DNA of 64,000 nt from Rhodovulum robiginosum (GTDB lineage: Bacteria > Pseudomonadota > Alphaproteobacteria > Rhodobacterales > Rhodobacteraceae), in assembly GCF_003944755.1 (NCBI RefSeq), contig NZ_RWGU01000042.1, positions 62,001 through 126,000 of the forward strand, given 5' to 3'. The position numbers were made by a program, and so were the translations under genes. The stretch's first letter is position 1; each line of letters begins with the position of its first letter. Positions 1 to 64,000 of the stretch are shown here, one piece after another. The notes beneath the pieces were generated by a model. The model was given only the letters and a program-made list of their open reading frames with translations, was not told where the DNA came from and made no database searches.

Positions 1-342
1 CCCGCCGCCGAAGGCCTGCCCCTGCACGCGCCCGATCAGCGGTTTGGGCAGCGTGTTCAGCGCCTGCAACATGTGGGCGAGCTTTCGCGCCTCGGCGGCG
101 CGGGTGGCCCGGTCGGCGGCCATCTGCGCGCGCATCCAGCCCAGATCGCCGCCGGCACAAAAACTTTCGCCCGCGCCGGTCAGCACCACCGCGCGCACGT
201 CCGGGTCGGCGCCCAGCGTGTCGGCCGCCGCGTGCAGCGCCGCGATCAGCCCCGCCGACAGCGCGTTGTGCTTGTCGGCACGGTCGAGGCGCAGCCACGC
301 CACGCCGCGCGCGTCGGTCTCAAGTGTCAGTTCGTCGCTCAT
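1..342 (-). CDS. Enoyl-CoA hydratase/isomerase family protein, probable methylglutaconyl-CoA hydratase (3'-truncated by window edge)
   Basis: Only the first 114 codons are inside the window; the C-terminal half lies beyond base 1. The start is the ATG at 342 (protein begins MSDELTLETD). The visible part shows the crotonase fold start: WLRLDRADKHNALS near residue 16, then the oxyanion-hole segment VVLTGAGESFCAGGDLGWM near residues 47-65. In crotonases this segment stabilises the CoA thioester enolate. It follows HMG-CoA lyase in the same direction with a 28-bp gap, at the 3' end of the leucine operon. This context, rather than the sequence alone, suggests the methylglutaconyl-CoA hydratase step (LiuC role). 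The family call is firm; the substrate is inferred. Confidence 0.85.
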   Translation of the reverse strand, partial: MSDELTLETDARGVAWLRLDRADKHNALSAGLIAALHAAADTLGADPDVRAVVLTGAGESFCAGGDLGWMRAQMAADRATRAAEARKLAHMLQALNTLPKPLIGRVQGQAFGGG

Positions 343-370
343 CGCCCGCTCCCAGGACTGCTGCCAGGAT

Positions 371-1240
371 TCATGCTTTGGCCTGTTGCCCGCCACGCAT
401 CCCGCGCGCCATATCCGCCGCCTCTTCGATCACCGCCCGGTCCAGCCCGGTCGCGTAGCCCAGCGCGGCCAGACGGTCGGCGACCGCCTCGGTTGCAACG
501 TTTCCCGTCGCCCCCTTGGCATAGGGGCAGCCCCCCAGCCCGCCGACGGCGGCGTCGAACACCCGCAGGCCGAGGCCCAGCGAGGCCTCGATGTTCGCCA
601 GCGCCCGGCCCGCGGTGTCGTGGTAATGCCCTGCCAGCCGGTCGGCCGGCACCGCCTCCAGCACCGCGCGCAGCATCGCGGTTATGCTTTCCGGCGTGCC
701 CTGCCCGATCGTATCGCCCAGGCTGATCTCGTAGCATCCCAGGCCGCGCAGCTTCTCTGCCACCTCGGCCACCTTGCCCGGCGGGGTCGGCCCGTCATAG
801 GGGCAGTCGGTCACGCAGGAGATATAGCCGCGCATCGGGATGCCGTCGGCGCGGGCGGCCTCGGCCACCGGCGCGAAACGGGCGAGGCTTTCCTCGATCG
901 AGGCATTGATATTGGCCCGGCTGAACCCTTCCGAGGCCGCGCCGAAAATGGCGATCTCGTCGGCGCCCGCGGCTTTCGCCCTCTCGTAGCCCTTGAGGTT
1001 GGGCGTCAGCGCCGCGTAGCGCACACCGGGCTGGCGGGTGACCCCCGCCAGCACCTCGGCCCCGTCGGCCATCTGCGGCACCCATTTCGGGCTGACGAAG
1101 CTCGCCGCCTCGATCCGGCGAAAACCCGCGCGGCTGAGCGTGTCGATCAGCGCGATCTTGTCGGCGGTCGGGATCGGGCGTGCCTCGTTCTGCAGCCCGT
1201 CGCGGGGGCCCACCTCGAAGATCTCGACGAAATCGGTCAT
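371..1240 (-). CDS. Hydroxymethylglutaryl-CoA lyase
   Basis: This 289-residue TIM-barrel lyase cleaves HMG-CoA to acetoacetate and acetyl-CoA, the last step of leucine degradation. The N-terminal signature VGPRDGLQNE (residues 11-20) supplies metal and substrate ligands. The HMG-CoA lyase active-site signature GCPYAKGATGN is present with its cysteine at about residue 238, equivalent to human Cys266. Length matches bacterial HMG-CoA lyases, which lack the mitochondrial leader. The ATG at 1240 begins MTDFVEIFEV. It lies between the GST gene and the truncated enoyl-CoA hydratase on the same strand, within the liu-type operon. Confidence 0.95.
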   Translation of the reverse strand: MTDFVEIFEVGPRDGLQNEARPIPTADKIALIDTLSRAGFRRIEAASFVSPKWVPQMADGAEVLAGVTRQPGVRYAALTPNLKGYERAKAAGADEIAIFGAASEGFSRANINASIEESLARFAPVAEAARADGIPMRGYISCVTDCPYDGPTPPGKVAEVAEKLRGLGCYEISLGDTIGQGTPESITAMLRAVLEAVPADRLAGHYHDTAGRALANIEASLGLGLRVFDAAVGGLGGCPYAKGATGNVATEAVADRLAALGYATGLDRAVIEEAADMARGMRGGQQAKA

Positions 1241-1318
1241 CGCAACACCGCTCCGCCGGCCGATCCGGACCGCCGCGCCGAAGCACGCGGGGCGGGCCGG
1301 CCCGGATCTCTCAACGTC

Positions 1319-1978
1319 TCACTCATTCGGCGCCTCGTAGAAGTCACGGCCGTAGATCTCGGCCGGCCCGTCCTCTTCCACCGCTTTTCGAAAGGCCGGA
1401 CGATCCGCCAGCCGCCCGTAATACGCGTCGACCGCCGGCAACAACGCGGCCGGCACGAAACGCCGGGCGATCATCACACCGTAGCCGATATTGGTGTCCA
1501 CCGCCGAAAACCCCGACGGCAACAGCCAGTCCCGGCGCTCGACCACACGGTCGACCACCTCCAGCACCTTTTCCAGCCGCTTGGCCTCGAGCCGCATGAC
1601 CGTGGGGCTTTTCATCCAGTCCTCGCGCAGAACGATATGCTGCTGGGTCAGGATGGCGATGTGCTGGCCCATGGTCTCGGCGAAATGCAGCCATTCCAGC
1701 CAGTCGGCGCGCTCGGCATCGCCGGGAAAGCGGCCCAGCCCGCAGTCGGGCCGCGTCTCGACCAGGTATTCCGTGATCGCACCGGATTCGAAAAGTACGC
1801 GCCCGTCGATCTCCAGCGCCGGCACCCGGCCCGCGGGCGAGAGCGCCAGGTAGTCGGGCTGCCTCAGCGATTTGTCGAAGAACGAGTAGCGCCGTGTCTC
1901 GAAATCGAGCCCCATCTCGTGCATCAGCCAAAGCGTGCGGAACGATCGCGCCTGGGGGCAGTGGTGCAGCCTGATCAT
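1319..1978 (-). CDS. Glutathione S-transferase family protein
   Basis: This 219-residue cytosolic GST-like protein has an N-terminal thioredoxin-fold domain (residues 1-78, LHHCPQARSFRTLWLMHEMG, then the cis-proline segment GRVPALEIDG and the glutathione gamma-glutamyl contact ESGAI). An all-alpha C-terminal domain follows. The start ATG at 1978 overlaps the stop of the biotin-carboxylase subunit gene by 4 bases (ATGA), so the two are translationally coupled inside the leucine operon. Its role there is unknown. Possibilities are detoxification of reactive acyl intermediates or glutathione-dependent isomerisation. No catalytic specificity can be assigned from the sequence. Confidence 0.85.
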   Translation of the reverse strand: MIRLHHCPQARSFRTLWLMHEMGLDFETRRYSFFDKSLRQPDYLALSPAGRVPALEIDGRVLFESGAITEYLVETRPDCGLGRFPGDAERADWLEWLHFAETMGQHIAILTQQHIVLREDWMKSPTVMRLEAKRLEKVLEVVDRVVERRDWLLPSGFSAVDTNIGYGVMIARRFVPAALLPAVDAYYGRLADRPAFRKAVEEDGPAEIYGRDFYEAPNE

Positions 1979-3915
1979 GCCTCGTCCTCCTCCAGCCGGA
2001 TCAACGCGGCCCCGGCCTCGACCTGGGCACCGGCCGCGGCCAGCACCTCGGCCACCCGGCCAGCGCGCGGCGCGGCCAGCGCGTGTTCCATCTTCATCGC
2101 CTCCAGAATGGCGAGCGGCTGGCCCTGTGTCACCTCGTCACCCGCCACAACGGCAATCGACTTGACCAGCCCGGGCATCGGCGCCTCGATCACGTCGGTA
2201 CCGGCCCCGGCCGCGGCGGCCCGCTCAAGCGGGTCGACAGGGGCAAAGCTGAACGTCCCCGCCGCGCCGGCAAAGACGTGGATCGCGCCGCCCGCCTTCA
2301 GCACCCGGCCCGGCGACCGCCCGCCAACGCGCCAGCCCTCTCCCTCGCGATGTGCTGCGAGCGTGGCCTCGGCGATCTCGACCGCTGCAAGATCTGGCCC
2401 TTCGAACATCACCGCGCCCGTGATCTCGTCGCCGTCGCGCGACAGCGTCAAGCTGCGGCGCAGCGGCGCCCAGAGCGAAAAGCCCGCCAGCGCCCCCCCG
2501 CCGGGGTCGGCAGCGGCCAGAAGCGCCGCGGCCAGATGCTCGGGCGCGGGGCCGGGCGCGGCGGCGAGCGCGGCGAGGTCACGCTCGATAAGGCCGGTAT
2601 CGACATCGCCGGCGGCAAAGCCCGCATGCCGCGCGAGACGGCCCAGAAAGGCGAGGTTGGTGACCGAGCCCGCGACCTGCGTGTCCTCCAGCCCGCGGGC
2701 GAGGCGGTTCAGCGCCACCGCGCGGGTGGGGCCGTGGGCCACGATCTTGGCGATCATCGGGTCGTAGAACGGGCTGATCGCATCGCCCGGACGCACGCCG
2801 GTATCGACCCGCAGCCCCGGCGGAAAGGCCAGATGAGTCAGCCGCCCGGTGGCCGGCAGAAAGCCCGCCGGCACGTCCTCGGCGTAAAGCCGGGCCTCGA
2901 AGGCGTGACCGGTGAGCGGGATGTCGTCCTGGCGCATCGGCAACCCCTCGCCCGCGGCCACGCGCAGCTGCCATTCGACGAGGTCGAGCCCGGTCACGGC
3001 CTCGGTCACGGGATGTTCGACCTGCAGCCGCGTATTCATCTCCATGAACCAGAACCGGTCGGGGCGCAGTCCGCCCGCACCATCGACGATGAATTCGACG
3101 GTGCCTGCGCCCCTGTAGCCGATGGCCTCGGCCGCGCGCACCGCCGCCTCGCCCATCGCCGCACGCATCTCGGGCGTCATGCCCGGTGCGGGGGCCTCTT
3201 CGATGACCTTCTGGTGGCGCCGCTGGAGCGAGCAGTCGCGCTCGTAGAGGTGGACCGCATCGGCGCCGTCGCCGAAGACCTGCACCTCGATATGGCGCGG
3301 GCGTTCGATGTATTTCTCGATCAGCACGGCATCGTTGCCAAAGGCGCCCCGCGCCTCGGACCGCGCGGCGGCCAGCGCGGCGGGGAAATCGGCCGCGCGT
3401 GCGACCTTGCGCATCCCCTTGCCGCCGCCGCCCGCCACGGCCTTGATGAGCACCGGGTAGCCGATGGCATCTGCCGCGCCCTCGAGGTGGGCGTCGTCCT
3501 GGTTGTCGCCGTGATAGCCCGGCACGACCGGCACGCCGGCCGCCTCCATCAGCGCCTTGGCGGCGTCCTTGAGCCCCATCGCCCGGATCGCCCGGGCCGA
3601 GGGGCCGATGAAGGTCAGCCCCGCCGCCTCGACCGCCTCGACGAAATCGGGGTTTTCCGACAGGAACCCGTAGCCCGGGTGGATCGCCTGCGATCCCGTC
3701 GCCAGCGCCGCCTCGATGATCCGCTCGGCCCGCAGGTAACTCTCGGCCGGGGCCGGCGGGCCGATGCGCACCGCCTCGTCGGCCGCCGCCACATGGGCCG
3801 CCTCGGCATCGGCGTCGGAATAGACCGCGACGGTGGCCACACCCAACCGATGGGCGGTGCGCGCTATGCGGGCGGCAATCTCGCCGCGATTGGCGATCAG
3901 GATTTTCTTGAACAT
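1975..3915 (-). CDS. mccA: Methylcrotonyl-CoA carboxylase, biotin-containing (alpha) subunit
   Basis: This 646-residue acyl-CoA carboxylase alpha chain contains, in order, the biotin carboxylase N-terminal domain (MFKKILIANRGEIAARIART), an ATP-grasp domain with the glycine-rich loop KAVAGGGGKGM and the motif EMNTRLQVEHPVTE, the biotin-carboxylase C-terminal domain, and a biotinyl domain. The biotin attachment site EAMKMEH has its lysine at about residue 608. The protein loads CO2 onto biotin for 3-methylcrotonyl-CoA carboxylation in leucine catabolism. The start at 3915 was chosen because the MFKKILIANRG beginning is invariant and is preceded by GGAGG-like sequence; the open frame extends further upstream without homology. 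Pairing with the adjacent mccB-like gene and HMG-CoA lyase argues against propionyl-CoA carboxylase. Confidence 0.95.
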   Translation of the reverse strand: MFKKILIANRGEIAARIARTAHRLGVATVAVYSDADAEAAHVAAADEAVRIGPPAPAESYLRAERIIEAALATGSQAIHPGYGFLSENPDFVEAVEAAGLTFIGPSARAIRAMGLKDAAKALMEAAGVPVVPGYHGDNQDDAHLEGAADAIGYPVLIKAVAGGGGKGMRKVARAADFPAALAAARSEARGAFGNDAVLIEKYIERPRHIEVQVFGDGADAVHLYERDCSLQRRHQKVIEEAPAPGMTPEMRAAMGEAAVRAAEAIGYRGAGTVEFIVDGAGGLRPDRFWFMEMNTRLQVEHPVTEAVTGLDLVEWQLRVAAGEGLPMRQDDIPLTGHAFEARLYAEDVPAGFLPATGRLTHLAFPPGLRVDTGVRPGDAISPFYDPMIAKIVAHGPTRAVALNRLARGLEDTQVAGSVTNLAFLGRLARHAGFAAGDVDTGLIERDLAALAAAPGPAPEHLAAALLAAADPGGGALAGFSLWAPLRRSLTLSRDGDEITGAVMFEGPDLAAVEIAEATLAAHREGEGWRVGGRSPGRVLKAGGAIHVFAGAAGTFSFAPVDPLERAAAAGAGTDVIEAPMPGLVKSIAVVAGDEVTQGQPLAILEAMKMEHALAAPRAGRVAEVLAAAGAQVEAGAALIRLEEDEA

Positions 3916-3938
3916 CGGCGACCTCTTGGAGGGAGCGC

Positions 3939-3994
3939 GCGGGGGGCCAGCCCCCCGCACCCCCCGGGATATTTGCGGCCAGAAGAAACGGCAG
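3939..3994. repeat. Interspersed GC-hairpin repeat, copy 1 (inverted orientation)
   Basis: This copy lies in the mccA-mccB gap. It has a perfect hairpin, GCGGGGGG / CCCCCCGC with a CCAG loop (3939-3958), followed by CCCCCCGGGATATTTGCGG and CCAGAAGAAA. The same layout, a G/C-run stem joined to a CCCGGGATATTT core and a CCAGAAG end, recurs at 27884-27935, 35427-35482 and 56861-56912, and in degraded form near 63913. It could modulate mRNA stability between the two carboxylase genes. Confidence 0.8.
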
Positions 3995-4004
3995 GGGCTC
4001 TGTG

Positions 4005-5609
4005 CTACATGCGGAAAATTCCGAAGCGGGTGTCGGGGACGGGCGCGTTGAGCGCGGCCGAGAGCGACAGCGCCAGCACCGCGCGGGATTTGCGGGGGTC
4101 GATGATGCCGTCGTCCCAGAGCCGGGCGGCGGCGTAGAGCGGATGGCTCTGGCGCGCGAACATCTCGACGGTGGGGCGTTTGAACTCGGCCTCGTCCTCG
4201 GCGCTCCAGGTCTCGCCCGCCCGCTCCATCGCGTCGCGTCTGACGGTGGCCAGCACGCCCGCGGCCTGTTCGCCCCCCATCACGCTGATACGGCTGTTGG
4301 GCCATGTCCACAAAAGGCGCGGCTGGTAGGCGCGGCCGGCCATGCCGTAATTGCCCGCGCCGAACGAGCCGCCGACGATCATGGTGATCTTGGGCACGCC
4401 GGTCGTGGCCACCGCGGTGACCATCTTGGCGCCGTGCCGCGCTATGCCCTCGTTTTCGTAGCGGCGCCCGACCATGAAGCCGGTGATGTTTTGCAAAAAC
4501 ACCAGGGGCGTGCCCCGCTGCGAACACAGCTCGACGAAATGCGCGCCCTTCTGGGCGGATTCGGAGAACAGCACGCCGTTATTGGCGACGATGCCCACCG
4601 GGCAGCCCATGACATGGGCGAAGCCGGTGACGAGGCTTTCGCCGAAGCGCGGCTTGAACTCGTCGAAGCGCGAGCCGTCGACGAGCCGCGCGATGACCTC
4701 GCGGATATCGTAGGGCGTGCGCAGGTCGGCGGGGACCACGCCCAGCAATTCCTCGGGGTCGTAGGCGGGGTCTTCGGGCGAGTCCCAGCGCACGGTCCGG
4801 GGCTTTTCACGGTTGAGGTGGCTGACGGCGCGGCGGGCCAGCGCCAACGCGTGGGCATCGTCCTCGGCCAGGTAATCGGCAACCCCCGAAAGGCGGGTGT
4901 GCACGTCGCCGCCGCCCAGGTCTTCCGCCGTCACCACCTCGCCCGTGGCGGCCTTTACCAGCGGCGGGCCGGCGAGGAAGATGGTGCCCTGCTCGCGCAC
5001 GATGATTGTGACATCGGACATCGCGGGGACATAGGCGCCGCCCGCGGTGCACGATCCCATCACCACCGCGATCTGGGGGATGCCCTTGGCCGACATCTGC
5101 GCCTGATTGTAGAAGATGCGCCCGAAATGGTCTCGGTCGGGAAAGACCTCGTCCTGGTTGGGCAGGTTGGCGCCCCCGGAATCCACCAGGTAGAGACAGG
5201 GCAGATGGCATTCCTCGGCGATCTCCTGGGCGCGGAGGTGCTTTTTCACCGTCATCGGGTAATAGGTGCCGCCCTTCACGGTGGCGTCGTTGCAGACCAC
5301 CATGACCTCCTGCCCCTCGACCCGGCCGATCCCGGCGATGACGCCGGCACAGGGCGCTGCGCCGTCATAAAGCCCGTGCGCGGCGGTGGCGCCGATTTCG
5401 AGGAAGGGCGCGCCGGGGTCCAGCAGGTTCGCCACCCGTTCGCGCGGCAGCATCTTGCCGCGCGACAGGTGCCGCGCGCGGGCCTTTTCGCCGCCGCCGG
5501 CGGCGGCCAGCGCGGCGGCCTCTTCCACGACGCGAAGCGCGTCGAGATGCGCGGCGTGGTTCGTCTGGAACGCTTCGGAGCCCGGTACGGCGGCGGAGGA
5601 CAGTTTCAC
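4005..5609 (-). CDS. mccB: Methylcrotonyl-CoA carboxylase, carboxyltransferase (beta) subunit
   Basis: This 534-residue carboxyltransferase has the tandem crotonase-like N and C domains of acyl-CoA carboxylase beta chains. Recognisable segments are [18 protein letters not shown] (acyl-CoA site), [16 protein letters not shown] (oxyanion hole glycine-rich segment), [20 protein letters not shown] and the C-terminal [16 protein letters not shown]. The [10 protein letters not shown] and GRRYENEGI segments are typical of MCC rather than propionyl-CoA carboxylase. The GTG start at 5609 gives an N-terminus that fits the family ([13 protein letters not shown]), and GTGA overlaps the stop of the upstream flavodoxin-like gene by 4 bases. 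The protein transfers CO2 from biotin to 3-methylcrotonyl-CoA. Confidence 0.95.
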
Positions 5610-6364
5610 GCGCGATGCTCCGGGTTCTCGTGATCGAAGCGGCAGCCGGCTGCCCAGGCGCGGCGGTCGTTGCCGTGGTTCGGCAACCCGCCTGCGTCCT
5701 TCAGCATCTTGGCCATGTGCATCAGGTTCCAGGTCATGATCGTGGTGTTGCGCTGGGTAAACTCGTTGTCGAAGCCCGCGGGCTTGCCATCCACCATGTC
5801 GCCATAGGACGGGCCCGGCCCGGCCTCGCCGATCCAGCCGCAATCGGCCTGGGGCGGGATGGTGTAGCCGAGATGGCCGAGCGCATAGTGCAGCGTCATC
5901 GCGGCGTGCTTGACCCCGTCCTCGTTGCCGGTGACGACGCAGCCCGCCACGCGCCCGTAATAGACCGATTGGCCCTTGTCGTTCAGCTCGCCCGACATGC
6001 CGTAGAGCCGCTCGATCAGCACGCGGGCCACCGAGCTTTCCTCGCCCAGCCAGAGCGGCGTTCCGACCACCAGGATATCGGCGGCCTTCACCTTGTCCCA
6101 CAGCTCGGGCCAGTCGTCGCGGTCATGCCCGTGTTCGGTCATGTCCGGGTAGACGCCCGGGGGCACCACATGGCTGAGCATGTGAAGATGCTCCACATGG
6201 ATGCCGTTCTTGGCCATGATCTCGGCGGCGACGTTCATCAGCCGCCGCGTGTGGCTGTCATGCGGATCGAGCTTCAGCGAGGTATTGACGAAGAGCGCCG
6301 AAAGCCCGCTGAAATCGGTGGTATTGGCGTCGCAGAGCGCCTGTTGCTTCTCGTTGAGGGTCAT
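5606..6364 (-). CDS. Flavodoxin-family NAD(P)H-dependent oxidoreductase (FMN reductase-like)
   Basis: This 252-residue flavodoxin-fold protein has [19 protein letters not shown] (phosphate-binding first loop, residues 25-43), the strand-loop [24 protein letters not shown] (FMN isoalloxazine loop, residues 96-119) and a later [19 protein letters not shown] segment, all typical of NADPH-dependent FMN reductases. There is no signal peptide. It is translationally coupled (GTGA) to mccB, so it belongs to the leucine operon, although it has no established step in leucine breakdown. An electron-transfer or quinone-reductase side role is possible. The family is clear and the function is unknown. Confidence 0.85.
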
Positions 6365-6430
6365 CGGTCGCGCCTCCCTTCGCGGCCCGCGCCGTGCGGC
6401 CGCCCCCTCCCCGGGGCGGCCGCGACGGGC

Positions 6431-6949
6431 CTACTTGGTTTCCATGTAGGTCACGGCGCTTTCCAGAAATAGCGCCTGTTCCCCGATGCGTTTCATCGTG
6501 CAGTTGGCCGCCGCGGTCATCGTGTAGGGGCTGCCGCGGCGCATCATCGCCTCGACCGCACAGCGGATTTCGCGCCATTCGGCCCATTTCTCCTGCTGGA
6601 TCGCCAGGTCTTCGGTCAGCTTGAACGGTACGACCTTGGCCTTCTCGGTCTTCGAGAATTCAGCATCGGCCGCCTCGGCCAGTTCCATCATCCGGTCATA
6701 GGCCGCGTCCATCCTGCCCTTCCAGTATTCCGATTCCTTGCCCATGCAGGCGGCGATATCGGCGTTGGACGCATTCTTGATGCGCTGGAAACAGACCCGG
6801 GCGGAAGAGCCGATGCAGGTGTCGTCGGCGCCGGGCAGGCGCTGTTTCTTCATGCAGTCGAGCGTGGCATCGGGCGAGAACTTGACCTCCTGGGCCGCCA
6901 CGGGGGCGGCGAGCGCCAGGACGGCGACGAGGAAAAGGGAGAGTCGCAT
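6431..6949 (-). CDS. Secreted LprI-like (DUF1311) protein
   Basis: This 172-residue protein begins with a Sec signal peptide (MRLSLFLVAVLALAAPVAAQ, cleavage after AQA-like AAQ near residue 20). The mature part contains four or more conserved cysteines and the LprI/DUF1311 pattern: a W/Y-helix segment EYWKGRMDAAYDRMMELA, then QQEKWAEWREIRCAVEA and TAAANCTMKR. Family members are periplasmic and include lysozyme inhibitors. It sits between ivd and the flavodoxin gene on the same strand. A second, shorter protein of the same general build occurs at 45756-46232. Function is not assigned beyond the family. Confidence 0.8.
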   Translation of the reverse strand: MRLSLFLVAVLALAAPVAAQEVKFSPDATLDCMKKQRLPGADDTCIGSSARVCFQRIKNASNADIAACMGKESEYWKGRMDAAYDRMMELAEAADAEFSKTEKAKVVPFKLTEDLAIQQEKWAEWREIRCAVEAMMRRGSPYTMTAAANCTMKRIGEQALFLESAVTYMETK

Positions 6950-6985
6950 AGGATCACCTCACAAAGTTGAGTCTACGACTCACCT

Positions 6986-8149
6986 TTAATCCATCGCCTT
7001 CATGAGTTCACGCCCCACCAGCATCCGCCGGATCTCGGATGTGCCCGCGCCGATCTCCATCAGCTTGGCGTCGCGGAACAGCCGCGACACGGCGCTGTCG
7101 GCCAAAAATCCAGCGCCGCCCATGGCTTGCACCGCCTGATGGGCCTGTTTCATCGCCTCTTCCGAGGAATATAGAACGCAGGCGGCAGCGTCTTGACGCG
7201 TCACCTGGCCGCGATCACAAGACCGTGCGACCGCGTAGACATAGGCCCGCGCGCTGTTCATCGCCGTGTACATGTCGGCGATCTTGCCCTGCATCAGCTG
7301 GAAATTCCCGATGCTTTCGCCGAACTGCTTGCGGTCGCGCAGATAGGGCATGATCTCGTCCAGGCAGGCGGCCATGATGCCGGTGCCGATACCCGCCAGC
7401 ACCACGCGTTCATAGTCCAGCCCCGACATCAGCACGCGCACGCCCTTGCCCTCTTCGCCCAGCACGTTTTCGAAGGGCACCTCGACATCGTCGAAGATCA
7501 GCTCGGCGGTGTTCGACCCGCGCATACCCAGCTTGTCGAAATGGGGCGAGGTCGAGAACCCTTTCATCGACTTCTCGATGAGGAAGGCGGTGATGCCCTT
7601 CGCCCCCGCCTCGGGGTCGGTCTTGGCATAGACCACCAGCGTGTCGGCGTCGGGGCCGTTGGTGATCCAGTATTTCGTGCCGTTGAGCGTGTAATAGCCG
7701 TTCTTCTTTTCGGCCTTCAGCTTCATCGACACCACGTCGGACCCCGCCCCGGCCTCGGACATGGCCAAAGCACCGACATGTTCGCCGCTCAGCAGGCCGG
7801 GCAGGTATTTCCGCTTTTGCTCTTCGGTGCCGTTCAGCTTGATCTGGTTGACGCAAAGGTTGGAATGCGCGCCGTAGCTGAGCGACACGCTGGCCGAGGC
7901 GCGGGCGATTTCCTCGACCGCGACCGTATGGGCAAGGTAGGACATGCCCGCGCCGCCGTACTCTTCGGGCACCGTTATCCCGAGCAGCCCCAGCTCGCCC
8001 ATCTCGCGCCACAGTTCGGCGGGGAAATCGTTGGTTCTGTCGATCTCGGCGGCCAACGGTTTCACCCGCTCCTGCGCCCAGCGGTGCACCATGTCGCGCA
8101 GCGCCGCGGTGTCCTCGTCGAGGTCGAATGCCATCGTTGCGGTGAACAT
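6986..8149 (-). CDS. ivd: Isovaleryl-CoA dehydrogenase
   Basis: This 387-residue acyl-CoA dehydrogenase oxidises isovaleryl-CoA to 3-methylcrotonyl-CoA and passes electrons to ETF. It has the ACAD signatures [14 protein letters not shown] (residues 129-142) and [20 protein letters not shown] near the C-terminus. The catalytic base is Glu247 in GLDYERVV, the position used by isovaleryl-CoA dehydrogenases; most other ACADs use a later glutamate. This residue placement, the length and the neighbouring MCC genes make the specificity call strong. The ATG at 8149 is preceded by a strong GGAGGAGGGGG ribosome site; a second in-frame ATG five codons later is possible. It is the first gene of the leucine operon. 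Confidence 0.95.
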
Positions 8150-8177
8150 GGGTCCCCCTCCTCCTCCATGCGCTTAT

Positions 8178-8191
8178 TGAACGCTTGTTCA
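8178..8191. promoter_or_regulatory. Palindromic operator candidate upstream of ivd
   Basis: TGAAC-GCTT-GTTCA is an inverted repeat with 5-bp arms and a 4-bp spacer, 29-42 bases upstream of the ivd start, in an AT-richer gap that also holds the promoter of the divergent creA gene. The form resembles a TetR-type site. No regulator gene for leucine degradation is visible in the window, so the cognate protein is unknown. Confidence 0.45.
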
Positions 8192-8290
8192 TATAACTAT
8201 CACCGAACGGGCTGCGGCGTCAATCGCGGTGGCGCCGCCGCGAGCGCATCCCTACCTTGGCGTCACGCCCAGACCGAAAGGAGCCCACCC

Positions 8291-8752
8291 ATGCCCCGCC
8301 TCGCCCCCATCGCCGCCCTCATCGCCGCCCTGCCGCTGGCCGCCCCCGCCGAAGAGGTGGGCCGCATCGGCGTGGACTGGACCGGCAACGACGTCATCAT
8401 CGAGGCGGTACACGACCCCGAGGTGCCCGGCGTGACCTGCCACATCGCCTATTTCGAACGCTCCTTCCTAGACCGGCTGAGCCAGGGCAACTGGTTCGAG
8501 GACCCCTCGAACGCCTCGATCGCCTGCCGCCAGACCGGCCCCATCGAGATCGGCGATATCGACCTTGGCAGGGACGGCGAAGAGGTGTTCCGCGAGCGTC
8601 AGTCGATCATCTTCAAATCGCTCAGGGTCAAGCGGATCTACGACGCGGACAACCGCACGCTGATCTATCTTGTCCATGCAAGGGAACTGGCACAGGGCTC
8701 GGCCAAGATGGCGATCTCGACGGTGCCGCTGTTCGGGTCGGGCTCGCGATAA
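8291..8752 (+). CDS. creA: CreA family protein
   Basis: This 153-residue secreted protein is homologous to E. coli CreA, of unknown function. It has a signal peptide (residues 1-20, ending APAEEVG), then the CreA blocks DPEVPGVTCHIA, SNASIACRQTGPIEIGDI, GEEVFRERQSIIFKSLRV, RIYDADNRTLIYLVHA and GSAKMAISTVPL. Two cysteines in the mature part (VTCHI and IACRQ) are conserved in the family and probably form a disulfide in the periplasm. The start ATG at 8291 has an AAAGGAG ribosome site. It is divergently transcribed from ivd and appears monocistronic. Confidence 0.93.
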   Translation: MPRLAPIAALIAALPLAAPAEEVGRIGVDWTGNDVIIEAVHDPEVPGVTCHIAYFERSFLDRLSQGNWFEDPSNASIACRQTGPIEIGDIDLGRDGEEVFRERQSIIFKSLRVKRIYDADNRTLIYLVHARELAQGSAKMAISTVPLFGSGSR

Positions 8753-8761
8753 TCCGCAGGC

Positions 8762-9082
8762 GTGCGCCGGCATTGCCCCGCGCCGAGACCGAGGCTTAAC
8801 CTGCTCGCTGGAGTGGCGGCGGCCGCGGGCCACGGGTCGGACTGGGTGCAGGATTACGCCGCCGCCGCGGGCGATCTGCTGATCTTCGGCGGCGGCGCCG
8901 CCACGGCGGACGATTTCCGGGTGGCCCTTGCCGAGACACCCCGCGCCGGACTTCAGGGCGTGGCCGAGGCGTTCGTGACCTACTTGCCCACCGGGCAGAT
9001 CCTCTGGGCGCTGGTCGACGGCGCGGCGCAGGACAGCCTGAACGTCTCGATCGGGGGCGAGGTGTTCGATCTCTTGGCCTAG
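8762..9082 (+). pseudogene. Remnant of the C-terminal tail of an RTX-type calcium-binding protein
   Basis: The open frame carries HGSDWVQDYAAAAGDLLIFGGG followed by ATADDFRVALAETPRAG, AEAFVTYLPTGQILWALVDG and GGEVFDLLA. This is the arrangement that follows the last nonapeptide repeat block of Rhodobacteraceae hemolysin-type calcium-binding proteins (DG.GSD.V.DY...GD.L.FG). The glycine-aspartate nonapeptide repeats and any N-terminal domain are missing, and the first 20 codons (GTG at 8762) read as unrelated arginine/proline-rich sequence without a convincing ribosome site. I read it as a truncated gene end rather than a functional small gene. Its stop overlaps the convergent aminotransferase stop. 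Confidence 0.5.
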
Positions 9083-10308
9083 CGGTCCGCCCCACCGTCC
9101 GAGGCCCCGTGGCGCAAGCCCTGGCCGCGCGTCACTTCCTCCCGCACGATCCGCGCGATCACCGCGCAATCCTCTTGCGAGAAGGTCAGCGGCAGGCGCA
9201 TGTCGATCAGCCCGGCCAGAACGCGGTCTGTCCGCGGCAGCGGCTTGGGTTCGGCGTAGTCCCAATGGGCGTAGCGCGAGGTGAACCCGGCCGGCTGCGC
9301 CGCGCCGAACCATTTCAGCTCTACCCCCCGGTCGGCGCAGCGGGCGAGCAATGCTTCTACACGCTCCGCCGGCCAGCCCGGCAGCAGGGCCTGGAAGGAC
9401 GAGCCGACGAAGGCCTCGGCCTCGGGCCGGTCGATCAGGCGCAGGCCCGGCGTGCCGCCGAGCCCCGCCTCCATCGCGCGATAAAGCCGGTTCCAGCGCG
9501 CCGCCTGGTCCGGCAGGCGCGCCAGTTGCGGGCGCAGCAGCGCGGCGCGCAGATTGTCCATCCGGCCCGATATGTTGGGCAACTCGGCCTTGAGCCCCTC
9601 GAACGCCTCCGGCGGCGGCGCGGCGAGGTGCCGGTCGAAAAGCATGTAAGAGCCCGAAAGCAGCACCGCGCGGGCCATCAGCTCGGCGTCGTCGGTGACG
9701 ATCAGCCCGCCCTCGCCGGAGTTGATGTGCTTGTAGGTCTGGCTCGAATAACACCCCATCGCCCCGTGTCGGCCCGAGGGCACGCCGGCCCAGGCGGCCC
9801 CCATCGTGTGGGCGCAGTCCTCGATCACCGTCACGCCGGCCCCGTCACACAACGCCATCAGCCGGCCCATGTCGCAGATATGCCCGCGCATGTGGCTGAG
9901 CATCAGCACACCCGCGCCGCTGGCTGCGATCTGCGCCTCCAGATGGGCCAGGTCGATTGTCAGATCCTCGGTCGTCTCGACGAAAACGGGCGTGGCCCCC
10001 ACCCCGGCAATCGCGCCCGGCACCGGGGCCAGGGTAAAGGCGTTGGTCAGCACCGTGTCGCCCGGCGCCACGCCCGCGGCCCTCAGCGCGCAGCCCAGCG
10101 CGTAGCCGCCCGAGGCGACGGCCAGGCAGTACCGCGCCCCGGTGAACGCGGCGAAATCCCGTTCCAGAAGCGCGGTCTCGCCCGCCTCGCCCTCGGCCAC
10201 GTTGTAGCGGTGCAGCCGGCCGTGGCGCATCACCCCGACCGCCGCTTCGATGGCGTCTTTGGGGATCGGCTCTTGCTGGGTGAAACTGCCGGTGAACCGC
10301 TCGGTCAT
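9079..10308 (-). CDS. DegT/DnrJ/EryC1/StrS family PLP-dependent aminotransferase
   Basis: This 409-residue fold-type I aminotransferase is of the sugar-aminotransferase family. Key features are NAFTLAPVPGAIAGVGATPVFVE (residues around 90-112), the PLP aspartate-histidine segment VIEDCAHTMGA, the Schiff-base lysine in SSQTYKHINSGEGG and the C-terminal substrate region. Members transaminate keto-sugars, usually nucleotide-linked, in amino-sugar or antibiotic pathways. The start ATG at 10308 overlaps the gph stop by 4 bases (ATGA), so the two form an operon. No nucleotide-sugar biosynthesis genes accompany it, so the substrate is unknown. Confidence 0.88.
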   Translation of the reverse strand: MTERFTGSFTQQEPIPKDAIEAAVGVMRHGRLHRYNVAEGEAGETALLERDFAAFTGARYCLAVASGGYALGCALRAAGVAPGDTVLTNAFTLAPVPGAIAGVGATPVFVETTEDLTIDLAHLEAQIAASGAGVLMLSHMRGHICDMGRLMALCDGAGVTVIEDCAHTMGAAWAGVPSGRHGAMGCYSSQTYKHINSGEGGLIVTDDAELMARAVLLSGSYMLFDRHLAAPPPEAFEGLKAELPNISGRMDNLRAALLRPQLARLPDQAARWNRLYRAMEAGLGGTPGLRLIDRPEAEAFVGSSFQALLPGWPAERVEALLARCADRGVELKWFGAAQPAGFTSRYAHWDYAEPKPLPRTDRVLAGLIDMRLPLTFSQEDCAVIARIVREEVTRGQGLRHGASDGGADR

Positions 10309-10985
10309 TCCGCCGCCTCCCGCGGGATCAGCCGCTCGGCCAGGTCGAAAAGCTCGTCGTAATGGCCGATCAGGCCCTCGGGGGTCAGCCCGGCCACGAT
10401 GTCCGCCGCAGGGCCGAAGCCCACCAGCACGCACGGCACGCCCGCCGCGCGGGCGGTGGTGCGGTCGGTCGCCGTGTCGCCGACCAGAAGCGAGCGCGCA
10501 ACGCTGCCGCCCGCGCGCTCGACCGCGGCGATGTAGGGCGCCGGGTCGGGCTTGCGCACCGGCAGCGTGTCGGCGCCGATCAGCGAGGCAAAGAGGTCGC
10601 GCACCCCGAGGCGGGACAGCAGGACCTCGGCCAGCGCCTCGGGCTTGTTGGTGCAGATGCCCACGGCGTATCCAGCGCCCCTCAGCCGCGCGACCGCCTC
10701 GGCCACGCCGGGGTAAAGCGTGGTGTGCCGGTCGATATGCGCGCCGTAATAGTCCAGCAGATAGGGGTAGTGGGCGGCCACCTCGGCATCGTCCGCGGCC
10801 CCGTCCAGCCGTTCGTAGCCCAGTTGCAGCATCGCCCGCCCGCCCAGAAAGGCGGTGGCCGCATCGGCCACGGGGTCCAGCGGCGCGCCGCGGCCGGCCC
10901 GCTGGAAACAGGCATTGGCCGCCGCGATCAGGTCGCCGCTGGTATCGGCCAGCGTGCCGTCGAGGTCGAAGATCACCGTCCGCAT
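10305..10985 (-). CDS. gph: Phosphoglycolate phosphatase (HAD family)
   Basis: This 226-residue HAD-superfamily phosphatase has motif I FDLDGTLADT (nucleophile Asp7, acid/base Asp9), a helical cap, motif II CTNKP, motif III lysine in RKPDPAPY and motif IV VGDTATDRTTARAAG. It hydrolyses 2-phosphoglycolate in most Gph enzymes. The ATG at 10985 begins MRTVIFDLDG. It is divergent from glmU with a 127-bp gap, an arrangement seen in related alphaproteobacteria. Phosphoglycolate specificity is by family resemblance only. Confidence 0.85.
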   Translation of the reverse strand: MRTVIFDLDGTLADTSGDLIAAANACFQRAGRGAPLDPVADAATAFLGGRAMLQLGYERLDGAADDAEVAAHYPYLLDYYGAHIDRHTTLYPGVAEAVARLRGAGYAVGICTNKPEALAEVLLSRLGVRDLFASLIGADTLPVRKPDPAPYIAAVERAGGSVARSLLVGDTATDRTTARAAGVPCVLVGFGPAADIVAGLTPEGLIGHYDELFDLAERLIPREAAE

Positions 10986-11112
10986 GAGCCCCTCCAGCGC
11001 GGAAATCCGCCGCAGATGAAATGTCGCGAAACCCCAAGTGATGGGGGCGCCGGTTGCGCGCCGGCGACTCCGCGATAAAAGGGAGCGACACAAAAGGAAA
11101 GAGGCGCGCGAC

Positions 11113-12468
11113 ATGGGCACCGCCCTGATCATCCTGGCCGCGGGGGAAGGCACGCGGATGAAATCGGACCGCCCCAAGGTGCTGCACGAGGTGGCCGGCG
11201 CGCCGCTCTTGGCCCATGCCATGGCCGCCGGCGCGCTGCTGGCGCCGGACCGCACCGTGGTCGTGGCCGGGCACCACGCCGCCGCGGTCGAGGCCGCGGC
11301 GCGCGAGATCGACCCCCAGGCGCAGGTGGTGCTGCAAGAGGAACAGCTGGGCACCGCCCACGCGGTGGCCCGTGCGCGGCCGGCGCTCGACGGGTTCGAG
11401 GGCGACGCGATCGTGCTTTACGGCGACACGCCCTTCATCCGGCCCGAAACGCTTGGGGCGATGATCGCGGCGCGAGCCGGTCATGCGGTGGTGGTGCTGG
11501 GCTTTCGGCCTGCGGATGCGGGCCGTTATGGCCGGCTGGTGACGGCGGGCGACGCGCTGGAGCGGATCGTCGAATACAAGGACGCGACCGAGGCCGAGCG
11601 CGCCATCGGCCTGTGCAACTCGGGGGTCATCGCCGCCGATGCGGCCACGCTGTTCGATCTGATCCACGCGGTCGGCAACGACAACGCGTCCGGCGAATAC
11701 TACCTGACCGATATCGTCGGTCTCGCCCGGGCGCGCGGCCTGTCAGCGACCGCGGTGACCTGCGACGAGGCGGAAACCATGGGGGTCAATTCCCGCGCCG
11801 ACCTCGCCCGCGCCGAGGCCGCCTTTCAGGCCCGCGCCCGCGCCGCGGCGCTGGAGACCGGCGTCACCCTCACCGCCCCCGAGACCGTCCATTTCGCCTT
11901 CGACACGGTGATCGGCCGCGACGCGGTGATCGAGCCCAACGTGGTCTTCGGCCCCGGTGTCAGTATCGAATCGGGCGCCCGCATCCGCGCCTTTTCACAT
12001 CTCGAAGGGTGCCATGTCAGCCGCGGCGCGATTGTCGGCCCCTATGCCCGCCTGCGGCCGGGCGCGGAACTGGCCGAGGATGTGCGCATCGGCAATTTCG
12101 TCGAGGTCAAGAACGCGCAGATCGACGCCGGCGCCAAGGTCAATCACCTGAGCTATATCGGCGATGCCAGCATCGGCGAGGCTGCCAATATCGGCGCGGG
12201 CACGGTAACCTGCAATTACGACGGCGTGTTCAAGCACCGCACCGAGATCGGCGCGCGGGCCTTCATCGGGTCGGACACGATGCTGGTCGCGCCGGTGAAA
12301 ATCGGCGACGAGGCGATGACGGCCTCGGGCTCGGTGATTACCTCAGACGTGCCCGAGGGCGCGCTGGCGCTGGGCCGGGCCAGGCAGGAGGTCAAACCGG
12401 GCCTCGCGCGAAAGATGTTCGAAAGGTTAAAGTTTTTGAAGGAAAAACAGCGAAAGGCTGGACATTAA
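11113..12468 (+). CDS. glmU: Bifunctional N-acetylglucosamine-1-phosphate uridyltransferase / glucosamine-1-phosphate acetyltransferase
   Basis: This 451-residue protein makes UDP-GlcNAc for peptidoglycan and LPS. The N-terminal pyrophosphorylase domain starts LILAAGEGTRMKSDRPKVLHEVAG and contains QLGTAHAV and LYGDTPFI. The C-terminal part is a left-handed beta-helix of hexapeptide repeats (from about residue 245) with the acetyltransferase segments VEVKNAQI, KVNHLSYIGDA and NIGAGTVTCNYDG. The start ATG at 11113 follows AAAGGAAAGAGG. Its stop TAA overlaps the glmS ATG by one base (TAATG), giving tight coupling of the two amino-sugar enzymes. Confidence 0.97.
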   Translation: MGTALIILAAGEGTRMKSDRPKVLHEVAGAPLLAHAMAAGALLAPDRTVVVAGHHAAAVEAAAREIDPQAQVVLQEEQLGTAHAVARARPALDGFEGDAIVLYGDTPFIRPETLGAMIAARAGHAVVVLGFRPADAGRYGRLVTAGDALERIVEYKDATEAERAIGLCNSGVIAADAATLFDLIHAVGNDNASGEYYLTDIVGLARARGLSATAVTCDEAETMGVNSRADLARAEAAFQARARAAALETGVTLTAPETVHFAFDTVIGRDAVIEPNVVFGPGVSIESGARIRAFSHLEGCHVSRGAIVGPYARLRPGAELAEDVRIGNFVEVKNAQIDAGAKVNHLSYIGDASIGEAANIGAGTVTCNYDGVFKHRTEIGARAFIGSDTMLVAPVKIGDEAMTASGSVITSDVPEGALALGRARQEVKPGLARKMFERLKFLKEKQRKAGH

Positions 12469-14291
12469 TGTGTGGAATTGTAGGGGTCCTTGGTGACCAC
12501 GAAGCCTCGCCCTTGCTGGTCGAGGCGCTGGGACGGCTGGAATATCGCGGCTATGACAGCGCCGGGATCGCCACGGTGAACGACGGCGGACTGGCGCGGC
12601 GGCGCGCCGTGGGCAAACTGGTGAACCTCTCGGACCTGCTGGTGCACGAGCCGCTGCCGGGCAAGGCCGGCATCGGGCACACCCGCTGGGCCACCCACGG
12701 CGCGCCCTCGGTGGCCAACGCCCACCCGCACCAGGCGGGCCGGGTGGCGGTCGTCCATAACGGGATCATCGAGAATTACCGCGCGCTCCGCGCCGAACTG
12801 GCCGGGCTGGGCCAGCCTCCGCGCACCGACACCGACACCGAAACCGTGGCGCTGCTGGCGCAGCATTACCTCGAGACCGGGCTTTCCCCGCGCGAGGCCG
12901 CGCGTCAAACACTGGCCCGGCTGGAGGGCGCCTTTGCGTTGTTGTTCCTGTTCGATGGCGAGGACGATCTGCTGATCGCCGCGCGGCGCGGCTCGCCGCT
13001 GGCGGTGGGCTATGGCGAGGGCGAGATGTTCGTTGGCTCCGACGCCATCGCGCTGGCGCCGCTCACCACCCGCATCACCTATCTCGACGAGGGCGACATG
13101 GCCATCGTCACCCGCGCCGGCGCCACCTTCTTCGACGAAGACGGGCACCAGGTGGGCCGCGAGGTCAAGACCATCGAGCCCGGCGCCGCCCGCGTGGAAA
13201 AGGCCGGCTACAAGCATTTCATGGCCAAGGAGATTTTCGAGCAACCGGTGGTGCTGGCCGACGCGATCCGCCACTACCTCAGCGATGACGGGCAGACCAT
13301 CGCCAGGCCCGGCGACGAGATCGACTTTGCCGGCATCGACCGCATCGCCATGGTCGCCTGCGGCACCGCCTACATCGCCTGCCTGACCGCGAAATACTGG
13401 TTCGAACGGCTGGCGGGCCTGCCCGTCGATGTCGACGTCGCCTCGGAATTCCGCTACCGCGAGCCGCCGATCCCCGACCGCACGCTGGCGCTGTTCGTCA
13501 GCCAGTCGGGCGAGACCGCCGACACGCTGGCCGCGCTGCGCTTCTGCAAGGGCCGCGCGGCGCAGACCGTGGCGGTGGTCAATGTCGCCGAAAGCTCGAT
13601 CGCGCGGGAGAGCGACCTGGCGCTGCCGATCCTGGCCGGTGTCGAGATCGGCGTGGCCTCGACCAAGGCGTTCACCTGCCAGCTGACCGTTCTGGCGATC
13701 CTCGCGCTCAAGGCCGCCCATGCGCGCGGGCGGATCGACGACGCCGCGCTCGCCGGCCACCTGGAGGGGCTGAACGGCCTGCCGGGGTTGGTCAACGTTG
13801 CGCTGGCACTGGAAACGCCGATCAAGGCGCTCGCCCAGCGCCTGGCCGAGGCCGAGGACGCGCTGTTCCTGGGGCGCGGCGCGATGTTTCCCTTGGCCCT
13901 CGAAGGGGCACTGAAACTCAAGGAAATCAGCTATATCCATGCCGAAGGCTATGCCAGCGGCGAGCTGAAGCACGGGCCCATCGCGCTGGTCGACAAGCGG
14001 ATGCCGGTCATCGTGATGGCCCCGCACGACCGTCTGTTCGACAAGACCGTGTCGAATATGCAGGAGGTGCTGGCCCGCGGCGGCAAGGTGCTGCTGATCA
14101 CCGACGCCGCCGGCGCCGAAGAGGCCGGCGAAGAGGTCTGGCAGCGGCTCGTGCTGCCCGACGCGCCGGAACTGGTCGAGCCGATCCTTTACGCCATACC
14201 GGCACAGCTCTTGGCCTATCACACCGCCGTCGCCAAGGGCACCGATGTCGACCAGCCCCGTAACCTCGCCAAGTCCGTGACCGTGGAATGA
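12468..14291 (+). CDS. glmS: Glutamine-fructose-6-phosphate aminotransferase (isomerizing)
   Basis: This 607-residue enzyme makes glucosamine-6-phosphate from fructose-6-phosphate and glutamine. It has an N-terminal class II glutaminase domain with nucleophile Cys2 (MCGIVGVLG), RLEYRGYDSAGIA, HTRWATHG and NGIIENY. Two SIS domains follow (AMVACGTAYIA, FVSQSGETADTLAAL, and LGRGAMFPLALEGALKLKEISYIHAE), and the protein ends in the conserved DQPRNLAKSVTVE. There is no glmS ribozyme in the 1-base overlap with glmU, as expected outside Firmicutes. It heads into the AroE-like gene with a 4-base overlap. Confidence 0.97.
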   Translation: MCGIVGVLGDHEASPLLVEALGRLEYRGYDSAGIATVNDGGLARRRAVGKLVNLSDLLVHEPLPGKAGIGHTRWATHGAPSVANAHPHQAGRVAVVHNGIIENYRALRAELAGLGQPPRTDTDTETVALLAQHYLETGLSPREAARQTLARLEGAFALLFLFDGEDDLLIAARRGSPLAVGYGEGEMFVGSDAIALAPLTTRITYLDEGDMAIVTRAGATFFDEDGHQVGREVKTIEPGAARVEKAGYKHFMAKEIFEQPVVLADAIRHYLSDDGQTIARPGDEIDFAGIDRIAMVACGTAYIACLTAKYWFERLAGLPVDVDVASEFRYREPPIPDRTLALFVSQSGETADTLAALRFCKGRAAQTVAVVNVAESSIARESDLALPILAGVEIGVASTKAFTCQLTVLAILALKAAHARGRIDDAALAGHLEGLNGLPGLVNVALALETPIKALAQRLAEAEDALFLGRGAMFPLALEGALKLKEISYIHAEGYASGELKHGPIALVDKRMPVIVMAPHDRLFDKTVSNMQEVLARGGKVLLITDAAGAEEAGEEVWQRLVLPDAPELVEPILYAIPAQLLAYHTAVAKGTDVDQPRNLAKSVTVE

Positions 14292-15145
14292 CGCCCACGC
14301 CCGCCGCACCGATCATCTCGGGGCGCACGCGGATCATCGCGCATCTCGGCGTGCCGACCGAAAGCTTCAAGGCGCCGATGATCTACAACCCCTGGCTCGA
14401 TGCGGCCGGGGTTGACGCGGTGGTGGTGCCCATGGGGTGCGAGGCCGAGGATTTCCCGGCCTTCCTGCCCCTCGTGGCGCGGCTGCGCAATTTCGCGGGC
14501 GCGCTGATCACGATGCCGCACAAGGCGGCGGCAGTGGCGCTGCTGGACGAGGCCGCGCCACGGGTGCTGGCCTGCGGCGCGTGCAACGCGGTGCGGCGCG
14601 ACGCGGCGGGCCGGTTGATCGGCGACATGTTCGACGGCGAAGGCTTTGTCCGGGGGATGGAACGCAAGGGCCGTACGGCGCGCGGCGCCTCGGCGCTGGT
14701 CGTGGGCGCGGGCGGCGTGGGCTCGGCCATCGCCGCCTCGCTGGCCAGCGCCGGGGCGACCCGGCTGGGCCTTTGCGACGTGGACGGGGCGCGCGGCGCG
14801 GCGCTGGCCGACCGGCTGCGGCAGAATTTCCCGGCGACCGAGGTCACGACCGGATCGAACGACCCGGCGGGCTGGCAGATCGTGGTCAACGCGACCCCGC
14901 TGGGGATGCGGCCCGACGACGCGATGCCGGCGGACACCGCGCGCATCGCGCCCGACAGCTTTGTCGGCGAGGTCGTGCTGACCCCCGAGACGACCGCGTT
15001 TCTGGCCGCCGCCCGTGCGCGGGGCTGCGTGACGCAGGTGGGCATGGACATGCTCTACGAACAGATCCCCGCCTATCTCGACTTTTTCGGCCTGCCCTCG
15101 ACCGACGCCGACACCCTGCGGCGGCTGGCGCGCTTCGCCGACTGA
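14288..15145 (+). CDS. Shikimate dehydrogenase-like protein (AroE family)
   Basis: This 285-residue protein has the AroE two-domain build. The N-terminal substrate domain includes ITMPHKAAA with the catalytic lysine, and GDMFDGEGF with the substrate aspartate. The Rossmann domain has VVGAGGVGSAIAASLA near residue 140 and NATPLGM. The usual N-terminal signature with two serines (H-S-x-S-P) is replaced by VPTESFKAPMIYN, so the shikimate carboxylate site is altered. This points to a shikimate/quinate dehydrogenase-like paralogue acting on another hydroxy acid. The ATG overlaps the glmS stop (ATGA). The stop lies one base from the convergent transketolase stop. Confidence 0.8.
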   Translation: MTPTPAAPIISGRTRIIAHLGVPTESFKAPMIYNPWLDAAGVDAVVVPMGCEAEDFPAFLPLVARLRNFAGALITMPHKAAAVALLDEAAPRVLACGACNAVRRDAAGRLIGDMFDGEGFVRGMERKGRTARGASALVVGAGGVGSAIAASLASAGATRLGLCDVDGARGAALADRLRQNFPATEVTTGSNDPAGWQIVVNATPLGMRPDDAMPADTARIAPDSFVGEVVLTPETTAFLAAARARGCVTQVGMDMLYEQIPAYLDFFGLPSTDADTLRRLARFAD

Positions 15146-15146
15146 G

Positions 15147-17108
15147 CTACCCGGCCGTGGCCAGATCGCGGCCGATCTCGACGACGCGCTCCGGCGTGAT
15201 GCCGAAATGGCGGTAAAGCGTCTCGGCCTTGTCCGAGGCGCCGAAACCCTCCATGCCGACGAACCGGTCGCCGGCGCGCAGCCAGCGCGACCAGCCGAAT
15301 TCCATCGCCGCCTCGACCCCGATCCGGGGCGCCGTGCCCAGCACCGCGTCCCGGTAATCTGCGTCCTGGTCGCAGAACAGCTCCCAGCAGGGCATCGAGA
15401 CCACGGCGGTGGGCATGCCCTCGGCCTGCAGCGCAGCGCGGGCGTCCATCGCCAGCGCAACCTCGGTGCCCGTGGCCAGCAGCGTCAGCGCGCGCGGCCC
15501 CTCGGCCTCTGCCAGCACATAGGCACCAAGGCGGCTGAGGTTCTCGCCCGCCTCGCGGCGCACCGGCGGCGCGTCCTGCCGCGACAGCGCGAACAGGCTG
15601 GGCGAGTGCCGTTCTTCCATCGCGATCTGCCAGGCCTCGGCGGTTTCGATCGCGTCGGCCGGGCGGAAGACGCGCATGTTGGGCATCGCGCGAAAGCTTG
15701 CCAGGATTTCCACCGGCTGATGGGTGGGCCCGTTGCTGCCCACCCCGATGGAATCGTGGCTGAAGACGAACAGCCCCGGCAGCCCCATCAGCGCGGCCAT
15801 GCGCATCGCCGGACGCTCGTAATCGGCAAAGGCCAGGTAGGTCACGTTGACCGGCCGCAGCCCGCCATGGGCGGCGATGCCGCAGGTCATCGCCCCCATC
15901 AGATGCTCGCGCACCCCGCAATGGACGTAGCTGCCGCTCCGGTCCTGGGCGGTAAAGGCGTGGCGGCCGCGCTTGTGGTTGGTCGGCGCCTCAAGATCGG
16001 CGCAGAGCACGACCATCTCGGGCAGAACGCCGCCCAGCGCATCGCAGGCATCGCCCGAGGCAAGGATGGTGCCGCGCGGCGCGGGCGATGCGGCCTGGCG
16101 CAGCTCGGCGGCGCGGACGGGCCAGTCCGCGGGCAGGCGGCCCTCGGTCCAGCGGGCGAATTCGGCGGCCTGCCAGTGATTTGCGTGCCGGTCTTGCCAA
16201 GTAGCATGGGCCGTTTGCCCCCGCTCCATCGCCGCCGCCCAATCCGCGCGGATCGCCTCGGGCACCGCGAAGGGCGGGTGGGGCCAGTCCAGCACCGCGG
16301 CAGCCGCGTCGCGGTCGTCTGGCGTCAGCGGCGCGCTATGACCGCCGCGCTGGCCCTCGAGCCGCGGAATGCCGCGCGCAATGGTCGTGCGGCAGGCGAC
16401 GAGCGAGGGGCGCGGATCGGCCCTGGCGGCCTCCAGCGCCGCGTCGATGGCGGCGATGTCGTGCCCGTCGACGCCCTGGACGTGCCAGCCCGCAGCGCGA
16501 AAGCGCGCCGGCACGTCCTCGCTGATCGACAGCAGCGTGTCGCCGTCATCGGTGATGTGGTTGTCGTCCCACAGGAAGGTCAGCTTGCCCAGCCGCAGAT
16601 GCCCGGCCAGCGAGATCGCCTCCTGGCCCACGCCCTCTTGCAGGCAGCCGTCGCCGACGAAGGCCCAGGTCCGGTGGTCGACCAGATCGGGGCCGAATTC
16701 GGCCTCCAGCCGCGCCTCGGCCACCGCCATGCCCACCGCGCAGGCGATGCCCTGGCCCAGCAGGCCCGTGGTGATCTCGACACCCGCCTCCTGCTCGATC
16801 TCGGGATGCCCGGCGCAAACCGAGCCCAGCCTGCGAAAGGTCTTGAGCCCGTCGAGCGGCACCGCGTCATGGCCCGACAGGTGCAAAAGCGCGTAAAGCA
16901 GCATCGAGCCGTGGCCGTTCGACAGCACCACACGGTCGCGGTCGGGCCAGAGCGGATCCTTGGGGTCGGCCTTGAGGTGGCGGGCATAAAGCGTGGCCGC
17001 GATCTCGGCCATGCCCAGCGGCACGCCCTGGTGGCCCTCGCCGGCCTTGAGAATGGAATCGATGGCCAGAAACCGGATTGCATGGGCCATCGCCTGGATA
17101 TCGGCCAT
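15147..17108 (-). CDS. tkt: Transketolase (full length)
   Basis: This 653-residue thiamine-diphosphate enzyme has an N-terminal domain with GEGHQGVPLGMAEIA, SNGHGSMLLYALLHL, the ThDP/Mg motif GDGCLQEGVGQEAISLAG...DDNHI, then the middle pyrimidine-binding domain with HCGVREHLMGAM (activating glutamate) and HDSIGVGSNGPTHQPVE (catalytic His region). A C-terminal transketolase domain follows. It shuttles two-carbon units between sugar phosphates. A TGAAGTTCTCCTAA motif 75-88 bases upstream is shared with the RuBisCO-like and split-transketolase promoters, so this copy may serve branched-sugar catabolism rather than, or as well as, the pentose phosphate pathway. The motif segments deviate from typical TktA, hinting at a specialised paralogue. 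Confidence 0.92.
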   Translation of the reverse strand: MADIQAMAHAIRFLAIDSILKAGEGHQGVPLGMAEIAATLYARHLKADPKDPLWPDRDRVVLSNGHGSMLLYALLHLSGHDAVPLDGLKTFRRLGSVCAGHPEIEQEAGVEITTGLLGQGIACAVGMAVAEARLEAEFGPDLVDHRTWAFVGDGCLQEGVGQEAISLAGHLRLGKLTFLWDDNHITDDGDTLLSISEDVPARFRAAGWHVQGVDGHDIAAIDAALEAARADPRPSLVACRTTIARGIPRLEGQRGGHSAPLTPDDRDAAAAVLDWPHPPFAVPEAIRADWAAAMERGQTAHATWQDRHANHWQAAEFARWTEGRLPADWPVRAAELRQAASPAPRGTILASGDACDALGGVLPEMVVLCADLEAPTNHKRGRHAFTAQDRSGSYVHCGVREHLMGAMTCGIAAHGGLRPVNVTYLAFADYERPAMRMAALMGLPGLFVFSHDSIGVGSNGPTHQPVEILASFRAMPNMRVFRPADAIETAEAWQIAMEERHSPSLFALSRQDAPPVRREAGENLSRLGAYVLAEAEGPRALTLLATGTEVALAMDARAALQAEGMPTAVVSMPCWELFCDQDADYRDAVLGTAPRIGVEAAMEFGWSRWLRAGDRFVGMEGFGASDKAETLYRHFGITPERVVEIGRDLATAG

Positions 17109-17182
17109 GGGTCGCCCTCCCTCTTTCGCGCCGCGGGTGCGCGGCCTTTCCGAGGGGTACCCGGTTTCGCGGGCAAAACCTT

Positions 17183-17196
17183 TGAAGTTCTCCTAA
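17183..17196 (+). promoter_or_regulatory. Shared 14-bp motif, copy 1 (upstream of transketolase)
   Basis: TGAAGTTCTCCTAA lies 75-88 bases upstream of the transketolase start, between it and the zinc-finger gene. It agrees with the copies at 18616-18629 and 25027-25040 (consensus TGAAGYTYTNCTAA). It contains LysR-type T-N11-A spacing. It is a candidate site for the LysR regulator at 17576-18544. Confidence 0.55.
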
Positions 17197-17236
17197 AAAG
17201 ATACGGCGGATTCCTTCACCGAGGGTCCACCGCCCC

Positions 17237-17458
17237 TCAGGCGAACCCTTCGCCGCCGCAGGCCGCGCAGCGTTTCGTCTTCAGCCCCATGCAGCCGTCG
17301 CAGGTGCCCCATTGCGGATGCCCGCGCATGTCCGTGCCTTTCATGACCTGACCCTTGCCGCCGCACACCTGGCAGGGTTCGCGGCCGGTGCCGCGGCAGC
17401 GGTGGCAGCGCCGCTTGATATGGGGCATCTGCTTCTTGCGCGGAACATGTTCCTTCAT
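17237..17458 (-). CDS. Small DnaJ-type zinc-finger protein
   Basis: This 73-residue basic protein is built almost wholly of CxxCxGxG-type repeats as in the DnaJ cysteine-rich domain: CHRCRGTG, CQVCGGKG, CDGCMG and CAACGGEG. It is predicted to bind two zinc ions. No J domain is present. The ATG at 17458 begins MKEHVPRKKQ; an upstream extension of 14 codons is open but low-complexity. It lies between the LysR gene and transketolase on the same strand. Similar small proteins exist in alphaproteobacteria but I know of no assigned function. Confidence 0.7.
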   Translation of the reverse strand: MKEHVPRKKQMPHIKRRCHRCRGTGREPCQVCGGKGQVMKGTDMRGHPQWGTCDGCMGLKTKRCAACGGEGFA

Positions 17459-17575
17459 GCGGGGCCTCGGGCGACTTCTGGGACGGGTTCCGCGCATCAA
17501 AGCGGATGCAGGCGGCGCTGTCAGCCTCCAAAGCGCTCCGGGCGCACGTTTCGGGCGAACCGTGCCCGCGCGGCA

Positions 17576-18544
17576 CTACACGCCCTCGGGCCCCACACGC
17601 CCGGCGACGAACCCGCAGCCGAGCCCGGAAAGCAGCGCGCGGGCCTCGGCCTCGCATTCCTTGGCCTCGTGCGCGACCCAGCCGGAAAAGCGGCTGACGA
17701 TGCGGCGGTTGAGATGCCGGGTCGGACAGACGAACCAGTAGGCGGGAAACTCGACCACCGGGCAGGCAAGGCTCAGCGGCACCAGGTCGCCGCGGGCGAG
17801 TTCGGGCAGGCACAGCGTGGCACTGTCGAGCGCCACGCCGCCCGATTGCTTGGCCATCTCGATCGACATCGACGAGCGGTCGAAGCGGAACGGGTAGACC
17901 AGCTCTTTCAGCTCGATCCGGTTCGAGGCCAGCCACAGATCCCAGCGGTAAAGCGATTTGACGCTGTCGATGAGGCGGGCCGATTCCAGCTGCGTCGCCA
18001 GGTCGCCGCCCTGGCGGCGCAGCCGGTCCAGATAGGCCGGGCTGCACATCGGCATCACCAGGTCGCTCATCAGGCAATCCACCGTCAGGCCGGCCCAATC
18101 GCCATGTCCGTAGCGCAGGTCGCAATCGACCGCCTCGGTCTCGAACGAGGTGACATCGGGCGTGGCGTCGATGCGGATCGCCCAGTCGGGGTTGTCGGCG
18201 GCAAAGCGCGCCACGCGCGGACCCAGCCAGCGCACGCCGAAGCTGGGGCTGACGCGGATCGTGAGGCCGCGCATGTCGCGCTGGCGGCCGATCGCGCTGC
18301 GGGCGTTGCGTAGCGCACCGAATGCGTGGGCCGTGGTCTGGAACAGCCGGTCGCCGTCGAGCGTCAGCACCAGGCGGCGCTTTTCGCGGCGGAAGAGTTT
18401 CACGCCGAACTGGCCTTCCAGAAGGCGGATCTGCTGGCTGACCGCCGAGGGCGACACGCCCAGCTCGGCGGCTGCCTTGGTCACGGTGCCAAGCCGCGCC
18501 ACGGCCTCGAAATACTCGGTCGCCTTGAGATTGATGTCGCGCAT
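17576..18544 (-). CDS. LysR family transcriptional regulator (GcvA-like)
   Basis: This 322-residue LTTR has the N-terminal winged helix-turn-helix ATEYFEAVARLGTVTKAAAELGVSPSAVSQQI (residues 7-39) followed by LEGQFGVKLF. A two-lobed effector domain starts at about residue 90 (MRGLTIRVSPSFGVRWLGPR), with GHGDWAGLTVDCLMSD typical of the GcvA-like branch. The start at 18544 (MRDINLKATEYF) has an AAGGGG ribosome site, and an in-frame extension of 19 codons lacks one. It is divergent from the RuBisCO-like operon with a 168-bp gap containing the shared TGAAGYTYTNCTAA motif, so it is the natural candidate regulator of that operon and of the other two motif-bearing units. Confidence 0.9.
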   Translation of the reverse strand: MRDINLKATEYFEAVARLGTVTKAAAELGVSPSAVSQQIRLLEGQFGVKLFRREKRRLVLTLDGDRLFQTTAHAFGALRNARSAIGRQRDMRGLTIRVSPSFGVRWLGPRVARFAADNPDWAIRIDATPDVTSFETEAVDCDLRYGHGDWAGLTVDCLMSDLVMPMCSPAYLDRLRRQGGDLATQLESARLIDSVKSLYRWDLWLASNRIELKELVYPFRFDRSSMSIEMAKQSGGVALDSATLCLPELARGDLVPLSLACPVVEFPAYWFVCPTRHLNRRIVSRFSGWVAHEAKECEAEARALLSGLGCGFVAGRVGPEGV

Positions 18545-18615
18545 GAAACCCCTTGGTAAAGCGGCGCTTTTTTGCTTCGGCGCATCCCGCAGGTTAGCCA
18601 AAGACAGTTTTTTTG

Positions 18616-18629
18616 TGAAGCTCTGCTAA
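18616..18629 (+). promoter_or_regulatory. Shared 14-bp motif, copy 2 (LysR / RuBisCO-like intergenic region)
   Basis: TGAAGCTCTGCTAA sits in the divergent promoter region, 84-97 bases before the RuBisCO-like start and 72-85 bases before the LysR start. This is the usual place for an LTTR site that both autoregulates and activates the divergent operon. It matches copies at 17183 and 25027 at all but the Y/N positions. Confidence 0.6.
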
Positions 18630-18712
18630 ACAACCCTTTTACGTTAATTGATTGACCGGTGGCCGATCCCCGTGGGACCGTCGCCCGATCCGCAATATCC
18701 GAGACCGCAACG

Positions 18713-19963
18713 ATGAACGCGCGCATTGAGGCCGACTATCTGATCGAGACCCCGGACGACCCGGCCCGCGCGGCCGAGGTGATGGCCGGCGAGCAATCGT
18801 CGGGCACCTTCGTCAAGCTGCCGGGCGAAACGGACGCCCTGTTGCAGCGCGCCGCGGCGCGGGTCGAGCGGCTAGAGGTTCTGGGCACCGTTGCCGCGCC
18901 CTCGCTGCCCTGCGCCATGCCCGATCGGGGCACAGGCTATACGCGCGCGGCGGTCACGCTGTCCTGGCCCTTCGAAAATATCGGCCCCGACCTGCCCAAC
19001 CTGATGGCCACCGTCGCCGGCAACCTTTTCGAGCTACGCCCGTTTTCCGGCCTCCGGCTGGAGGATATCCGCCTGCCCGGCGCCTTTGCCGCCGCCGGCC
19101 CCGGCCCCCGGTTCGGCATCGCGGGCACAAGGCGGCTGGCGGGCGTGGCGGAGGGCCCGCTGATCGGCACCATCATCAAGCCCAGCGTGGGCCTCTCGCC
19201 CGAGGACACGGCGGCGCTGGCGGGCACCCTGGCGGGTGCGGGCATCGACTTCGTCAAGGATGACGAGCTGCAGGCCGACGGCCCCGCCTGCCGCTTCGAG
19301 GACCGCGTGCGCGCGGTCATGCGCGTGTTGAACGATCACGCCGAGTGGACCGGCAAGAAGGCGATGTATGCCTTCAACCTGACCGGCGAGGTCGATGACA
19401 TGCGCCGCCGGCACGACCTGGTGCGCGATCTTGGCGGAACCTGCGTGATGGCCAGCCTCAATTCGGTGGGGCTGACGGGCCTGCTGGCGCTCGCGCGCCA
19501 TTCCGAGTTGCCGATCCACGCCCACCGCAACGGCTGGGGCGCGCTGTCGCGCGCGCCGATGCTGGGCTGGTCCTACCCCGCCTGGTCGAAACTCTGGCGC
19601 CTGGCCGGGGCCGACCACATGCATGTCAACGGGCTGGGCAACAAGTTCAGCGAACCCGACGCCTCGGTGATCGCCTCGGCGCGCGCGCTGATGGACCCCC
19701 TGTTCCCCGACAAACCCTGCATCCCGATGCCGGTCTTTTCCTCGGGGCAGTCGGCGGTGCAGCCGCCCGAAACCTATCGCCGCCTCGGCAGCGCCGATTG
19801 CATCTATGCGGCAGGCGGCGGGATCATGGGGCACCCGGACGGGCCAGCTGCGGGCGTGCAAAGCCTGCGCGACGCCTGGGACGCCGCCATGGCCGGGATC
19901 GCGGCCAGCGACTACGCCCGCACCCACCCGGCACTGGCCCGCGCGCTGGAGACCTACGCTTGA
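18713..19963 (+). CDS. RuBisCO-like protein, probable 3-oxo-isoapionate-4-phosphate decarboxylase or transcarboxylase/hydrolase
   Basis: This 416-residue form IV RuBisCO-like protein has the large-chain barrel motifs GTIIKPSVGL (Lys156; the second active-site lysine is replaced by Ser158), DFVKDDE (carbamylated lysine Lys182 with metal ligands Asp184 and Glu185), HAHRNGWGAL, HVNGLGNKF and a phosphate-binding end, SSGQSA and AGGGIMGHPDG. It therefore keeps the carbamate/Mg site but is not a carboxylase. Known relatives beside a DUF1537 kinase and a D-apionate oxidoisomerase act on 3-oxo-isoapionate 4-phosphate, either releasing CO2 or giving 3-phosphoglycerate plus glycolate. The next two genes are exactly those partners. 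Which of the two reactions applies cannot be decided from the sequence. The ATG at 18713 was chosen over an upstream GTG because homology begins there. Confidence 0.85.
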   Translation: MNARIEADYLIETPDDPARAAEVMAGEQSSGTFVKLPGETDALLQRAAARVERLEVLGTVAAPSLPCAMPDRGTGYTRAAVTLSWPFENIGPDLPNLMATVAGNLFELRPFSGLRLEDIRLPGAFAAAGPGPRFGIAGTRRLAGVAEGPLIGTIIKPSVGLSPEDTAALAGTLAGAGIDFVKDDELQADGPACRFEDRVRAVMRVLNDHAEWTGKKAMYAFNLTGEVDDMRRRHDLVRDLGGTCVMASLNSVGLTGLLALARHSELPIHAHRNGWGALSRAPMLGWSYPAWSKLWRLAGADHMHVNGLGNKFSEPDASVIASARALMDPLFPDKPCIPMPVFSSGQSAVQPPETYRRLGSADCIYAAGGGIMGHPDGPAAGVQSLRDAWDAAMAGIAASDYARTHPALARALETYA

Positions 19964-21327
19964 CGACCGAAAGCGGGCTGCCAGGGGGGGTGCTGCTGGG
20001 CTGGTACGGCGACGATTTCACCGGCTCGGCGGCGGTGATGGAGGCGCTGGAATTCGCCGGCCTGCCGGCGGTGCTGTTCCTCGATCTGCCGCTGCCGCAC
20101 CAGGTGGCCCGGTTTCCCGCCGCGCGCGCGGTGGGCATCGCCAGCACCGCGCGCACCCACGCGCCCGGCTGGATGGAGGCCCACCTGCCCCCGGCCTTTC
20201 GCTTTCTCGCCGAAACCGGCGCGCCGGTGGTACATTACAAAATCTGCTCGACACTCGATTCCGCGCCCGAGACAGGCTCGATCGGGCGGGCCATCGACAT
20301 CGGCACCGGCATCGTGCCCGGCCCTTGGGTGCCCTGCCTGGTGGCCGCGCCCAACATGCGGCGCTACCAGTGTTTCGGGCACCTTTTCGCCGGCGCGCCC
20401 GAGGGCGTGTTCCGTCTCGACCGGCACCCGGTCATGGCGCGCCACCCGGTGACCCCGATGGATGAATCCGACGTGGGCCGGCACCTGGCACGCCAGACGG
20501 CCAAGGCAATGGGGCTGATCGACCTCGAAGACCTGGCGGGCGATCCGCGGGCCGCGCTGAGGCGCGAAATCGACCGCGGCGCAGAGGTGATCGCGCTCGA
20601 CGCTATGACCATGGCCGACATGGCCGCCTGCGGCGCGCTGATCTGGGAAGGGCGCGACGCGCCGATCTTTGCGGTCGGCTCGCAGGGGGTGGAGTATGCG
20701 CTGGTCGAACACTGGCGGCAGGCCGGGCTGATGCCGCGGATAGACCGCACCGCAGGCGCGGGGCCAGTGGATCAAATGGTCGCCGTCTCGGGCTCGGTCT
20801 CGCCGGTCACCGCGGCGCAGATCGACTGGGCCGAGGCCAACGGCTTTGCCGGCATCGCGCTCGACGCGGCGGCGGTGGCGTGCGGCGACGCCGGCGCCGA
20901 GGCAGCCGCGCTGGCCGCCGCGCGCCAGGCGCTTTCCGAGGGGCGCGACGCGCTGATCCATTCGGCCCGCGGGCCAGAGGACCCCGGCGTGGCGCGGATG
21001 CGAGAGGCCTGCCAGGCCGCGGGCATCGCGCCGGACACCGCCAACGGGCGGATCGGGTCGGCGCTGGGGCGCATCCTGCGTCACCTGCTGGCGGAAACCG
21101 GGCTGACCCGCGCGGTGATCTCGGGCGGCGACACCTCGGGCTTTGCCGCACGGACACTGGATTTCTACGCGCTCACGGCGCTGGCGCCCACGATACCGGG
21201 CGCGGCGCTGATGCGCGCATGGTCGGACGATGCCGCCCTCGACGGGCTGCAACTGGCGCTGAAAGGCGGACAGATGGGAAGCCGGGACTTTTTCGGCTGG
21301 ATCAAACGCGGCGGCGGGACCGCCTGA
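19960..21327 (+). CDS. oiaK: Four-carbon acid sugar kinase family protein (DUF1537), probable 3-oxo-isoapionate kinase
   Basis: This 455-residue DUF1537 kinase has the N-terminal substrate domain GWYGDDFTGSAAVMEAL (residues 14-30), KICSTLDSAPETGSIGRA and a C-terminal ATP-binding domain with VAVSGSVSPVTAAQI, VISGGDTSGFAARTL and LKGGQMGS. It probably phosphorylates 3-oxo-isoapionate for the RuBisCO-like enzyme encoded just upstream. The likely start is TTG at 19960, which overlaps the upstream stop (TTGA); the first ATG lies far inside. A second DUF1537 kinase in the window (60640-61908) belongs to the tetronate module, so the two paralogues have different partners. Confidence 0.82.
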   Translation: MTTESGLPGGVLLGWYGDDFTGSAAVMEALEFAGLPAVLFLDLPLPHQVARFPAARAVGIASTARTHAPGWMEAHLPPAFRFLAETGAPVVHYKICSTLDSAPETGSIGRAIDIGTGIVPGPWVPCLVAAPNMRRYQCFGHLFAGAPEGVFRLDRHPVMARHPVTPMDESDVGRHLARQTAKAMGLIDLEDLAGDPRAALRREIDRGAEVIALDAMTMADMAACGALIWEGRDAPIFAVGSQGVEYALVEHWRQAGLMPRIDRTAGAGPVDQMVAVSGSVSPVTAAQIDWAEANGFAGIALDAAAVACGDAGAEAAALAAARQALSEGRDALIHSARGPEDPGVARMREACQAAGIAPDTANGRIGSALGRILRHLLAETGLTRAVISGGDTSGFAARTLDFYALTALAPTIPGAALMRAWSDDAALDGLQLALKGGQMGSRDFFGWIKRGGGTA

Positions 21328-21338
21328 AGGAGGGAGAG

Positions 21339-22187
21339 ATGACGAAAATCGCGTTGCTCGGTGCGGGCGGCAAGATGGGTGTGCGGCTGGCGCAGAACCT
21401 CAAAAGCTCGCGCTTCGAGGTGGACCATGTGGAGATATCCCAGGAAGGCCGCGCGCGGCTCAAGCGGGAGGTGGGCGTCGACACGGTCGATGCCGACAAC
21501 GCGCTGGCCGACAGCGACGTCATCGTCATGGCGGTGCCCGACCGGATGATCGGCAAGATCGCCCACAGCTTTATCGAAAAGGTCAAACCGGGGGCCGCGC
21601 TGGTGGTGCTCGACGCCGCCGCGCCCTATGCCGGCGAGATGCCGAAGCGCGACGACGTCACCTATTTCTGCAGCCATCCCTGCCACCCCAACATCTTCGA
21701 GGTGACGCCCGACGTCGAGGCGCAGAAGGATTATTTCGGCGGCATCGCAGGTGAGCAGGGCATCGTCTGCGCGCTGATCCAGGGGCCGGAAGAGCATTAC
21801 GAGATGTGCGAGGAGGTGGCCAAGATCATCTACGGCCCCGTGGCCCGCTCGCACCGCTGCACGCTGCAGGACATCGCGGTGCTGGAACCGGCGCTGTCGG
21901 AAACCGTGGGCGCCACGTTCTCGCTGGCGCTGCGCGAGGCCACCGACCGGGCGGTCGCCATGGGCGTGCCCGAGGCCGCGGCGCACGATTTCATCCTGGG
22001 GCATCTGAAGATCGAACTGGCCATCGCCTTCGGCATCTTCCCCGAGGGCAAGTTCTCGGACGGCGCCCTTCTGGCCATCGACAACGCCAAATCGGTGATC
22101 TTCAAGGACGACTGGCTGGATGAGGTGTTCAACCTCGACGCGGTGAAGAAATCGGTCGCCGATATCTGCGCGCCGTCGCCGGGCTGA
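21339..22187 (+). CDS. apnO: D-apionate oxidoisomerase homologue (6-phosphogluconate dehydrogenase-fold)
   Basis: This 282-residue protein has an N-terminal Rossmann domain (IALLGAGGKMGVRLAQNL, residues 4-21; VIVMAVPDRMIGKIA), a linker segment FCSHPCHPNIFEVTP and an all-helical C-terminal domain. This is the build of D-apionate oxidoisomerase, which oxidises D-apionate and migrates a hydroxymethyl group to give 3-oxo-isoapionate. The RuBisCO-like protein and the kinase upstream would take the product on, giving a coherent three-gene operon. Its AAGGAGGG ribosome site overlaps the kinase stop. Some automatic annotations call this family a phosphogluconate dehydrogenase C-terminal-domain protein. 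Confidence 0.83.
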   Translation: MTKIALLGAGGKMGVRLAQNLKSSRFEVDHVEISQEGRARLKREVGVDTVDADNALADSDVIVMAVPDRMIGKIAHSFIEKVKPGAALVVLDAAAPYAGEMPKRDDVTYFCSHPCHPNIFEVTPDVEAQKDYFGGIAGEQGIVCALIQGPEEHYEMCEEVAKIIYGPVARSHRCTLQDIAVLEPALSETVGATFSLALREATDRAVAMGVPEAAAHDFILGHLKIELAIAFGIFPEGKFSDGALLAIDNAKSVIFKDDWLDEVFNLDAVKKSVADICAPSPG

Positions 22188-22190
22188 GCC

Positions 22191-22961
22191 TCAGGTGCTG
22201 GTTCCGGCCCGCATGGTGCCCACCACCGTGCGGGCGCCGGCCGCCATCAGCCGCGCATCCGATGAGATGGTGACGAAGCGAAAGCCCTTTTCGATGCGCC
22301 TGAGCGCGGCCTCGGGCGTGCCGTTGTGGATGCCCGCGATCTTGCCATGCTCCTTGGCCTTGGCGAGGATGAAATCGATGGCCTCGGCGACCGGCGGATC
22401 GACATCGTCGAAGGTGGGCCGGCAGCCCAGCGCCAGCGACAGGTCCGAAGGGCCGATATAGACCGCGTCGAGCCCCGGCACCGAAAGGATGTCCTCGAGG
22501 TTGTCGAGCCCCGCGCGGGTCTCGATCATGGCAAAGCCGACCACGGTGTCATTGGCATGTTCGGGGTAATCGGCCCCGCCATAAAGCAGCCCGCGGATCG
22601 GACCGAAGCTGCGACCGCCCAAGGGCGGGTACTTGGTCGATTTGACCAGGAGTTCGGCATCCTCGGCGCTGTTGACCATCGGGCAGATCACCGCGTAGGC
22701 GCCCGCGTCCAGCACCTTCATCATGATGCCGGGGTCGAGCCAGGGCACGCGGGCCATGGGCACGGTGTCGGTGGTCGAGATCGCCTGGAACATCGCCACG
22801 GCGGCCTGGTAGTCGACCACCCCGTGCTGCAGATCGACGGTCAGCGAATCCCAGCCCTGATGGGCCATGGTCTCGGCCGAAAACCCGCTGGGAATCGCCA
22901 GCCAGCCGTTGATCGCGGCCTTGCCGGTCCCCCAGATCTCGCGCAGTCGGTTCGGGCGCAT
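22191..22961 (-). CDS. HpcH/HpaI aldolase family protein
   Basis: This 256-residue class II pyruvate aldolase-type barrel has LTVDLQHGVVDYQ (residues 40-52), ARVPWLDPGIMMKVLDAGA (catalytic Arg region), CPMVNSAEDAE, MIETRAGLDNLEDI (metal Glu) and YIGPSDLSLALG (metal Asp). Members cleave 4-hydroxy-2-keto acids to pyruvate plus an aldehyde. It is convergent with the apionate operon (3-bp gap) and lies downstream of the SnoaL-like gene with a strong hairpin in between. Ribosome site AAGGAG precedes the ATG at 22961. Its substrate is unknown; a role in sugar-acid side-chain cleavage fits the region. Confidence 0.88.
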   Translation of the reverse strand: MRPNRLREIWGTGKAAINGWLAIPSGFSAETMAHQGWDSLTVDLQHGVVDYQAAVAMFQAISTTDTVPMARVPWLDPGIMMKVLDAGAYAVICPMVNSAEDAELLVKSTKYPPLGGRSFGPIRGLLYGGADYPEHANDTVVGFAMIETRAGLDNLEDILSVPGLDAVYIGPSDLSLALGCRPTFDDVDPPVAEAIDFILAKAKEHGKIAGIHNGTPEAALRRIEKGFRFVTISSDARLMAAGARTVVGTMRAGTST

Positions 22962-23063
22962 TGTCGGTCTCCTTGTTGACGTGAGCGGCGTGTCGGCCCC
23001 AAGGCCCCGGCAAACGCCTCACCCGTTTCAGGCCGCGGCTCGGGCGCGCTGCCCGGCCGATGG

Positions 23064-23094
23064 GCGCAGCGCGCGCTCTTGCGGCGCGCTGCGC
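23064..23094 (-). terminator. Strong hairpin at the 3' end of the SnoaL-like gene
   Basis: A perfect 11-bp stem GCGCAGCGCGC / GCGCGCTGCGC with a 9-base loop begins at the stop codon of the minus-strand SnoaL-like gene. There is no U-run after it, so it may be an mRNA-stabilising end or a weak terminator rather than a classic intrinsic terminator. Confidence 0.45.
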
Positions 23095-23486
23095 TATCGC
23101 CCCTCGGCCTGCCGCGCGTATTCGTCGGCATCGAACCAGCCGCGCGAGGCCACGACCTTGAGATCGTCGTCGAGCTCCCACTCTTCCCAGCCCCGCACGG
23201 TCAGCGGGTTGCCGGTCTTTGCGTCGTGCCCGGTGAATGTCCAGACATAAACCGCATGGTTTCCCGAGCAGCGGATATCGTCGCATGTCAGGCTGAGGTC
23301 AGGCACATCGGCGTAGAACCCGGCCGCCATGTCGCGGACCCGCGCGCGCCCCGACCACGGGTCGCCCCTATTGATGACGATGCCGCCATCCTCGGCGAAA
23401 AACGAGGCCACCGCCTCGGGCGATTTCGAATTCCATGCCGCGGTGTAGTCCGCGGCCATCCGGGCAACGCCTTGCGGATCGATCAT
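23094..23486 (-). CDS. SnoaL-like / NTF2-fold nuclear transport factor-like protein
   Basis: This 130-residue small protein has the NTF2-like pattern: helix MAADYTAAWNSKSPEAVASFFAEDG (residues 10-34), then beta strands with RARVRDMAAGFYADVPDLSLTCDDI, HAVYVWTFTGHDAKTG and LTVRGWEEWELDDD. Members include polyketide cyclases and small isomerases, and many have unknown functions. The ATG at 23486 follows GGGTGGGAG. It is 118 bases downstream of the SAF-domain dehydrogenase on the same strand and probably co-transcribed. Its function is not assigned. Confidence 0.75.
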   Translation of the reverse strand: MIDPQGVARMAADYTAAWNSKSPEAVASFFAEDGGIVINRGDPWSGRARVRDMAAGFYADVPDLSLTCDDIRCSGNHAVYVWTFTGHDAKTGNPLTVRGWEEWELDDDLKVVASRGWFDADEYARQAEGR

Positions 23487-23604
23487 CTCCCACCCCTTTT
23501 CGACCAGTCCCTTGCGGCCAGCCTGCCACGATGCGGCAAACCTGTCCAACTCCTCCGCCTGTCCGGGCGTCGAACGCGCGGGCCGGGCCGCGGCGCCCCC
23601 TGCC

Positions 23605-24945
23605 CTAGCCGTCCAGCAGCCGCTTCTGCTCGTCGCGCATCGCCACGATGTCGAGGTCTTCGGTGATCTCGACATCGTCGAAGCTGACCACCTGGTCGCG
23701 GACGATGGGCTTTTTCAGCTTCACGTGATGGGCAAGCCCGATGGGCAGGGCGTTGCGCTGCATCGACTGCGTGGCCGGGATCGCCTTGGCCCAGACCTTG
23801 AAACCGCCCTCGCCGTCGAGATATTCGCCCGCCGCGAAATCGCCCTTGGAGGTCGCCACCGCGTCGGCCCGATAGCGGGTGGACGACCCTGTGGCCTCGC
23901 CGCGCAGCACCGCCGACAGCACCGACACGCTGGTTTCCAGCCCGATCAGGTGAAACGGCCGCCACATCGAGCCGTACCAGCCCGACTTGTCGGTCAAGAG
24001 CCCGTATTGCTGGAAACAGGCGCGGGTATAGTCGTCCGGCGCGCGGAAGGTGACGAACATGCCGTACTGGATGTTGTTCAGCACCACGCGCCCGTCGGGT
24101 TCGCGGCTGGCGGCGATATCCACCAGCCCGGCCTTCGGCAGCCGCCCGCCCTCGGACTCGGGCTTGAAGACCTCGGCCAGGTCCTGCAACCCCGAGGGGT
24201 AGAAGGCCAGCCCGTCATCGGGGCAATCGAGCCCGGTCGCATTGGCCACCGCCGCCATCTCGATCGCGGCCTTGGTGCCGTCGGTGAAGGAGTTGTACAT
24301 TTTCGGGTTGAAATCGCCCGCGGCGACCTCTTCGTCGGTCCAGCCGAAAAAGCTCCAGACCGTGTCGGGCGTCGAATAACGGTAGGGCGGCGCGAAATTC
24401 ATGCCCTTTCCGGCGGCCACCAGTTCGAAACCGCAGGAATGGACCCAGTCCACCAGTTCGCAGATCGCGCCGGGCTGGTCGCCATAGGCCATGGAATAGA
24501 CCACGCCCTGTTGCCGGGCCCGCTCGGCCAGGTGCGCGCCGCACAGCACGTCGGCCTCGACATTGACCATCACCACATGCTTGCCCGCGTCGATGGCGGC
24601 CATGGCATGGCGCAGCCCCGCGATGGGGTGGCCCGTGGCCTCGATGATGCACTCGATCCCCTCCGCGGCGCAAAGCGCGCGGGCATCCTCGGTCAGGTGC
24701 GTGGTGCCCGCCTCCATCGCCGCTGCGAACGAGGGCGCGCCGAACCGCTCTTCCCCCCAGCCGACCCGTGAGAGCGCGCCGCGCGCCTTGGCCAGATCGA
24801 GATCGGCAATGCCGACCACGTGCAGCCCGGCGATGAATTTCGCCTGCGCCAGGATCATCGAGCCGAACTTGCCCGCCCCGATCAGCCCCACCCGCACCGG
24901 GCGCCCCTCGGCCGCCCGTATCGCCAGCATCGTCGACAGGTTCAT
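23605..24945 (-). CDS. NAD(P)-dependent oxidoreductase with C-terminal SAF domain (homoserine dehydrogenase-like)
   Basis: This 446-residue protein has an N-terminal Rossmann domain VRVGLIGAGKFGSMILAQA (residues 18-36) with VGIADLDLAKA, then GIECIIEATGHP and GKHVVMVNVEADVLCG as in homoserine dehydrogenase-like enzymes. The C-terminal part after about residue 340 (KGDFAAGEYLDGEGG... LPIGLAHHVKLKKPIVRDQVV) is a SAF domain. Such proteins are often mis-annotated as FlgA. A strong AAAGGAGGGG site precedes the ATG at 24945. It diverges from the split transketolase across a gap holding the shared LysR-type motif. I infer a polyol or sugar-acid dehydrogenase role; no characterised substrate is known to me. 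Confidence 0.8.
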   Translation of the reverse strand: MNLSTMLAIRAAEGRPVRVGLIGAGKFGSMILAQAKFIAGLHVVGIADLDLAKARGALSRVGWGEERFGAPSFAAAMEAGTTHLTEDARALCAAEGIECIIEATGHPIAGLRHAMAAIDAGKHVVMVNVEADVLCGAHLAERARQQGVVYSMAYGDQPGAICELVDWVHSCGFELVAAGKGMNFAPPYRYSTPDTVWSFFGWTDEEVAAGDFNPKMYNSFTDGTKAAIEMAAVANATGLDCPDDGLAFYPSGLQDLAEVFKPESEGGRLPKAGLVDIAASREPDGRVVLNNIQYGMFVTFRAPDDYTRACFQQYGLLTDKSGWYGSMWRPFHLIGLETSVSVLSAVLRGEATGSSTRYRADAVATSKGDFAAGEYLDGEGGFKVWAKAIPATQSMQRNALPIGLAHHVKLKKPIVRDQVVSFDDVEITEDLDIVAMRDEQKRLLDG

Positions 24946-25026
24946 GCCCGCCCCTCCTTTTCGCGTATTCGGCGCAGGATAGACACGCGCGGCGGGCCGC
25001 AACCATCGCTTTCTGGCACCAGGGTC

Positions 25027-25040
25027 TGAAGTTTTTCTAA
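25027..25040 (+). promoter_or_regulatory. Shared 14-bp motif, copy 3 (SAF dehydrogenase / split transketolase intergenic region)
   Basis: TGAAGTTTTTCTAA lies 90-103 bases before the transketolase N-subunit start and 82-95 bases before the divergent SAF-domain dehydrogenase start. It matches the copies at 17183 and 18616, linking this divergon to the LysR gene beside the RuBisCO-like operon. Confidence 0.55.
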
Positions 25041-25129
25041 CGAACGCCTTAAGATTTCGAGATTGCTATACGGGGCCGTCCCGCGCGACTGATGCACCCT
25101 GTCATTCAACGCGCACCAGGGAGGATTCC

Positions 25130-25981
25130 GTGACAGCAGACCCCGCCAAGGCCGGATCGAACGTGAGCCTCGCGCGACGCGCCTGGGCGATCCGCCGCAA
25201 CGCGCTGTTGATGGGTGAGGTGCAGGGCCAGGGCTATATCGGCCAGGCGCTCGGCGCGGCCGACCTGCTTGCCGTCACCCATTTCCACGCCATGCGCTAC
25301 CGCCCCGGCGAGCCCGAGTGGGAGGGGCGCGACCGCTTTTACCTTTCCATCGGGCATTACGCGATCGCGCTTTACGCGGCGATGATCGAGGCCGGCATCC
25401 TGCCCGACGACGAGATCGCCACCTACGGCATGGACGACTCCCGCCTGCCGATGTCGGGCATGGCGTCCTACACGCCGGGGATGGAGATCACCGGCGGCTC
25501 GCTGGGCCATGGCCTCGGCATCGCCGTGGGGGCCGCGCTGGGGCTGAAGCGCAAGCAAAACCCCGCCTTCCTCTACAACCTGCTGTCCGATGGCGAGCTT
25601 GGCGAGGGCTCGACCTGGGAGGCGGTGATGTCCGCCGTGCAGTGGAAGCTCGACAACCTCATCGCGGTGGTCGATTTCAACAACCAGCAGGCCGACGGCC
25701 CGACCCGCGAGGCACTGGCCCGCACCCCCGAGGCGGCGAAATGGGCCGCCTTCGGCTGGTACGCGCAAGAGATCGACGGCAACGACCTGAACGCGCTGGT
25801 CGCCGCCTTCGACGCGGCGCGCGCCCATGCCGGCCCCGAGCCGCGCGTCATCATCTGCAACACCCGGATGTGCAAGGGCATCCCCTTCCTCGAAGCGCGC
25901 GAGAAAACCCATTTCATCCGGGTCGAACCCGATGAATGGACCAAGGCGCTGGCCATCCTCGACGCGGAGAAGCCCGAATGA
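25130..25981 (+). CDS. Transketolase, N-terminal (ThDP-binding) subunit of a split enzyme
   Basis: This 283-residue protein contains only the diphosphate-binding half of a transketolase: GQGYIGQALGAADLLA (residues 34-49), SIGHYAIALYAAM, GSLGHGLGIAVGAALG, then the ThDP/Mg motif SDGELGEGSTWEAVMSAVQWKLDN...DFNNQQ. The start is GTG at 25130 after GGGAGG. The partner pyrimidine-domain subunit follows with a 4-base overlap. Split transketolases of this type include the D-apulose-4-phosphate transketolase AptA/AptB, an interesting parallel given the apionate genes upstream. Substrate identity is inference. Confidence 0.9.
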   Translation: MTADPAKAGSNVSLARRAWAIRRNALLMGEVQGQGYIGQALGAADLLAVTHFHAMRYRPGEPEWEGRDRFYLSIGHYAIALYAAMIEAGILPDDEIATYGMDDSRLPMSGMASYTPGMEITGGSLGHGLGIAVGAALGLKRKQNPAFLYNLLSDGELGEGSTWEAVMSAVQWKLDNLIAVVDFNNQQADGPTREALARTPEAAKWAAFGWYAQEIDGNDLNALVAAFDAARAHAGPEPRVIICNTRMCKGIPFLEAREKTHFIRVEPDEWTKALAILDAEKPE

Positions 25982-27027
25982 CCCACGAGCCCCCTTTCGG
26001 CGCCCATTCGAGGCGCAAGTCGAAATACACCCCGCGTGTTGCCCCCGGCGCTGGCGGCGCGCGCACCTCGGCGATGATCGCATCGCTGGACGCCGAGGGG
26101 CGCGAGACCGTCGCCGCCCCCTTCGGCCACGCCCTGCGCGAACTGGCGGCAGCGCGCGACGATATCGTCGGGCTGTCGGCGGACCTGTCGAAATACACCG
26201 ACATGCATGTTTTCGCCAACGCCTACCCCGACCGCTTCTACCAGATGGGCATGGCCGAACAGGTGATGATCTCCGCCGCCGCTGGTCTGGCGCGCGAGGG
26301 GTTCACGCCCTTTGCCACCACCTACGCCGTCTTCGCCTCGCGCCGGGCCTACGACTTCATCGCCATGGCGATTGCCGAGGAAAACCTGCCCGTCAAGATC
26401 GTCTGCGCCCTGCCGGGGCTGACCACGGGCTACGGCCCCAGCCACCAGGCGACCGAGGATCTGGCGATCTTTCGCGGGATGCCCAACCTGACCGTCGTCG
26501 ACCCCTGCGACGCGGTCGAGACGGCGCAGGCCACCCATGCCATCGCGGCGCATCCCGGGCCAGTCTACATGCGCCTTCTACGCGGGAAAGTACCTGATGT
26601 GCTAGGGCGTTACGGCTACAAGTTCAAGCTGGGCAAGGCGCAGACGATCCGCGACGGGCGCGACGTGCTGTTCGTCTCGTCGGGCTTCATGACGATGCGG
26701 GTTCTGGACGCGGCCGAGCGGCTGGCCGCCGACGACGTCGATTGCGCCGTGCTGCACGTGCCCACGATCAAGCCGCTGGACGTCGAGACCATCGCCGCCG
26801 AAGCCGCGAAATCGGGCCGGCTGGTCGTGACCGCCGAAAACCACACCGTCATCGGCGGGCTGGGCGAGGCCGTGGCCGGGGCGCTGATGCGCGCGGGCGT
26901 GCATGTGCCGTTCCGCCAGGTCGGCTTGCCCGACGAATTCCTGGACGCCGGCGCCCTGCCGACGCTGCACCACCAATACGGGCTGTCGGTCGACGCGATC
27001 TCGGCGTCGGTCAAGTCCTGGCTTTGA
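25978..27027 (+). CDS. Transketolase, C-terminal (pyrimidine-binding) subunit of a split enzyme
   Basis: This 349-residue partner of the preceding gene (ATGA overlap) has the transketolase pyrimidine domain, with RFYQMGMAEQVMISAAAGLAREG (the glutamate that activates ThDP, in the MAEQ segment), TTYAVFASRRAYDFIAM and GLTTGYGPSHQATEDLAI. The C-terminal domain has VLFVSSGFMTMRVLDAAE and ENHTVIGGLGEAVA. The first 35 residues (HEPPFGAHSRRKSKYTPRV) are an unusual basic extension before the family homology begins near TSAMIASLDAEGRETVA. It is encoded with an SDR 11 bases downstream. Confidence 0.9.
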   Translation: MTHEPPFGAHSRRKSKYTPRVAPGAGGARTSAMIASLDAEGRETVAAPFGHALRELAAARDDIVGLSADLSKYTDMHVFANAYPDRFYQMGMAEQVMISAAAGLAREGFTPFATTYAVFASRRAYDFIAMAIAEENLPVKIVCALPGLTTGYGPSHQATEDLAIFRGMPNLTVVDPCDAVETAQATHAIAAHPGPVYMRLLRGKVPDVLGRYGYKFKLGKAQTIRDGRDVLFVSSGFMTMRVLDAAERLAADDVDCAVLHVPTIKPLDVETIAAEAAKSGRLVVTAENHTVIGGLGEAVAGALMRAGVHVPFRQVGLPDEFLDAGALPTLHHQYGLSVDAISASVKSWL

Positions 27028-27038
27028 AGGAGCCCAAG

Positions 27039-27791
27039 ATGAAATTGCTGGACGGCAAGACCGCGATCGTCACCGGCGCCGCGTCGCCGCGCGGGCTGGG
27101 CAAGGCCACCGCAAGGATGTTCGCCGAACACGGCGCGCGGGTGGCCATTCTCGACCTCGACGAGGGCCAGGCCAAGGCCGCCGCGGCCGATATCGGCGCG
27201 GGGCATCTGGGGCTGGCCTGCAACGTCACCGACAAATGGGCCTGCGTCGACGCGACCGCCGCGGTGCTCGACGCCTTCGGGCAGATCGACGTGCTGGTCA
27301 ACAACGCGGGCATCACCCAGCCGCTGAAGCTGATGCAGATCGAGCCGGAAAACTACGACGCCGTGCTCGACGTCAACCTGCGCGGCACGCTCTACATGAG
27401 CCAGGCGGTGATCCCCCACATGCGCGAGCGTGCGACAGGCTCTATCGTCAACATCTCGTCGGTCTCGGCCCAGCGCGGCGGCGGCATCTTCGGCGGGCCG
27501 CATTACTCGGCGGCCAAGGCCGGCATCCTCGGGCTGACCAAGGCCATGGCGCGGGAACTGGCGCCCGACGGTGTGCGCTCGAACGCGGTCTGTCCGGGCT
27601 TCATCGCCACCGACATCACCGGCGGAAAACTGGCCGACGAGATGATGGCCATGATCCTCGACGGCATCCCGATGGCGCGCGCCGGCACGGCCGAGGACGT
27701 GGCCGGCTGCTGCCTGTTCCTGGCCTCGCCGCTGTCGGCCTATGTCACCGGCTCCGAGGTGGACGTGAACGGCGGGTCGCTGATCCACTGA
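27039..27791 (+). CDS. SDR family oxidoreductase
   Basis: This 250-residue classical short-chain dehydrogenase has the cofactor motif TGAASPRGLGKATARMF (the expected TGxxxGxG with two inserted residues), DLD after strand beta-2 suggesting NAD(H) preference, NNAGITQP, the catalytic Ser in ISSVSAQ and Tyr-x-x-x-Lys in HYSAAKAG. It has an AAGGAG ribosome site 11 bases after the split transketolase, so it is the third gene of that operon. It probably oxidises or reduces a ketose or polyol feeding the transketolase. The substrate is unknown. Confidence 0.88.
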   Translation: MKLLDGKTAIVTGAASPRGLGKATARMFAEHGARVAILDLDEGQAKAAAADIGAGHLGLACNVTDKWACVDATAAVLDAFGQIDVLVNNAGITQPLKLMQIEPENYDAVLDVNLRGTLYMSQAVIPHMRERATGSIVNISSVSAQRGGGIFGGPHYSAAKAGILGLTKAMARELAPDGVRSNAVCPGFIATDITGGKLADEMMAMILDGIPMARAGTAEDVAGCCLFLASPLSAYVTGSEVDVNGGSLIH

Positions 27792-27883
27792 GGGCGAGAG
27801 CGGACGCAGCGGCATCGTCCCCTCGGTCAGCGGGACGAGTGCCCCTTCACCCGGCACGGCCCTCGACGCCTGTCCTGCCCCCT

Positions 27884-27935
27884 GGCTTCTTCTGGCCGAA
27901 AATATCCCGGGGGTCCGGGGGCAGAGCCCCCGGCG
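27884..27935. repeat. Interspersed GC-hairpin repeat, copy 2
   Basis: GGCTTCTTCTGGCCGAAAAT, then ATCCCGGGGG and the hairpin CCGGGGG-CAGAG-CCCCCGG. It sits in the 204-bp gap between the convergent SDR and FAH-family genes. It is nearly identical over its first 28 bases to copy 3 at 35427. It may also act as a bidirectional transcription end. Confidence 0.85.
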
Positions 27936-27995
27936 GGTCGCCGCGCGACGCGCGGCGAGCCTTATGGCCGCGAAGATCCCGCGGGCGGTTGCCCC

Positions 27996-28841
27996 TTAGC
28001 CCGCCGCCACGGCCTCCTGCCGTTGCTCGCCCAGCCCCTCGATGCGCAATTCCATCACGTCGCCGGGCCTGAGGAACCGCTGCGGTTTCATCCCCATGCC
28101 GACGCCCGAGGGCGTGCCGGTGGCGATGATGTCGCCCGGCATGAGCTTGAGAAACCGGCTCATGTAACTGACGATCTCGCGCACCGAAAAGATCATGTCG
28201 TCGGTCGAGCTGTCCTGGACCCGCGTGCCGTTGAGGTCGAGCGACAGCGCCAGCGCCTGGGGGTCGGCCACATCGTCGGCGGTGACCAGCCACGGGCCGA
28301 TGGGCCCGAAGCTGGGGGCCGATTTGCCCTTGATCCATTGGCCGCCCCGCTCGATCTGGAAGGCCCGTTCCGAGACATCGTTGATCACGCAATAGCCCGC
28401 GACATGGCTCAGCGCGTCGGCCTCGGAGACATAGAGCGTCTCGCGCCCGATCACGACGCCCAGTTCCACCTCCCAGTCGGCCTTTTCGGACTGGCGCGGA
28501 ATGATGACCGGGTCGAACGGCCCCGACAGCGCCGAGCTGGCCTTGGAAAAGACGATCGGCTCTTTCGGCGGCTCGGCCCCGGTTTCGGCGGCGTGCTTGG
28601 CGTAGTTCAGGCCGATGCAGTAGAAATTCGGCACCGAGGCGAGGCAGGCGCCGATCCGGCCCGGGTCTGCGACCAGCGGCAACTCGGCGGGGTCGAGCGC
28701 GCGCAGCCGGTCCAGCGCCTCGGGCGTCAGCGCCGCCCCCGTCAGCACCGGCACATGCGCGCCGAGGTCGCGCACCTGCCCGTCACCATCCAGCATACCG
28801 GTCTTTTCGGCCCCGGCCGGGCCATATCGCAACAACTTCAT
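27996..28841 (-). CDS. Fumarylacetoacetate hydrolase (FAH) family protein
   Basis: This 281-residue FAH-fold protein has NFYCIGLNYAKHAAETGA (residues 71-88), VFSKASSALSGPFDPVIIPR, the metal-binding DWEVELGVVIGR (two acidic ligands), GYCVINDVSERAFQ and the C-terminal IATGTPSGVGMGMKP. It resembles ureidoglycolate lyase and 2,4-diketo-3-deoxy-L-fuconate hydrolase, which cleaves to pyruvate plus lactate. An SDR like 2-keto-3-deoxy-L-fuconate dehydrogenase lies at 38956, so the latter role is attractive. It is 46 bases downstream of the GntR gene on the same strand and is likely co-transcribed with it. Confidence 0.87.
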   Translation of the reverse strand: MKLLRYGPAGAEKTGMLDGDGQVRDLGAHVPVLTGAALTPEALDRLRALDPAELPLVADPGRIGACLASVPNFYCIGLNYAKHAAETGAEPPKEPIVFSKASSALSGPFDPVIIPRQSEKADWEVELGVVIGRETLYVSEADALSHVAGYCVINDVSERAFQIERGGQWIKGKSAPSFGPIGPWLVTADDVADPQALALSLDLNGTRVQDSSTDDMIFSVREIVSYMSRFLKLMPGDIIATGTPSGVGMGMKPQRFLRPGDVMELRIEGLGEQRQEAVAAG

Positions 28842-28887
28842 GATGCGCCCTTTTCCTCTTGTTTCGGCATAGTTTTCCGCGCCGCCC

Positions 28888-29559
28888 TCAGGACGCCGCC
28901 TGTTCCGGCACCAGCCCGTCTTCCTCGAACCGGTGCCGTACATTGATCGCCAGATGCTCCAGATGGCTACCGATTTCCTGCGTCACCTGCGCGGCATCGC
29001 GCGCCAGCAACCCCTCGACGATGGCGCGGTGCTGCGCAAGCACGCGGTCGCGCGAGCGTTTGCGCACGGCCGACAGGTAGCGCGCGCGCCACAGCCGCGA
29101 AAGATAGGCGTTGTGGGTCTCGGCCATCGACGGGTTGTGCGAGGCCTGCGCGATGGCGATGTGAAAGCGCATGTCGATCTCGAACACGTCGACCGGTTCG
29201 ACCGTGTCATAGACCGCCTCCATGTGCTGCTGGAGGCCCTGGATGCGGGTCAGCTCCTCGTCGGTCGCCCGCTCGCAGGCGAGCTGCGCCGATTTCAGTT
29301 CGAGACAGGCCAGCACCTCGATGTTGTCGGTAATGTCCTGAAGGCTGGGATTGGCCACGATCGGGCTGCGCGACGGGCGCAGGATCACCAGCCCCTCCTT
29401 GGCCAGGATCCGGATCGCCTCGCGCATCGGGGTGCGGCTGACGCCCATCTCGGCCGCGTTGTCGCGTTCCTTGATCGATTCGCCGGGTGCCAGTTTCCCG
29501 CGCAGGATATCGCGCCGGAGGGTCTGGGCTATCTGTTCCGGCAGGGTCTGGTCGGCCAT
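28888..29559 (-). CDS. GntR family transcriptional regulator, FCD subfamily
   Basis: This 223-residue regulator has the winged helix-turn-helix LPEQIAQTLRRDILRGKLAPG...MGVSRTPMREAIRILAKEGLV (residues 6-58). A helical FCD effector domain follows with the metal-ligand pattern DMRFHIAIAQASHN (Asp/His) and later histidines in LAQHRAI and SHLEHLA. FCD members of the ExuR/UxuR type recognise TTGGTATACCAA palindromes, and six TGGTATACCA sites occur in the following 35 kb, two of them just upstream of this gene. It is therefore probably the repressor of the whole acid-sugar island, released by a sugar-acid intermediate. Confidence 0.92.
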   Translation of the reverse strand: MADQTLPEQIAQTLRRDILRGKLAPGESIKERDNAAEMGVSRTPMREAIRILAKEGLVILRPSRSPIVANPSLQDITDNIEVLACLELKSAQLACERATDEELTRIQGLQQHMEAVYDTVEPVDVFEIDMRFHIAIAQASHNPSMAETHNAYLSRLWRARYLSAVRKRSRDRVLAQHRAIVEGLLARDAAQVTQEIGSHLEHLAINVRHRFEEDGLVPEQAAS

Positions 29560-29630
29560 TCGGGTCTCTCACGGCGGGTTACGATGTTCAAAAATTATCT
29601 TTAGGCGTGCCACCGTGCAATTTGCGGAAT

Positions 29631-29642
29631 TTGGTATACCAA
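29631..29642. promoter_or_regulatory. GntR operator site 1 (TTGGTATACCAA)
   Basis: This is a perfect 12-bp palindrome in the GntR-dctP divergent region, 72 bases upstream of the GntR start and 114 bases upstream of dctP. It matches the core of the known ExuR/UxuR operator. It is well placed for autoregulation. Confidence 0.8.
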
Positions 29643-29685
29643 AACCCGTTGATTGTCGAGGTGGCTTTCGCTAGCGTCTTGGCAG

Positions 29686-29699
29686 GATGGTATACCATC
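29686..29699. promoter_or_regulatory. GntR operator site 2 (GATGGTATACCATC)
   Basis: This 14-bp perfect palindrome lies 57-70 bases upstream of the dctP start. Its centre is about 56 bases from site 1, close to five helical turns, which would allow cooperative or looped repression of both divergent promoters. Confidence 0.8.
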
Positions 29700-29755
29700 T
29701 TGCGCAGGGAGGATGCGCAAACATTCGGGGGATAGGACCCCAAGGGAGGAGTAAT

Positions 29756-30769
29756 ATGAAGCTGAGATCGATTTTGAAGTCGGCTGCCATGGCCTCTGTC
29801 GCCGCGGTTCCGGCCATGGCGCAGGACGTGACGCTGCGCATCCAGACGCATTATGCCACCGAGCACCCGACCGGCCAGCGGCTGGCCCAGTGGATCGATG
29901 ACGTTCAGACCATGTCGGGCGGCGAAATCGCCATCGAGATGTTCTATTCGTCCTCGGTCGTGGCCACCACCGAAACCTTCGATGCCGCCATCAACGGCAT
30001 CGTCGATTGCGATGCCACCGGCGGCGCCTACCAGACCGGCAAGAACCCCGCCTTCCAGTTCGTTGGCGACATCATGGGCGGCTACGAGACGCCCTGGCAG
30101 CAGTATAGCTGGCTCTACCACGGCGGCGGCTACGACGCTGCGCAAGAGCTCTACAACGAGCAGAACATGCAGCTAATCGGCTGGTCGATCTACGGCCAGG
30201 AATCGCTGTCCTCGTCGAAGCCCATCGCCGGCATCGGAGACCTTGAAGGCTGGAAATTCCGTTCGCCCCCGGGCATGGAGACCGAGATTTTCGACGAACT
30301 CGGCGCCTCGCCCATCGTGATGGACTTCACCGAGATCTTCACCGCGCTGGAGACCGGCATCATCGACGGCGCCGACGCGAGCGGCCTGGCCAACAACGTG
30401 GGGCTCGGGCTTTACGACATCGTCAAGCACGCCACCTATCCCGGTTTCCACTCGATGCCGTCGGACCATCTGGCGTGCAACCTCGACGTCTGGAACGGGC
30501 TGAGCGAACAGCACCGCCGGATCATCGACACCGCCTGGCAAAAGCTGAGCTTCCAGATCGCGCTCTATAACGAGAAGGCCAACGCCGAAGCGGCGGCCGC
30601 GCTCAAGGAACAGGGTGTGACCCTCTACAACTGGTCGTCCGAGGACCGCGCCGAGTTCCGTCGCGCCGCCCAGGTGGCGTGGGAAGACTGGGGCACCCGC
30701 TCGCCCGAGGCCGCCGCGCTTCTGGAAAGCCACAAGACCTACCTTGAGCAACTGGGTCTGATCAACTGA
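29756..30769 (+). CDS. dctP: TRAP transporter substrate-binding protein DctP
   Basis: This 337-residue periplasmic binding protein has a signal peptide (residues 1-22, cleavage after AMA|QDV). It has the DctP family pattern: THYATEHPTGQRLAQWIDDV, GEIAIEMFYSSSV, the lobe hinge KPIAGIGDLEGWKFRSPPG with the conserved substrate-carboxylate arginine (R in KFRSPPG), TEIFTALETGIIDGADA and YPGFH. It should deliver an organic or sugar acid to DctQM. The ATG at 29756 follows GGGAGGAG. A terminator-like hairpin after the gene allows more binding protein than membrane components. Ligand is probably an acid sugar handled by the surrounding dehydratases. Confidence 0.92.
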   Translation: MKLRSILKSAAMASVAAVPAMAQDVTLRIQTHYATEHPTGQRLAQWIDDVQTMSGGEIAIEMFYSSSVVATTETFDAAINGIVDCDATGGAYQTGKNPAFQFVGDIMGGYETPWQQYSWLYHGGGYDAAQELYNEQNMQLIGWSIYGQESLSSSKPIAGIGDLEGWKFRSPPGMETEIFDELGASPIVMDFTEIFTALETGIIDGADASGLANNVGLGLYDIVKHATYPGFHSMPSDHLACNLDVWNGLSEQHRRIIDTAWQKLSFQIALYNEKANAEAAAALKEQGVTLYNWSSEDRAEFRRAAQVAWEDWGTRSPEAAALLESHKTYLEQLGLIN

Positions 30770-30782
30770 TCCCTCGGGCCTG

Positions 30783-30836
30783 ATGGCGAGCCTGTAACGG
30801 CTTCTGGCGGGTCCCTACCGGGGCTCGCCATTTTTT
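30783..30836 (+). terminator. Intrinsic terminator / attenuator between dctP and dctQ
   Basis: ATGGCGAGCC (30783-30792) pairs perfectly with GGCTCGCCAT (30822-30831) and is followed by a run of six T. The gap then continues to the dctQ ribosome site. Partial read-through would set a high DctP to DctQM ratio, as is usual for TRAP operons. Confidence 0.75.
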
Positions 30837-30866
30837 CAACTGCGGCAAGGTAGGGGGAGGCTGACG

Positions 30867-31676
30867 ATGCAAGATCGAAGCCTGTGGCTGGGCCCCATGA
30901 GGCAGCATGTAAAACTGGCGATGATCGCCTTTTGCGGCGTGACGGCGATCCTTTATGTCTGGCTGGTGGCCAACAAAATCATCGACGAGAACGCCATCGG
31001 CATGCACGAGATGATCCGCCCGACGGGCCGACCCATGGTCTGGGCCATGCTGATCTGCATCGCCGGCAGCCTGCTTTTCACTTCGCTCTACCTGTCCGAC
31101 ACCAAGGGCGACATCGAACCCGAGCCGGGCGGCTTTTTCGATGTCGTCTCGATGGTCTGCGGGCGGCTGGCGATGATCTCGGTCGCGCTGATCGTGCTGG
31201 TGATGTTTTACGAGGTGGTGTCGCGCTACGTCTTTTCGCGGCCCACGCTCTGGGCCAACGAGCTGTCGCTGTGGATCGCATCCTTCGTGTTCCTGCTGGC
31301 CGGGCAATACGCCATGCAGCAGCGCAGCCATATCCGCATCTACGTGATCTACGACATCATGCCCCGCTGGATGCAAAAGACGGCCGACGTGATCTCGGTT
31401 GGCCTGATTTGCGGCTTTTTCTTCGCGCTGGTCTGGGGCGGTTACAACGACGCGATGCGTCGAATGCTGAGGATGGAGACCTTCGGCACCGCATGGGATC
31501 CGCCGATCCCCGGCACGGTCAAGCCGGCGATCCTGTTCATCATCATGCTGGTGACGATCCAGGCGGTGTCGAACCTGATCGCCGACTGGAACAAGTTGCC
31601 CGAGCACCACAAGGGCATCGAGGATATCGACGAAACCGAAATCGAGAATATCCGCCGCGCGCTGGAGGAAAAATAA
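30867..31676 (+). CDS. dctQ: TRAP transporter small permease subunit DctQ (long form)
   Basis: This 269-residue membrane protein has six likely transmembrane segments. The four-helix DctQ core starts at about residue 97 (LAMISVALIVLVMFYEVVSRYVF) with the family segment TLWANELSLWIASFVFLLAGQYAM. The first 85 residues add two more helices (LAMIAFCGVTAILYVWLVAN and MVWAMLICIAGSLLFTSLYL), so the protein is about 90 residues longer than usual. It precedes dctM by 3 bases. It stabilises the transporter and interacts with DctP and DctM. Confidence 0.88.
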   Translation: MQDRSLWLGPMRQHVKLAMIAFCGVTAILYVWLVANKIIDENAIGMHEMIRPTGRPMVWAMLICIAGSLLFTSLYLSDTKGDIEPEPGGFFDVVSMVCGRLAMISVALIVLVMFYEVVSRYVFSRPTLWANELSLWIASFVFLLAGQYAMQQRSHIRIYVIYDIMPRWMQKTADVISVGLICGFFFALVWGGYNDAMRRMLRMETFGTAWDPPIPGTVKPAILFIIMLVTIQAVSNLIADWNKLPEHHKGIEDIDETEIENIRRALEEK

Positions 31677-31679
31677 GCC

Positions 31680-33275
31680 ATGGTCGATATCGGCACCCTG
31701 AGCCTCATCATCCTTCTGGCGATGTTTGCGCTCCTGGCGATCGGCATGCCGCTGGGCTTTGCCTCGGCCTTCCTTGCCTTCGTCACGCTGGCGCTGAAAT
31801 TCGACGCCAGCATCCTGTTTCGCGATTTCGGTCAGGGGCCGATGTCGGTGCTGGGCCAGGCGGTCTACCGTCAGATGACGAATTACGTCCTGATATCGGT
31901 ACCACTCTTCATATTCATGGCCGCGCTACTGGAGCGATCCGGAATCGCGCGCGACATGTACAGCTCGCTGAACGTTTGGTTGTCGCGCACGCGGGGCGGC
32001 ATCGCCATCGTCACCTCGATCATGGCCGTCATCATGGCCGCCATGTCGGGCATCATCGGCGGCGAGGTCGTGCTTCTGGGCCTGATCGCACTGCCGCAGA
32101 TGCTGCGGCTGGGCTATAACCAGAACCTTGCCATCGGCACGATCTGCGCCAGCGGCAGCCTCGGCACCATGATCCCGCCCTCGATCGTGCTGATCTTTTA
32201 CGGGCTGGTGACCGAGACCTCGATCAAGGCGCTGTTCACCGCCGCCTTCCTGCCCGGGTTCATGCTGGCCTCGTTCTTCCTGATCTACATCATCGTGCGC
32301 ACCCGGATGAACACCTCGCTCGCTCCCCTGCCCGAGGACGACCCGAACGACCCGCATGGCCGCGAAAAGGGGCTGATGTTCCTGGGCTTCCTGTCGCGCT
32401 TTACCATGTGGTTCACCGGCTTCCTGCTGCTCAGGGCGCTGTTCTTCACCGCGACCAGCACCAACACCGTGCGCGAGGGCGAAGACCCGATCGCACTCGG
32501 CATGGTCAGCGACATCCCCTGGATCATCGGCGCCTTCGCCATCGCCGCGCTGCTGGTCTACGTCGTGATCGGGCGCGAGCGCAGCGCGCGCGGCTGGGAG
32601 ATGGGCAAGGGCCTGATTGCCCCGATTGTCGTGATCGGCGTGGTTCTGGGTTCGATCTACATGGGGATCACCGGCATCACCGAGGCGGCCGGGATGGGCG
32701 TGGTCGCGGTCTTCGTCATCGGCATGATCCGGCGCGAGATGACGTTCGACATCGTCTGGGACAGCCTGTTGCGGACCCTGCGCTCGACCGGCACGATCAT
32801 CTGGGTGACGATCGGCGCCGCCTCGCTGGCCGCGGCCTACACGCTGGCGGGCGGGCCGACCTATGTCGCCAACCTGATCGTGGGGGCCGACCTGCCCACC
32901 ATGGGGATCATCCTGGTGATGATGCTGATCTTCCTGATCATGGGCATGTTCATGGACTGGATCGGCATCGTGCTGCTGATCATGCCGGTGTTCCTGCCCA
33001 TCGTGGTGCGCCTGCCCGCCGAGGAAATCGGCTGGCTCGGAACGGTCGATCCGCGCTTCATCCCGATCTGGTTCGGCGTGGTGTTCTGTATGAACATGCA
33101 GGTCAGCTTCCTGTCGCCGCCGTTCGGGCCCGCGGCCTTCTACCTCAAATCGGTGGCCCCGCCGCATATCACCCTGACGGCGATCTTCCGCGGCTTCCTG
33201 CCTTTCATCGTGCTGCAATTGATTGCGCTGTCGGTGCTGCTGACCTGGCCGCCGATCGTCACGCTGTTTCTCTAG
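31680..33275 (+). CDS. dctM: TRAP transporter large permease subunit DctM
   Basis: This 531-residue integral membrane protein has about 12-14 hydrophobic helices and the DctM signatures IGMPLGFASAFLAFVTL at the N-terminus, SVPLFIFMAALLERSGIARDMY, ICASGSLGTMIPPSIVLIFYG (conserved GT.IPPS region) and MDWIGIVLLIMPVFLPIV. A central insert of charged residues (DDPNDPHGREKG near residue 219) makes it longer than the typical 430 residues. It catalyses sodium-coupled import of the acid captured by DctP. Confidence 0.93.
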   Translation: MVDIGTLSLIILLAMFALLAIGMPLGFASAFLAFVTLALKFDASILFRDFGQGPMSVLGQAVYRQMTNYVLISVPLFIFMAALLERSGIARDMYSSLNVWLSRTRGGIAIVTSIMAVIMAAMSGIIGGEVVLLGLIALPQMLRLGYNQNLAIGTICASGSLGTMIPPSIVLIFYGLVTETSIKALFTAAFLPGFMLASFFLIYIIVRTRMNTSLAPLPEDDPNDPHGREKGLMFLGFLSRFTMWFTGFLLLRALFFTATSTNTVREGEDPIALGMVSDIPWIIGAFAIAALLVYVVIGRERSARGWEMGKGLIAPIVVIGVVLGSIYMGITGITEAAGMGVVAVFVIGMIRREMTFDIVWDSLLRTLRSTGTIIWVTIGAASLAAAYTLAGGPTYVANLIVGADLPTMGIILVMMLIFLIMGMFMDWIGIVLLIMPVFLPIVVRLPAEEIGWLGTVDPRFIPIWFGVVFCMNMQVSFLSPPFGPAAFYLKSVAPPHITLTAIFRGFLPFIVLQLIALSVLLTWPPIVTLFL

Positions 33276-33359
33276 AACGGCCTTGGCGCGGGGCGCGGCC
33301 CACGCCGCGGCCCGGGCCTGCTTTCGGGCGCGCCGCGCCCCCAATCCGCTCGAGGCCCC

Positions 33360-34445
33360 ATGCCCCGCATCGACCGCCTGCACGCCGACCACTACCTGAT
33401 CGCCCTGCCCCGCACGCTGGAGGACAGCATGCACGGCACGATGACCGGCTTCGAGATCGTCACCGCGCGCATCACCGATAGCGACGGCGCCGAGGGCGTC
33501 GGCTACACCTTCACCTGTGGCGTCAATGGCGGCGCCATCGCCGACATCCTGGGCCGCGAGATGGCCCCGCGCGTCGCCGGCCGCGACCCCGACCTGATCG
33601 AGGCGATCTGGAAAGATCTCTGGTGGGCCTTCCATTACGGCGGGCGCGGCGGGCCCACGGTGCTGGCGCAATCGGCGCTGGATATCGCGCTGTGGGATCT
33701 CAAGTCGAAACGGGCCGGCCTGGCGCTCTGGCGCCTGCTGGGCGGCTACGACCCCCGCGTGCCCGCCTACGCCGGCGGCATCGACCTCGACCTCACCCCC
33801 GAGGAACTGGTCGCCCAGACCCACGACAACATCGAAAGGGGGCACCGCGCGATCAAGATCAAGGTCGGCCGCGACAGGCTGTCCGAAGACGTGGCCCGCA
33901 TGGCCGCGATGCGCGCGGAATTCGGCCCCGACCTGCCGCTGATGGCCGACGCCAACATGAAATACAGCGTCGACGGCGCCATCCGCGCCGCCCGCGCTTT
34001 CCGCGCGTTCGACCTTACATGGTTCGAGGAACCGATCCCGCCCGAAGATCCCGCCGGCCACCGCCGCATCCTCACCGAGGGCGGCATCCCCATCGCCTCG
34101 GGCGAGAACCTGCGCTCGCTTTGGGAGTTCCGCACCGCCATCGAGGGCGGCGTCAGCTTCCCCGAACCCGACGTCACCAATTGCGGCGGCGTCACCCCGT
34201 TCATGAAGATCGCCCGGCTGGCCGAGGCATACCACCTGCCGGTCACCAGCCACGGCGCCCACGACATCACCGTCCAGCTCCTGGCCGCCTGCCCCAACCG
34301 CTCCTACCTCGAGGCGCACGGCTTCGGGCTGGACTCCTATATCGACGAACCGCTTGCCATCGAAAACGGCCACGCCATCGCGCCCGATCGCCCCGGCCAT
34401 GGCGTCGCGTTCGACTGGGACAAACTTGAAAGCTGCCGGCCATGA
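33360..34445 (+). CDS. Mandelate racemase/muconate lactonizing enzyme family protein, probable acid-sugar dehydratase
   Basis: This 361-residue enolase-superfamily enzyme has a capping domain up to about residue 130, then the barrel with KxK (IKIKVGRD), metal ligands in MADANMKY, WFEEPI and ASGENL, the Asp of PDVTNCGG, and the catalytic His of TSHGAHDI. The KxK lysine plus His/Asp dyad is the mandelate-racemase subgroup arrangement used by sugar-acid dehydratases. It lies 84 bases after dctM, in the operon controlled by the paired GntR operators. The specific acid (hexarate, fuconate or other) is not determinable here. Confidence 0.87.
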   Translation: MPRIDRLHADHYLIALPRTLEDSMHGTMTGFEIVTARITDSDGAEGVGYTFTCGVNGGAIADILGREMAPRVAGRDPDLIEAIWKDLWWAFHYGGRGGPTVLAQSALDIALWDLKSKRAGLALWRLLGGYDPRVPAYAGGIDLDLTPEELVAQTHDNIERGHRAIKIKVGRDRLSEDVARMAAMRAEFGPDLPLMADANMKYSVDGAIRAARAFRAFDLTWFEEPIPPEDPAGHRRILTEGGIPIASGENLRSLWEFRTAIEGGVSFPEPDVTNCGGVTPFMKIARLAEAYHLPVTSHGAHDITVQLLAACPNRSYLEAHGFGLDSYIDEPLAIENGHAIAPDRPGHGVAFDWDKLESCRP

Positions 34446-35395
34446 CCCTGTTTCTCAGCCCCGACCAGATCGAAGAGTTCTCCACAACCGGCGTGCTCGT
34501 GGTCGACGACGTTCTGCCCGCGGCCACGCTCGCCGCGGTTCGCGCCGAATACGCCGGCCTGCTCGACCGGCTTTACGCGGGCTGGCAGGCCGAAGGCCGC
34601 GTGCCGCCCGCAGCGGCCGGGGCGGATTTCTTCGAAAAGCTGCTCACCGCCTATGCCGCGGGCGTCGACTGGTTCCAGCCGATGGACATCTCGCTACCGG
34701 GCGGCGAGATCGCGGCCGACACCCCGTTTCATTTCGGCCCGGCGGTGTTCGACATGCTCACCGCGCCCCGGCTGCTCGACCTGGTCGAAGACCTGATCGG
34801 CCCCGAGATCACCGCGAACCCGATCCAGCATGTCCGCCTCAAGCCGCCCTCCCGCACCCTCAGGGCCACCGAGACCACCGCCCATATCATGGCCACCGAC
34901 TGGCACCAGGACCGCGCCGTCGCCCATGAAGCCGGCGACCGGACCACGATGGTCACCGTCTGGCTGGCGATCACAGATGCCAGCGAGGACAACGGCTGCC
35001 TCCAGGTCATCCCGGGCAAGCCGCGCATGTACCCCCATTGCCCCCGCCGCCAGACCTCCATCGCCGAGGGCTGCATCGACCCCGCCCTCGCCCGGCCCCT
35101 GCCGGTCAAGGCGGGCGGCGCGGTGATCTTCCACCCGCTCACGCCGCATGCCTCGCTCGACAATGTCTCCGACCGCTTCCGCTGCTCCTTCGACATCCGC
35201 TACAACGTCACCGGCCAGCCCACCGGCCGCGCCCATTTCCCCGATTTCGTCGCCCGCTCGCGCGCCGCCCCCGGCGCCGAGTTCCGCGACTGGCAGGCCT
35301 GGCGCGACATGTGGCGCGCCGCGCGCGCGCGCCTCTCCGGCCAGCCCCATATCCCGATCCATCGCTGGACGGGCGACAGCCCCGCCTGTGCCTGA
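34442..35395 (+). CDS. Phytanoyl-CoA dioxygenase family protein
   Basis: This 317-residue Fe(II)/2-oxoglutarate dioxygenase-like protein has the facial-triad HxD in ATDWHQDRAVAHE (near residue 156) and the distal His in FHPLTPHASLDNVSDRFRCSFDIRY, with the 2-oxoglutarate-binding Arg nearby. The start ATG overlaps the dehydratase stop (ATGA), so it is co-translated in a sugar-acid operon where no oxygenase step is known. A second PhyH protein is encoded at 47992-48882. A role in removing methyl or ether groups from modified sugar acids is speculation. Confidence 0.87.
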   Translation: MTLFLSPDQIEEFSTTGVLVVDDVLPAATLAAVRAEYAGLLDRLYAGWQAEGRVPPAAAGADFFEKLLTAYAAGVDWFQPMDISLPGGEIAADTPFHFGPAVFDMLTAPRLLDLVEDLIGPEITANPIQHVRLKPPSRTLRATETTAHIMATDWHQDRAVAHEAGDRTTMVTVWLAITDASEDNGCLQVIPGKPRMYPHCPRRQTSIAEGCIDPALARPLPVKAGGAVIFHPLTPHASLDNVSDRFRCSFDIRYNVTGQPTGRAHFPDFVARSRAAPGAEFRDWQAWRDMWRAARARLSGQPHIPIHRWTGDSPACA

Positions 35396-35426
35396 CCCAC
35401 ACCGCCGCCCCCGACAAACGCCCCCC

Positions 35427-35482
35427 GCTTCTTCTGGCCGAAAATATCCCGGGGGAGCGCGCAGCGCGGGGGCAGAGCCCCC
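35427..35482. repeat. Interspersed GC-hairpin repeat, copy 3
   Basis: GCTTCTTCTGGCCGAAAATA, then TCCCGGGGG, an 11-bp insert GCGCGCAGCGC-type segment, and the hairpin GGGGGC-AGA-GCCCCC. It ends two bases before the AAAGGA ribosome site of the UxaA-family gene, so the repeat hairpin is part of that gene's leader. Confidence 0.85.
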
Positions 35483-35501
35483 GAAAGGACCCGACCTCGC
35501 C

Positions 35502-36992
35502 ATGCAGACCGTCCGCCTCTCCGACGCCGACAACGTCGTCACCGCGCTTGCGCCGCTTGCCCTGGGCGAGGACGGCGCCGCCCAGCCGATCCCCCGCGGC
35601 CACAAGATGGCCAGCGCGCCGATCGCCAAGGGCGCGCCGGTGGTGAAATACGCCCAGCGCATCGGCTACGCCGCCGAGGACATCGCGCCCGGCGCCCATG
35701 TCCACACCCACAATCTCGACTTTCGCAACGTCGATACCGCGTACGAATTCGGCACCAACCTGCGGCCCGCCGCCCCGGCGGCCGAGGCCGACACCTTCAT
35801 GGGGTACCGCCGCCCCTCGGGCCGGGTCGGCACGCGCAACTACATCGCGGTGCTGACCTCGGTGAACTGCTCGGCCACCGCCGCGCGGATGATCGCGTCG
35901 CATTTCACCGACGACGTGCTCGCCCCCTACCCCGATGTCGACGGCGTTGTGGCCTTCGTCCATGGCACCGGCTGCGCCATGGGCGGCGACGGCACCGGGT
36001 TCGAGGCGCTGCAGCGCGTGCTCTGGGGCTACGCGCGCAACCCCAATGTGGGCGGGGTGCTGATGGCGGGGCTGGGCTGCGAGATGATGCAGATCGACTG
36101 GCTGATCGAGGCCCACGGGCTGACACCGGGGCCGCTGTTCCAGACCATGAACATCCAGGACGTGGGCGGGCTGCGAAAAACCGTCGAACTGGGCATCGCC
36201 AAGATCGAGGCGATGCTGCCCAGGGTGAACGCTGCGCAGCGCGAGCCCTGCCCGGCCTCCGCGCTGACCGTGGCGCTGCAATGCGGTGGCTCGGACGCCT
36301 GGTCGGGGATCACCGCGAACCCGGCCCTGGGCCATGCCTGCGACCTGCTGGTCGCCCAGGGCGGCACCGGCGTGCTGGCCGAGACGCCCGAGATCTACGG
36401 CGCCGAGCACCTGCTGACCGCCCGCGCCGCCAGCCGCGACATCGGCGACAAGCTGATCGGCCTGATCCGCTGGTGGGAGGACTACACAGAGCGCAACCGC
36501 GGCAGCATGGACAACAACCCCTCGCCGGGAAACAAGCAGGGGGGGCTGACCACGATACTGGAGAAATCGCTGGGCGCGGCGGCCAAGGGCGGCACCACGC
36601 CGTTGATGGGCGTCTACAAATACGCCGAACCCATCGACACGACCGGCTTCGTCTTCATGGACAGCCCTGGCTACGACCCGGCCTCGGTCACCGGGCAGAT
36701 CGCATCCGGGTGCACCCTCGTGGCCTTCACCACCGGGCGCGGCTCGGCCTTCGGGGCCAAGCCTTCGCCCTCGATGAAGATCGCCACCAATACCGAGATG
36801 TACGAGCGGCTGACCGACGACATGGATATCGACGCCGGCCGCATCCTGACCGGCCGCGCCACGATCGAGGAGGTCGGGCGCGAGATCTATCGGATGTGGC
36901 TGCGGATGGCCTCGGGCGACAGGTCGAAATCCGAGGCGCAGGGTCTGGGCGACTACGAATTCGTCCCGTGGCAGATCGGGGCGGTGATGTGA
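35502..36992 (+). CDS. UxaA/GarD family hydrolyase (altronate or galactarate dehydratase-like)
   Basis: This 496-residue protein has an N-terminal SAF domain (residues 1-90, PIPRGHKMASAPIAKGAPVVKYAQ) and the large UxaA catalytic domain with GYRRPSGRVGTRNYIAVLTSVNCSA, FVHGTGCAMGGDG, GLGCEM, QCGGSDAWSGITANPALG and DNNPSPGNKQGGLTTILEKSLGA. Cysteines in NCSA, GCAM, GCEM and QCGGSD suit the iron centre of this family. Reactions are dehydration of D-altronate, galactarate or related aldonates to 2-keto-3-deoxy acids. Start ATG 35502 follows AAAGGA. The next gene overlaps by 4 bases. Confidence 0.9.
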   Translation: MQTVRLSDADNVVTALAPLALGEDGAAQPIPRGHKMASAPIAKGAPVVKYAQRIGYAAEDIAPGAHVHTHNLDFRNVDTAYEFGTNLRPAAPAAEADTFMGYRRPSGRVGTRNYIAVLTSVNCSATAARMIASHFTDDVLAPYPDVDGVVAFVHGTGCAMGGDGTGFEALQRVLWGYARNPNVGGVLMAGLGCEMMQIDWLIEAHGLTPGPLFQTMNIQDVGGLRKTVELGIAKIEAMLPRVNAAQREPCPASALTVALQCGGSDAWSGITANPALGHACDLLVAQGGTGVLAETPEIYGAEHLLTARAASRDIGDKLIGLIRWWEDYTERNRGSMDNNPSPGNKQGGLTTILEKSLGAAAKGGTTPLMGVYKYAEPIDTTGFVFMDSPGYDPASVTGQIASGCTLVAFTTGRGSAFGAKPSPSMKIATNTEMYERLTDDMDIDAGRILTGRATIEEVGREIYRMWLRMASGDRSKSEAQGLGDYEFVPWQIGAVM

Positions 36993-38053
36993 GCGTGCCG
37001 TTACCTCTCTGCGTGATCGGCGGCGGGGCGATCGGGCTGCGCCATGCCGAGGTGGCGGCAGCATCGCCCCATATCGCGCTGAGCGCGGTCGTCGAGCCCG
37101 ACGCGCCCCGCCGCGCGGCGCTGGCCGGCATGGGTCTGCCCGCCGTGGCGACGCTGGACGAGGTGCCCGGCACCACCCGCGCGGCGGTCGTGGCCACGCC
37201 CACGCCGGCGCATTTCCCGTCGGCGACCGAGGCGCTGGGCCGCGGATGGCCGGTGCTGGTGGAAAAGCCGCTCGCCGCGACATGTGCCGACGCAGGCGCG
37301 CTGATCGCCGCCGCGGCGGCGGCCGGCCTGCCGCTCTTCACCGGGCATCACCGCCGCTGCCACCCGTTTTCGCGCGCCGCGCGCGCGGCGGTGGCCGCAA
37401 TCGGCGCGCCGGTCGGGGTGCAGGGCCTGTGGTCGCTGCGCAAGCCCGACAGCTATTTCGACATCGCCTGGCACCGCGCACCGGGCGCAGGGCCGCTGCT
37501 GACCAATCTCAGCCACGAGATCGACCTGTTGCATTTTTTCTTCGGCCGGGTGGCCGAGGCCACGGCGCTGGTGTCGTCGGCCCGCCGCGGCCTTGCCGTC
37601 GAGGACACCGCGGCGGTGGCGCTGCGGTTTGAAAACGGCGCGCTCGGGTCGTTCCTGATGTCGGACGCCGGCGCCTCGCCCTGGGCGTTCGAGGCCGGCT
37701 GCGGCGAAAACCCCGGCATCGCCTTGTCGGGCGAGGATTACCTGCGCATCGTGGGCAGCGAGGGCGCGCTGGCGTTTCCCTCGCTCACCCGCTGGGGCCG
37801 CTCCGGGCCGGGCGAAATCGAGTGGAGCAAACCGCTCGACCGCCACGCCGGGCCGGAATTCGAGCGGCTCGACCCGCTGCTGGCCCAGATCGAACGTTTC
37901 GCGGGCGTCGTGGCCGGCGGAAAGGATGACGTTTTGTGCACCGGCCCCGACGGGCTGGCGGCCCTGCAAACGACGCTGGCCGTGGCGCTGTCGGCCAAAA
38001 CCGGCGCGCCGGTCGGCACGGGCGAGGTGCCAGACGATTTTCGCGGAACATGA
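36989..38053 (+). CDS. Gfo/Idh/MocA family oxidoreductase
   Basis: This 354-residue protein has a Rossmann domain (LCVIGGGAIGLRHAEVA, residues 7-23; VVATPTPAHFP) with the family EKP motif (VEKPLA). A C-terminal alpha/beta domain follows with HEIDLLHFFFG, where the histidine is the usual active-site region. It probably oxidises a sugar, sugar acid or inositol-like compound with NAD(P). GTG at 36989 overlaps the UxaA stop (GTGA), so the genes are translationally coupled. The exact substrate is unknown. Confidence 0.88.
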   Translation: MSVPLPLCVIGGGAIGLRHAEVAAASPHIALSAVVEPDAPRRAALAGMGLPAVATLDEVPGTTRAAVVATPTPAHFPSATEALGRGWPVLVEKPLAATCADAGALIAAAAAAGLPLFTGHHRRCHPFSRAARAAVAAIGAPVGVQGLWSLRKPDSYFDIAWHRAPGAGPLLTNLSHEIDLLHFFFGRVAEATALVSSARRGLAVEDTAAVALRFENGALGSFLMSDAGASPWAFEAGCGENPGIALSGEDYLRIVGSEGALAFPSLTRWGRSGPGEIEWSKPLDRHAGPEFERLDPLLAQIERFAGVVAGGKDDVLCTGPDGLAALQTTLAVALSAKTGAPVGTGEVPDDFRGT

Positions 38054-38065
38054 CAGGAGGATGAC

Positions 38066-38959
38066 ATGAGCAAACCCAGCATCGGTTTCATCGGTCTCGG
38101 GCTTATGGGCCGGGCGATGGTCGAATGTCTGCAAAACGCGGGCTACACCTTGAGCGTCCTGGGCCACCGCGACCGCAGCGGCATTGAAGAGGCCGTGGCG
38201 CGCGGCGGCACCGAGGCCGCCAGCGCCAAGGCGATGGCCGAGGCGAGCGACATCGTGATGATCTGCGTCGGCACCTCGGATCAGGTCGAGGGCCGCATCT
38301 ACGGCCCCGACGGCGTGCTGGAAGGCACGCGCGAGGGGCAGGTCATCATTGATTTCGGCACCTCCCTGCCCGCCTCGACTCTGAAGATCGGGGCCGATCT
38401 GGCGGAAAAGGGCGCGACCTATCTCGACGCGCCGCTGGGCCGGACGCCGGCCCATGCCAGGGACGGGCTGCTCAACATCATGTGCGCGGGCGACGAGGCC
38501 GCCTTCGACCGGGTCAAGCCGGTGCTCGATACCCTCGGCGAGAACGTCTTTCACCTTGGGAAACTGGGCAACGGGCACACGATCAAGCTGATCAACAATT
38601 TCTACGCCATGACCACCGCGATGGCGATGTCCGAAGCGTTTGCCATGGCCGACGCGGCGGGCATCGAGCGCGGCGCGCTATACGGCGTGCTGGCGGCGGG
38701 GCCGAACCATTCGGGGATGATGGATTTCATCCGCAACTACGCGATGGACGGACAGGTCGACCTGGCCTTCTCGGTCACCAACGCGGCCAAGGATGTGGGC
38801 TATTACAAGCAGATGGCCGACGATCTGAAGCGCCACAGCCGGATTTCGGGGGCGCCACTGGCCACGCTGATCGAGGCGCGCGACGGCGGCAGCGGCGATC
38901 TGATGGTGCCGCAGATGGTCGACTGGATGGCCAGGAACCTGGGAAAGGAACGCCCATGA
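38066..38959 (+). CDS. NAD(P)-dependent beta-hydroxyacid dehydrogenase (GarR/3-HIBDH family)
   Basis: This 297-residue protein has GFIGLGLMGRAMVECLQNAG (residues 6-25, Rossmann), the catalytic lysine in NGHTIKLINNF and a C-terminal helical domain. The usual substrate motif DAPVSGG is changed to DAPLGRTPAHA, which is shared with the paralogue at 48906-49826 (DAPLGRTPKEA) but not with the third family member at 61913. This indicates a distinct clade with a different carboxylate pocket. Reactions in the family include tartronate semialdehyde reduction. An AGGAGG site precedes the ATG, and the stop overlaps the following SDR start. Confidence 0.88.
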   Translation: MSKPSIGFIGLGLMGRAMVECLQNAGYTLSVLGHRDRSGIEEAVARGGTEAASAKAMAEASDIVMICVGTSDQVEGRIYGPDGVLEGTREGQVIIDFGTSLPASTLKIGADLAEKGATYLDAPLGRTPAHARDGLLNIMCAGDEAAFDRVKPVLDTLGENVFHLGKLGNGHTIKLINNFYAMTTAMAMSEAFAMADAAGIERGALYGVLAAGPNHSGMMDFIRNYAMDGQVDLAFSVTNAAKDVGYYKQMADDLKRHSRISGAPLATLIEARDGGSGDLMVPQMVDWMARNLGKERP

Positions 38960-39678
38960 GACTGGCCGGCAAACGCGCCTTCGTCACCGCCGCGGGCCAG
39001 GGCATCGGGCGGGCGATCGCCGAGGCCCTGGTGCGCGAAGGGGCCGCCGTCACCGCGACGGACCTCAAGGCCGAACTGCTGGCCGGGCTCGACGCCGAAA
39101 CCTTCGCCCTCGACGTCACCGACAAGGCGGCGGTGACCGCGGCGGTTCAGGCCGCGGGGCCGGACGTGCTGGTCAACTGCGCGGGCTATGTGCATTCGGG
39201 CACCATACTGGACGCCACCGACGACGAGTTCGACTTTGCCTTCGACCTCAACGTTAAGGCACAGTTTCACACCATGCAGGCCGCCCTGCCCGGAATGCTG
39301 GAGCGCGGCGGCGGGTCGATCGTCAACATCGCCTCGGTGGCGGGCTCGATCGTCGCCGCGCCCAACCGCTGCATCTACGGCGCGTCCAAGGCCGCGGTGA
39401 TCGGGCTGACGAAATCGGTGGCGCTGGACTACGTGACCAAGGGGATAAGGGTCAACGCGATCTGCCCGGGCACGGTCGACAGCCCCTCGCTGCACGACAG
39501 GCTGCGCGCGATGGGCGATTACGAGGCCGCCCTCAAGGCCTTTGTCGCCCGCCAGCCCATGGGCCGGATCGGCACGGCACAGGAGGTCGCGCACCTGGCC
39601 GTCTACCTGGCCTCGGACGAAGCCGGCTTTACCACTGGTCAGGCCCATGTGATCGACGGCGGGTGGGCGGCAGGCTGA
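38956..39678 (+). CDS. SDR family oxidoreductase, resembling 2-keto-3-deoxy-L-fuconate dehydrogenase
   Basis: This 240-residue short SDR has the unusual cofactor loop TAAGQGIGRAIAEAL, DL after strand beta-2 (NAD preference), NCAGYVHSGTILD, Ser in IASVAGS, Tyr-Lys in IYGASKAAVIGL and RVNAICPGTVDSPSL. This compact type includes DHRS6 and the bacterial 2-keto-3-deoxy-L-fuconate 4-dehydrogenase. Its product would suit the FAH-family hydrolase at 27996, giving pyruvate and lactate. ATGA overlaps the previous stop. Substrate assignment is inference from family and context. Confidence 0.87.
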   Translation: MRLAGKRAFVTAAGQGIGRAIAEALVREGAAVTATDLKAELLAGLDAETFALDVTDKAAVTAAVQAAGPDVLVNCAGYVHSGTILDATDDEFDFAFDLNVKAQFHTMQAALPGMLERGGGSIVNIASVAGSIVAAPNRCIYGASKAAVIGLTKSVALDYVTKGIRVNAICPGTVDSPSLHDRLRAMGDYEAALKAFVARQPMGRIGTAQEVAHLAVYLASDEAGFTTGQAHVIDGGWAAG

Positions 39679-39681
39679 GCC

Positions 39682-40575
39682 ATGGCAATCGCGCGACCGA
39701 GAGAGGAAAAGACCACAGGCGGCGTCCTGTTGATGGCGCTCGCCGTGACCTTTTTCACCTGCATCGACAGCTCGGCCAAGTGGCTGATCCTGGCCGGGCT
39801 GCCGACGCTGCAGGTCGTGTTCATGCGCTATCTGGTGCACTGGCTGCTGGCCTTGTCGCTCTACCTGCCGCAGGACGGCGCCGGCGCGCTGGTCTCCAAC
39901 AGCCCGAAGTTGCAGTTTTTCCGCTCGCTCTTCTTGCTGGGCAGCACGGTTCTGAACTTCTCGGCGCTGAGATACCTGCCAATCACCGTGACCACGACGA
40001 TCATGTTCGCCGGGCCCATCGCGGTGACGCTGCTGGCGATTCCGATCCTCAGGGAACGGGTGGGCATCCGCCGCATCGCCGCCGTCTGCGTCGGCTTTCT
40101 GGGTGTGCTGGTGGTGATGCAGCCCTGGGGCGCGTCGTTCCACCCGGCGATGCTGCTCAGCCTCGGCGCGATGGTCTCGGCCTCGATGTATTTCGTGATG
40201 ACGCGGATGCTGGCGGGGGTCGAGGCCAATTCGACCCAGCAGATCTGGTCGAGCGGGGTGGCGGCGCTGGCACTTCTGCCCTTTGTCCTGGGCGGCTGGC
40301 TGTGGCCGCAGACCCCGATGCAATGGGTGATCTTCTTCGCCGTGGGCGCTTTCGGCGCGGCCGGGCATATCTCGGCCACCATCGCGCATCGCTGGGCCGA
40401 CGCATCCTTGCTGGCGCCGATGGTTTATGTCCAGGTCTTCACCGCGGCCGTGGCCGGCATCCTGGTGTTCGACACCTGGCCCACGGTCTGGACGCTGGGC
40501 GGGGGCGCGATCATCATCGCCTCGGGCCTTTATATCTGGCAGCGGGAGCGCCAGAAAAAGGCTCAGTCCTCGTAA
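39682..40575 (+). CDS. DMT family transporter (EamA domains)
   Basis: This 297-residue membrane protein has ten predicted helices in two EamA repeats (first repeat from about residue 14, ALAVTFFTCIDSSAKWLI; second from about residue 155, MLLSLGAMVSASMYFVM). It is probably an exporter or importer of a small metabolite. It begins 3 bases after the SDR stop, so it ends the 33360-40575 operon. Its 3' end overlaps the convergent uronate dehydrogenase gene by 13 bases. The substrate is unknown. Confidence 0.88.
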   Translation: MAIARPREEKTTGGVLLMALAVTFFTCIDSSAKWLILAGLPTLQVVFMRYLVHWLLALSLYLPQDGAGALVSNSPKLQFFRSLFLLGSTVLNFSALRYLPITVTTTIMFAGPIAVTLLAIPILRERVGIRRIAAVCVGFLGVLVVMQPWGASFHPAMLLSLGAMVSASMYFVMTRMLAGVEANSTQQIWSSGVAALALLPFVLGGWLWPQTPMQWVIFFAVGAFGAAGHISATIAHRWADASLLAPMVYVQVFTAAVAGILVFDTWPTVWTLGGGAIIIASGLYIWQRERQKKAQSS

Positions 40576-41357
40576 TGGCCGGCCTTGGCAAAGCCCCCGC
40601 CCTGGTAGACCACCGCCGGGTCGTTCGGATCCTCCGGTTCGAAATCGGCGAACTTCGCCGCGAACTGGGCCGAGCTGTCCCGAGGCCGCCAGCCCAGGTA
40701 GGCCGTCTTGGAATTGTCCCACCAGCATTCGGGGTTGTCGGACACGCCGTAGACCACGGGGCAGCCCAGCCGCGGCGCGAAAAGCATCGTCTCGATCAGC
40801 CGCAACATGTCCTCGCGGCTCATCCAGGTGGCCATCATGCGGCGGTCCTTGGGTTCGGGAAAGCACGAGCCGATGCGCAGGATCAGGCTCTCGATCTCGA
40901 ACTTGTGCCAGTAATAGGTCGCCAGCGCCTCGCCATAGGCCTTGGAGACGCCGTAAATGCTGTCGGGCCGAACCTCGCTGTCGGCGTCGAGCAGGGTCTC
41001 GCGCCGGTGAAACCCGATGACGTGGTTGGTGCTGGCAAAGAGGATGCGCCGGACGCCCGCCTTTCGCGCCGCTTCGTAAAGGGTGTAGGTGCCCTTGACG
41101 TTGACCTCGTGGATCAGGTCGGCCCGGTTCTCGGTCGAGATGCCGCCGAAATGCAGGATCGCGTCGCACCCCTCGACGACGCGGGCCACGTCCGCGGCGT
41201 CGGTCAGGTCGGCCATCGCCCAATCCTCGTCCGGGGCCGGGCCGCCGTCGGGGTCGGCCATGTCGCTCAGCCGCATCTTTACCCCGAGCTTGGGCAAGAT
41301 CGGCCTCAGCAGCGTGCCGATCCCCCCGGCCGCGCCCGTCATCAAAACCTGCTGCAT
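40563..41357 (-). CDS. udh: Uronate dehydrogenase
   Basis: This 264-residue extended SDR oxidises D-galacturonate or D-glucuronate to the aldarolactone with NAD. It matches the Agrobacterium Udh pattern throughout: VLMTGAAGGIGTLL (residues 4-17), ILHFGGIS, EVNVKGTYTLYEAAR, FASTNHVIGF, the catalytic YGVSKAYGE, RIGSCFPEP, ECWWDNS and LGWRPRDS. Length also agrees (about 265). The ATG at 41357 follows GGGAGGG. It diverges from the galactarolactone cycloisomerase gene, whose substrate is the product of this enzyme, with a 65-bp shared promoter gap. Confidence 0.93.
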   Translation of the reverse strand: MQQVLMTGAAGGIGTLLRPILPKLGVKMRLSDMADPDGGPAPDEDWAMADLTDAADVARVVEGCDAILHFGGISTENRADLIHEVNVKGTYTLYEAARKAGVRRILFASTNHVIGFHRRETLLDADSEVRPDSIYGVSKAYGEALATYYWHKFEIESLILRIGSCFPEPKDRRMMATWMSREDMLRLIETMLFAPRLGCPVVYGVSDNPECWWDNSKTAYLGWRPRDSSAQFAAKFADFEPEDPNDPAVVYQGGGFAKAGHYED

Positions 41358-41422
41358 CTCTGGCCCTCCCCTGCCGTATTGCAGCCAGCCTAGCAGCCTG
41401 ATCCACAAGCGAAAGGCCCGCC

Positions 41423-42550
41423 ATGAAAATCTCCCAGGTCAAGACCCACCTTCTGTGCCACCGGCTGGACGTGCCGTTCCAGAGCGCGTTTTCCACCTTC
41501 ACCGAACGCTGGGCCTGCCTGGTCGAGATCGTCTGCGACGACGGCACCGCGGGCTGGGGCGAATGCCTGGGGCCGGCGCAGGCCAACGCGGGCGTCGTCG
41601 CGGCGATGGCGCCGCTTATCGTCGGCCGCGACCCGCTGGAGAGCGAGCCGATCTGGACCACCCTTTACAACCAGTTCCGCGACCAGGGACAGCGCGGCCT
41701 CGCCGTGACGGCCCAATCGGGCATCGACATCGCATTATGGGACATTGCGGGCCGGCATTTCGGCGTGCCGGTGCATGTGCTGGCCGGCGGCGCCTACCGC
41801 AGCTCGGTGCCGGCCTATGCCACCGGCGGGTTCCGCATGGTGGGGCACGACCGGATCGCGACGCTGGAGGCCGAGCTGGCCGGCTATGCCGAGGCGGGCT
41901 TTACCGCGGCCAAGATCAAGATCGGCTATGGCCACGAGATCGACGTCGCCGCGATCCGTGCCGCGCGGGCGGTGCTGGGCGAGGGCCGGCACCTGATGAT
42001 CGACGCCAACCACGGCTACGACGCCATCGAGGCGATAAGGCTGGGCCGGGCCGTGGCCGACCAGAATATCGACTGGTTCGAGGAACCCGTGGTACCCGAA
42101 CAACTGACCTCGTACCAGGAGGTGCGGCGGGGCCAGCCGATCCCGGTGGCCGGCGGCGAGACATGGCACGCGCGCTATGCCCATGCCCAGGCAATTGCGG
42201 CCCGGGCGGTGGATATCCTGCAGCCGGACGTCTGCGGCTGCGGCGGCATCACCGAGATGCGCAAGATCGCAACGCTGGCCGAAACCGAGGGGGTGCGGCT
42301 GGTGCCCCATGTCTGGGGCACCGGCGTGGCCGTGGCCGCGGCGTTGCAAATGCTGGCGATCCTGCCGCCGGTGCCCCAGCGCCACGCGCCCTCGGACCCG
42401 TGGCTGGAGTTCGACCGCACGGTGAACCCGTTCCGCATGGCCGTTCTGACAGCGCCGATCGTCTGCGAAGAGGGCCGGGTTGCCGTGCCCACGGGCCCCG
42501 GGCTGGGGGTCGAGGTCGACCGGGCGGCGCTGGCGGAATGGGCGGTGTAA
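41423..42550 (+). CDS. gci: D-galactarolactone cycloisomerase
   Basis: This 375-residue enolase-superfamily enzyme opens galactaro-/glucaro-lactones made by Udh to 3-deoxy-2-keto-hexarate. It resembles Agrobacterium Gci across its length: THLLCHRLDVPFQSA, RDQGQRGLAVTAQSGIDIALWDI, KIKIGYG (KxK), MIDANHGYDA, DWFEEPVVPEQL, PIPVAGGETWHARY, DILQPDVCGCGG and VPHVWGTGVAVAAALQ. Metal ligands are the Asp, Glu and Glu of the DANH, FEEP and GGET segments. It is next to udh in divergent orientation. The downstream enzyme KdgD is not seen in the window. Confidence 0.92.
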   Translation: MKISQVKTHLLCHRLDVPFQSAFSTFTERWACLVEIVCDDGTAGWGECLGPAQANAGVVAAMAPLIVGRDPLESEPIWTTLYNQFRDQGQRGLAVTAQSGIDIALWDIAGRHFGVPVHVLAGGAYRSSVPAYATGGFRMVGHDRIATLEAELAGYAEAGFTAAKIKIGYGHEIDVAAIRAARAVLGEGRHLMIDANHGYDAIEAIRLGRAVADQNIDWFEEPVVPEQLTSYQEVRRGQPIPVAGGETWHARYAHAQAIAARAVDILQPDVCGCGGITEMRKIATLAETEGVRLVPHVWGTGVAVAAALQMLAILPPVPQRHAPSDPWLEFDRTVNPFRMAVLTAPIVCEEGRVAVPTGPGLGVEVDRAALAEWAV

Positions 42551-43092
42551 CCGGTCCTCGAAACGCTCGGTCCGGGCTGGGCGCACCGTCCCCGTTCACC
42601 CGCCACACGCGCACCGGAAGCCGGGCGGTCTGACGCCTTGGTTTGAACCGCACTACGCTTTCGGATTTCGGTCGGGGTTTCCTTCTCGTTTCCCGTCCGT
42701 TTCCCGCGGGTGACTGTAGGCGCCGCGCCGCACTCCGGTAAATTCGCGCATGGCCTGCCAGCGCCTGATAGGGGTGGTGCAGGCGGCGGGGCCTCCCACC
42801 CGGTTGCCCGGAAACCCCGCATATCGCTCCGATCCAGGGATCGTGCTACGGCCGGGAGAATATCACCGTGTCACGCCTGCCCGATGCCTGAAGCGGTAAG
42901 AGACCGCGCACCAAGCATCGAGCGATAGGCTACCCGTGCGCCCGCCCGAGATCAAGAACGGCCGGGTCCACGCCGCGAAGCCGGCTTCCTACGATACAAA
43001 GCGCAAGCCCTTCCCGAACCGTAGGGCGACCGGCCCAGTGCCCCGCCCGTTCGGCCCTTGGGTTGTCTACTTGATGGTTTCCGAGACGGCCC
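42551..43092. other. 542-bp gene-free region with three phased GTTTCC repeats
   Basis: No open frame here has family resemblance or a ribosome site. Visible structure: three GTTTCC hexamers spaced exactly 11 bp apart (starting 42677, 42688, 42699), an inverted repeat CGATCC-AG-GGATCG (42830-42843), and a 12-bp palindrome GAAGCCGGCTTC (42977-42988). Codon-like GC skew is absent compared with the neighbours. It may be a relic of an inserted element or an unrecognised regulatory RNA. I cannot identify it. Confidence 0.5.
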
Positions 43093-43830
43093 TCACCCCC
43101 GCCCGATATAAGGCATCGCGCTCGCCATCACGGTCATGAACTGCACGTTGGCCTCCAAGGGCAGCGATGCCATGTGCAGCACCGATTTCGCCACGTTCGA
43201 CACGTCCATCACCGGCTCGACCGCGATGGACCCGTCCGCCTGGGGCACGCCCTTGGTCATCTTGGCGGCCATGTCGGTCAGCGCGTTGCCGATGTCGATC
43301 TGGCCGCAGGCGATGTTGTAGGGCCGCCCGTCGAGCGACAGCGACCGCGTCAGCCCGGTGATGGCGTGTTTCGAGGCGGTATAGGGCGCCGAGCCCCAGC
43401 GCGGCACATAGGCCGAGACCGAGCCGTTGTTGATGATCCGCCCGCCTTGCGGGTCCTGCACGCGCATCCGGGCAAAGGCGGCACGGGCACAGATGAAGCT
43501 GCCGGTCACGTTGATGTCGATGCAGCGCCGCCAGTCCTCGACCGAGATCTCGTCGACGGTGCCGCCCATGACCGACACGCCCGCGTTGTTGAACAGCGCG
43601 TCGATCCGTCCCCATTCGGCGAGCGCCGCGTCGAAGGCCGCATCCACCTGGCCCTCGTCGGTGACGTCGCAGGGCAGCGCCAGCGCGTCGGGATGGCTGG
43701 CCGCCGCCGCGGTCACCGTCTCCTGGGTGCGCCCGACGATGCCCACGCGCCAGCCCGCGGCCAGAAACGCCTCGGCGCAGGCCTTGCCGATGCCGCGCGC
43801 GGCACCGGTGATGATGATCGTCTGCGCCAT
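43093..43830 (-). CDS. SDR family oxidoreductase
   Basis: This 245-residue classical SDR has TGAARGIGKACAEAF (cofactor), NNAGVSVMGG, INNGSVSAY (catalytic Ser) and PYTASKHAITGL (Tyr-Lys). After strand beta-2 it has GR, suggesting NADP(H). It follows the XylD-like dehydratase on the minus strand with a 36-bp gap, so it is probably in the operon downstream of the GntR operator at 45704. It may oxidise a pentose or sugar acid supplied to the dehydratase; the substrate is not known. Confidence 0.87.
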   Translation of the reverse strand: MAQTIIITGAARGIGKACAEAFLAAGWRVGIVGRTQETVTAAAASHPDALALPCDVTDEGQVDAAFDAALAEWGRIDALFNNAGVSVMGGTVDEISVEDWRRCIDINVTGSFICARAAFARMRVQDPQGGRIINNGSVSAYVPRWGSAPYTASKHAITGLTRSLSLDGRPYNIACGQIDIGNALTDMAAKMTKGVPQADGSIAVEPVMDVSNVAKSVLHMASLPLEANVQFMTVMASAMPYIGRG

Positions 43831-43866
43831 GGCGCGCCTCCCCTCGTTCCGTTGCCCCGGCGGGGC

Positions 43867-45648
43867 CTAGTGGTTGTCTCTCGGCAGGTCGCGCCCGACC
43901 TTCTGATAGGCGGTCGCCAGTTCCAGGCAGCCGCCATCGGCCAGTTGGCCCACATGGGTGCGGTAGATCTCTTCCCACGGCGTCTGGCTGACGATCTCGG
44001 GCGGCGCCCAGGCGGACTTGCGCGCCTCCCATTCGGCCTCGTCCACCAGCGCGTCCATCCGGCTGGCATTGAGGTCCAGCCGCACGGTATCGCCGGTCTG
44101 CAGATAGGCCAGCCCCCCGCCCACCACGGATTCGGGCGAGGCGTTCAAGATAGAGGGGCTTTCCGAGGTGCCCGACTGGCGCCCGTCGCCCACCGTTGGC
44201 AGGTGGTTGATGCCGGCCCGGATCAGGTGATCGGGGGGCTGCATGTTGACCACCTCGGCCGAACCCGGATAGCCGACGCAGCCCACGTTGCGGATGAACA
44301 GGATCGTGTTCTCGTCGATGCCGAGGGCGGGGTCGTTCAGACGGTCGTGGTAATCCTCGGGGCCCTCGAAAACGACGGCGCGGGCCTCGTAGATGCCTTC
44401 CTTGCCCGGCTCCGACAGGAACCGCGCGCGGAAATCGTCGGAAATCACCGAGGTCTTCATCAAAGCCGAGTCGAACAGGTTCCCCGTGAGTACCTTGAAC
44501 CCCGCATTGGACCGCATCGGCGCGTCATAGGTCTTGATCACGTCGCGGTCGACGCTTTCGACCCCCGCGAGGTTGACGCCCATCGTGTTGCCCGTGGCGC
44601 TCATCGCGCCTTCGTGGATGCGGCCCGCCTTCATCAGCTCGCCCATCACCGCGGGCACGCCGCCGGCGCGGAAAAAGCTTTCGCCCAGGTATTCGCCCGC
44701 CGGCTGCATGTTGAGCAGCAGCGGCACGTCGTAGCCGATACGCTCCCAATCCGTCACGTCGAGATCGACGCCCGCGTGGCGCGCGACCGCCTGAAGATGC
44801 GGCGGCGCGTTGGTCGATCCGCCGATGGCGGCGTTGACCACGATGGCGTTCTCGAACGCCTCGCGCGTCAGGATGTCGGACGGTTTCAGATCGTCCAGCA
44901 CCATCTGCACGATGCGCTTGCCGGTCTCGTAGGCCATCCCCATACGCTCTCGAAACGGGGCGGGGATGGCGGAGTTGCCGGTCAGGCTCATGCCCAGCGC
45001 CTCGGTCATGGCGTTCATCGTGCTGGCGGTGCCCATGGTGTTGCAATGGCCCAGCGACGGGGCCGACGAACAGACCCGGCTGATGAATTCGTCATAGTCG
45101 ATCTTGCCTTCGGCCAGCAGGCGGCGGCTTTCCCAGACGATGGTACCCGAGCCGGCGCGCTTGCCCTTCCACCAGCCGTCCAGCATCGGCCCGCCATTGA
45201 GCGCGATCGCCGGAATGTCCACGGTCGCAGCGCCCATCAGCATCGCGGGCGTGGACTTGTCGCAGCCCGTGGTCAGCACCACCCCGTCCAGCGGATAGCC
45301 GTGCAAGATCTCCACCAGCCCCAGATAGGCAAGATTGCGGTCGAGCGCGGCGGTGGGCCGCTTGCCGGTCTCCTGCAGGGGATGGACGGGAAACTCCATC
45401 GGCACGCCTCCCGCCTCGCGGATGCCAGCCTTGATACGGTCCATCAGGAAGACGTGGATCTTGTTGCAGGGCACGAGGTCGGAGCCGGAATTGGCGATGC
45501 CGATGACGGGCCGTTCGCTTTGCAGCTCGTCGCGTGTGAATTCCTGGTTCTGGTAGCGTTCCAGGTAAAGCGCGGTCATCCCCGGGTTGTTGGGGTTGTC
45601 GAACCATTCCTGCGAGCGGAACCGCTTGTTCGCGCGGGTATCTGTCAT
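43867..45648 (-). CDS. IlvD/Edd family dehydratase, XylD-like pentonate (D-xylonate or L-arabinonate) dehydratase
   Basis: This 593-residue Fe-S dehydratase closely follows the Caulobacter D-xylonate dehydratase XylD layout: FRSQEWFDNPNNPGMTALYLER at the start, PVIGIANSGSDLVPCNKIH, LTTGCDKSTPAMLMGAA (family signature 1), SSAPSLGHCNTMGTASTM, LLNMQPAGEYLGESF, GDGRQSGTSESPSILNASPE (signature 2) and a C-terminal LPRDNH. The three cluster cysteines are in PCNK, GCDK and GHCNT. It dehydrates a pentonate or related aldonate to a 2-keto-3-deoxy acid. A perfect GntR operator lies 56-71 bases upstream. The ATG at 45648 has GGGAGGC in front. Confidence 0.92.
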   Translation of the reverse strand: MTDTRANKRFRSQEWFDNPNNPGMTALYLERYQNQEFTRDELQSERPVIGIANSGSDLVPCNKIHVFLMDRIKAGIREAGGVPMEFPVHPLQETGKRPTAALDRNLAYLGLVEILHGYPLDGVVLTTGCDKSTPAMLMGAATVDIPAIALNGGPMLDGWWKGKRAGSGTIVWESRRLLAEGKIDYDEFISRVCSSAPSLGHCNTMGTASTMNAMTEALGMSLTGNSAIPAPFRERMGMAYETGKRIVQMVLDDLKPSDILTREAFENAIVVNAAIGGSTNAPPHLQAVARHAGVDLDVTDWERIGYDVPLLLNMQPAGEYLGESFFRAGGVPAVMGELMKAGRIHEGAMSATGNTMGVNLAGVESVDRDVIKTYDAPMRSNAGFKVLTGNLFDSALMKTSVISDDFRARFLSEPGKEGIYEARAVVFEGPEDYHDRLNDPALGIDENTILFIRNVGCVGYPGSAEVVNMQPPDHLIRAGINHLPTVGDGRQSGTSESPSILNASPESVVGGGLAYLQTGDTVRLDLNASRMDALVDEAEWEARKSAWAPPEIVSQTPWEEIYRTHVGQLADGGCLELATAYQKVGRDLPRDNH

Positions 45649-45703
45649 GGCTTGCCTCCCATGGGCGCGCCGCCATTGCCGCCGCCCTTGGCACAGGTTT
45701 TCA

Positions 45704-45719
45704 ATTTGGTATACCAAAT
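45704..45719. promoter_or_regulatory. GntR operator site 3 (ATTTGGTATACCAAAT)
   Basis: This 16-bp perfect palindrome lies between the XylD-like gene (minus) and the secreted LprI-like gene (plus), 56 bases and 37 bases from the respective starts. It is the longest match to the ExuR/UxuR-type consensus apart from site 4. It probably represses both divergent units. Confidence 0.82.
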
Positions 45720-45755
45720 GCAAGGGGATTCATACCGTCCCGGGGAGGAGACGTC

Positions 45756-46232
45756 ATGAGATTGCGCACCGCGCTGGGCCTCGCCGCCCTTCTGGCCGGG
45801 CCCGTTCCGGCCGCGGCGGCCGAGATCGACCTGCCCGCCGTCGCCGCCTGCGTCGAGGCGCACGCGGCCATGGGTGACTTTCCCGCGCCCTGTCTGGCCA
45901 AGACGATGGCCGAATGCCGCGCGATCCCGCCCGACAGCCCTGCCCTTGCCTCGCAATGCTTCCGCGAGGCCCGCGAGTCGTGGTTTGACGGCATCGCCGC
46001 GCACATGGCCGAGATCCGCAAAACGGCGCCGGAAGAGATCGCCGCCATTGCCGGGATCGAGCTGAAATACGACCTCATGGCAGACATGACTCAATGCGAC
46101 CGTATGGAGGAACTGGCCCTCGTCGGCCCCGGCGCCGCCGAAGACATCCAACGGCAAAAGGACACCTGCGCCGCGGCGGCCGCGGGCAAGGCCTATATCC
46201 GGCTCCTCTGGCGCTCGCGGAACCTGCAATGA
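45756..46232 (+). CDS. Secreted LprI-like (DUF1311-type) small protein
   Basis: This 158-residue protein has a signal peptide (residues 1-22, ending PAAAAEID) and six cysteines in the mature part (VAACVEAH, PCLAKT, AECRAI, QCFREA, QCDRME, DTCAAA). The helix and cysteine layout resembles the protein at 6431-6949. It is presumably periplasmic and disulfide-bonded. It starts 37 bases from GntR operator 3 and overlaps azlC by 4 bases (ATGA), so it appears to be co-transcribed with an amino-acid exporter. Its function is unknown. Confidence 0.7.
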   Translation: MRLRTALGLAALLAGPVPAAAAEIDLPAVAACVEAHAAMGDFPAPCLAKTMAECRAIPPDSPALASQCFREARESWFDGIAAHMAEIRKTAPEEIAAIAGIELKYDLMADMTQCDRMEELALVGPGAAEDIQRQKDTCAAAAAGKAYIRLLWRSRNLQ

Positions 46233-46942
46233 CCCGGGCCGAGGCCTTCTGGCGCGGCTATCGTGACTGCGCGCCGTTCATCATCATCGTGGTGCCCTAC
46301 TCGATGCTGTTCGGCGTGGTGGCCCGCGATGCCGGGCTCGACATCCTGCAAACCATGTCGATGTCGGTCCTGGTGATCGCCGGGGCCTCGCAATTCACCG
46401 CGCTGGCGCTGTTGCAGGAAAACGCCCCGGTCTTCATCGCGCTGCTGATCGCGCTGGCGGTGAATTTGCGCATGGCGATGTATTCGGCGGCGCTGGTGCC
46501 GCATGTGGGCCATGCGCGGCTGGGGGTGCGGGCGCTGATGGCCTACCTGATGGTCGATCAGGCCTTTGCCGTGGCGGTGCGCACCTACGAGGACAACCCG
46601 ACCATGCCGACCGCGGTGAAGGTGGCCTATTACTTCGGCTGCATGATGCTGATCTGCCCGGTCTGGTACGCCTTTACCCTGATCGGCGCGGTGGTGGGGC
46701 GCGGCCTGCCGGCCAGCCTGTCGCTCGATTTCGCGGTGCCGGTCTGTTTCATCGCGATGCTGGCGCCGCTGTTGCGGTCGCTGCCCCATGTCGTCGCCGC
46801 GCTGGTCTCGGCGCTGGCGGCCATCGCCTTTGCCTGGGTGCCATGGAGCCTCGGCCTGCCGGTCGCCGCCGGAATCGCGATGGTCGCCGGCGCCCAGACC
46901 GAGCTTTACCTGCGCCGCCGCGCCGCGCGGGTGCGCCCATGA
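46229..46942 (+). CDS. azlC: AzlC family protein (branched-chain amino acid export permease)
   Basis: This 237-residue membrane protein has the AzlC start FWRGYRDCAPFIIIVVPYSMLFGVVARDAGLD, then IAGASQFTALALL, LAVNLRMAMYSAAL and DQAFAV. It forms the large half of an AzlCD exporter of branched-chain amino acids or their analogues. ATGA overlaps on both sides tie it to the upstream secreted protein and downstream azlD. Its link to sugar-acid metabolism is not obvious. Confidence 0.93.
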   Translation: MTRAEAFWRGYRDCAPFIIIVVPYSMLFGVVARDAGLDILQTMSMSVLVIAGASQFTALALLQENAPVFIALLIALAVNLRMAMYSAALVPHVGHARLGVRALMAYLMVDQAFAVAVRTYEDNPTMPTAVKVAYYFGCMMLICPVWYAFTLIGAVVGRGLPASLSLDFAVPVCFIAMLAPLLRSLPHVVAALVSALAAIAFAWVPWSLGLPVAAGIAMVAGAQTELYLRRRAARVRP

Positions 46943-47268
46943 TTTCCGACACCGCCTTTTGGGGCCTTACGCTAGGTCTGGGGGTCGGCACCTTCCTGAT
47001 CCGGTTTTCATTTCTCGGCATCCTCGGCGGACGGCAGTTGCCCGACTGGGCGCTGTTGCACCTCAAATATGTGGGCGTCGCGGTCTTTCCCGCGCTGGTC
47101 ACGCCGCTGGTGCTGTGGCCCGAGGCCACTGGCGGGGCGTTCGAACCCGCCCGCCTGATCGCGGCACTGGCCGCCCTCGTCGCGGGGCTGCGCACCGGCG
47201 TCGTGGGGGCCATCCTGGCCGGGATGGGCACGCTCTACCTGCTCCAACTCATTCCCGGTCACCTCTAG
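46939..47268 (+). CDS. azlD: AzlD domain-containing protein (small subunit of branched-chain amino acid exporter)
   Basis: This 109-residue protein has three or four hydrophobic helices and the AzlD pattern GVGTFLIRFSFLGIL, LKYVGVAVFPALVTPLVLW and RLIAALAALVAGLRTG. It pairs with AzlC encoded directly upstream (ATGA overlap). Confidence 0.9.
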   Translation: MISDTAFWGLTLGLGVGTFLIRFSFLGILGGRQLPDWALLHLKYVGVAVFPALVTPLVLWPEATGGAFEPARLIAALAALVAGLRTGVVGAILAGMGTLYLLQLIPGHL

Positions 47269-47283
47269 AGAAAGGCTTGCCCG

Positions 47284-47982
47284 ATGATCGAAGAACCTCC
47301 CGTCCTGACCATCGTCACATCCCGCCCCCGCCCCAGCGCCGCGCAGATCGCGGCGTTTCAGGGTGTGCCCACCGGCTTTGTCTGCGACGCGATGGAGGGG
47401 CTCGGCGCGCTCGACACCGCCATTGCCCCCGTCGGCGGGGTGATGGACCCCGACGTTCGGGTCGCCGGCCCCGCGCTGGTGGCCGACAACGGCCCGGCCG
47501 AGATCCTTGCCACGCTGGCGGCGGTCAACCTGGCCCAGCCCGGCGACGTGGTGGTCGCCGCGGTCTCGGGCTACCAGGGCTGCTCGGCCAGCGGCGACCA
47601 GGTGATCGGCATGTTCAGGAACGCCGGCGCGGCGGGGCTCGTCACCGACGGGCCGCTGCGCGACTACGAGGGCATCGCCGAGGTGGGCCTGCCCGCCTGG
47701 TGCACCGGGCTCAACCCCAACTCGCCCTACAGCAACGGCCCCGGCACCGTGGGCGGCGCGGCCTTCATCGGCGGCCGGCAGGTCGCCTCGGGCGACATGG
47801 TCGTGGCCGATTGCAGCGGCGTGGTGGTCGTGCCCTTCGCCCGGATCGACGCGGTGATCGCCGCGCTCGACACTGTCCGGACGCTGGAGGAAGAGCTGGA
47901 GGCCAAGGTGAAAGACGGCTTTCGCACGCCGCTCGACCTCGAGGACCTGCTGGCCTCGGGCAAGGCGGTCGAACTGGGCTGA
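47284..47982 (+). CDS. RraA family protein (4-hydroxy-4-methyl-2-oxoglutarate/oxaloacetate aldolase-like)
   Basis: This 232-residue RraA/HMG-aldolase fold protein has GFVCDAMEGLGALD (residues 31-44), RVAGPALV, PGDVVVAAVSGYQGCSASGDQVIGMFRNAGAAGLVTDGPLRD, with the Arg-Asp of the metal/pyruvate site, and VVADCSGVVVVPF. Proteins of this kind in sugar-acid clusters act as pyruvate or oxaloacetate aldolases/decarboxylases rather than RNase E regulators. It lies 15 bases after azlD and has a GAGAAAGG ribosome site. Confidence 0.88.
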   Translation: MIEEPPVLTIVTSRPRPSAAQIAAFQGVPTGFVCDAMEGLGALDTAIAPVGGVMDPDVRVAGPALVADNGPAEILATLAAVNLAQPGDVVVAAVSGYQGCSASGDQVIGMFRNAGAAGLVTDGPLRDYEGIAEVGLPAWCTGLNPNSPYSNGPGTVGGAAFIGGRQVASGDMVVADCSGVVVVPFARIDAVIAALDTVRTLEEELEAKVKDGFRTPLDLEDLLASGKAVELG

Positions 47983-47991
47983 CGCCGGCGC

Positions 47992-48882
47992 TCAGCCAAA
48001 GGCGCTTTTGGCCCCGCCCGATTCCTGCATCCGGAAGATCGACGAGGTATCGGGCGCGGGCGGCAGCGGCATGCGCACCGGCACCTGCTCCAGCCGGGGG
48101 GCGAGGCAGGGTGCGCCGGTGATCGTGCGGTCCTGCAGATCGTCCCAAAACCGGCGCTGGCCAAGCGCGTGGAAATAGCTGTTCGCGCCAAGGATCGGCC
48201 AGGCATCGGCCTTGGCGATCTCGTAGAACAGGATCATCCGCGCCCGGTCGCTGACATTGGGGGCCGAGCCGTGCAGCAGCCGCGCGTGATGCACCGTCAT
48301 GCTGCCGGCACGGCCGGTCAGCGTCACGGCCCTGTCGCGCTCGAAGAGCGGGTCGTCGGGGTCGATCGCCCCGCAGAACACGCCGTTGGCGTTGTGGCTC
48401 AGGATCGGCCCCTTGTGGGTGCCCGGGATCACCATCAGCGGCCCGTTCGCCTCGTCCACATCCTCCAGCATCAAACCGAAGGCCAGCAAATCGTCATTGG
48501 TATGCGGGTAAAAGGCCCAGTCCTGGTGCCATTCCACCGCCGCCCCGCCCCCCGGCGCCTTGGTGTTCAGCTTGGAGGTCAGCAGCGTCGTGTCCGGCCC
48601 CAGCAGGTCGGTCAGCACCTCGGTCACGCCCGAGCGCGTCAGGATTTCCCAGAAATACGGGTCGCGCTTGTGCGGCAGCTTGATCCGGGTCAGGCGCGGG
48701 CCGTCGGGCCCGTGCCCCTTGTCGAGGTCGTAGACCTCGTCGCTTGTCGATACATGCCGCGAGGCGTCGATCAGCCCGTGGGTGATCTTTTGCAGCCGCG
48801 CCAACTGGTCGGGCGTCACCGCGTCCTCGACCATCAGATACCCGTTCTCGGCGTAAAACGCCTTTTGCGCTTCGCTCAGCAT
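47992..48882 (-). CDS. Phytanoyl-CoA dioxygenase family protein
   Basis: This 296-residue Fe(II)/2-oxoglutarate dioxygenase family protein has the HxD in VEWHQDWAFYPHTNDD (near residue 118), IPGTHKGPILSH, the distal His in HHARLLHGSAPNVSDRARMILFYE and an early YLMVEDAVTPDQLARL segment. It is the second PhyH protein of the island but only loosely like the one at 34442. It lies 23 bases downstream of a GarR-like dehydrogenase on the same strand, in the operon that follows GntR operator 4. Its substrate is unknown. Confidence 0.88.
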   Translation of the reverse strand: MLSEAQKAFYAENGYLMVEDAVTPDQLARLQKITHGLIDASRHVSTSDEVYDLDKGHGPDGPRLTRIKLPHKRDPYFWEILTRSGVTEVLTDLLGPDTTLLTSKLNTKAPGGGAAVEWHQDWAFYPHTNDDLLAFGLMLEDVDEANGPLMVIPGTHKGPILSHNANGVFCGAIDPDDPLFERDRAVTLTGRAGSMTVHHARLLHGSAPNVSDRARMILFYEIAKADAWPILGANSYFHALGQRRFWDDLQDRTITGAPCLAPRLEQVPVRMPLPPAPDTSSIFRMQESGGAKSAFG

Positions 48883-48905
48883 CTCTCCCCCTTTCGACAG
48901 GCGCC

Positions 48906-49826
48906 TCAGCCGCCCGTCTTGGTCACCTCGTCCATGTCGAGCCCGTTCAGCCGGCCCACATGGTCCGACAGCATCGGCACGTAATCCTGGCCCGCCCCGA
49001 TCGCCTCGGCATGGGTGTAGTAATGCCGCGCCGCCGCGGCCATCACGTTGACCACGCCCGCCTCGGTCGCCATGGCGTTGACATAGCGCAGGTCTTTCGA
49101 GGCGTTGGCGATGGCGAACTTGTGGGCGTCGCGGTTTCGGTCGACCACGTAATTCATGAAGGTGTCGAAAAACCCGCAGCCCATGCGGCTGGGCGCGATC
49201 ACCTCGCGGAATTGGGCGGGCGAGATGCCCACCTTGGCGGCCAGCACCGTGGCCTCGGAATAGAGCGCGCCGTAGCTCATCGAGATGAAGTTCATCAAGA
49301 GCTTCATCTTATGCCCGGTGCCGACCGGGCCCATGTGGGAAACCGACCCGGCCCAGCAGTCGATCACCGGGCGGATGCGCTGCAACACATCCTCGTCTGC
49401 GCCCACCATCGCGTCCAGCATGCCCGCCTCGGCCTCTTTCGGGGTGCGGCCCAGCGGTGCGTCGACCATGGCCGCGCCTTTTTCCGCCAGCTCGTCGGCC
49501 AGCGCCAGGGTCGAGGTCGGGTCGGCCGTGGTGGTGTCGATCACAACCAGCCCCTCCCGCGCGCCCGCCAGGATGCCGTCCTCGCCCCGGATCACCGCCT
49601 CGACCTGGGGCGAGTTCGACAGGCACAGGTGGATGACATCGCATCCCTCGGCCATCTCGCGCGGGCTCGCGGCCTCGGTCGCGCCCATCCCCACCAGGCT
49701 GTCCACCGGCACCCGGTTGCGATGCCCCTTGATGACCAGCGGATAGCCGCCCTCAAGGATGTTCTTGGCCATGCCGTGGCCCATCAGGCCGACGCCGATA
49801 AAGCCGATGACCGGTTTGTCGCTCAT
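48906..49826 (-). CDS. NAD(P)-dependent beta-hydroxyacid dehydrogenase (GarR/3-HIBDH family)
   Basis: This 306-residue protein has GFIGVGLMGHGMAKNILEGG (residues 8-27), VVIDTTTADPTS, the catalytic Lys in GHKMKLLMNFI and a helical C-terminal domain. It carries the variant DAPLGRTPKEA in place of DAPVSGG, as does the paralogue at 38066. Together they look like a clade specialised for a bulky hydroxy acid. It lies between the idnO-like gene and a PhyH gene on the minus strand. Confidence 0.88.
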   Translation of the reverse strand: MSDKPVIGFIGVGLMGHGMAKNILEGGYPLVIKGHRNRVPVDSLVGMGATEAASPREMAEGCDVIHLCLSNSPQVEAVIRGEDGILAGAREGLVVIDTTTADPTSTLALADELAEKGAAMVDAPLGRTPKEAEAGMLDAMVGADEDVLQRIRPVIDCWAGSVSHMGPVGTGHKMKLLMNFISMSYGALYSEATVLAAKVGISPAQFREVIAPSRMGCGFFDTFMNYVVDRNRDAHKFAIANASKDLRYVNAMATEAGVVNVMAAAARHYYTHAEAIGAGQDYVPMLSDHVGRLNGLDMDEVTKTGG

Positions 49827-49922
49827 GTCCTCTTTCCTCCCTCGGTTCTGGTTTCGCGCCGTGCGGGACGGCGGGCGGGGCGATGCGGGCCTCGCCCGCG
49901 AGCGCCGCGCGGCGGCCCCTCT

Positions 49923-50684
49923 TCACAGGCTCGCCGTGATCCCCCCGTCGACGAACAGCGTGTGACCGTTGACAAAGCTCGACGCCGGCGCGGCGAGGAA
50001 CACGCAGGCGCCGACCAACTCCTCTACCCGGCCCCAGCGCCCCGCCGGCGTGCGCTTTTCCAGCCAGGCGCAAAAATCCGGGTCGGCGACCAGCGCGGCG
50101 TTGAGCGGCGTGTCGAAATAGCCCGGTGCGATGGCGTTGCAGTTCAGCCCGTGCCGCGCCCAATCCGTCGCCATGCCCTTGGTCAGGTTGGCAATCGCCC
50201 CCTTCGAGGCGGTGTAGGGCGCGATGCCGGGGCGCGCGAGCGCGGTTTGCACGCTGGCGATGTTGATGATGCGCCCCGCACCGCGCCCGATCATGTGCCG
50301 CGCGACCGCCTGGCCGACATAGAAGGCCGAGTTGACATTGGTGCGCATCAGCCGGTCGAACGCCTCGACCGGGAAATCCTCCAGCGGCGAGCGGTGCTGC
50401 ATCCCGGCGTTGTTCACCAGGATGTCGATCGGCCCCTGCGCCGTCTCGAACCCGTCGACGGCCGCGCGCACCGCGCCCGCATCCGTCACGTCGAACTCCA
50501 GTGTCTCGACGGCCGCGCCTTCGTCGCGCAGCGTTGCCGCCGCGGCCTCCAGCCGCTCGGCGTTGCGCGCGTTCAGCACCACCGCCGCCCCGGCCCCGGC
50601 CAGCCCGCGCGCCAGCGCCAGGCCGATTCCCATAGACGAGCCCGTCACGAGGGCCCGCTGGCCGCTCAGGTCGAACAATTGCAT
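49923..50684 (-). CDS. idnO: Gluconate 5-dehydrogenase-like SDR
   Basis: This 253-residue SDR is similar to E. coli IdnO in TGSSMGIGLALARGL (cofactor), NNAGMQHRSPLEDFPVE, IINIASVQTALARPGIAPYTASKGA (Ser, Tyr, Lys), NAIAPGYFDTPLN, WLEKRTPAGRWGRVEELVGA and FVNGHTLFVDGG. It would reduce 5-keto-D-gluconate to D-gluconate. It diverges from idnD with GntR operator 4 between them, so both idonate steps are under one control. The ATG at 50684 has GGGGGAGG. Confidence 0.88.
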   Translation of the reverse strand: MQLFDLSGQRALVTGSSMGIGLALARGLAGAGAAVVLNARNAERLEAAAATLRDEGAAVETLEFDVTDAGAVRAAVDGFETAQGPIDILVNNAGMQHRSPLEDFPVEAFDRLMRTNVNSAFYVGQAVARHMIGRGAGRIINIASVQTALARPGIAPYTASKGAIANLTKGMATDWARHGLNCNAIAPGYFDTPLNAALVADPDFCAWLEKRTPAGRWGRVEELVGACVFLAAPASSFVNGHTLFVDGGITASL

Positions 50685-50748
50685 AGCGCCTCCCCCGGGC
50701 CTTGGCCGGAAAGGTTGACAACACCCCCCCAAGCGGCCTTCATGGCCG

Positions 50749-50766
50749 AAAATGGTATACCATTTT
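50749..50766. promoter_or_regulatory. GntR operator site 4 (AAAATGGTATACCATTTT)
   Basis: This 18-bp perfect palindrome lies between idnO (start 65 bases away) and idnD (start 40 bases away). It is the most extended copy of the family and closely resembles the ExuR/UxuR consensus. Confidence 0.85.
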
Positions 50767-50805
50767 GGCGGCGTTGCAACCCGCCACCCCAGGGAGGTCC
50801 AGCCG

Positions 50806-51837
50806 ATGAAAGCGCTTTATGCCGACGCCGCGCGCGAGTTGCGCCTGGCCGACTGCGACGCCCCCGCGCCGGGGCCGGGCGAGGTGCGCCTGCGGCTGGC
50901 CCGCGGCGGCATCTGCGGGTCGGATTTGCACTATTTCCTGCATGGCGGGTTCGGCGCGGTGCGCCTGAAAGAGCCGATGATCCTGGGCCACGAGGTCGCC
51001 GGCCATGTCGAGGCGCTGGGCGACGGCGTCACCGGTCTGGCCCAGGGCGATCTGGTCGCCGTCTCGCCCTCGCGCCCCTGCGGCGCCTGCAGCGAATGCC
51101 TGCGCGGGCTGCCCAACCAATGCCTGAACATGCGCTTTTACGGCTCGGCGATGCCGTTTCCCCATATCCAGGGCGCGTTCCGCGAGGCGCTGGTCGCGGA
51201 GGCCGGCCAATGCGTCAAGGCCGACGGGCTGACCCCGGCCGAGGCCGCCATGGCCGAGCCGCTTTCGGTGGTTCTGCACGCGGTGCGCCAGGCGGGCGGC
51301 CTGGTGGGCGCGCGCGTGCTGGTCACCGGCTGCGGGCCCATCGGCGTTTTGGCGATCCTCGCCGCGCGCCGCGCGGGAGCGCAGGAAATCATCGCCACCG
51401 ACATCGCCGAGAACGGGCTGGCCTTCGCCCGCAAGGCCGGCGCCGACCGCGTGCTGAACACCGCCGCCGCCCCCGAGGCGCTGGCCCCCTATTCCGAGGC
51501 CAAGGGCAGCCTCGACGTGCTCTTCGAATGCTCCGGCGCCGATGCGGCGCTGCGCGCCGGCATCGCGGCGCTGCGCCCGCGGGGCCGGGTCGTGCAGCTG
51601 GGCCTGTCCGGCGACATGGCGGTGCCGATGATGCAGATCACCGCCAAGGAGCTGTCGGTGACAGGCTCGTTCCGCTTTCACGAGGAATTCGCCACCGCCG
51701 TGGCGATGATGCAAAAGCGGCTGATCGACGTGCGCCCGCTCTTGACCCATTCGTTCCCGCTGGCCGAGTACCAGACCGCTTTCGAGACCGCGGCCGACCG
51801 CTCGCGCGCGATGAAAGTGCAGCTGGAGTTCGCCTGA
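50806..51837 (+). CDS. idnD: L-idonate 5-dehydrogenase (zinc-dependent alcohol dehydrogenase family)
   Basis: This 343-residue MDR enzyme oxidises L-idonate to 5-keto-D-gluconate. Features are the catalytic-zinc motif GGICGSDLHYFLHGGFGAV (Cys and the following residues), GHEVAGHVEALG (second zinc ligand), the structural-zinc cysteines in PCGACSECLRGLPNQCLNM, and the Rossmann motif VTGCGPIGVLAILAARR. The substrate loop HYFLHGG and the length are those of E. coli IdnD. GGGAGG precedes the ATG. It begins the operon 50806-56840 under operator 4. Confidence 0.92.
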   Translation: MKALYADAARELRLADCDAPAPGPGEVRLRLARGGICGSDLHYFLHGGFGAVRLKEPMILGHEVAGHVEALGDGVTGLAQGDLVAVSPSRPCGACSECLRGLPNQCLNMRFYGSAMPFPHIQGAFREALVAEAGQCVKADGLTPAEAAMAEPLSVVLHAVRQAGGLVGARVLVTGCGPIGVLAILAARRAGAQEIIATDIAENGLAFARKAGADRVLNTAAAPEALAPYSEAKGSLDVLFECSGADAALRAGIAALRPRGRVVQLGLSGDMAVPMMQITAKELSVTGSFRFHEEFATAVAMMQKRLIDVRPLLTHSFPLAEYQTAFETAADRSRAMKVQLEFA

Positions 51838-52436
51838 TGCTGACCTTCGCCGCGGCGGTCTTCTTCCTGATCATCACGCCGGGGCCCGGGGTGCTGTCGA
51901 CCGCGGGATTCGGCGCGGCCTACGGGTTCCGCGCCAGCCTGCCTTATGTGCTGGGCCTCTTCATCGGCACCAACCTTGTGGCGCTCGCGGTGATCTCGGG
52001 GGTGGCTGCCGTGGTGCTGTCGGTGCCCGCGATCCGTGTCGTGCTGATGGCGGTCTCGACGGCCTACTTGCTCTATCTCGCGGCCAAGATCGCCTTCGCG
52101 GGCTCCAAGATCGCCTTCATCGAGGCCAAGGCCGCGCCGGGCATCGCCGCGGGCGTGCTGTTGCAGGCGATCAATCCCAAGGCCTACGCGGTCAACACCA
52201 CGCTTTTCGCGGGCTTTCCCTTCGCCCCCGACAACCTGGTTTTCGAGACCGTGGCAAAGCTCGTGATCGTCAACACGATCTGGATCCCGATCCACCTGGG
52301 CTGGCTATACGCCGGCGCCACGCTGCACCGGCTCAACCTGTCGGAAACCGCCCATCGGCGGATCAACTACATGATGGCGGCCTCGATGCTGGCCGTCGTC
52401 GTGCTCGCCATCCTTGCAGGGCTGAGCCAGACATGA
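51837..52436 (+). CDS. LysE family translocator
   Basis: This 199-residue membrane protein has six predicted helices and the LysE/RhtB signature FLIITPGPGVLSTAGFGAAYG at residues 10-30. A second family block is YLLYLAAKIAFAG, and then LLQAINPKAYAVNTTLFAGFP. The ATG overlaps the idnD stop by one base (TGATG). It exports a small polar metabolite, in other members amino acids; here perhaps overflow sugar-acid derivatives. Confidence 0.88.
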   Translation: MLTFAAAVFFLIITPGPGVLSTAGFGAAYGFRASLPYVLGLFIGTNLVALAVISGVAAVVLSVPAIRVVLMAVSTAYLLYLAAKIAFAGSKIAFIEAKAAPGIAAGVLLQAINPKAYAVNTTLFAGFPFAPDNLVFETVAKLVIVNTIWIPIHLGWLYAGATLHRLNLSETAHRRINYMMAASMLAVVVLAILAGLSQT

Positions 52437-53809
52437 CCCACGACGCCGCCCTTGCCGCGCTTTCCGCCCTGCTGGGCGAGCGCCTGTCGACGGGGCGGGC
52501 CGACCTCGCCCTGCACGGCCAGAACGAAACCTACTATCCCGACACCCCGCCCGAGGCGGTGGCCTATCCGGAGACGACGCCGGAGGTGTCGGAGATCGTG
52601 AAGATCTGCGCCGCCCGCGGCTGCCCGGTCACCGCCTACGGGGCGGCCAGTTCGCTGGAAGGCCAGCACCTTGCGATCCGCGGCGGAATCAGCCTCGACA
52701 TGGGCCGGATGAACCGGGTGCTGGCGGTGAATGCCGAGGATATGAACGCGGTGGTCCAGCCCGGTCTCACGCGCACGGCCCTGAACGAAGAGCTGCGCGC
52801 GACGGGCCTGTTCTTCTCGGTCGATCCGGGCGCCGATGCCTCGATGGGCGGCATGGCCGCCACGCGGGCGAGCGGAACAACCGCCGTGCGCTACGGCACC
52901 ATGCGCGAGAACGTCCTCGCGCTCGAGGCGGTGATGGCCGACGGCACGATCGTGCGGACCGGTACGAAGGCGCGCAAATCCTCGACAGGCTACGATCTGA
53001 CCCACTTGCTGGTCGGCTCTGAGGGGACGCTGGGCATCATCACCGAGCTGACGGTCAGGCTCCACGGCATCCCCGAGGCGGTGGCCGCCGCGACCTGCCG
53101 GTTCGACACGGTCGAGGACGCGGTGAATTGCGTGATCCTGACCATCCAGTCGGGCCTGCCCATGGCGCGGATCGAATTGCTGGACGAGATGATGGTGAAG
53201 GGCTTCAACCGCTACGCCGATGCCGGGCTGCCTGAAAAACCCCATCTTTTCCTCGAATTCCACGGCACGCCCGCCGGCGTGGCCGAGCAGATGGAAAGCT
53301 TCCGCACCATCGCCGAGGATTTCGGCGCCGAGGCGTTCGCCACCGCCACCAGGCCCGAGGACCGCACCGCGCTTTGGGCGATGCGCCACAAGGCCCATTA
53401 CGCCTCGGCCGCGCTGGGCGGGGGCAAGCATTTGTGGCCCACCGATGTCTGCGTGCCGATCTCGCACCTGGCCGAAGCGGTGGTCGAGGCGCAGGAGGCC
53501 GCCGCCGAGATGGGGCTGACCTGCACCATCGTCGGCCATGTCGGCGACGGGAATTTCCATGCCGGGCTCAGCATCGACCCGACCGATGCGGGCGAAATGG
53601 CCCGGGCCAAGGCCTACACCGACAAGCTGGCCCAGACCGCGCTGCGCCTGGGCGGCACGGTCAGCGGCGAGCACGGGATCGGCATCGGAAAGCAGGCGCA
53701 GATGGCGGGCGAACATGGGCAGGCCCTGGCCTTCATGCGCCGGATCAAGACCGCCTTCGACCCCGGCGGCATCCTCAACCCCGGCAAGCTCTTGCCCGAC
53801 GACGCCTGA
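52433..53809 (+). CDS. FAD-linked oxidase (D-lactate dehydrogenase / GlcD-like)
   Basis: This 458-residue VAO-family flavoprotein has the PP-loop FAD-binding domain: VTAYGAASSLEGQ (residues 63-75), VVQPGLTRTALNEEL, DPGADASMGGMAATRASGTTAVRYG and SSTGYDLTHLLVGSEGTLGIIT. The C-terminal substrate domain has HVGDGNFHAGL (active-site histidine) and the end GTVSGEHGIGIGK...FDPGGILNPGKLLP. It fits D-lactate dehydrogenase (cytochrome type) or a D-2-hydroxyacid dehydrogenase. ATGA overlaps lysE. It may oxidise lactate or glycolate formed by aldol cleavage of sugar acids. Confidence 0.88.
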   Translation: MTHDAALAALSALLGERLSTGRADLALHGQNETYYPDTPPEAVAYPETTPEVSEIVKICAARGCPVTAYGAASSLEGQHLAIRGGISLDMGRMNRVLAVNAEDMNAVVQPGLTRTALNEELRATGLFFSVDPGADASMGGMAATRASGTTAVRYGTMRENVLALEAVMADGTIVRTGTKARKSSTGYDLTHLLVGSEGTLGIITELTVRLHGIPEAVAAATCRFDTVEDAVNCVILTIQSGLPMARIELLDEMMVKGFNRYADAGLPEKPHLFLEFHGTPAGVAEQMESFRTIAEDFGAEAFATATRPEDRTALWAMRHKAHYASAALGGGKHLWPTDVCVPISHLAEAVVEAQEAAAEMGLTCTIVGHVGDGNFHAGLSIDPTDAGEMARAKAYTDKLAQTALRLGGTVSGEHGIGIGKQAQMAGEHGQALAFMRRIKTAFDPGGILNPGKLLPDDA

Positions 53810-53824
53810 GAAAGGAGGCCCGCC

Positions 53825-54961
53825 ATGCTGCCGCTTTCCAACCCCGATCCCGAGGCCCTGCTGGTGGGCCGCGTCTGGCGGCCCGGCATCGGGCCCGCGC
53901 TGGTGCTGCTGCGCGGCGAGACGCTGATCGACATCACCTCGCCCGAGTGGCCGACCCTGCGCGACCTGCTGGAGCAGGACGACCTGCCGGCCCGGCTGCG
54001 CGGCGCTGACGGCACTCCCTTTGCCACGCTGGGCGATGTGACCGGCGGCGCCGACGGCGCGCCGCGCCTGCTGGCGCCGTGCGATTTGCAGGCGGTCAAG
54101 GCCTCGGGCGTGACCTTTGCCGAAAGCATGGTGGAACGGGTGATCGAGGAACAGGCCGCCGGCGACCCCGACCGGGCCGACGCGATCCGCAAGAAGGTGC
54201 AGGCAGCCATCGGCGACAGCCTGTCGGGCATCGCGCCGGGGTCCGACAAGGCGATGGAGGTCAAGCGCGTGCTGCAGGCCGAGGGACTGTGGTCGGCCTA
54301 TCTGGAGGTCGGCATCGGCCCCGATGCCGAGGTCTTCACCAAATGCCAGCCCATGGCCTCGGTCGGCTGGGGCGCCGAGGTGGGCCTGCACCCGATGTCG
54401 ACCTGGAACAACCCCGAGCCCGAGATCGTGCTGGCGGTGAACAGCCGGGGCGAGATCCTGGGGGCGAGCCTCGGCAACGACGTGAACCTGCGCGACGTCG
54501 AGGGGCGTTCGGCGCTGCTTCTGGGCAAGGCCAAGGACAACAACGCCTCCTGCGCCATCGGGCCGTTCCTGCGCATCTTCGACGCAGGCTACGGCATGGC
54601 CGACGTGGACCGGGCCGAGTTGACGCTGAAGGTCGAGGGCGAGGACGGCTTCGTGCTGGACGGCCATTCCTCGATGACGAAGATCAGCCGCCGCCCCGCC
54701 GACATCGTGGCCCAGACCATCGGCCGCCACCACCAGTACCCCGACGGGTTCATGCTGTTTCTGGGCACTCTCTTCGCGCCCATTCAGGACCGCGGCACCC
54801 CGGGCCAGGGCTTTACCCACAAGCTGGGCGATTCGGTCACGATTTCCGAGCCCAAGCTCGGCAGCCTGCGCAACATCGTGCGGCTCTCGACCGAGTGCCC
54901 GCCATGGGAGTTCGGCACCGCCGCGCTGATGCGCAACCTCGCGGGGCGGGGGCTGTTGTGA
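53825..54961 (+). CDS. FAH family protein, XylX-like 2-keto-3-deoxy-pentonate dehydratase
   Basis: This 378-residue two-part FAH-fold protein is very like Caulobacter XylX: LLAPCDLQAVKASGVTFAESMVERVIEEQ, LWSAYLEVGIGPDAEVFTKCQPM, GWGAEVGLHP, NNPEPEIVLAVNSRGEI, GNDVNLRDVEGRSALLLGKAKDNNASCAIGPF, HQYPDGFMLFLGTLFAPIQDR and a terminal LIRNL-type LMRNLAGRGLL. XylX dehydrates 2-keto-3-deoxy-D-xylonate to 2-oxoglutarate semialdehyde. The XylD-like gene at 43867 would supply the substrate. An AAAGGAGG ribosome site precedes the ATG. The kinase gene overlaps its stop. Confidence 0.88.
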   Translation: MLPLSNPDPEALLVGRVWRPGIGPALVLLRGETLIDITSPEWPTLRDLLEQDDLPARLRGADGTPFATLGDVTGGADGAPRLLAPCDLQAVKASGVTFAESMVERVIEEQAAGDPDRADAIRKKVQAAIGDSLSGIAPGSDKAMEVKRVLQAEGLWSAYLEVGIGPDAEVFTKCQPMASVGWGAEVGLHPMSTWNNPEPEIVLAVNSRGEILGASLGNDVNLRDVEGRSALLLGKAKDNNASCAIGPFLRIFDAGYGMADVDRAELTLKVEGEDGFVLDGHSSMTKISRRPADIVAQTIGRHHQYPDGFMLFLGTLFAPIQDRGTPGQGFTHKLGDSVTISEPKLGSLRNIVRLSTECPPWEFGTAALMRNLAGRGLL

Positions 54962-55884
54962 CGGGCGGGCGGTTCCTTTCCATCGGCGAGATCATGGTCG
55001 AGATGGCCCCCGCCGATGGCGGGCTTTTCGCCATGGGGTTTGCCGGGGACACGTTCAACACCGCGTGGTACGCGCGCCGCGTGCTGCCCGCCGACTGGCA
55101 GGTCGGCTATTTCACCGCCATCGGCACCGATGCCGTGTCCGACGACATGGCCGCCTTCATGGCGCGCGAGGGCATCGACACGGCGGCCGTGCGCCGGGTG
55201 CCGGACCGCACCGTGGGGCTTTACATGATCCAGCTCAAGCGCGGCGAGCGCAGCTTTTCCTACTGGCGCGGGCAGTCGGCGGCAAAGACGCTGGCCGATG
55301 ACACCGGCGCGCTGGGCGCGGCGCTGGCGGGGGTGGATATCGTGCATTTCTCGGGGATCACGCTGGCCATCCTCAGCGCGCCGGCGCGCCAGGCCTTTTG
55401 CGCCGCGCTGGCCCGGGCGCGCGCGGCGGGCAGCCACATCGCCTTCGATACCAACCTGCGCCCGCGCCTCTGGCCCGGGGCCGAGGCGATGCGCGACGGG
55501 CTGATGCAAGGCGCGGCGGTGGCCGACACGGTGCTGCCCTCGCTCGACGAAGAGGCGCTGGCCTTCGGCGATGCGACGGCCCAGGATACCATCGCGCGCT
55601 ACCGCGCCGCGGGGGCCTCGACGGTGGCGGTCAAGAACGGGGCCGAGACCTGCCATGTCTGGTCGGCCGACGAGGGCGCGTTTTCGGCCGACCCGCCCGA
55701 AGTGGCGCGCATCGTCGACAGCACGGCGGCCGGCGACAGCTTTGCGGCCGCGTTTCTGGCAGCCCGCGCCGAGGGCGCCGCGGTGCAGGACGCGGCCGCC
55801 CGCGCAACGGCACTGGCCGCGCAAGTGGTGCAACGGCGCGGCGCGCTGGCACCTGAAATCTTTGAAAAGGGAGGAACGTCATGA
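54958..55884 (+). CDS. kdgK: 2-dehydro-3-deoxygluconokinase (PfkB family sugar kinase)
   Basis: This 308-residue ribokinase-family enzyme begins FLSIGEIMVEMAP, has GFAGDTFNTAWYARR (substrate region), YWRGQSAAKTL, FDTNLRPRLW, LPSLDEEAL and the PfkB signature 2 DSTAAGDSFAAAFLAAR with the catalytic aspartate. It phosphorylates 2-keto-3-deoxygluconate for Entner-Doudoroff cleavage. GTG at 54958 overlaps the XylX-like stop (GTGA), and the denD gene overlaps its own stop, so expression is tightly coupled. Confidence 0.9.
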   Translation: MTGGRFLSIGEIMVEMAPADGGLFAMGFAGDTFNTAWYARRVLPADWQVGYFTAIGTDAVSDDMAAFMAREGIDTAAVRRVPDRTVGLYMIQLKRGERSFSYWRGQSAAKTLADDTGALGAALAGVDIVHFSGITLAILSAPARQAFCAALARARAAGSHIAFDTNLRPRLWPGAEAMRDGLMQGAAVADTVLPSLDEEALAFGDATAQDTIARYRAAGASTVAVKNGAETCHVWSADEGAFSADPPEVARIVDSTAAGDSFAAAFLAARAEGAAVQDAAARATALAAQVVQRRGALAPEIFEKGGTS

Positions 55885-56840
55885 AGGTTCTGATCATCGG
55901 GGGCGGCGGGCTTGTCGGGCAAAAACTGGGCAAGGCGCTGGCCGCGCGCGGCACGCTGAGGGGCGTGCCGATCGATACCCTGGTCCTGGCGGACGTGGTC
56001 GACCCGCCGCTCTTCGAGGCGCCCTTCAAGCTGGAGACCGCGCGATGCGACATCGCCGACCCGGCCTCGGTCGCCGCCGCTGTCGACGCCGACACCGACG
56101 TGATCTACCTGCTGGCCGCCATCGTTTCGGCCCATGCCGAGGAAGACCTCGACGCGGGGCTGAGGATCAACATGATGGGCACGCTCAACGTGCTGCAACG
56201 CTGCCGCGAACTGGGCTCCAAACCGGTGCTGGTCTTCACCTCGTCAATCGCCGTCAACGGCGGCGAGGTGCCCCAGCCCTATACCGATTTCACCGCCCTC
56301 AACCCGCAAACCTCCTACGGCGCGCAAAAGGCCATCGGCGAGTTGCTGGTCAACGATTTCTCGCGCCGCGGGCTGATCGACGGGCGCGGGTTCCGCCTGC
56401 CCACGATCTCGGTCCGGCCGGGCAAGCCGAACCGCGCGGCCTCGGCCTTCATGTCGTCGATCTTTCGTGAGCCGCTGCAGGGGCAAAACGCCAATTGCCC
56501 GGTGGACCCCGATTTCAACCACTACTACCTGAGCCCACGCAAATGCGTCGAAAACCTCGTCAAGGGGGCCGAGCTGCGCGCCGAGGACCTGGGCCTGAAC
56601 CGCTGCATGCCGATGCCCGGCCGGGTCTGGACGATTGCCCAGATGATCGAGGCCATGACCGCCGTGGCCGGGCCCGAACCCGCCAAGCTGATCACCTGGG
56701 AGAAGCAGCCGGAACTGGAGCCTATCCTGAAGGGGTGGCGCATGGAGATCCACGCCGACAAGGCCGAGCGGCTGGGGCTGGAGGCCGATGCAAGCTTCGA
56801 GGACAATATCCGGTATTTCCTCGAGGACGATCTGGGCTGA
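55881..56840 (+). CDS. denD: D-erythronate dehydrogenase-like NAD-dependent epimerase/dehydratase family protein
   Basis: This 319-residue extended SDR has the Rossmann motif IIGGGGLVGQKLGKALAARGTL (residues 5-26), DIADPASV, YLLAAIVSAHAEEDLDAGLRINMMGTLNVL, FTSSIAVNGG and the catalytic TSYGAQKAIGELLVNDFSRRG, then RLPTISVRPGKPNRAASAF. This matches the DenD type, which oxidises D-erythronate to 2-oxo-tetronate at the start of tetronate catabolism. The remaining pathway genes (otnI, otnC, otnK, ltnD) are 2.4 kb downstream on the other strand. ATGA overlaps kdgK; GGAGGAACGTC precedes the start. Confidence 0.85.
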   Translation: MKVLIIGGGGLVGQKLGKALAARGTLRGVPIDTLVLADVVDPPLFEAPFKLETARCDIADPASVAAAVDADTDVIYLLAAIVSAHAEEDLDAGLRINMMGTLNVLQRCRELGSKPVLVFTSSIAVNGGEVPQPYTDFTALNPQTSYGAQKAIGELLVNDFSRRGLIDGRGFRLPTISVRPGKPNRAASAFMSSIFREPLQGQNANCPVDPDFNHYYLSPRKCVENLVKGAELRAEDLGLNRCMPMPGRVWTIAQMIEAMTAVAGPEPAKLITWEKQPELEPILKGWRMEIHADKAERLGLEADASFEDNIRYFLEDDLG

Positions 56841-56860
56841 GCTGACCTGCAAGCCGGACC

Positions 56861-56912
56861 GCCGGGGGCCCTGCCCCCGGACCCCCGGGATATTTTTAGC
56901 CAGAAGAACCAG
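56861..56912. repeat. Interspersed GC-hairpin repeat, copy 4 (inverted orientation)
   Basis: The hairpin CCGGGGG-CCCTG-CCCCCGG is followed by ACCCCCGGGATATTTTTAGC and CAGAAGAA. It lies between the convergent denD and 2-hydroxyacid dehydrogenase genes. It has the same order of parts as copy 1. Confidence 0.85.
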
Positions 56913-56944
56913 GCAGGCCGGGACGAGGCGGAGGGCGCGCCCCG

Positions 56945-57892
56945 TCAGTTGACCGGCGTCAGCAGTTCCCGCCCGTCGAGGAACGCCCGGATGTTGTCGA
57001 GCTGGAGCACGGCCATCGCCCGGCGCGTCTCGACCGAGCCCGAGCCCTGGTGCGGCTGAAGCACCACGTTGTCGAGCGCAAGGAAGCGCGGGTCGATATC
57101 AGGCTCGTTCAGGAACACGTCGAGCCCCGCCCCGGCGATCTTGCCCTGTTCCAGCGCGTCCAGCAGCGCGCCCTCGTCGACCGTGGTGCCGCGCGAGATG
57201 TTGATCAGCACGCCGCGCGGCCCCAGCGCCTCGATGGCGGCGCGGCTGACATAGCCCTCGGTCGCGGGACCGCCCACCAGTGCCACGAAGAGGAAATCGA
57301 CCGCCTCGGCCAGCGCGACGACATCGTCGTGATAGGTCCAGCCCGGCGTCGGCTTTTCGGATCGGGCGTGATAGTGGATGTCCATCTTGAAGGCCGCCAG
57401 CCGGTCGGCGATCTCGCGCCCGATCCGGCCCAGGCCGACGATCCCGGCGGTGTTGCCGGTGACCTTCCGGTTGAGCGGTATCTCACCTTCCCGCGCCCAG
57501 GCGCCCGAGCGCACATGGGCCTCGCCATTGCGCATGGTGCGGCATTGGGCGATCAGCATGGCGACGGCCAGATCGGCGACGTCGTCGTTGAGCACGTTCG
57601 GCGTGTTGGTGACCTTGACCCCCCGTTCGGTGGCGGCGGCCACGTCGATGGCGTCATAGCCCACGCCGTAATTGGCGATCACCCCGAGATTGGGAAAGAG
57701 GTCCATCTCGGCACCCGACATCTGCGCGTGACCCTTGAAGGCGATGGCGCGGATGCCGTCGCGCGCGGCCGGGTCGAGACCGGCCATGGCGTCGGGCCCG
57801 TCGACATGCAGCGACGGATAGGCCGAGGCCAGCCGGCCGCGCTCTTCCGCGTTGAGGCTGGCACCTGAGGTGAGAAGGATCGCATCTGCCAT
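56945..57892 (-). CDS. D-isomer-specific 2-hydroxyacid dehydrogenase (GhrB-like)
   Basis: This 315-residue NAD(P)-dependent dehydrogenase has VIANYGVGYDAIDVAAATERGVKVTNTPNVLNDDVADLA (residues 90-128), the Rossmann loop GIVGLGRIGREIADRLAAF (169-187), FVALVGGPATEGYVSRAAI with the substrate arginine region, NISRGTTVDEGAL and the catalytic His in VLQPHQGSGSVETR. It reduces glyoxylate, hydroxypyruvate or a 2-keto-sugar acid. It is the second gene after the aminotransferase, 20 bases apart, under GntR operator 5. Confidence 0.9.
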   Translation of the reverse strand: MADAILLTSGASLNAEERGRLASAYPSLHVDGPDAMAGLDPAARDGIRAIAFKGHAQMSGAEMDLFPNLGVIANYGVGYDAIDVAAATERGVKVTNTPNVLNDDVADLAVAMLIAQCRTMRNGEAHVRSGAWAREGEIPLNRKVTGNTAGIVGLGRIGREIADRLAAFKMDIHYHARSEKPTPGWTYHDDVVALAEAVDFLFVALVGGPATEGYVSRAAIEALGPRGVLINISRGTTVDEGALLDALEQGKIAGAGLDVFLNEPDIDPRFLALDNVVLQPHQGSGSVETRRAMAVLQLDNIRAFLDGRELLTPVN

Positions 57893-57912
57893 TTCAAATA
57901 CCTTTCAGCGGT

Positions 57913-59082
57913 TTAGAGAAGCTTTCGAATGCGCGACAGCGCTTCGAGGATATTCTCGGTCGAGTTGGCATAGGAAAACCGCAGATAGCCCTCGCCCCAG
58001 GCACCGAAGGAGGTGCCCGCCACGGTGGCCACGCCCGCCTCGTCGAGAAACCGGTCCTGCGCCTCTTTCGCGCGCATCCCCGTGCCCTCGATGTTCGGAA
58101 AGGCATAGAACGCGCCGGCCGCGTCGGCGCAGCGCACACCGGGCAGCGCGTTCAGTTCGCGCACGATCGCCGCGCGCCGGGCGTCGAACTGGGCCACCAT
58201 CTGGCGCACCGCGTCCTGTGGGCCGTTTAAGGCCGCGATTCCAGCATATTGCGTAGCGGCGTTCACGCATGAATGGTCGTTGATGCACAGCCGCGTGACG
58301 TGGTCGACGCACGCGTCGGGCCAGACCGCATAGCCCAGACGCCAGCCGGTCATGGCGTAGGTCTTGGACCAGCCGTCCAGCATGATGAGACGGTCCCGAA
58401 TGTCGGGATACTGCAAGAGGCTGACATGCTCTCGCCCGTCGTAAAGCATGTTGGAATAGATCTCGTCGGACATCAGCGCCACCTGCGGATGCGCCGCCAG
58501 CCCTTCGACCAGCTTGTCGATTTCCGCGCGCGGGGTGACGCCGCCGGTGGGGTTGGCGGGCGAATTGATGATGATCAGCCGTGTCGCATCGGTGATCTGC
58601 CCCAGCACCTCCTCGGCGGAAAAGGCAAAGCCGTTTTCCTCGCGCAGGGCGATGGGCACGGGCGTGGCGCCGGAATAGCGGATGACCGATTCGTAAATCG
58701 GAAAACCCGGGTTGGGATACATGACCTCGGCCCCGGGTTCGCCGAACATCAGCACCGCGAAAAACATGGTCGGCTTGCCGCCGGGCACCACGACCACGTT
58801 GTCGGGATTGACCTCGACCCCGTGCCGGCGGTTGAGGTCGGCCGCCACCGCCTCGCGCAGGGCGGGGATACCGTTGGCGGGCGTATAGCCGTGGTGGCCG
58901 TCGCGCAGCGCCTTGATGCCGGCCTCGACGATATGCTCAGGCGTTTTGAAATCGGGCTGGCCGATGCCGAGATTGATGATGTCGCGGCCCTGCGCGGCCA
59001 GGGCTTGCGCGCGGGCAAGAACGACGAAGGCGGATTCGGTGCCGAGCCGCGACAGGCTTTCGGCGAAGTGCAGGTTCGGCAT
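57913..59082 (-). CDS. Pyridoxal phosphate-dependent aminotransferase (class I/II)
   Basis: This 389-residue fold-type I aminotransferase has INLGIGQPDFKTPEHI (residues 36-51), HGYTPANGIPALREAVA, VVVPGGKPTMFFAVLMFGEPGAEV, NSPANPTGG (PLP asparagine), MSDEIYSNMLYDG, the Schiff-base lysine in LDGWSKTYAMTGWRLGY and a C-terminal carboxylate-binding RFSYANS. It is of the aspartate/alanine aminotransferase branch. In this setting it could use glyoxylate, hydroxypyruvate or a keto-sugar acid as acceptor. The ATG at 59082 has GGGAGGGGG. GntR operator 5 lies 46-55 bases upstream. Confidence 0.9.
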   Translation of the reverse strand: MPNLHFAESLSRLGTESAFVVLARAQALAAQGRDIINLGIGQPDFKTPEHIVEAGIKALRDGHHGYTPANGIPALREAVAADLNRRHGVEVNPDNVVVVPGGKPTMFFAVLMFGEPGAEVMYPNPGFPIYESVIRYSGATPVPIALREENGFAFSAEEVLGQITDATRLIIINSPANPTGGVTPRAEIDKLVEGLAAHPQVALMSDEIYSNMLYDGREHVSLLQYPDIRDRLIMLDGWSKTYAMTGWRLGYAVWPDACVDHVTRLCINDHSCVNAATQYAGIAALNGPQDAVRQMVAQFDARRAAIVRELNALPGVRCADAAGAFYAFPNIEGTGMRAKEAQDRFLDEAGVATVAGTSFGAWGEGYLRFSYANSTENILEALSRIRKLL

Positions 59083-59127
59083 CGTGTCCCCCTCCCGTGC
59101 GTCTGGCGGCGGGTCTGCTTTTGGATT

Positions 59128-59137
59128 TGGTATACCA
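59128..59137. promoter_or_regulatory. GntR operator site 5 (TGGTATACCA)
   Basis: A perfect 10-bp core extended to TTGGTATACCAA (59127-59138) lies 46 bases upstream of the aminotransferase start. It is downstream of the otn operon, so it should control only the aminotransferase and 2-hydroxyacid dehydrogenase pair. Confidence 0.78.
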
Positions 59138-59234
59138 AGAATGGGGGCGGGATAAAGCGGGGAGTTTCGGGGCCGGCATCGGAAAGCCTGTGGCCCGGCG
59201 CCGGCGCCGGGCGGAGGGCTGGACCGGCGCGCTC

Positions 59235-59996
59235 TTACCGAAAGCTCGCCAGCCACCCCAGGCTGTCGTCCGTTGGGCCGGTGGGCTTGTATTCCGCCCC
59301 CAGCGGCGCCATCCAGCCCAGCCCCTCGATCACTTCGAAGACATGGGCGAAGCTGACCTCGCCATGGTCGGGCGCGCCCCGGTCGGGGACCGAGGCAAAC
59401 TGGATATGGCCGATAAGCGGCAAGAGCGCCTGCAATCTGTGGGTCAGATCGCCCTCCATGAGTTGCACATGGTAGCAGTCGAACATCAGCTTCAGGTTCG
59501 GTGCCCCCGCCGCCTCGATCAGCCCGCGCGCCTGGTCGGTGGTGGTCAGGAAATAGCCCGGCGCGTCGTAGCGGTTGAGCGGCTCGATCAGGATCGACAT
59601 GCCGTGGGGCGCGGCGGCGGCGCAGGCATGGCGCAGGTTGGCGAGAAACACCGCCTCGGCCTCGGGCCCCTCGGCAAAGCCCGCCATGACATGCACCTTT
59701 CCGGCCCCGATGTCGCGGCCATAGGCGATGGCCTCGTCGATGGACGCGCGCGCGTCGGCCTCGCGCCCCGGCAAGGCCGCGAGACCGTTTTCCCCCGCCT
59801 CAACGTCGCCGCGCACCGTGTTCAGCCCCAGCATGGGCAGGCCGGTCTCGTTCAGCGCGGCCTTCACCTCGGCGGCGGGCACGGCGTAGGGCCAGTGGCA
59901 TTCGACCGCGTCAAAGCCCGCTTTCGCGGCCGCGCGGATGGCATCGGGCAACGGCCGATCGGCCCAGAGAAACCCCAGATTGGCGGAAAATTTCAT
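59235..59996 (-). CDS. otnI: 2-oxo-tetronate isomerase (hydroxypyruvate isomerase family)
   Basis: This 253-residue sugar-isomerase TIM barrel of the Hyi/OtnI type has KFSANLGFLWADRPLPDAIRAAAKAGFDAVECHWPY (residues 2-37), ILIEPLNRYDAPGYFLTTT (metal Glu), LMFDCYHVQLMEGDL (metal Asp/His), HIQFASVPDRGAPDHGEV and GAEYKPTG (metal Glu). It interconverts 2-oxo- and 3-oxo-tetronate. The ATG overlaps the otnC stop (ATGA), and it is the last gene of the ltnD-otnK-otnC-otnI operon, an order that supports the tetronate rather than the glyoxylate-carboligase context. Confidence 0.9.
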   Translation of the reverse strand: MKFSANLGFLWADRPLPDAIRAAAKAGFDAVECHWPYAVPAAEVKAALNETGLPMLGLNTVRGDVEAGENGLAALPGREADARASIDEAIAYGRDIGAGKVHVMAGFAEGPEAEAVFLANLRHACAAAAPHGMSILIEPLNRYDAPGYFLTTTDQARGLIEAAGAPNLKLMFDCYHVQLMEGDLTHRLQALLPLIGHIQFASVPDRGAPDHGEVSFAHVFEVIEGLGWMAPLGAEYKPTGPTDDSLGWLASFR

Positions 59997-60643
59997 CCGT
60001 CCCACTCGATGTCGAATCTCTTTGCCACGGCGGAAACCTGGTCGTCGGACAGGGCCCGCGCCCCGGCCCCGCGCGTCAGCAGCGCCAGACGGGCCGTCGC
60101 CTCCATCTCTTCCACCGCGTTGCAGGCGGCCTCGACGTCGCGGCCGGCCACCACCGGCCCGTGATTGGCCAGCATCACCGCGCTGCGCTTGCCCGCAAGG
60201 CCGCGCACGGCCTCGCCCATGGCCGGGTCGCCAGGCAGAAAGAATGGCAAGAGCTTGACCCGCCCGAGCTGCATGATGGCGTAGGGGGTGAAGGGGGGCA
60301 GGAAATCGTCCTCGTCCGCCTCGGGCATCATCGACCACGCGACCGAGTGGCGGGAATGCAGGTGCACCACCGCGCCCGCCGTGCTGCGCGTGTCGTAAAA
60401 CGCGGTGTGCAGCGGCATCTCCTTGGTGGGCTTGTCGCCGTCCACATGGGCGCCCGACGCGTCGAACCGGCTGAGGCGGCCCGGGTCGAGCCGGCCGAAG
60501 CTGGTGCCCGTGGGCGAGACCAGAAGACCGCCGTCGGCGGTGCGCGCCGAGATGTTGCCGGTCGAGCCATGGGTCAGCCCCCGCTCGAAGAGCGACCTGG
60601 CCAGCAGGCAGAGCCGCTCGCGCAGGCGGGTTTCCTCGCTCAT
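59993..60643 (-). CDS. otnC: 3-oxo-tetronate 4-phosphate decarboxylase (class II aldolase/adducin family)
   Basis: This 216-residue class II aldolase-fold protein has GLTHGSTGNISARTADGGLLVSPTGTSFGRLDP (residues 22-54), LHTAFYDTRSTAGAVVHLHSRHSVAWSMM with the zinc histidines (HLHSRH) and the third His in MLANHGPVVAG. In the tetronate pathway it decarboxylates 3-oxo-tetronate 4-phosphate to dihydroxyacetone phosphate. It is translationally coupled to otnK upstream and otnI downstream (both ATGA). The open frame extends upstream, but the ATG at 60643 is where homology starts. Confidence 0.9.
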   Translation of the reverse strand: MSEETRLRERLCLLARSLFERGLTHGSTGNISARTADGGLLVSPTGTSFGRLDPGRLSRFDASGAHVDGDKPTKEMPLHTAFYDTRSTAGAVVHLHSRHSVAWSMMPEADEDDFLPPFTPYAIMQLGRVKLLPFFLPGDPAMGEAVRGLAGKRSAVMLANHGPVVAGRDVEAACNAVEEMEATARLALLTRGAGARALSDDQVSAVAKRFDIEWDG

Positions 60644-61908
60644 TCCGCCTCCAGCCGTGACAGGGCGTCGGCAAAAAACGTCTCGGCGCCGAAATTGCCC
60701 GATTTCAGCGCCAGCGCCAGCCGCGCCCCGGCGCTGTCGCAATAAGTCCAGGGCACGCCGGGGGCGATCTCGGCCCCGATATCGAGGCGCGTCACCCCCA
60801 GTGCCTGGGTCACCGCGCCCGAGCTTTCGCCGCCGGCCACGACGAAGCGCCGCGCGCCGCGGTCGCGGGCAGCGACCGCCAGCCGCGCGAGCGCCGCCTC
60901 GACGACCTCGCCCGCACGCACCGTCCCCAGCGTCTCTTGCGCCGCGCGCACCTCTTCGGGGTCCGCGGTGGCGTAGATCAGCGGCGCCGCCTCGAGGGAT
61001 TGCTTTTCCAGCCAGTCAAGCGCCGCGCCCGGCCCCTCTTGCGCCAGCCCGACGGGGTCCAGCCGGAAGTTGGGCGCGGACTGCGCGTAAAGGGCGACCT
61101 GCGCGCGGGTCATGGCCGAGCAACTGCCCGACAGCACGATGGCGCCGGGGCCAAGCGCGGCCGGCGCGGGGCGGGCGGCGGGGGGCGCAAGCGCCCCGGC
61201 GCGGATCAATAGCCCCGGCAGCGGCATCGCAACCGCGCTGCCCCCGGTCATCAGCGGCATGTCGCGGCAGGCCTCGGCGATGACCGCGAGGTCGTCGTCG
61301 GCCACCGCGTCGACCACCACATGGGCCACGCCCTCGTCCGCCAGCCGCGCCAGTTCCGCCTTCAGCGCCGGGGCACCCCTGGCCACGGTCAGCCGGTCGG
61401 CCAGCCCGACCGCCCGCGTGACCTGCGGCTGCAACAGGCGCATCAGGTTCGAGTCGCGCATCGGCGTCAGCGGGTGATCCTTCATCGGGCTCTCGGCCAG
61501 GGGCTGGCGCCCGACGAAGAGATACCCCATGAAGATCGCCCGCCCGTTCTCGGGGAAGGCCGGGCAATAGATGGTCTGGGCGGTGCCCAGGTCCTGCATC
61601 AGGGCCTCGGCCACCGGGCCGATATTGCCTTGGTCCGTGGAATCGAAGGTCGAGCAGTATTTCCAGAAAAACCGCTCGGCGCCCGCTTGCCGCAGCCAGC
61701 CCAGCGCGGCGCGGCAGGACGCGACGGCCTCGGCCACCGGCGCGGTGCGGCATTTCAGGGCGATCACCTCGAACGGCGCCGTGTCGCGGGGCGGGCCATC
61801 GGGCACCCCGATGCGCAGCGAGACAGGCACGCCGCTGCGCGCCAGCAGGCCGGCAAGGTCGGTCGCCCCGGTAAAATCATCGGCGATGGCACCCAGCAGC
61901 GTGGCCAT
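60640..61908 (-). CDS. otnK: 3-oxo-tetronate kinase (DUF1537 four-carbon acid sugar kinase)
   Basis: This 422-residue DUF1537 kinase has the N-terminal GAIADDFTGATDLAGLLARSG (residues 6-26), FFWKYCSTFDSTDQGNIGPVAEAL, the CPAFPENGRAIFMGYLFV segment and LAESPMKDHPLTPMRDSNL. The C-terminal ATP domain has VLSGSCSAMTRAQV, VVAGGESSGAVTQAL and LKSGNFGAETFF. It phosphorylates 3-oxo-tetronate. It is 4 bases from the ltnD stop and overlaps otnC by 4 bases. It is clearly distinct from the apionate-type DUF1537 kinase at 19960. Confidence 0.92.
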   Translation of the reverse strand: MATLLGAIADDFTGATDLAGLLARSGVPVSLRIGVPDGPPRDTAPFEVIALKCRTAPVAEAVASCRAALGWLRQAGAERFFWKYCSTFDSTDQGNIGPVAEALMQDLGTAQTIYCPAFPENGRAIFMGYLFVGRQPLAESPMKDHPLTPMRDSNLMRLLQPQVTRAVGLADRLTVARGAPALKAELARLADEGVAHVVVDAVADDDLAVIAEACRDMPLMTGGSAVAMPLPGLLIRAGALAPPAARPAPAALGPGAIVLSGSCSAMTRAQVALYAQSAPNFRLDPVGLAQEGPGAALDWLEKQSLEAAPLIYATADPEEVRAAQETLGTVRAGEVVEAALARLAVAARDRGARRFVVAGGESSGAVTQALGVTRLDIGAEIAPGVPWTYCDSAGARLALALKSGNFGAETFFADALSRLEAE

Positions 61909-61912
61909 GGGG

Positions 61913-62815
61913 CTACCCCTCGCCCGGCAGCGTCAGCCCCGCGTTGCGGGCATAGATCTTCGTCACCGCCGCGTCGTCCTGCTGCCCCAGCCCCGTGCCC
62001 GAGGCGGCGACGAATTGCTGAAGCGCGGCGGCGACCAGCGGCGCGCTGAATTTCGAGGCGCGGGCGATGTCGGAGACGATGCCCAGGTCCTTCAGCCAGA
62101 TATCGACAGCGCTGAGCGGGGTGTAATCGCCCGCCACCACATGCGGCGCGCGGTTTTCCAGCACCCAGCTGGTGCCCGCGCATTTCGGAATGACCTCTAG
62201 GAACTGCTCGGGGCTGACGCCCTGGGTCATGCCGAAGGTCAGCGCCTCGCCCATGGCCGCCAGCTGCACCCCCACCAAAAGCTGGTTGACCGCCTTCATC
62301 GCCGAGCCGGGCCCGGCCGCGTCGCCCAGCGCGAATACCGTGGCCGCCATCGCGTCGAGAACCGGGCGCGCCTTGGCAAAGGCCGCGGGCGCGCCCGCAG
62401 CCATGACCGCCAGCGAGCCGTCGGCCGCGCGGACCTGCCCGCCCGAGATCGGCGCATCGAGATAGAGAAGCCCCGCCTCGGTGCAGCGCGCCTCCATCCG
62501 GCGGGCAAAATCGGGGGCCACCGTGGCGCAGCTGACGATCACCGTGCCGGGGTCGAGATGCGCGGCGATGCCGGCCTCGCCGAACAGCACCGCCTCGGTC
62601 TGGGCCGCGTTCACCACGACCACCACCACGACGTCGCGGCCGGCATAGTCGTCCGGCCCCTCGATCACGCCGCCGCCCGCCTCGCGGAAACGGGCGCAGG
62701 GCTCGGGGCTCACATCGGCACCCATCGTGTCGATGCCTGCGCGCAGCAGCGACGTGGCCACGCCGTAGCCCATCGAGCCCAGGCCGATCACGGCCGCTTT
62801 GGTTGCGTCGGTCAT
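61913..62815 (-). CDS. ltnD: L-threonate dehydrogenase (beta-hydroxyacid dehydrogenase family)
   Basis: This 300-residue GarR-like enzyme has AAVIGLGSMGYGVATSLLRAG (residues 6-26), the canonical substrate motif LDAPISGGQVRAADGSL, catalytic Lys in SAMKAVNQLL and TPLSAVDIWLKDLGIV. In the LtnD role it oxidises L-threonate to 2-oxo-tetronate for OtnI. The ATG at 62815 was preferred to the ATG two codons upstream because AGGGAGG then has normal 6-base spacing. It is the first gene of the otn operon, with GntR operator 6 about 90 bases upstream. Confidence 0.9.
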   Translation of the reverse strand: MTDATKAAVIGLGSMGYGVATSLLRAGIDTMGADVSPEPCARFREAGGGVIEGPDDYAGRDVVVVVVVNAAQTEAVLFGEAGIAAHLDPGTVIVSCATVAPDFARRMEARCTEAGLLYLDAPISGGQVRAADGSLAVMAAGAPAAFAKARPVLDAMAATVFALGDAAGPGSAMKAVNQLLVGVQLAAMGEALTFGMTQGVSPEQFLEVIPKCAGTSWVLENRAPHVVAGDYTPLSAVDIWLKDLGIVSDIARASKFSAPLVAAALQQFVAASGTGLGQQDDAAVTKIYARNAGLTLPGEG

Positions 62816-62905
62816 CCTCATCCTCCCTGGTTCGCCGCCGGGCCGCCGTCTTGCGCGCCGGTTCCCGTCCAGACCGCATCGAGTCGTAGCATGGCGGCCG
62901 AGAAA

Positions 62906-62915
62906 TGGTATACCA
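62906..62915. promoter_or_regulatory. GntR operator site 6 (TGGTATACCA)
   Basis: A perfect 10-bp core in the divergent gap lies 91 bases from the ltnD start and 39 bases from the start of the KDA-dehydratase-like gene. It would couple the tetronate operon and the pentonate step to the GntR regulator. Confidence 0.78.
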
Positions 62916-62953
62916 AAAAAGATGGCCCCAGCCTGCCCGATTCAGGAGACACC

Positions 62954-63871
62954 ATGAAAGACGTGCTTAGCGGAATCCTCCCCGTCGCCCCCACCCCGTT
63001 TCACGAGGATGGCAGCGTCGACGGGCCCGGCATGCGCCGGGTTCTCGATTGCATGATCGACCAGGGGGTCGACGCGATCTGCGTGCTGGCCAATTATTCC
63101 GAACAGTTCCTGCTGTCGGACGAAGAGCGCGCGATGCTCACCCGGCTCTGCCTCGAACACGTGGCAGGCCGCGTGCCGGTGATCGTGACGATCAGCCATT
63201 TCGCCAGTGCCGTGACCGCGGCGCGGGGCCGCGAGGCGGCGGAGCTCGGCGCGGCGATGGTGATGATGATGCCGCCTTATCACGGCGTCGGGCTGGTGCC
63301 CTCGCCGCAAGGCATCTTCGAGCATTTCGCGGCTGTCTCCGATGCCGCGGGCATCCCGATCATGGTGCAGGACGCGCCGCTTTCGGGCGTGTCGCTGCCG
63401 GTGCCGCTCTTGGTGCGGATGGCGCGCGAGATCGAGCATGTGAGCTATTTCAAGATCGAAACGCCCTTTGCCGCCGACAAGCTGGCCGCGCTGATCGCCG
63501 AGGGGGCGGAACACATCGTCGGCCCCTTCGACGGCGAAGAGGCGGTGACGCTCTTGGCCGATCTCGATGCCGGCTGCACCGGGACGATGACCTCGGCGCT
63601 GCAGCCCGAACGGATCAAGCCAATCCTGACCGAGCACCGCGCCGGCAACGATGCGGCGGCGTTGCGCCACTGGCAGGACTGCCTGCCGCTGATCAACCAC
63701 GAAAACCGCCAATGCGGGCTGAGGGCGGCCAAGGTGGTGATGAAGGAAGGCGGCGTGATCGGGTCCGACCACGTCCGCCACCCGCTGACGCCCATGTCAG
63801 AGCGCACGCGGACCCGGCTGTTGCAGATGGCCAGAGAGCGGGACCTGATCGCGCTGCACTGGGGGACATGA
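62954..63871 (+). CDS. L-2-keto-3-deoxyarabonate dehydratase-like protein (DapA/DHDPS family)
   Basis: This 305-residue class I aldolase-fold protein resembles Azospirillum L-KDA dehydratase throughout: GILPVAPTPFHEDGSVD (residues 8-24), DAICVLANYSEQFLLSDEER, EHVAGRVPVIVTISHFAS, GAAMVMMMPPYHG, IPIMVQDAPLSGVSLP, the Schiff-base lysine in SYFKIETPFAADKL, GPFDGEEAVTLLADL and LPLINHENRQCGLRAAKVVMKEGGVI. It converts a 2-keto-3-deoxy-pentonate to 2-oxoglutarate semialdehyde. A CAGGAG ribosome site precedes the ATG. It is a second, non-homologous candidate for the step assigned to the XylX-like gene. Confidence 0.9.
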   Translation: MKDVLSGILPVAPTPFHEDGSVDGPGMRRVLDCMIDQGVDAICVLANYSEQFLLSDEERAMLTRLCLEHVAGRVPVIVTISHFASAVTAARGREAAELGAAMVMMMPPYHGVGLVPSPQGIFEHFAAVSDAAGIPIMVQDAPLSGVSLPVPLLVRMAREIEHVSYFKIETPFAADKLAALIAEGAEHIVGPFDGEEAVTLLADLDAGCTGTMTSALQPERIKPILTEHRAGNDAAALRHWQDCLPLINHENRQCGLRAAKVVMKEGGVIGSDHVRHPLTPMSERTRTRLLQMARERDLIALHWGT

Positions 63872-63912
63872 CGGGTCGCAGCGCGCCGTCCTCCTCGCTC
63901 GTCCCCCGCCCC

Positions 63913-63996
63913 CGCTTCTTCTTGGCTCAAATACCCCAGCGACGGCCCGTGTCGCGCCATTGGTCCGAGTGGCAATGGCGAGGGGGCGGAGCCTCC
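63913..63996. repeat. Interspersed GC-hairpin repeat, copy 5 (degraded)
   Basis: CGCTTCTTCTTGGCTCAAAT, then ACCCC, and 40 bases later GGGGGCGGAGCCTCC. The parts match copies 2 and 3 in order, but the core is changed and the hairpin is interrupted by a roughly 45-bp insert. It is close to the window end. Confidence 0.55.
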
Positions 63997-64000
63997 GGCC

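Follow-up and report, generated by a model that had tools for sequence, protein, structure and literature searches.

This stretch of DNA carries six copies of the palindrome TGGTATACCA, to which a single regulator encoded within the same island of sugar-acid genes very probably binds. Judging from their distribution in this and related genomes, we consider it highly likely that they are operators through which the FCD-type GntR protein encoded by gntR (Table 1) represses the operons of the island, following the scheme proposed below. The preliminary description had already proposed that one FCD GntR controls the island via these palindromes, a view strongly supported by the co-occurrence of regulator and sites, their presence at orthologous and unlinked promoters and their absence where no close regulator is encoded.

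A palindrome restricted to one island

TGGTATACCA is present six times in the window (i.e., the whole 64-kb stretch analysed), and all six copies previously reported were recovered (Table 1), while the mean count in 100 shuffled versions of the window was 0.00. The genome-wide scan that the preliminary description had called for covered 3,712,677 bases (3.71 Mb) in 51 contigs, 99.97% complete. It returned the same six copies and zero elsewhere, all located in promoter gaps of the 33-kb island; the reversed control pattern occurs once genome-wide. Copies with one mismatch are not in excess throughout the genome (34, the 6 exact ones included, vs 42 for the control). The extension of the palindrome to 12-18 bp once attributed to its flanks holds for five sites but not for the site at 62906, which is limited to 10 bp.

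No further degenerate operators were detected in the window using a matrix derived from 72 distinct sites of relatives, which scores the six sites at 25.4-34.1 bits and the rest at no more than 3.4 bits; this matrix is blind to divergent cores because it was built from exact-core sites only. Only one sequence in the window differs from the core by a single mismatch, namely TGGTAGACCA at 40603; it was rejected as an operator since it lies in coding sequence (the 40563-41357 gene) and is not conserved, TGGTN1-3ACCA being absent from the counterpart of this gene in both relatives checked.

Every copy had been said to lie in a promoter gap, none inside genes. This is directly true of 4 of the 6 sites in the ORF calls as they stand, the sites at 50753 and 62906 overlapping the first codons of ORFs whose called starts are 50752 and 62891. 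In each of these ORFs a GGAG-type ribosome site precedes a later in-frame ATG (50806 and 62954, respectively), and all six sites are intergenic once these starts are adopted. The start of dctP is most probably at 29756.

Table 1. Genes and putative regulatory sites of the island (positions in the window).
Feature	Position	Strand	Basis or remark
FAH-family hydrolase, downstream of gntR	27996..28841	-	Pfam FAA_hydrolase, 244 bits
gntR, FCD-type GntR regulator, 223 aa	28888..29559	-	Pfam; GntR wHTH and FCD domain
Putative operator O1	29632..29641		14-bp perfect palindrome; 7 nt upstream of predicted dctP -35 box; 72 bp from gntR start
Predicted dctP promoter	29649..29677	+	TTGATT, 17 nt, TAGCGT; between O1 and O2
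Putative operator O2	29688..29697		14-bp perfect palindrome; 10 nt downstream of predicted dctP -10 box
TRAP transporter dctP, dctQ, dctM	29756..33275	+	Pfam DctP, DctQ, DctM
Seven more genes of the dctP run	33360..40575	+	Pfam; gaps of at most 107 bp
Azf-like SDR	40563-41357		114 bits, cut-off 400
Second enolase-superfamily gene	41423-42550		Divergent from Azf-like SDR
IlvD/Edd sugar-acid dehydratase, SDR	43093..45648	-	PRK13017 subfamily, 986 bits, cut-off 684
Putative operator	45707..45716		16-bp perfect palindrome; between IlvD/Edd dehydratase gene (-) and 45762 gene (+)
Small protein without family match, AzlC, AzlD, RraA-like	45762..47982	+	Pfam
idnO-like SDR, 3-hydroxyisobutyrate-dehydrogenase-like, PhyH	47992..50684	-
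Putative operator	50753..50762		18-bp perfect palindrome; between idnO-like (-) and idnD-like (+) genes
idnD-like dehydrogenase, LysE, GlcD-like, FAH-type dehydratase, PfkB kinase, D-erythronate dehydrogenase	50806..56840	+
Aminotransferase, D-2-hydroxyacid dehydrogenase	56945..59082	-	Pfam
Putative operator	59128..59137		12-bp perfect palindrome; upstream of aminotransferase/2-hydroxyacid dehydrogenase pair (-)
L-threonate module otnI-like, otnC, otnK, ltnD	59235..62815	-	NCBIfam
Putative operator	62906..62915		10-bp perfect palindrome; between ltnD (-) and KDA-dehydratase-like gene (+)
L-2-keto-3-deoxyarabonate (KDA) dehydratase-like, DHDPS family	62954..63871	+

Gene content of the island

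The FAH-family hydrolase gene adjoins gntR in 8 of the 9 relatives compared, and TRAP genes were found in the fetched regions of 15 of 20 relatives. Beyond the transporter, the dctP run, which we regard as a presumptive single operon, encodes enolase-superfamily, PhyH, galactarate/altronate-dehydratase family and Gfo/Idh proteins, two dehydrogenases and an EamA transporter. The solved chain closest to the IlvD/Edd dehydratase is 5oyn (868.6 bits), which we take to be D-xylonate dehydratase, and the KDA-dehydratase-like protein, in the stretch from 62963, matches 3fkk and 7c0c with 345 bits. The D-erythronate dehydrogenase (ErythonDh, 377.9 bits) is above its cut-off of 325, as are LtnD (405.9 for a cut-off of 350), OtnK (533.1 for 350) and OtnC (284.9 for 250); OtnI reaches 274.3 for a cut-off of 325.

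Some names given to these genes earlier are not supported. The "LprI-like" protein has zero Pfam or NCBIfam matches, and the proteins named IdnO and IdnD score under the gluconate 5-dehydrogenase and L-idonate 5-dehydrogenase cut-offs, the idnD-like protein obtaining 338.6 bits for a cut-off of 469. UxuR controls uxu/uxa genes, i.e., the UxaC, UxuA and UxuB families. The hexuronate route that the regulon had been thought to include is not supported either, as the divergent promoter shared by the Azf-like SDR and the second enolase-superfamily gene is devoid of an operator and the Pfam families that we take to represent UxaC, UxuA and UxuB are absent from the 40 proteins scanned.

The GntR regulator and its predicted mode of action

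The gntR product scores above the gathering cut-offs of both Pfam GntR (59.3 bits) and FCD (88.9 bits), and its AlphaFold model (pLDDT of 91.9) retrieves FCD GntRs as Foldseek matches. Residues D129, H133, H177 and H199 are invariant in the GntR alignment and presumably form the Asp/His metal site of FCD domains. The claim of exactly one FCD GntR gene is accurate for the island but not for the genome, in which seven FCD-domain genes were counted. An operator at their own promoter is common among FCD (FadR-subfamily) GntR regulators; here two copies are located 72 and 128 bp upstream of gntR, and the palindrome itself contains TKGT/ACMA boxes with 2 nt between GT and AC.

In the mechanism that we infer, the six TGGTATACCA sites, distributed over five promoter regions, would be bound directly by GntR as a dimer. 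Repression would affect gntR itself, the operon of the TRAP transporter and the sugar-acid operons flanking it; taking each same-strand run as a single operon, GntR would control 34 of the 36 genes called in 27996-63871. The regulator would be released by a sugar-acid carboxylate lodged in the FCD pocket.

The gntR//dctP region reveals a detail beyond the preliminary description: O1, just before the -35 box, and O2, just after the -10 box, appear to frame a single dctP promoter. A generic sigma-70 scan detected no promoter at gntR//dctP, and the promoter call rests on conservation and reading by eye, the predicted promoter being conserved between both operators in relatives. The two operators are spaced by 55-58 bp in 20 of the 21 named loci with two copies, as would be expected if they bracket one conserved dctP promoter. 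This arrangement bears on whether GntR might instead be an activator or a dual regulator, with O1 activating dctP and O2 merely tuning it, which we consider unlikely: O1 immediately precedes the predicted -35 box, where an activator could act, whereas O2 closely follows the predicted -10 box as repression would have it, and the idn operator comes after a TTGACA box that 11 of 14 aligned rows share, which also fits repression, these promoters being predicted ones.

Regulator and sites across the family

We compared 149 family genomes, 21 of which (this genome included) bear a GntR orthologue with at least 47% identity, a line set after inspecting the data. The mean number of sites is 5.1 in these bearers vs 0.85 in the 121 genomes without a GntR match, and at least three sites are found in 20/21 bearers vs 9/121 genomes without a match, related genomes not being independent events. 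Among named loci, a site within 350 bp upstream of gntR was found in 27 of 35 with at least 53% identity, 3 of 14 with 43-50% and none of 31 below 40%. Two loci depart from this trend (L120 and L137), the regulator having 61 and 56% identity and no site occurring in 20 kb. The wing of the DNA-binding domain reads LRPxRSP in 21/21 proteins of the bearer group and YxxTRRP in 8/8 of the 39-44% group, while the recognition helix separates these groups in part only.

The sites also recur at orthologous promoters. In 18/21 bearers gntR is preceded by an exact site at a distance of 45-144 bp; in the other three (G088, G086 and G023) the 300 bp before the gene contain no match even with two mismatches allowed, and all three exact sites of G088 are on contigs other than its gntR contig. 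The ilvD-like promoter contains an exact site within 250 bp in 17/18 bearers (orthologue of at least 81% identity, this genome included), a count that omits G088 and G045 (56-63%) and G041 (no match). The corresponding figure is 13/17 for the idnO-like promoter, this genome included, with G026, G045 and G112 among those missing the site. For the aminotransferase it is 7/10 (orthologue of at least 80% identity, this genome included), the site being missing in G070, G024 and G056; four bearers with 64-69% homologues (G005, G045, G110 and G137) are left out of this count, and no site is listed next to the homologue in any of them. The ltnD gene occurs in the fetched regions of 6 of the 12 best-covered relatives, and an upstream site accompanies it in four (G024, G070, G099 and G006) and is missing in two (G002 and G039). 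Sites further accompany unlinked genes: in G110 they share a contig but are ~100 kb apart, in G137 they are mid-contig and away from gntR, and in G097 the aminotransferase site is on another contig. Conversely, none of 19 orthologous promoters from genomes without a close orthologue has a site with 0-1 mismatch, and 3 have one with two mismatches. What the sequences themselves show is where the sites occur, that they are exclusive to the island, that they are conserved at orthologous promoters and that they depend on the regulator gene.

Could another regulator, e.g., one of the six other FCD GntRs, bind the palindromes, the island gntR being merely linked to them? The genome encodes seven FCD genes, and G136 and G063 carry 7 and 5 sites without a GntR match at E 1e-40, and in these two genomes the palindrome may therefore serve a different protein. 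Yet the number of sites follows this particular GntR orthologue group, the site upstream of gntR is retained in most bearers and 31/31 loci of relatives below 40% identity are devoid of it, making this alternative quite improbable. That the palindromes belong to a repeat or mobile element or arose by chance in AT-rich gaps, as identical 10-bp cores in several gaps might suggest, has next to no likelihood given that the flanks of relatives' sites are unconserved beyond three A/T-rich positions, that the genome contains zero further copies and that the sites recur in relatives at the orthologues of their own promoters.

Significance of the predicted regulon

Control by the island GntR, the reading we favour, would provide the Rhodobacteraceae with a regulon whose operator is sharp and open to testing, whose regulator is defined and whose targets are conserved. 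Operator specificity in FCD regulators could readily be tested on the bracketed promoter and on the wing, which differs from that of the 39-44% relatives. A single TRAP transporter is tied to dehydratase, pentonate, idonate-like and tetronate genes, and several enzymes still lacking an assignment might be assigned together by following growth and expression on C4-C6 sugar acids. It is conceivable, albeit rather doubtful, that the 34 genes belong to a single connected and hitherto undescribed route of sugar-acid breakdown, or to one handling a family of C4-C6 oxidation products (e.g., of ascorbate or 2-keto-aldonates), with a single TRAP-imported substrate whose breakdown product is the sole GntR effector. 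No ascorbate enzyme was identified, and a link between ascorbate, L-threonate and L-idonate is speculation.

Comparison with known systems

A literature search found no paper on the motif together with GntR and only unrelated papers for TTGGTATACCAA alone; among the matches listed (titles and abstract openings, outside subscription papers and RegPrecise), none concerns the regulon. That the island regulon is an FCD-type GntR regulon, and hence of a known kind, is well supported. Operators of the FadR subfamily have been described as palindromic, with TKGT/ACMA boxes in which GT and AC are separated by 2-3 nt; GntR, HpxS, HypR, MdcY, PrpR and UxuR form the 2-nt group, and ExuR has 3 nt (PMC4494728). 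The island shares with this 2-nt group an FCD GntR and a palindromic TGGT/ACCA operator with 2-nt spacing but differs in its targets, a TRAP transporter and C4-C6 sugar-acid genes. The earlier designation "ExuR/UxuR-type" is not supported: the spacing agrees with the UxuR/HypR/PrpR group but not with ExuR, and orthology with either is ruled out by NCBIfam equivalog scores of 38.5 bits for UxuR (cut-off 442) and 38 bits for ExuR (cut-off 396).

The predicted Rhodobacteraceae GntR "UxuR", as far as the accessible description goes, is associated with an ABC transporter and the UxaC pathway (PMC5507952). Family, regulator type and sugar-acid catabolism are common to both loci, whereas the island has a TRAP transporter and no UxaC family among the 40 proteins scanned. 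L-gulonate loci are closer in uptake: that of Haemophilus influenzae combines a TRAP transporter with a five-enzyme pathway (PMC5788505), and those of Halomonas and Chromohalobacter a TRAP transporter with a GntR regulator (PMC5507952). They resemble the island in TRAP uptake, dehydrogenase/reductase steps on aldonates and a KDG-type kinase; unlike it, they include no tetronate or pentonate genes in the portions of these descriptions available. The lgn L-gluconate cluster of Paracoccus laeviglucosivorans 43P likewise proceeds by dehydrogenase/reductase epimerisation, then dehydratase, kinase and aldolase (summarised in PMC12632266), but it is regulated by LgnR, of the IclR family rather than GntR, for which reason membership of the island in this type was dropped. 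Finally, LtnD, OtnK, OtnC and DenD, all above curated NCBIfam cut-offs, relate the island to the L-threonate/D-erythronate pathway, which here would be one module of a larger regulon.

Probable palindromic operators of the sugar-acid island

The window contains six copies of the palindrome TGGTATACCA, each where the preliminary description had placed it, and shuffled windows contain none. A genome-wide scan, which that description had proposed, returned exactly these six copies in 3,712,677 bases (51 contigs), every one within C1:62001-126000, versus one copy of the control, the reversed palindrome. Since one-mismatch copies are not in excess genome-wide (34 including the six exact ones, versus 42 for the control), it is the exact core that stands out. 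In the unmodified ORF calls four sites fall between genes; the remaining two do so given later starts at 50806 and 62954. The perfect palindromes measure 14, 14, 16, 18, 12 and 10 bp; the proposed extension to 12-18 bp thus holds for five sites and fails for the 10-bp one. Among 72 distinct sites from relatives' regions, chosen by exact core, the three positions either side are A/T-rich, without conservation beyond.

ORF calls with Pfam and NCBIfam scans gave 36 island genes, 34 of which have an operator upstream if each same-strand run is one operon. Scores exceed curated cut-offs for LtnD, OtnK, OtnC and DenD; they stay below them for OtnI, the idnD-like gene, the idnO-like gene (scored as gluconate 5-dehydrogenase), the PfkB kinase (scored as KdgK) and the galactarate-dehydratase relative. 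The only two island genes without an operator share a divergent promoter lacking the palindrome. This pair was found in the fetched regions of just 4/20 and 3/20 relatives, as if inserted later. The two PhyH-family dioxygenases lie in separate operator-led runs.

Features of the sugar-acid island (window positions)
Feature	Position	Strand
Island	27996-63871	
Operator O1	29632-29641	
Operator O2	29688-29697	
Operator	45707-45716	
Operators, core starts	50753; 59128; 62906	
gntR	28888-29559	-
Run: gntR, FAH hydrolase		
Run: dctPQM, seven further genes		
Run: IlvD/Edd dehydratase (ilvD-like), SDR	43093-45648	-
Run: small protein, AzlC, AzlD, RraA-like protein		
Run: idnO-like, dehydrogenase, PhyH		
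Run: idnD-like, LysE, GlcD-like, FAH-type dehydratase, PfkB, D-erythronate dehydrogenase		
Run: aminotransferase, 2-hydroxyacid dehydrogenase		
Run: L-threonate module (with ltnD)	59235-62815	-
Run: KDA-dehydratase-like gene		
PhyH-family dioxygenases	34442-35395; 47992-48882	
Pair without operator: Azf-like SDR, second enolase-superfamily gene	40563-41357; 41423-42550	

Co-occurrence of regulator and sites

The island GntR has a match at E 1e-40 or better in 28 of 149 family genomes (R. robiginosum counted). Exact sites average 5.1 (control 1.6) in the 21 genomes at ≥47% identity, hereafter bearers, a line set only after data inspection; 1.4 (control 1.1) in the seven at 39-44%; and 0.85 (control 1.8) in the 121 without a match. 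The same trend appears in 80 named gntR loci, the best 80 of at least 588 relatives and partly overlapping the family genomes, which hold 90 exact sites versus one for the control. A site lies ≤350 bp upstream of gntR in 27/35 of these loci at ≥53% identity, 3/14 at 43-50% and 0/31 below 40%; the corresponding figures for any site in the locus are 33/35, 11/14 and 0/31. Two of the loci at ≥53% identity (L120, L137) have no site in 20 kb, and bearers G088, G086 and G023 lack even a near-match at gntR.

Without a match to the island GntR at E 1e-40, genome G136 still has 7 exact sites (control 2) and G063 has 5 (control 3); another regulator may use the palindrome there. Several bearers (e.g., G026, G056, G097, G099, G070) have sites away from the orthologues of these island genes, which may be chance or additional targets. 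An extra exact site with A/T flanks (L085:7873, G070 contig 9) precedes an ORF resembling, by eye, a shikimate dehydrogenase (32% against window gene 14288-15145), a possible additional target.

Conservation at orthologous promoters

Genome-wide site lists were combined with orthologue positions, counting exact sites ≤250 bp upstream in bearers, R. robiginosum included. A site was found at the gntR promoter in 18/21 bearers, at the idnO-like promoter in 13/17, at the ilvD-like promoter in 17/18 (G088 and G045, at 56-63%, and G041, without match, removed beforehand) and at the promoter of aminotransferases ≥80% identical in 7/10 (G005, G045, G110 and G137, at 64-69%, removed beforehand; no listed site adjoins their gene). 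For ltnD, 4/6 relatives with the gene inside the fetched region have a site. A single operator may serve ilvD-like and idnO genes in G137 and G023, since they share a run in G137 and in G023 idnO follows 0.8 kb behind on the same strand.

The gene-site link persists where genes lie apart: in G110, ~100 kb separates two clusters on the same contig; in G137 a second cluster sits mid-contig, far from gntR; and in G097 the aminotransferase carries its own site on a different contig. In G005 and G027, too, the genes are split between contigs, possibly by assembly breaks. In genomes without the close GntR orthologue, 19 promoter stretches of these genes (11/11 ilvD-like at ≥78%, 6/7 aminotransferase at ≥80%, 2/35 idnO-like hits) hold no site at zero or one mismatch, and three of them hold a two-mismatch match; such genomes include G014 and G134, with GntR at 39-44%.

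Promoter geometry

Between the twin gntR//dctP operators, most relatives retain TTGATTGTCGA followed by a TAGCGT-like box. In R. robiginosum a 17-nt gap separates these boxes of the predicted dctP promoter, which a generic promoter scan missed; O1 stops 7 nt short of the predicted -35 box, and O2 starts 10 nt after the predicted -10 box. Twin-operator spacing is 55-58 bp in 20/21 named two-copy loci from the best 80 of at least 588 (exception 38) and 55-57 in 10/12 from the family sample (the remaining two, 23 and 93), a constancy that would follow if the two operators flank one promoter of fixed size. Read by eye, 11/14 aligned rows show a TTGACA box upstream of the idn site, and the ilvD-like site overlaps a possible -10 box. 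These operator positions favour repression. The 45707-45716 core has the same reading, TGGTATACC, on either strand and, judged by eye, might also act as an extended -10 box for both divergent promoters.

The regulator and its relatives

The six-palindrome observation is real, and comparison, through co-occurrence with the regulator and orthologous promoters, supports the proposal of a regulon under one island GntR. This reading is well supported at the sequence level; binding, sign of control and effector are what we infer. Its main interest lies in the breadth of the regulon and the neat promoter arrangement. The genome has seven FCD genes, and tracking of sites was assessed for the island GntR alone. 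The wing reads LRPxRSP in 21/21 bearer-group proteins and YxxTRRP in 8/8 of the 39-44% group, consistent with a changed operator; the recognition helix differs only partially between the two groups.

An NCBIfam scan rejected ExuR or UxuR orthology; the island GntR, previously labelled ExuR/UxuR-type, is an orthologue of neither. It has GntR and FCD domains (Pfam), and the structural matches of its confident model (pLDDT 91.9) include FCD GntRs such as 7u5q, 9isw and Atu1419 VanR.
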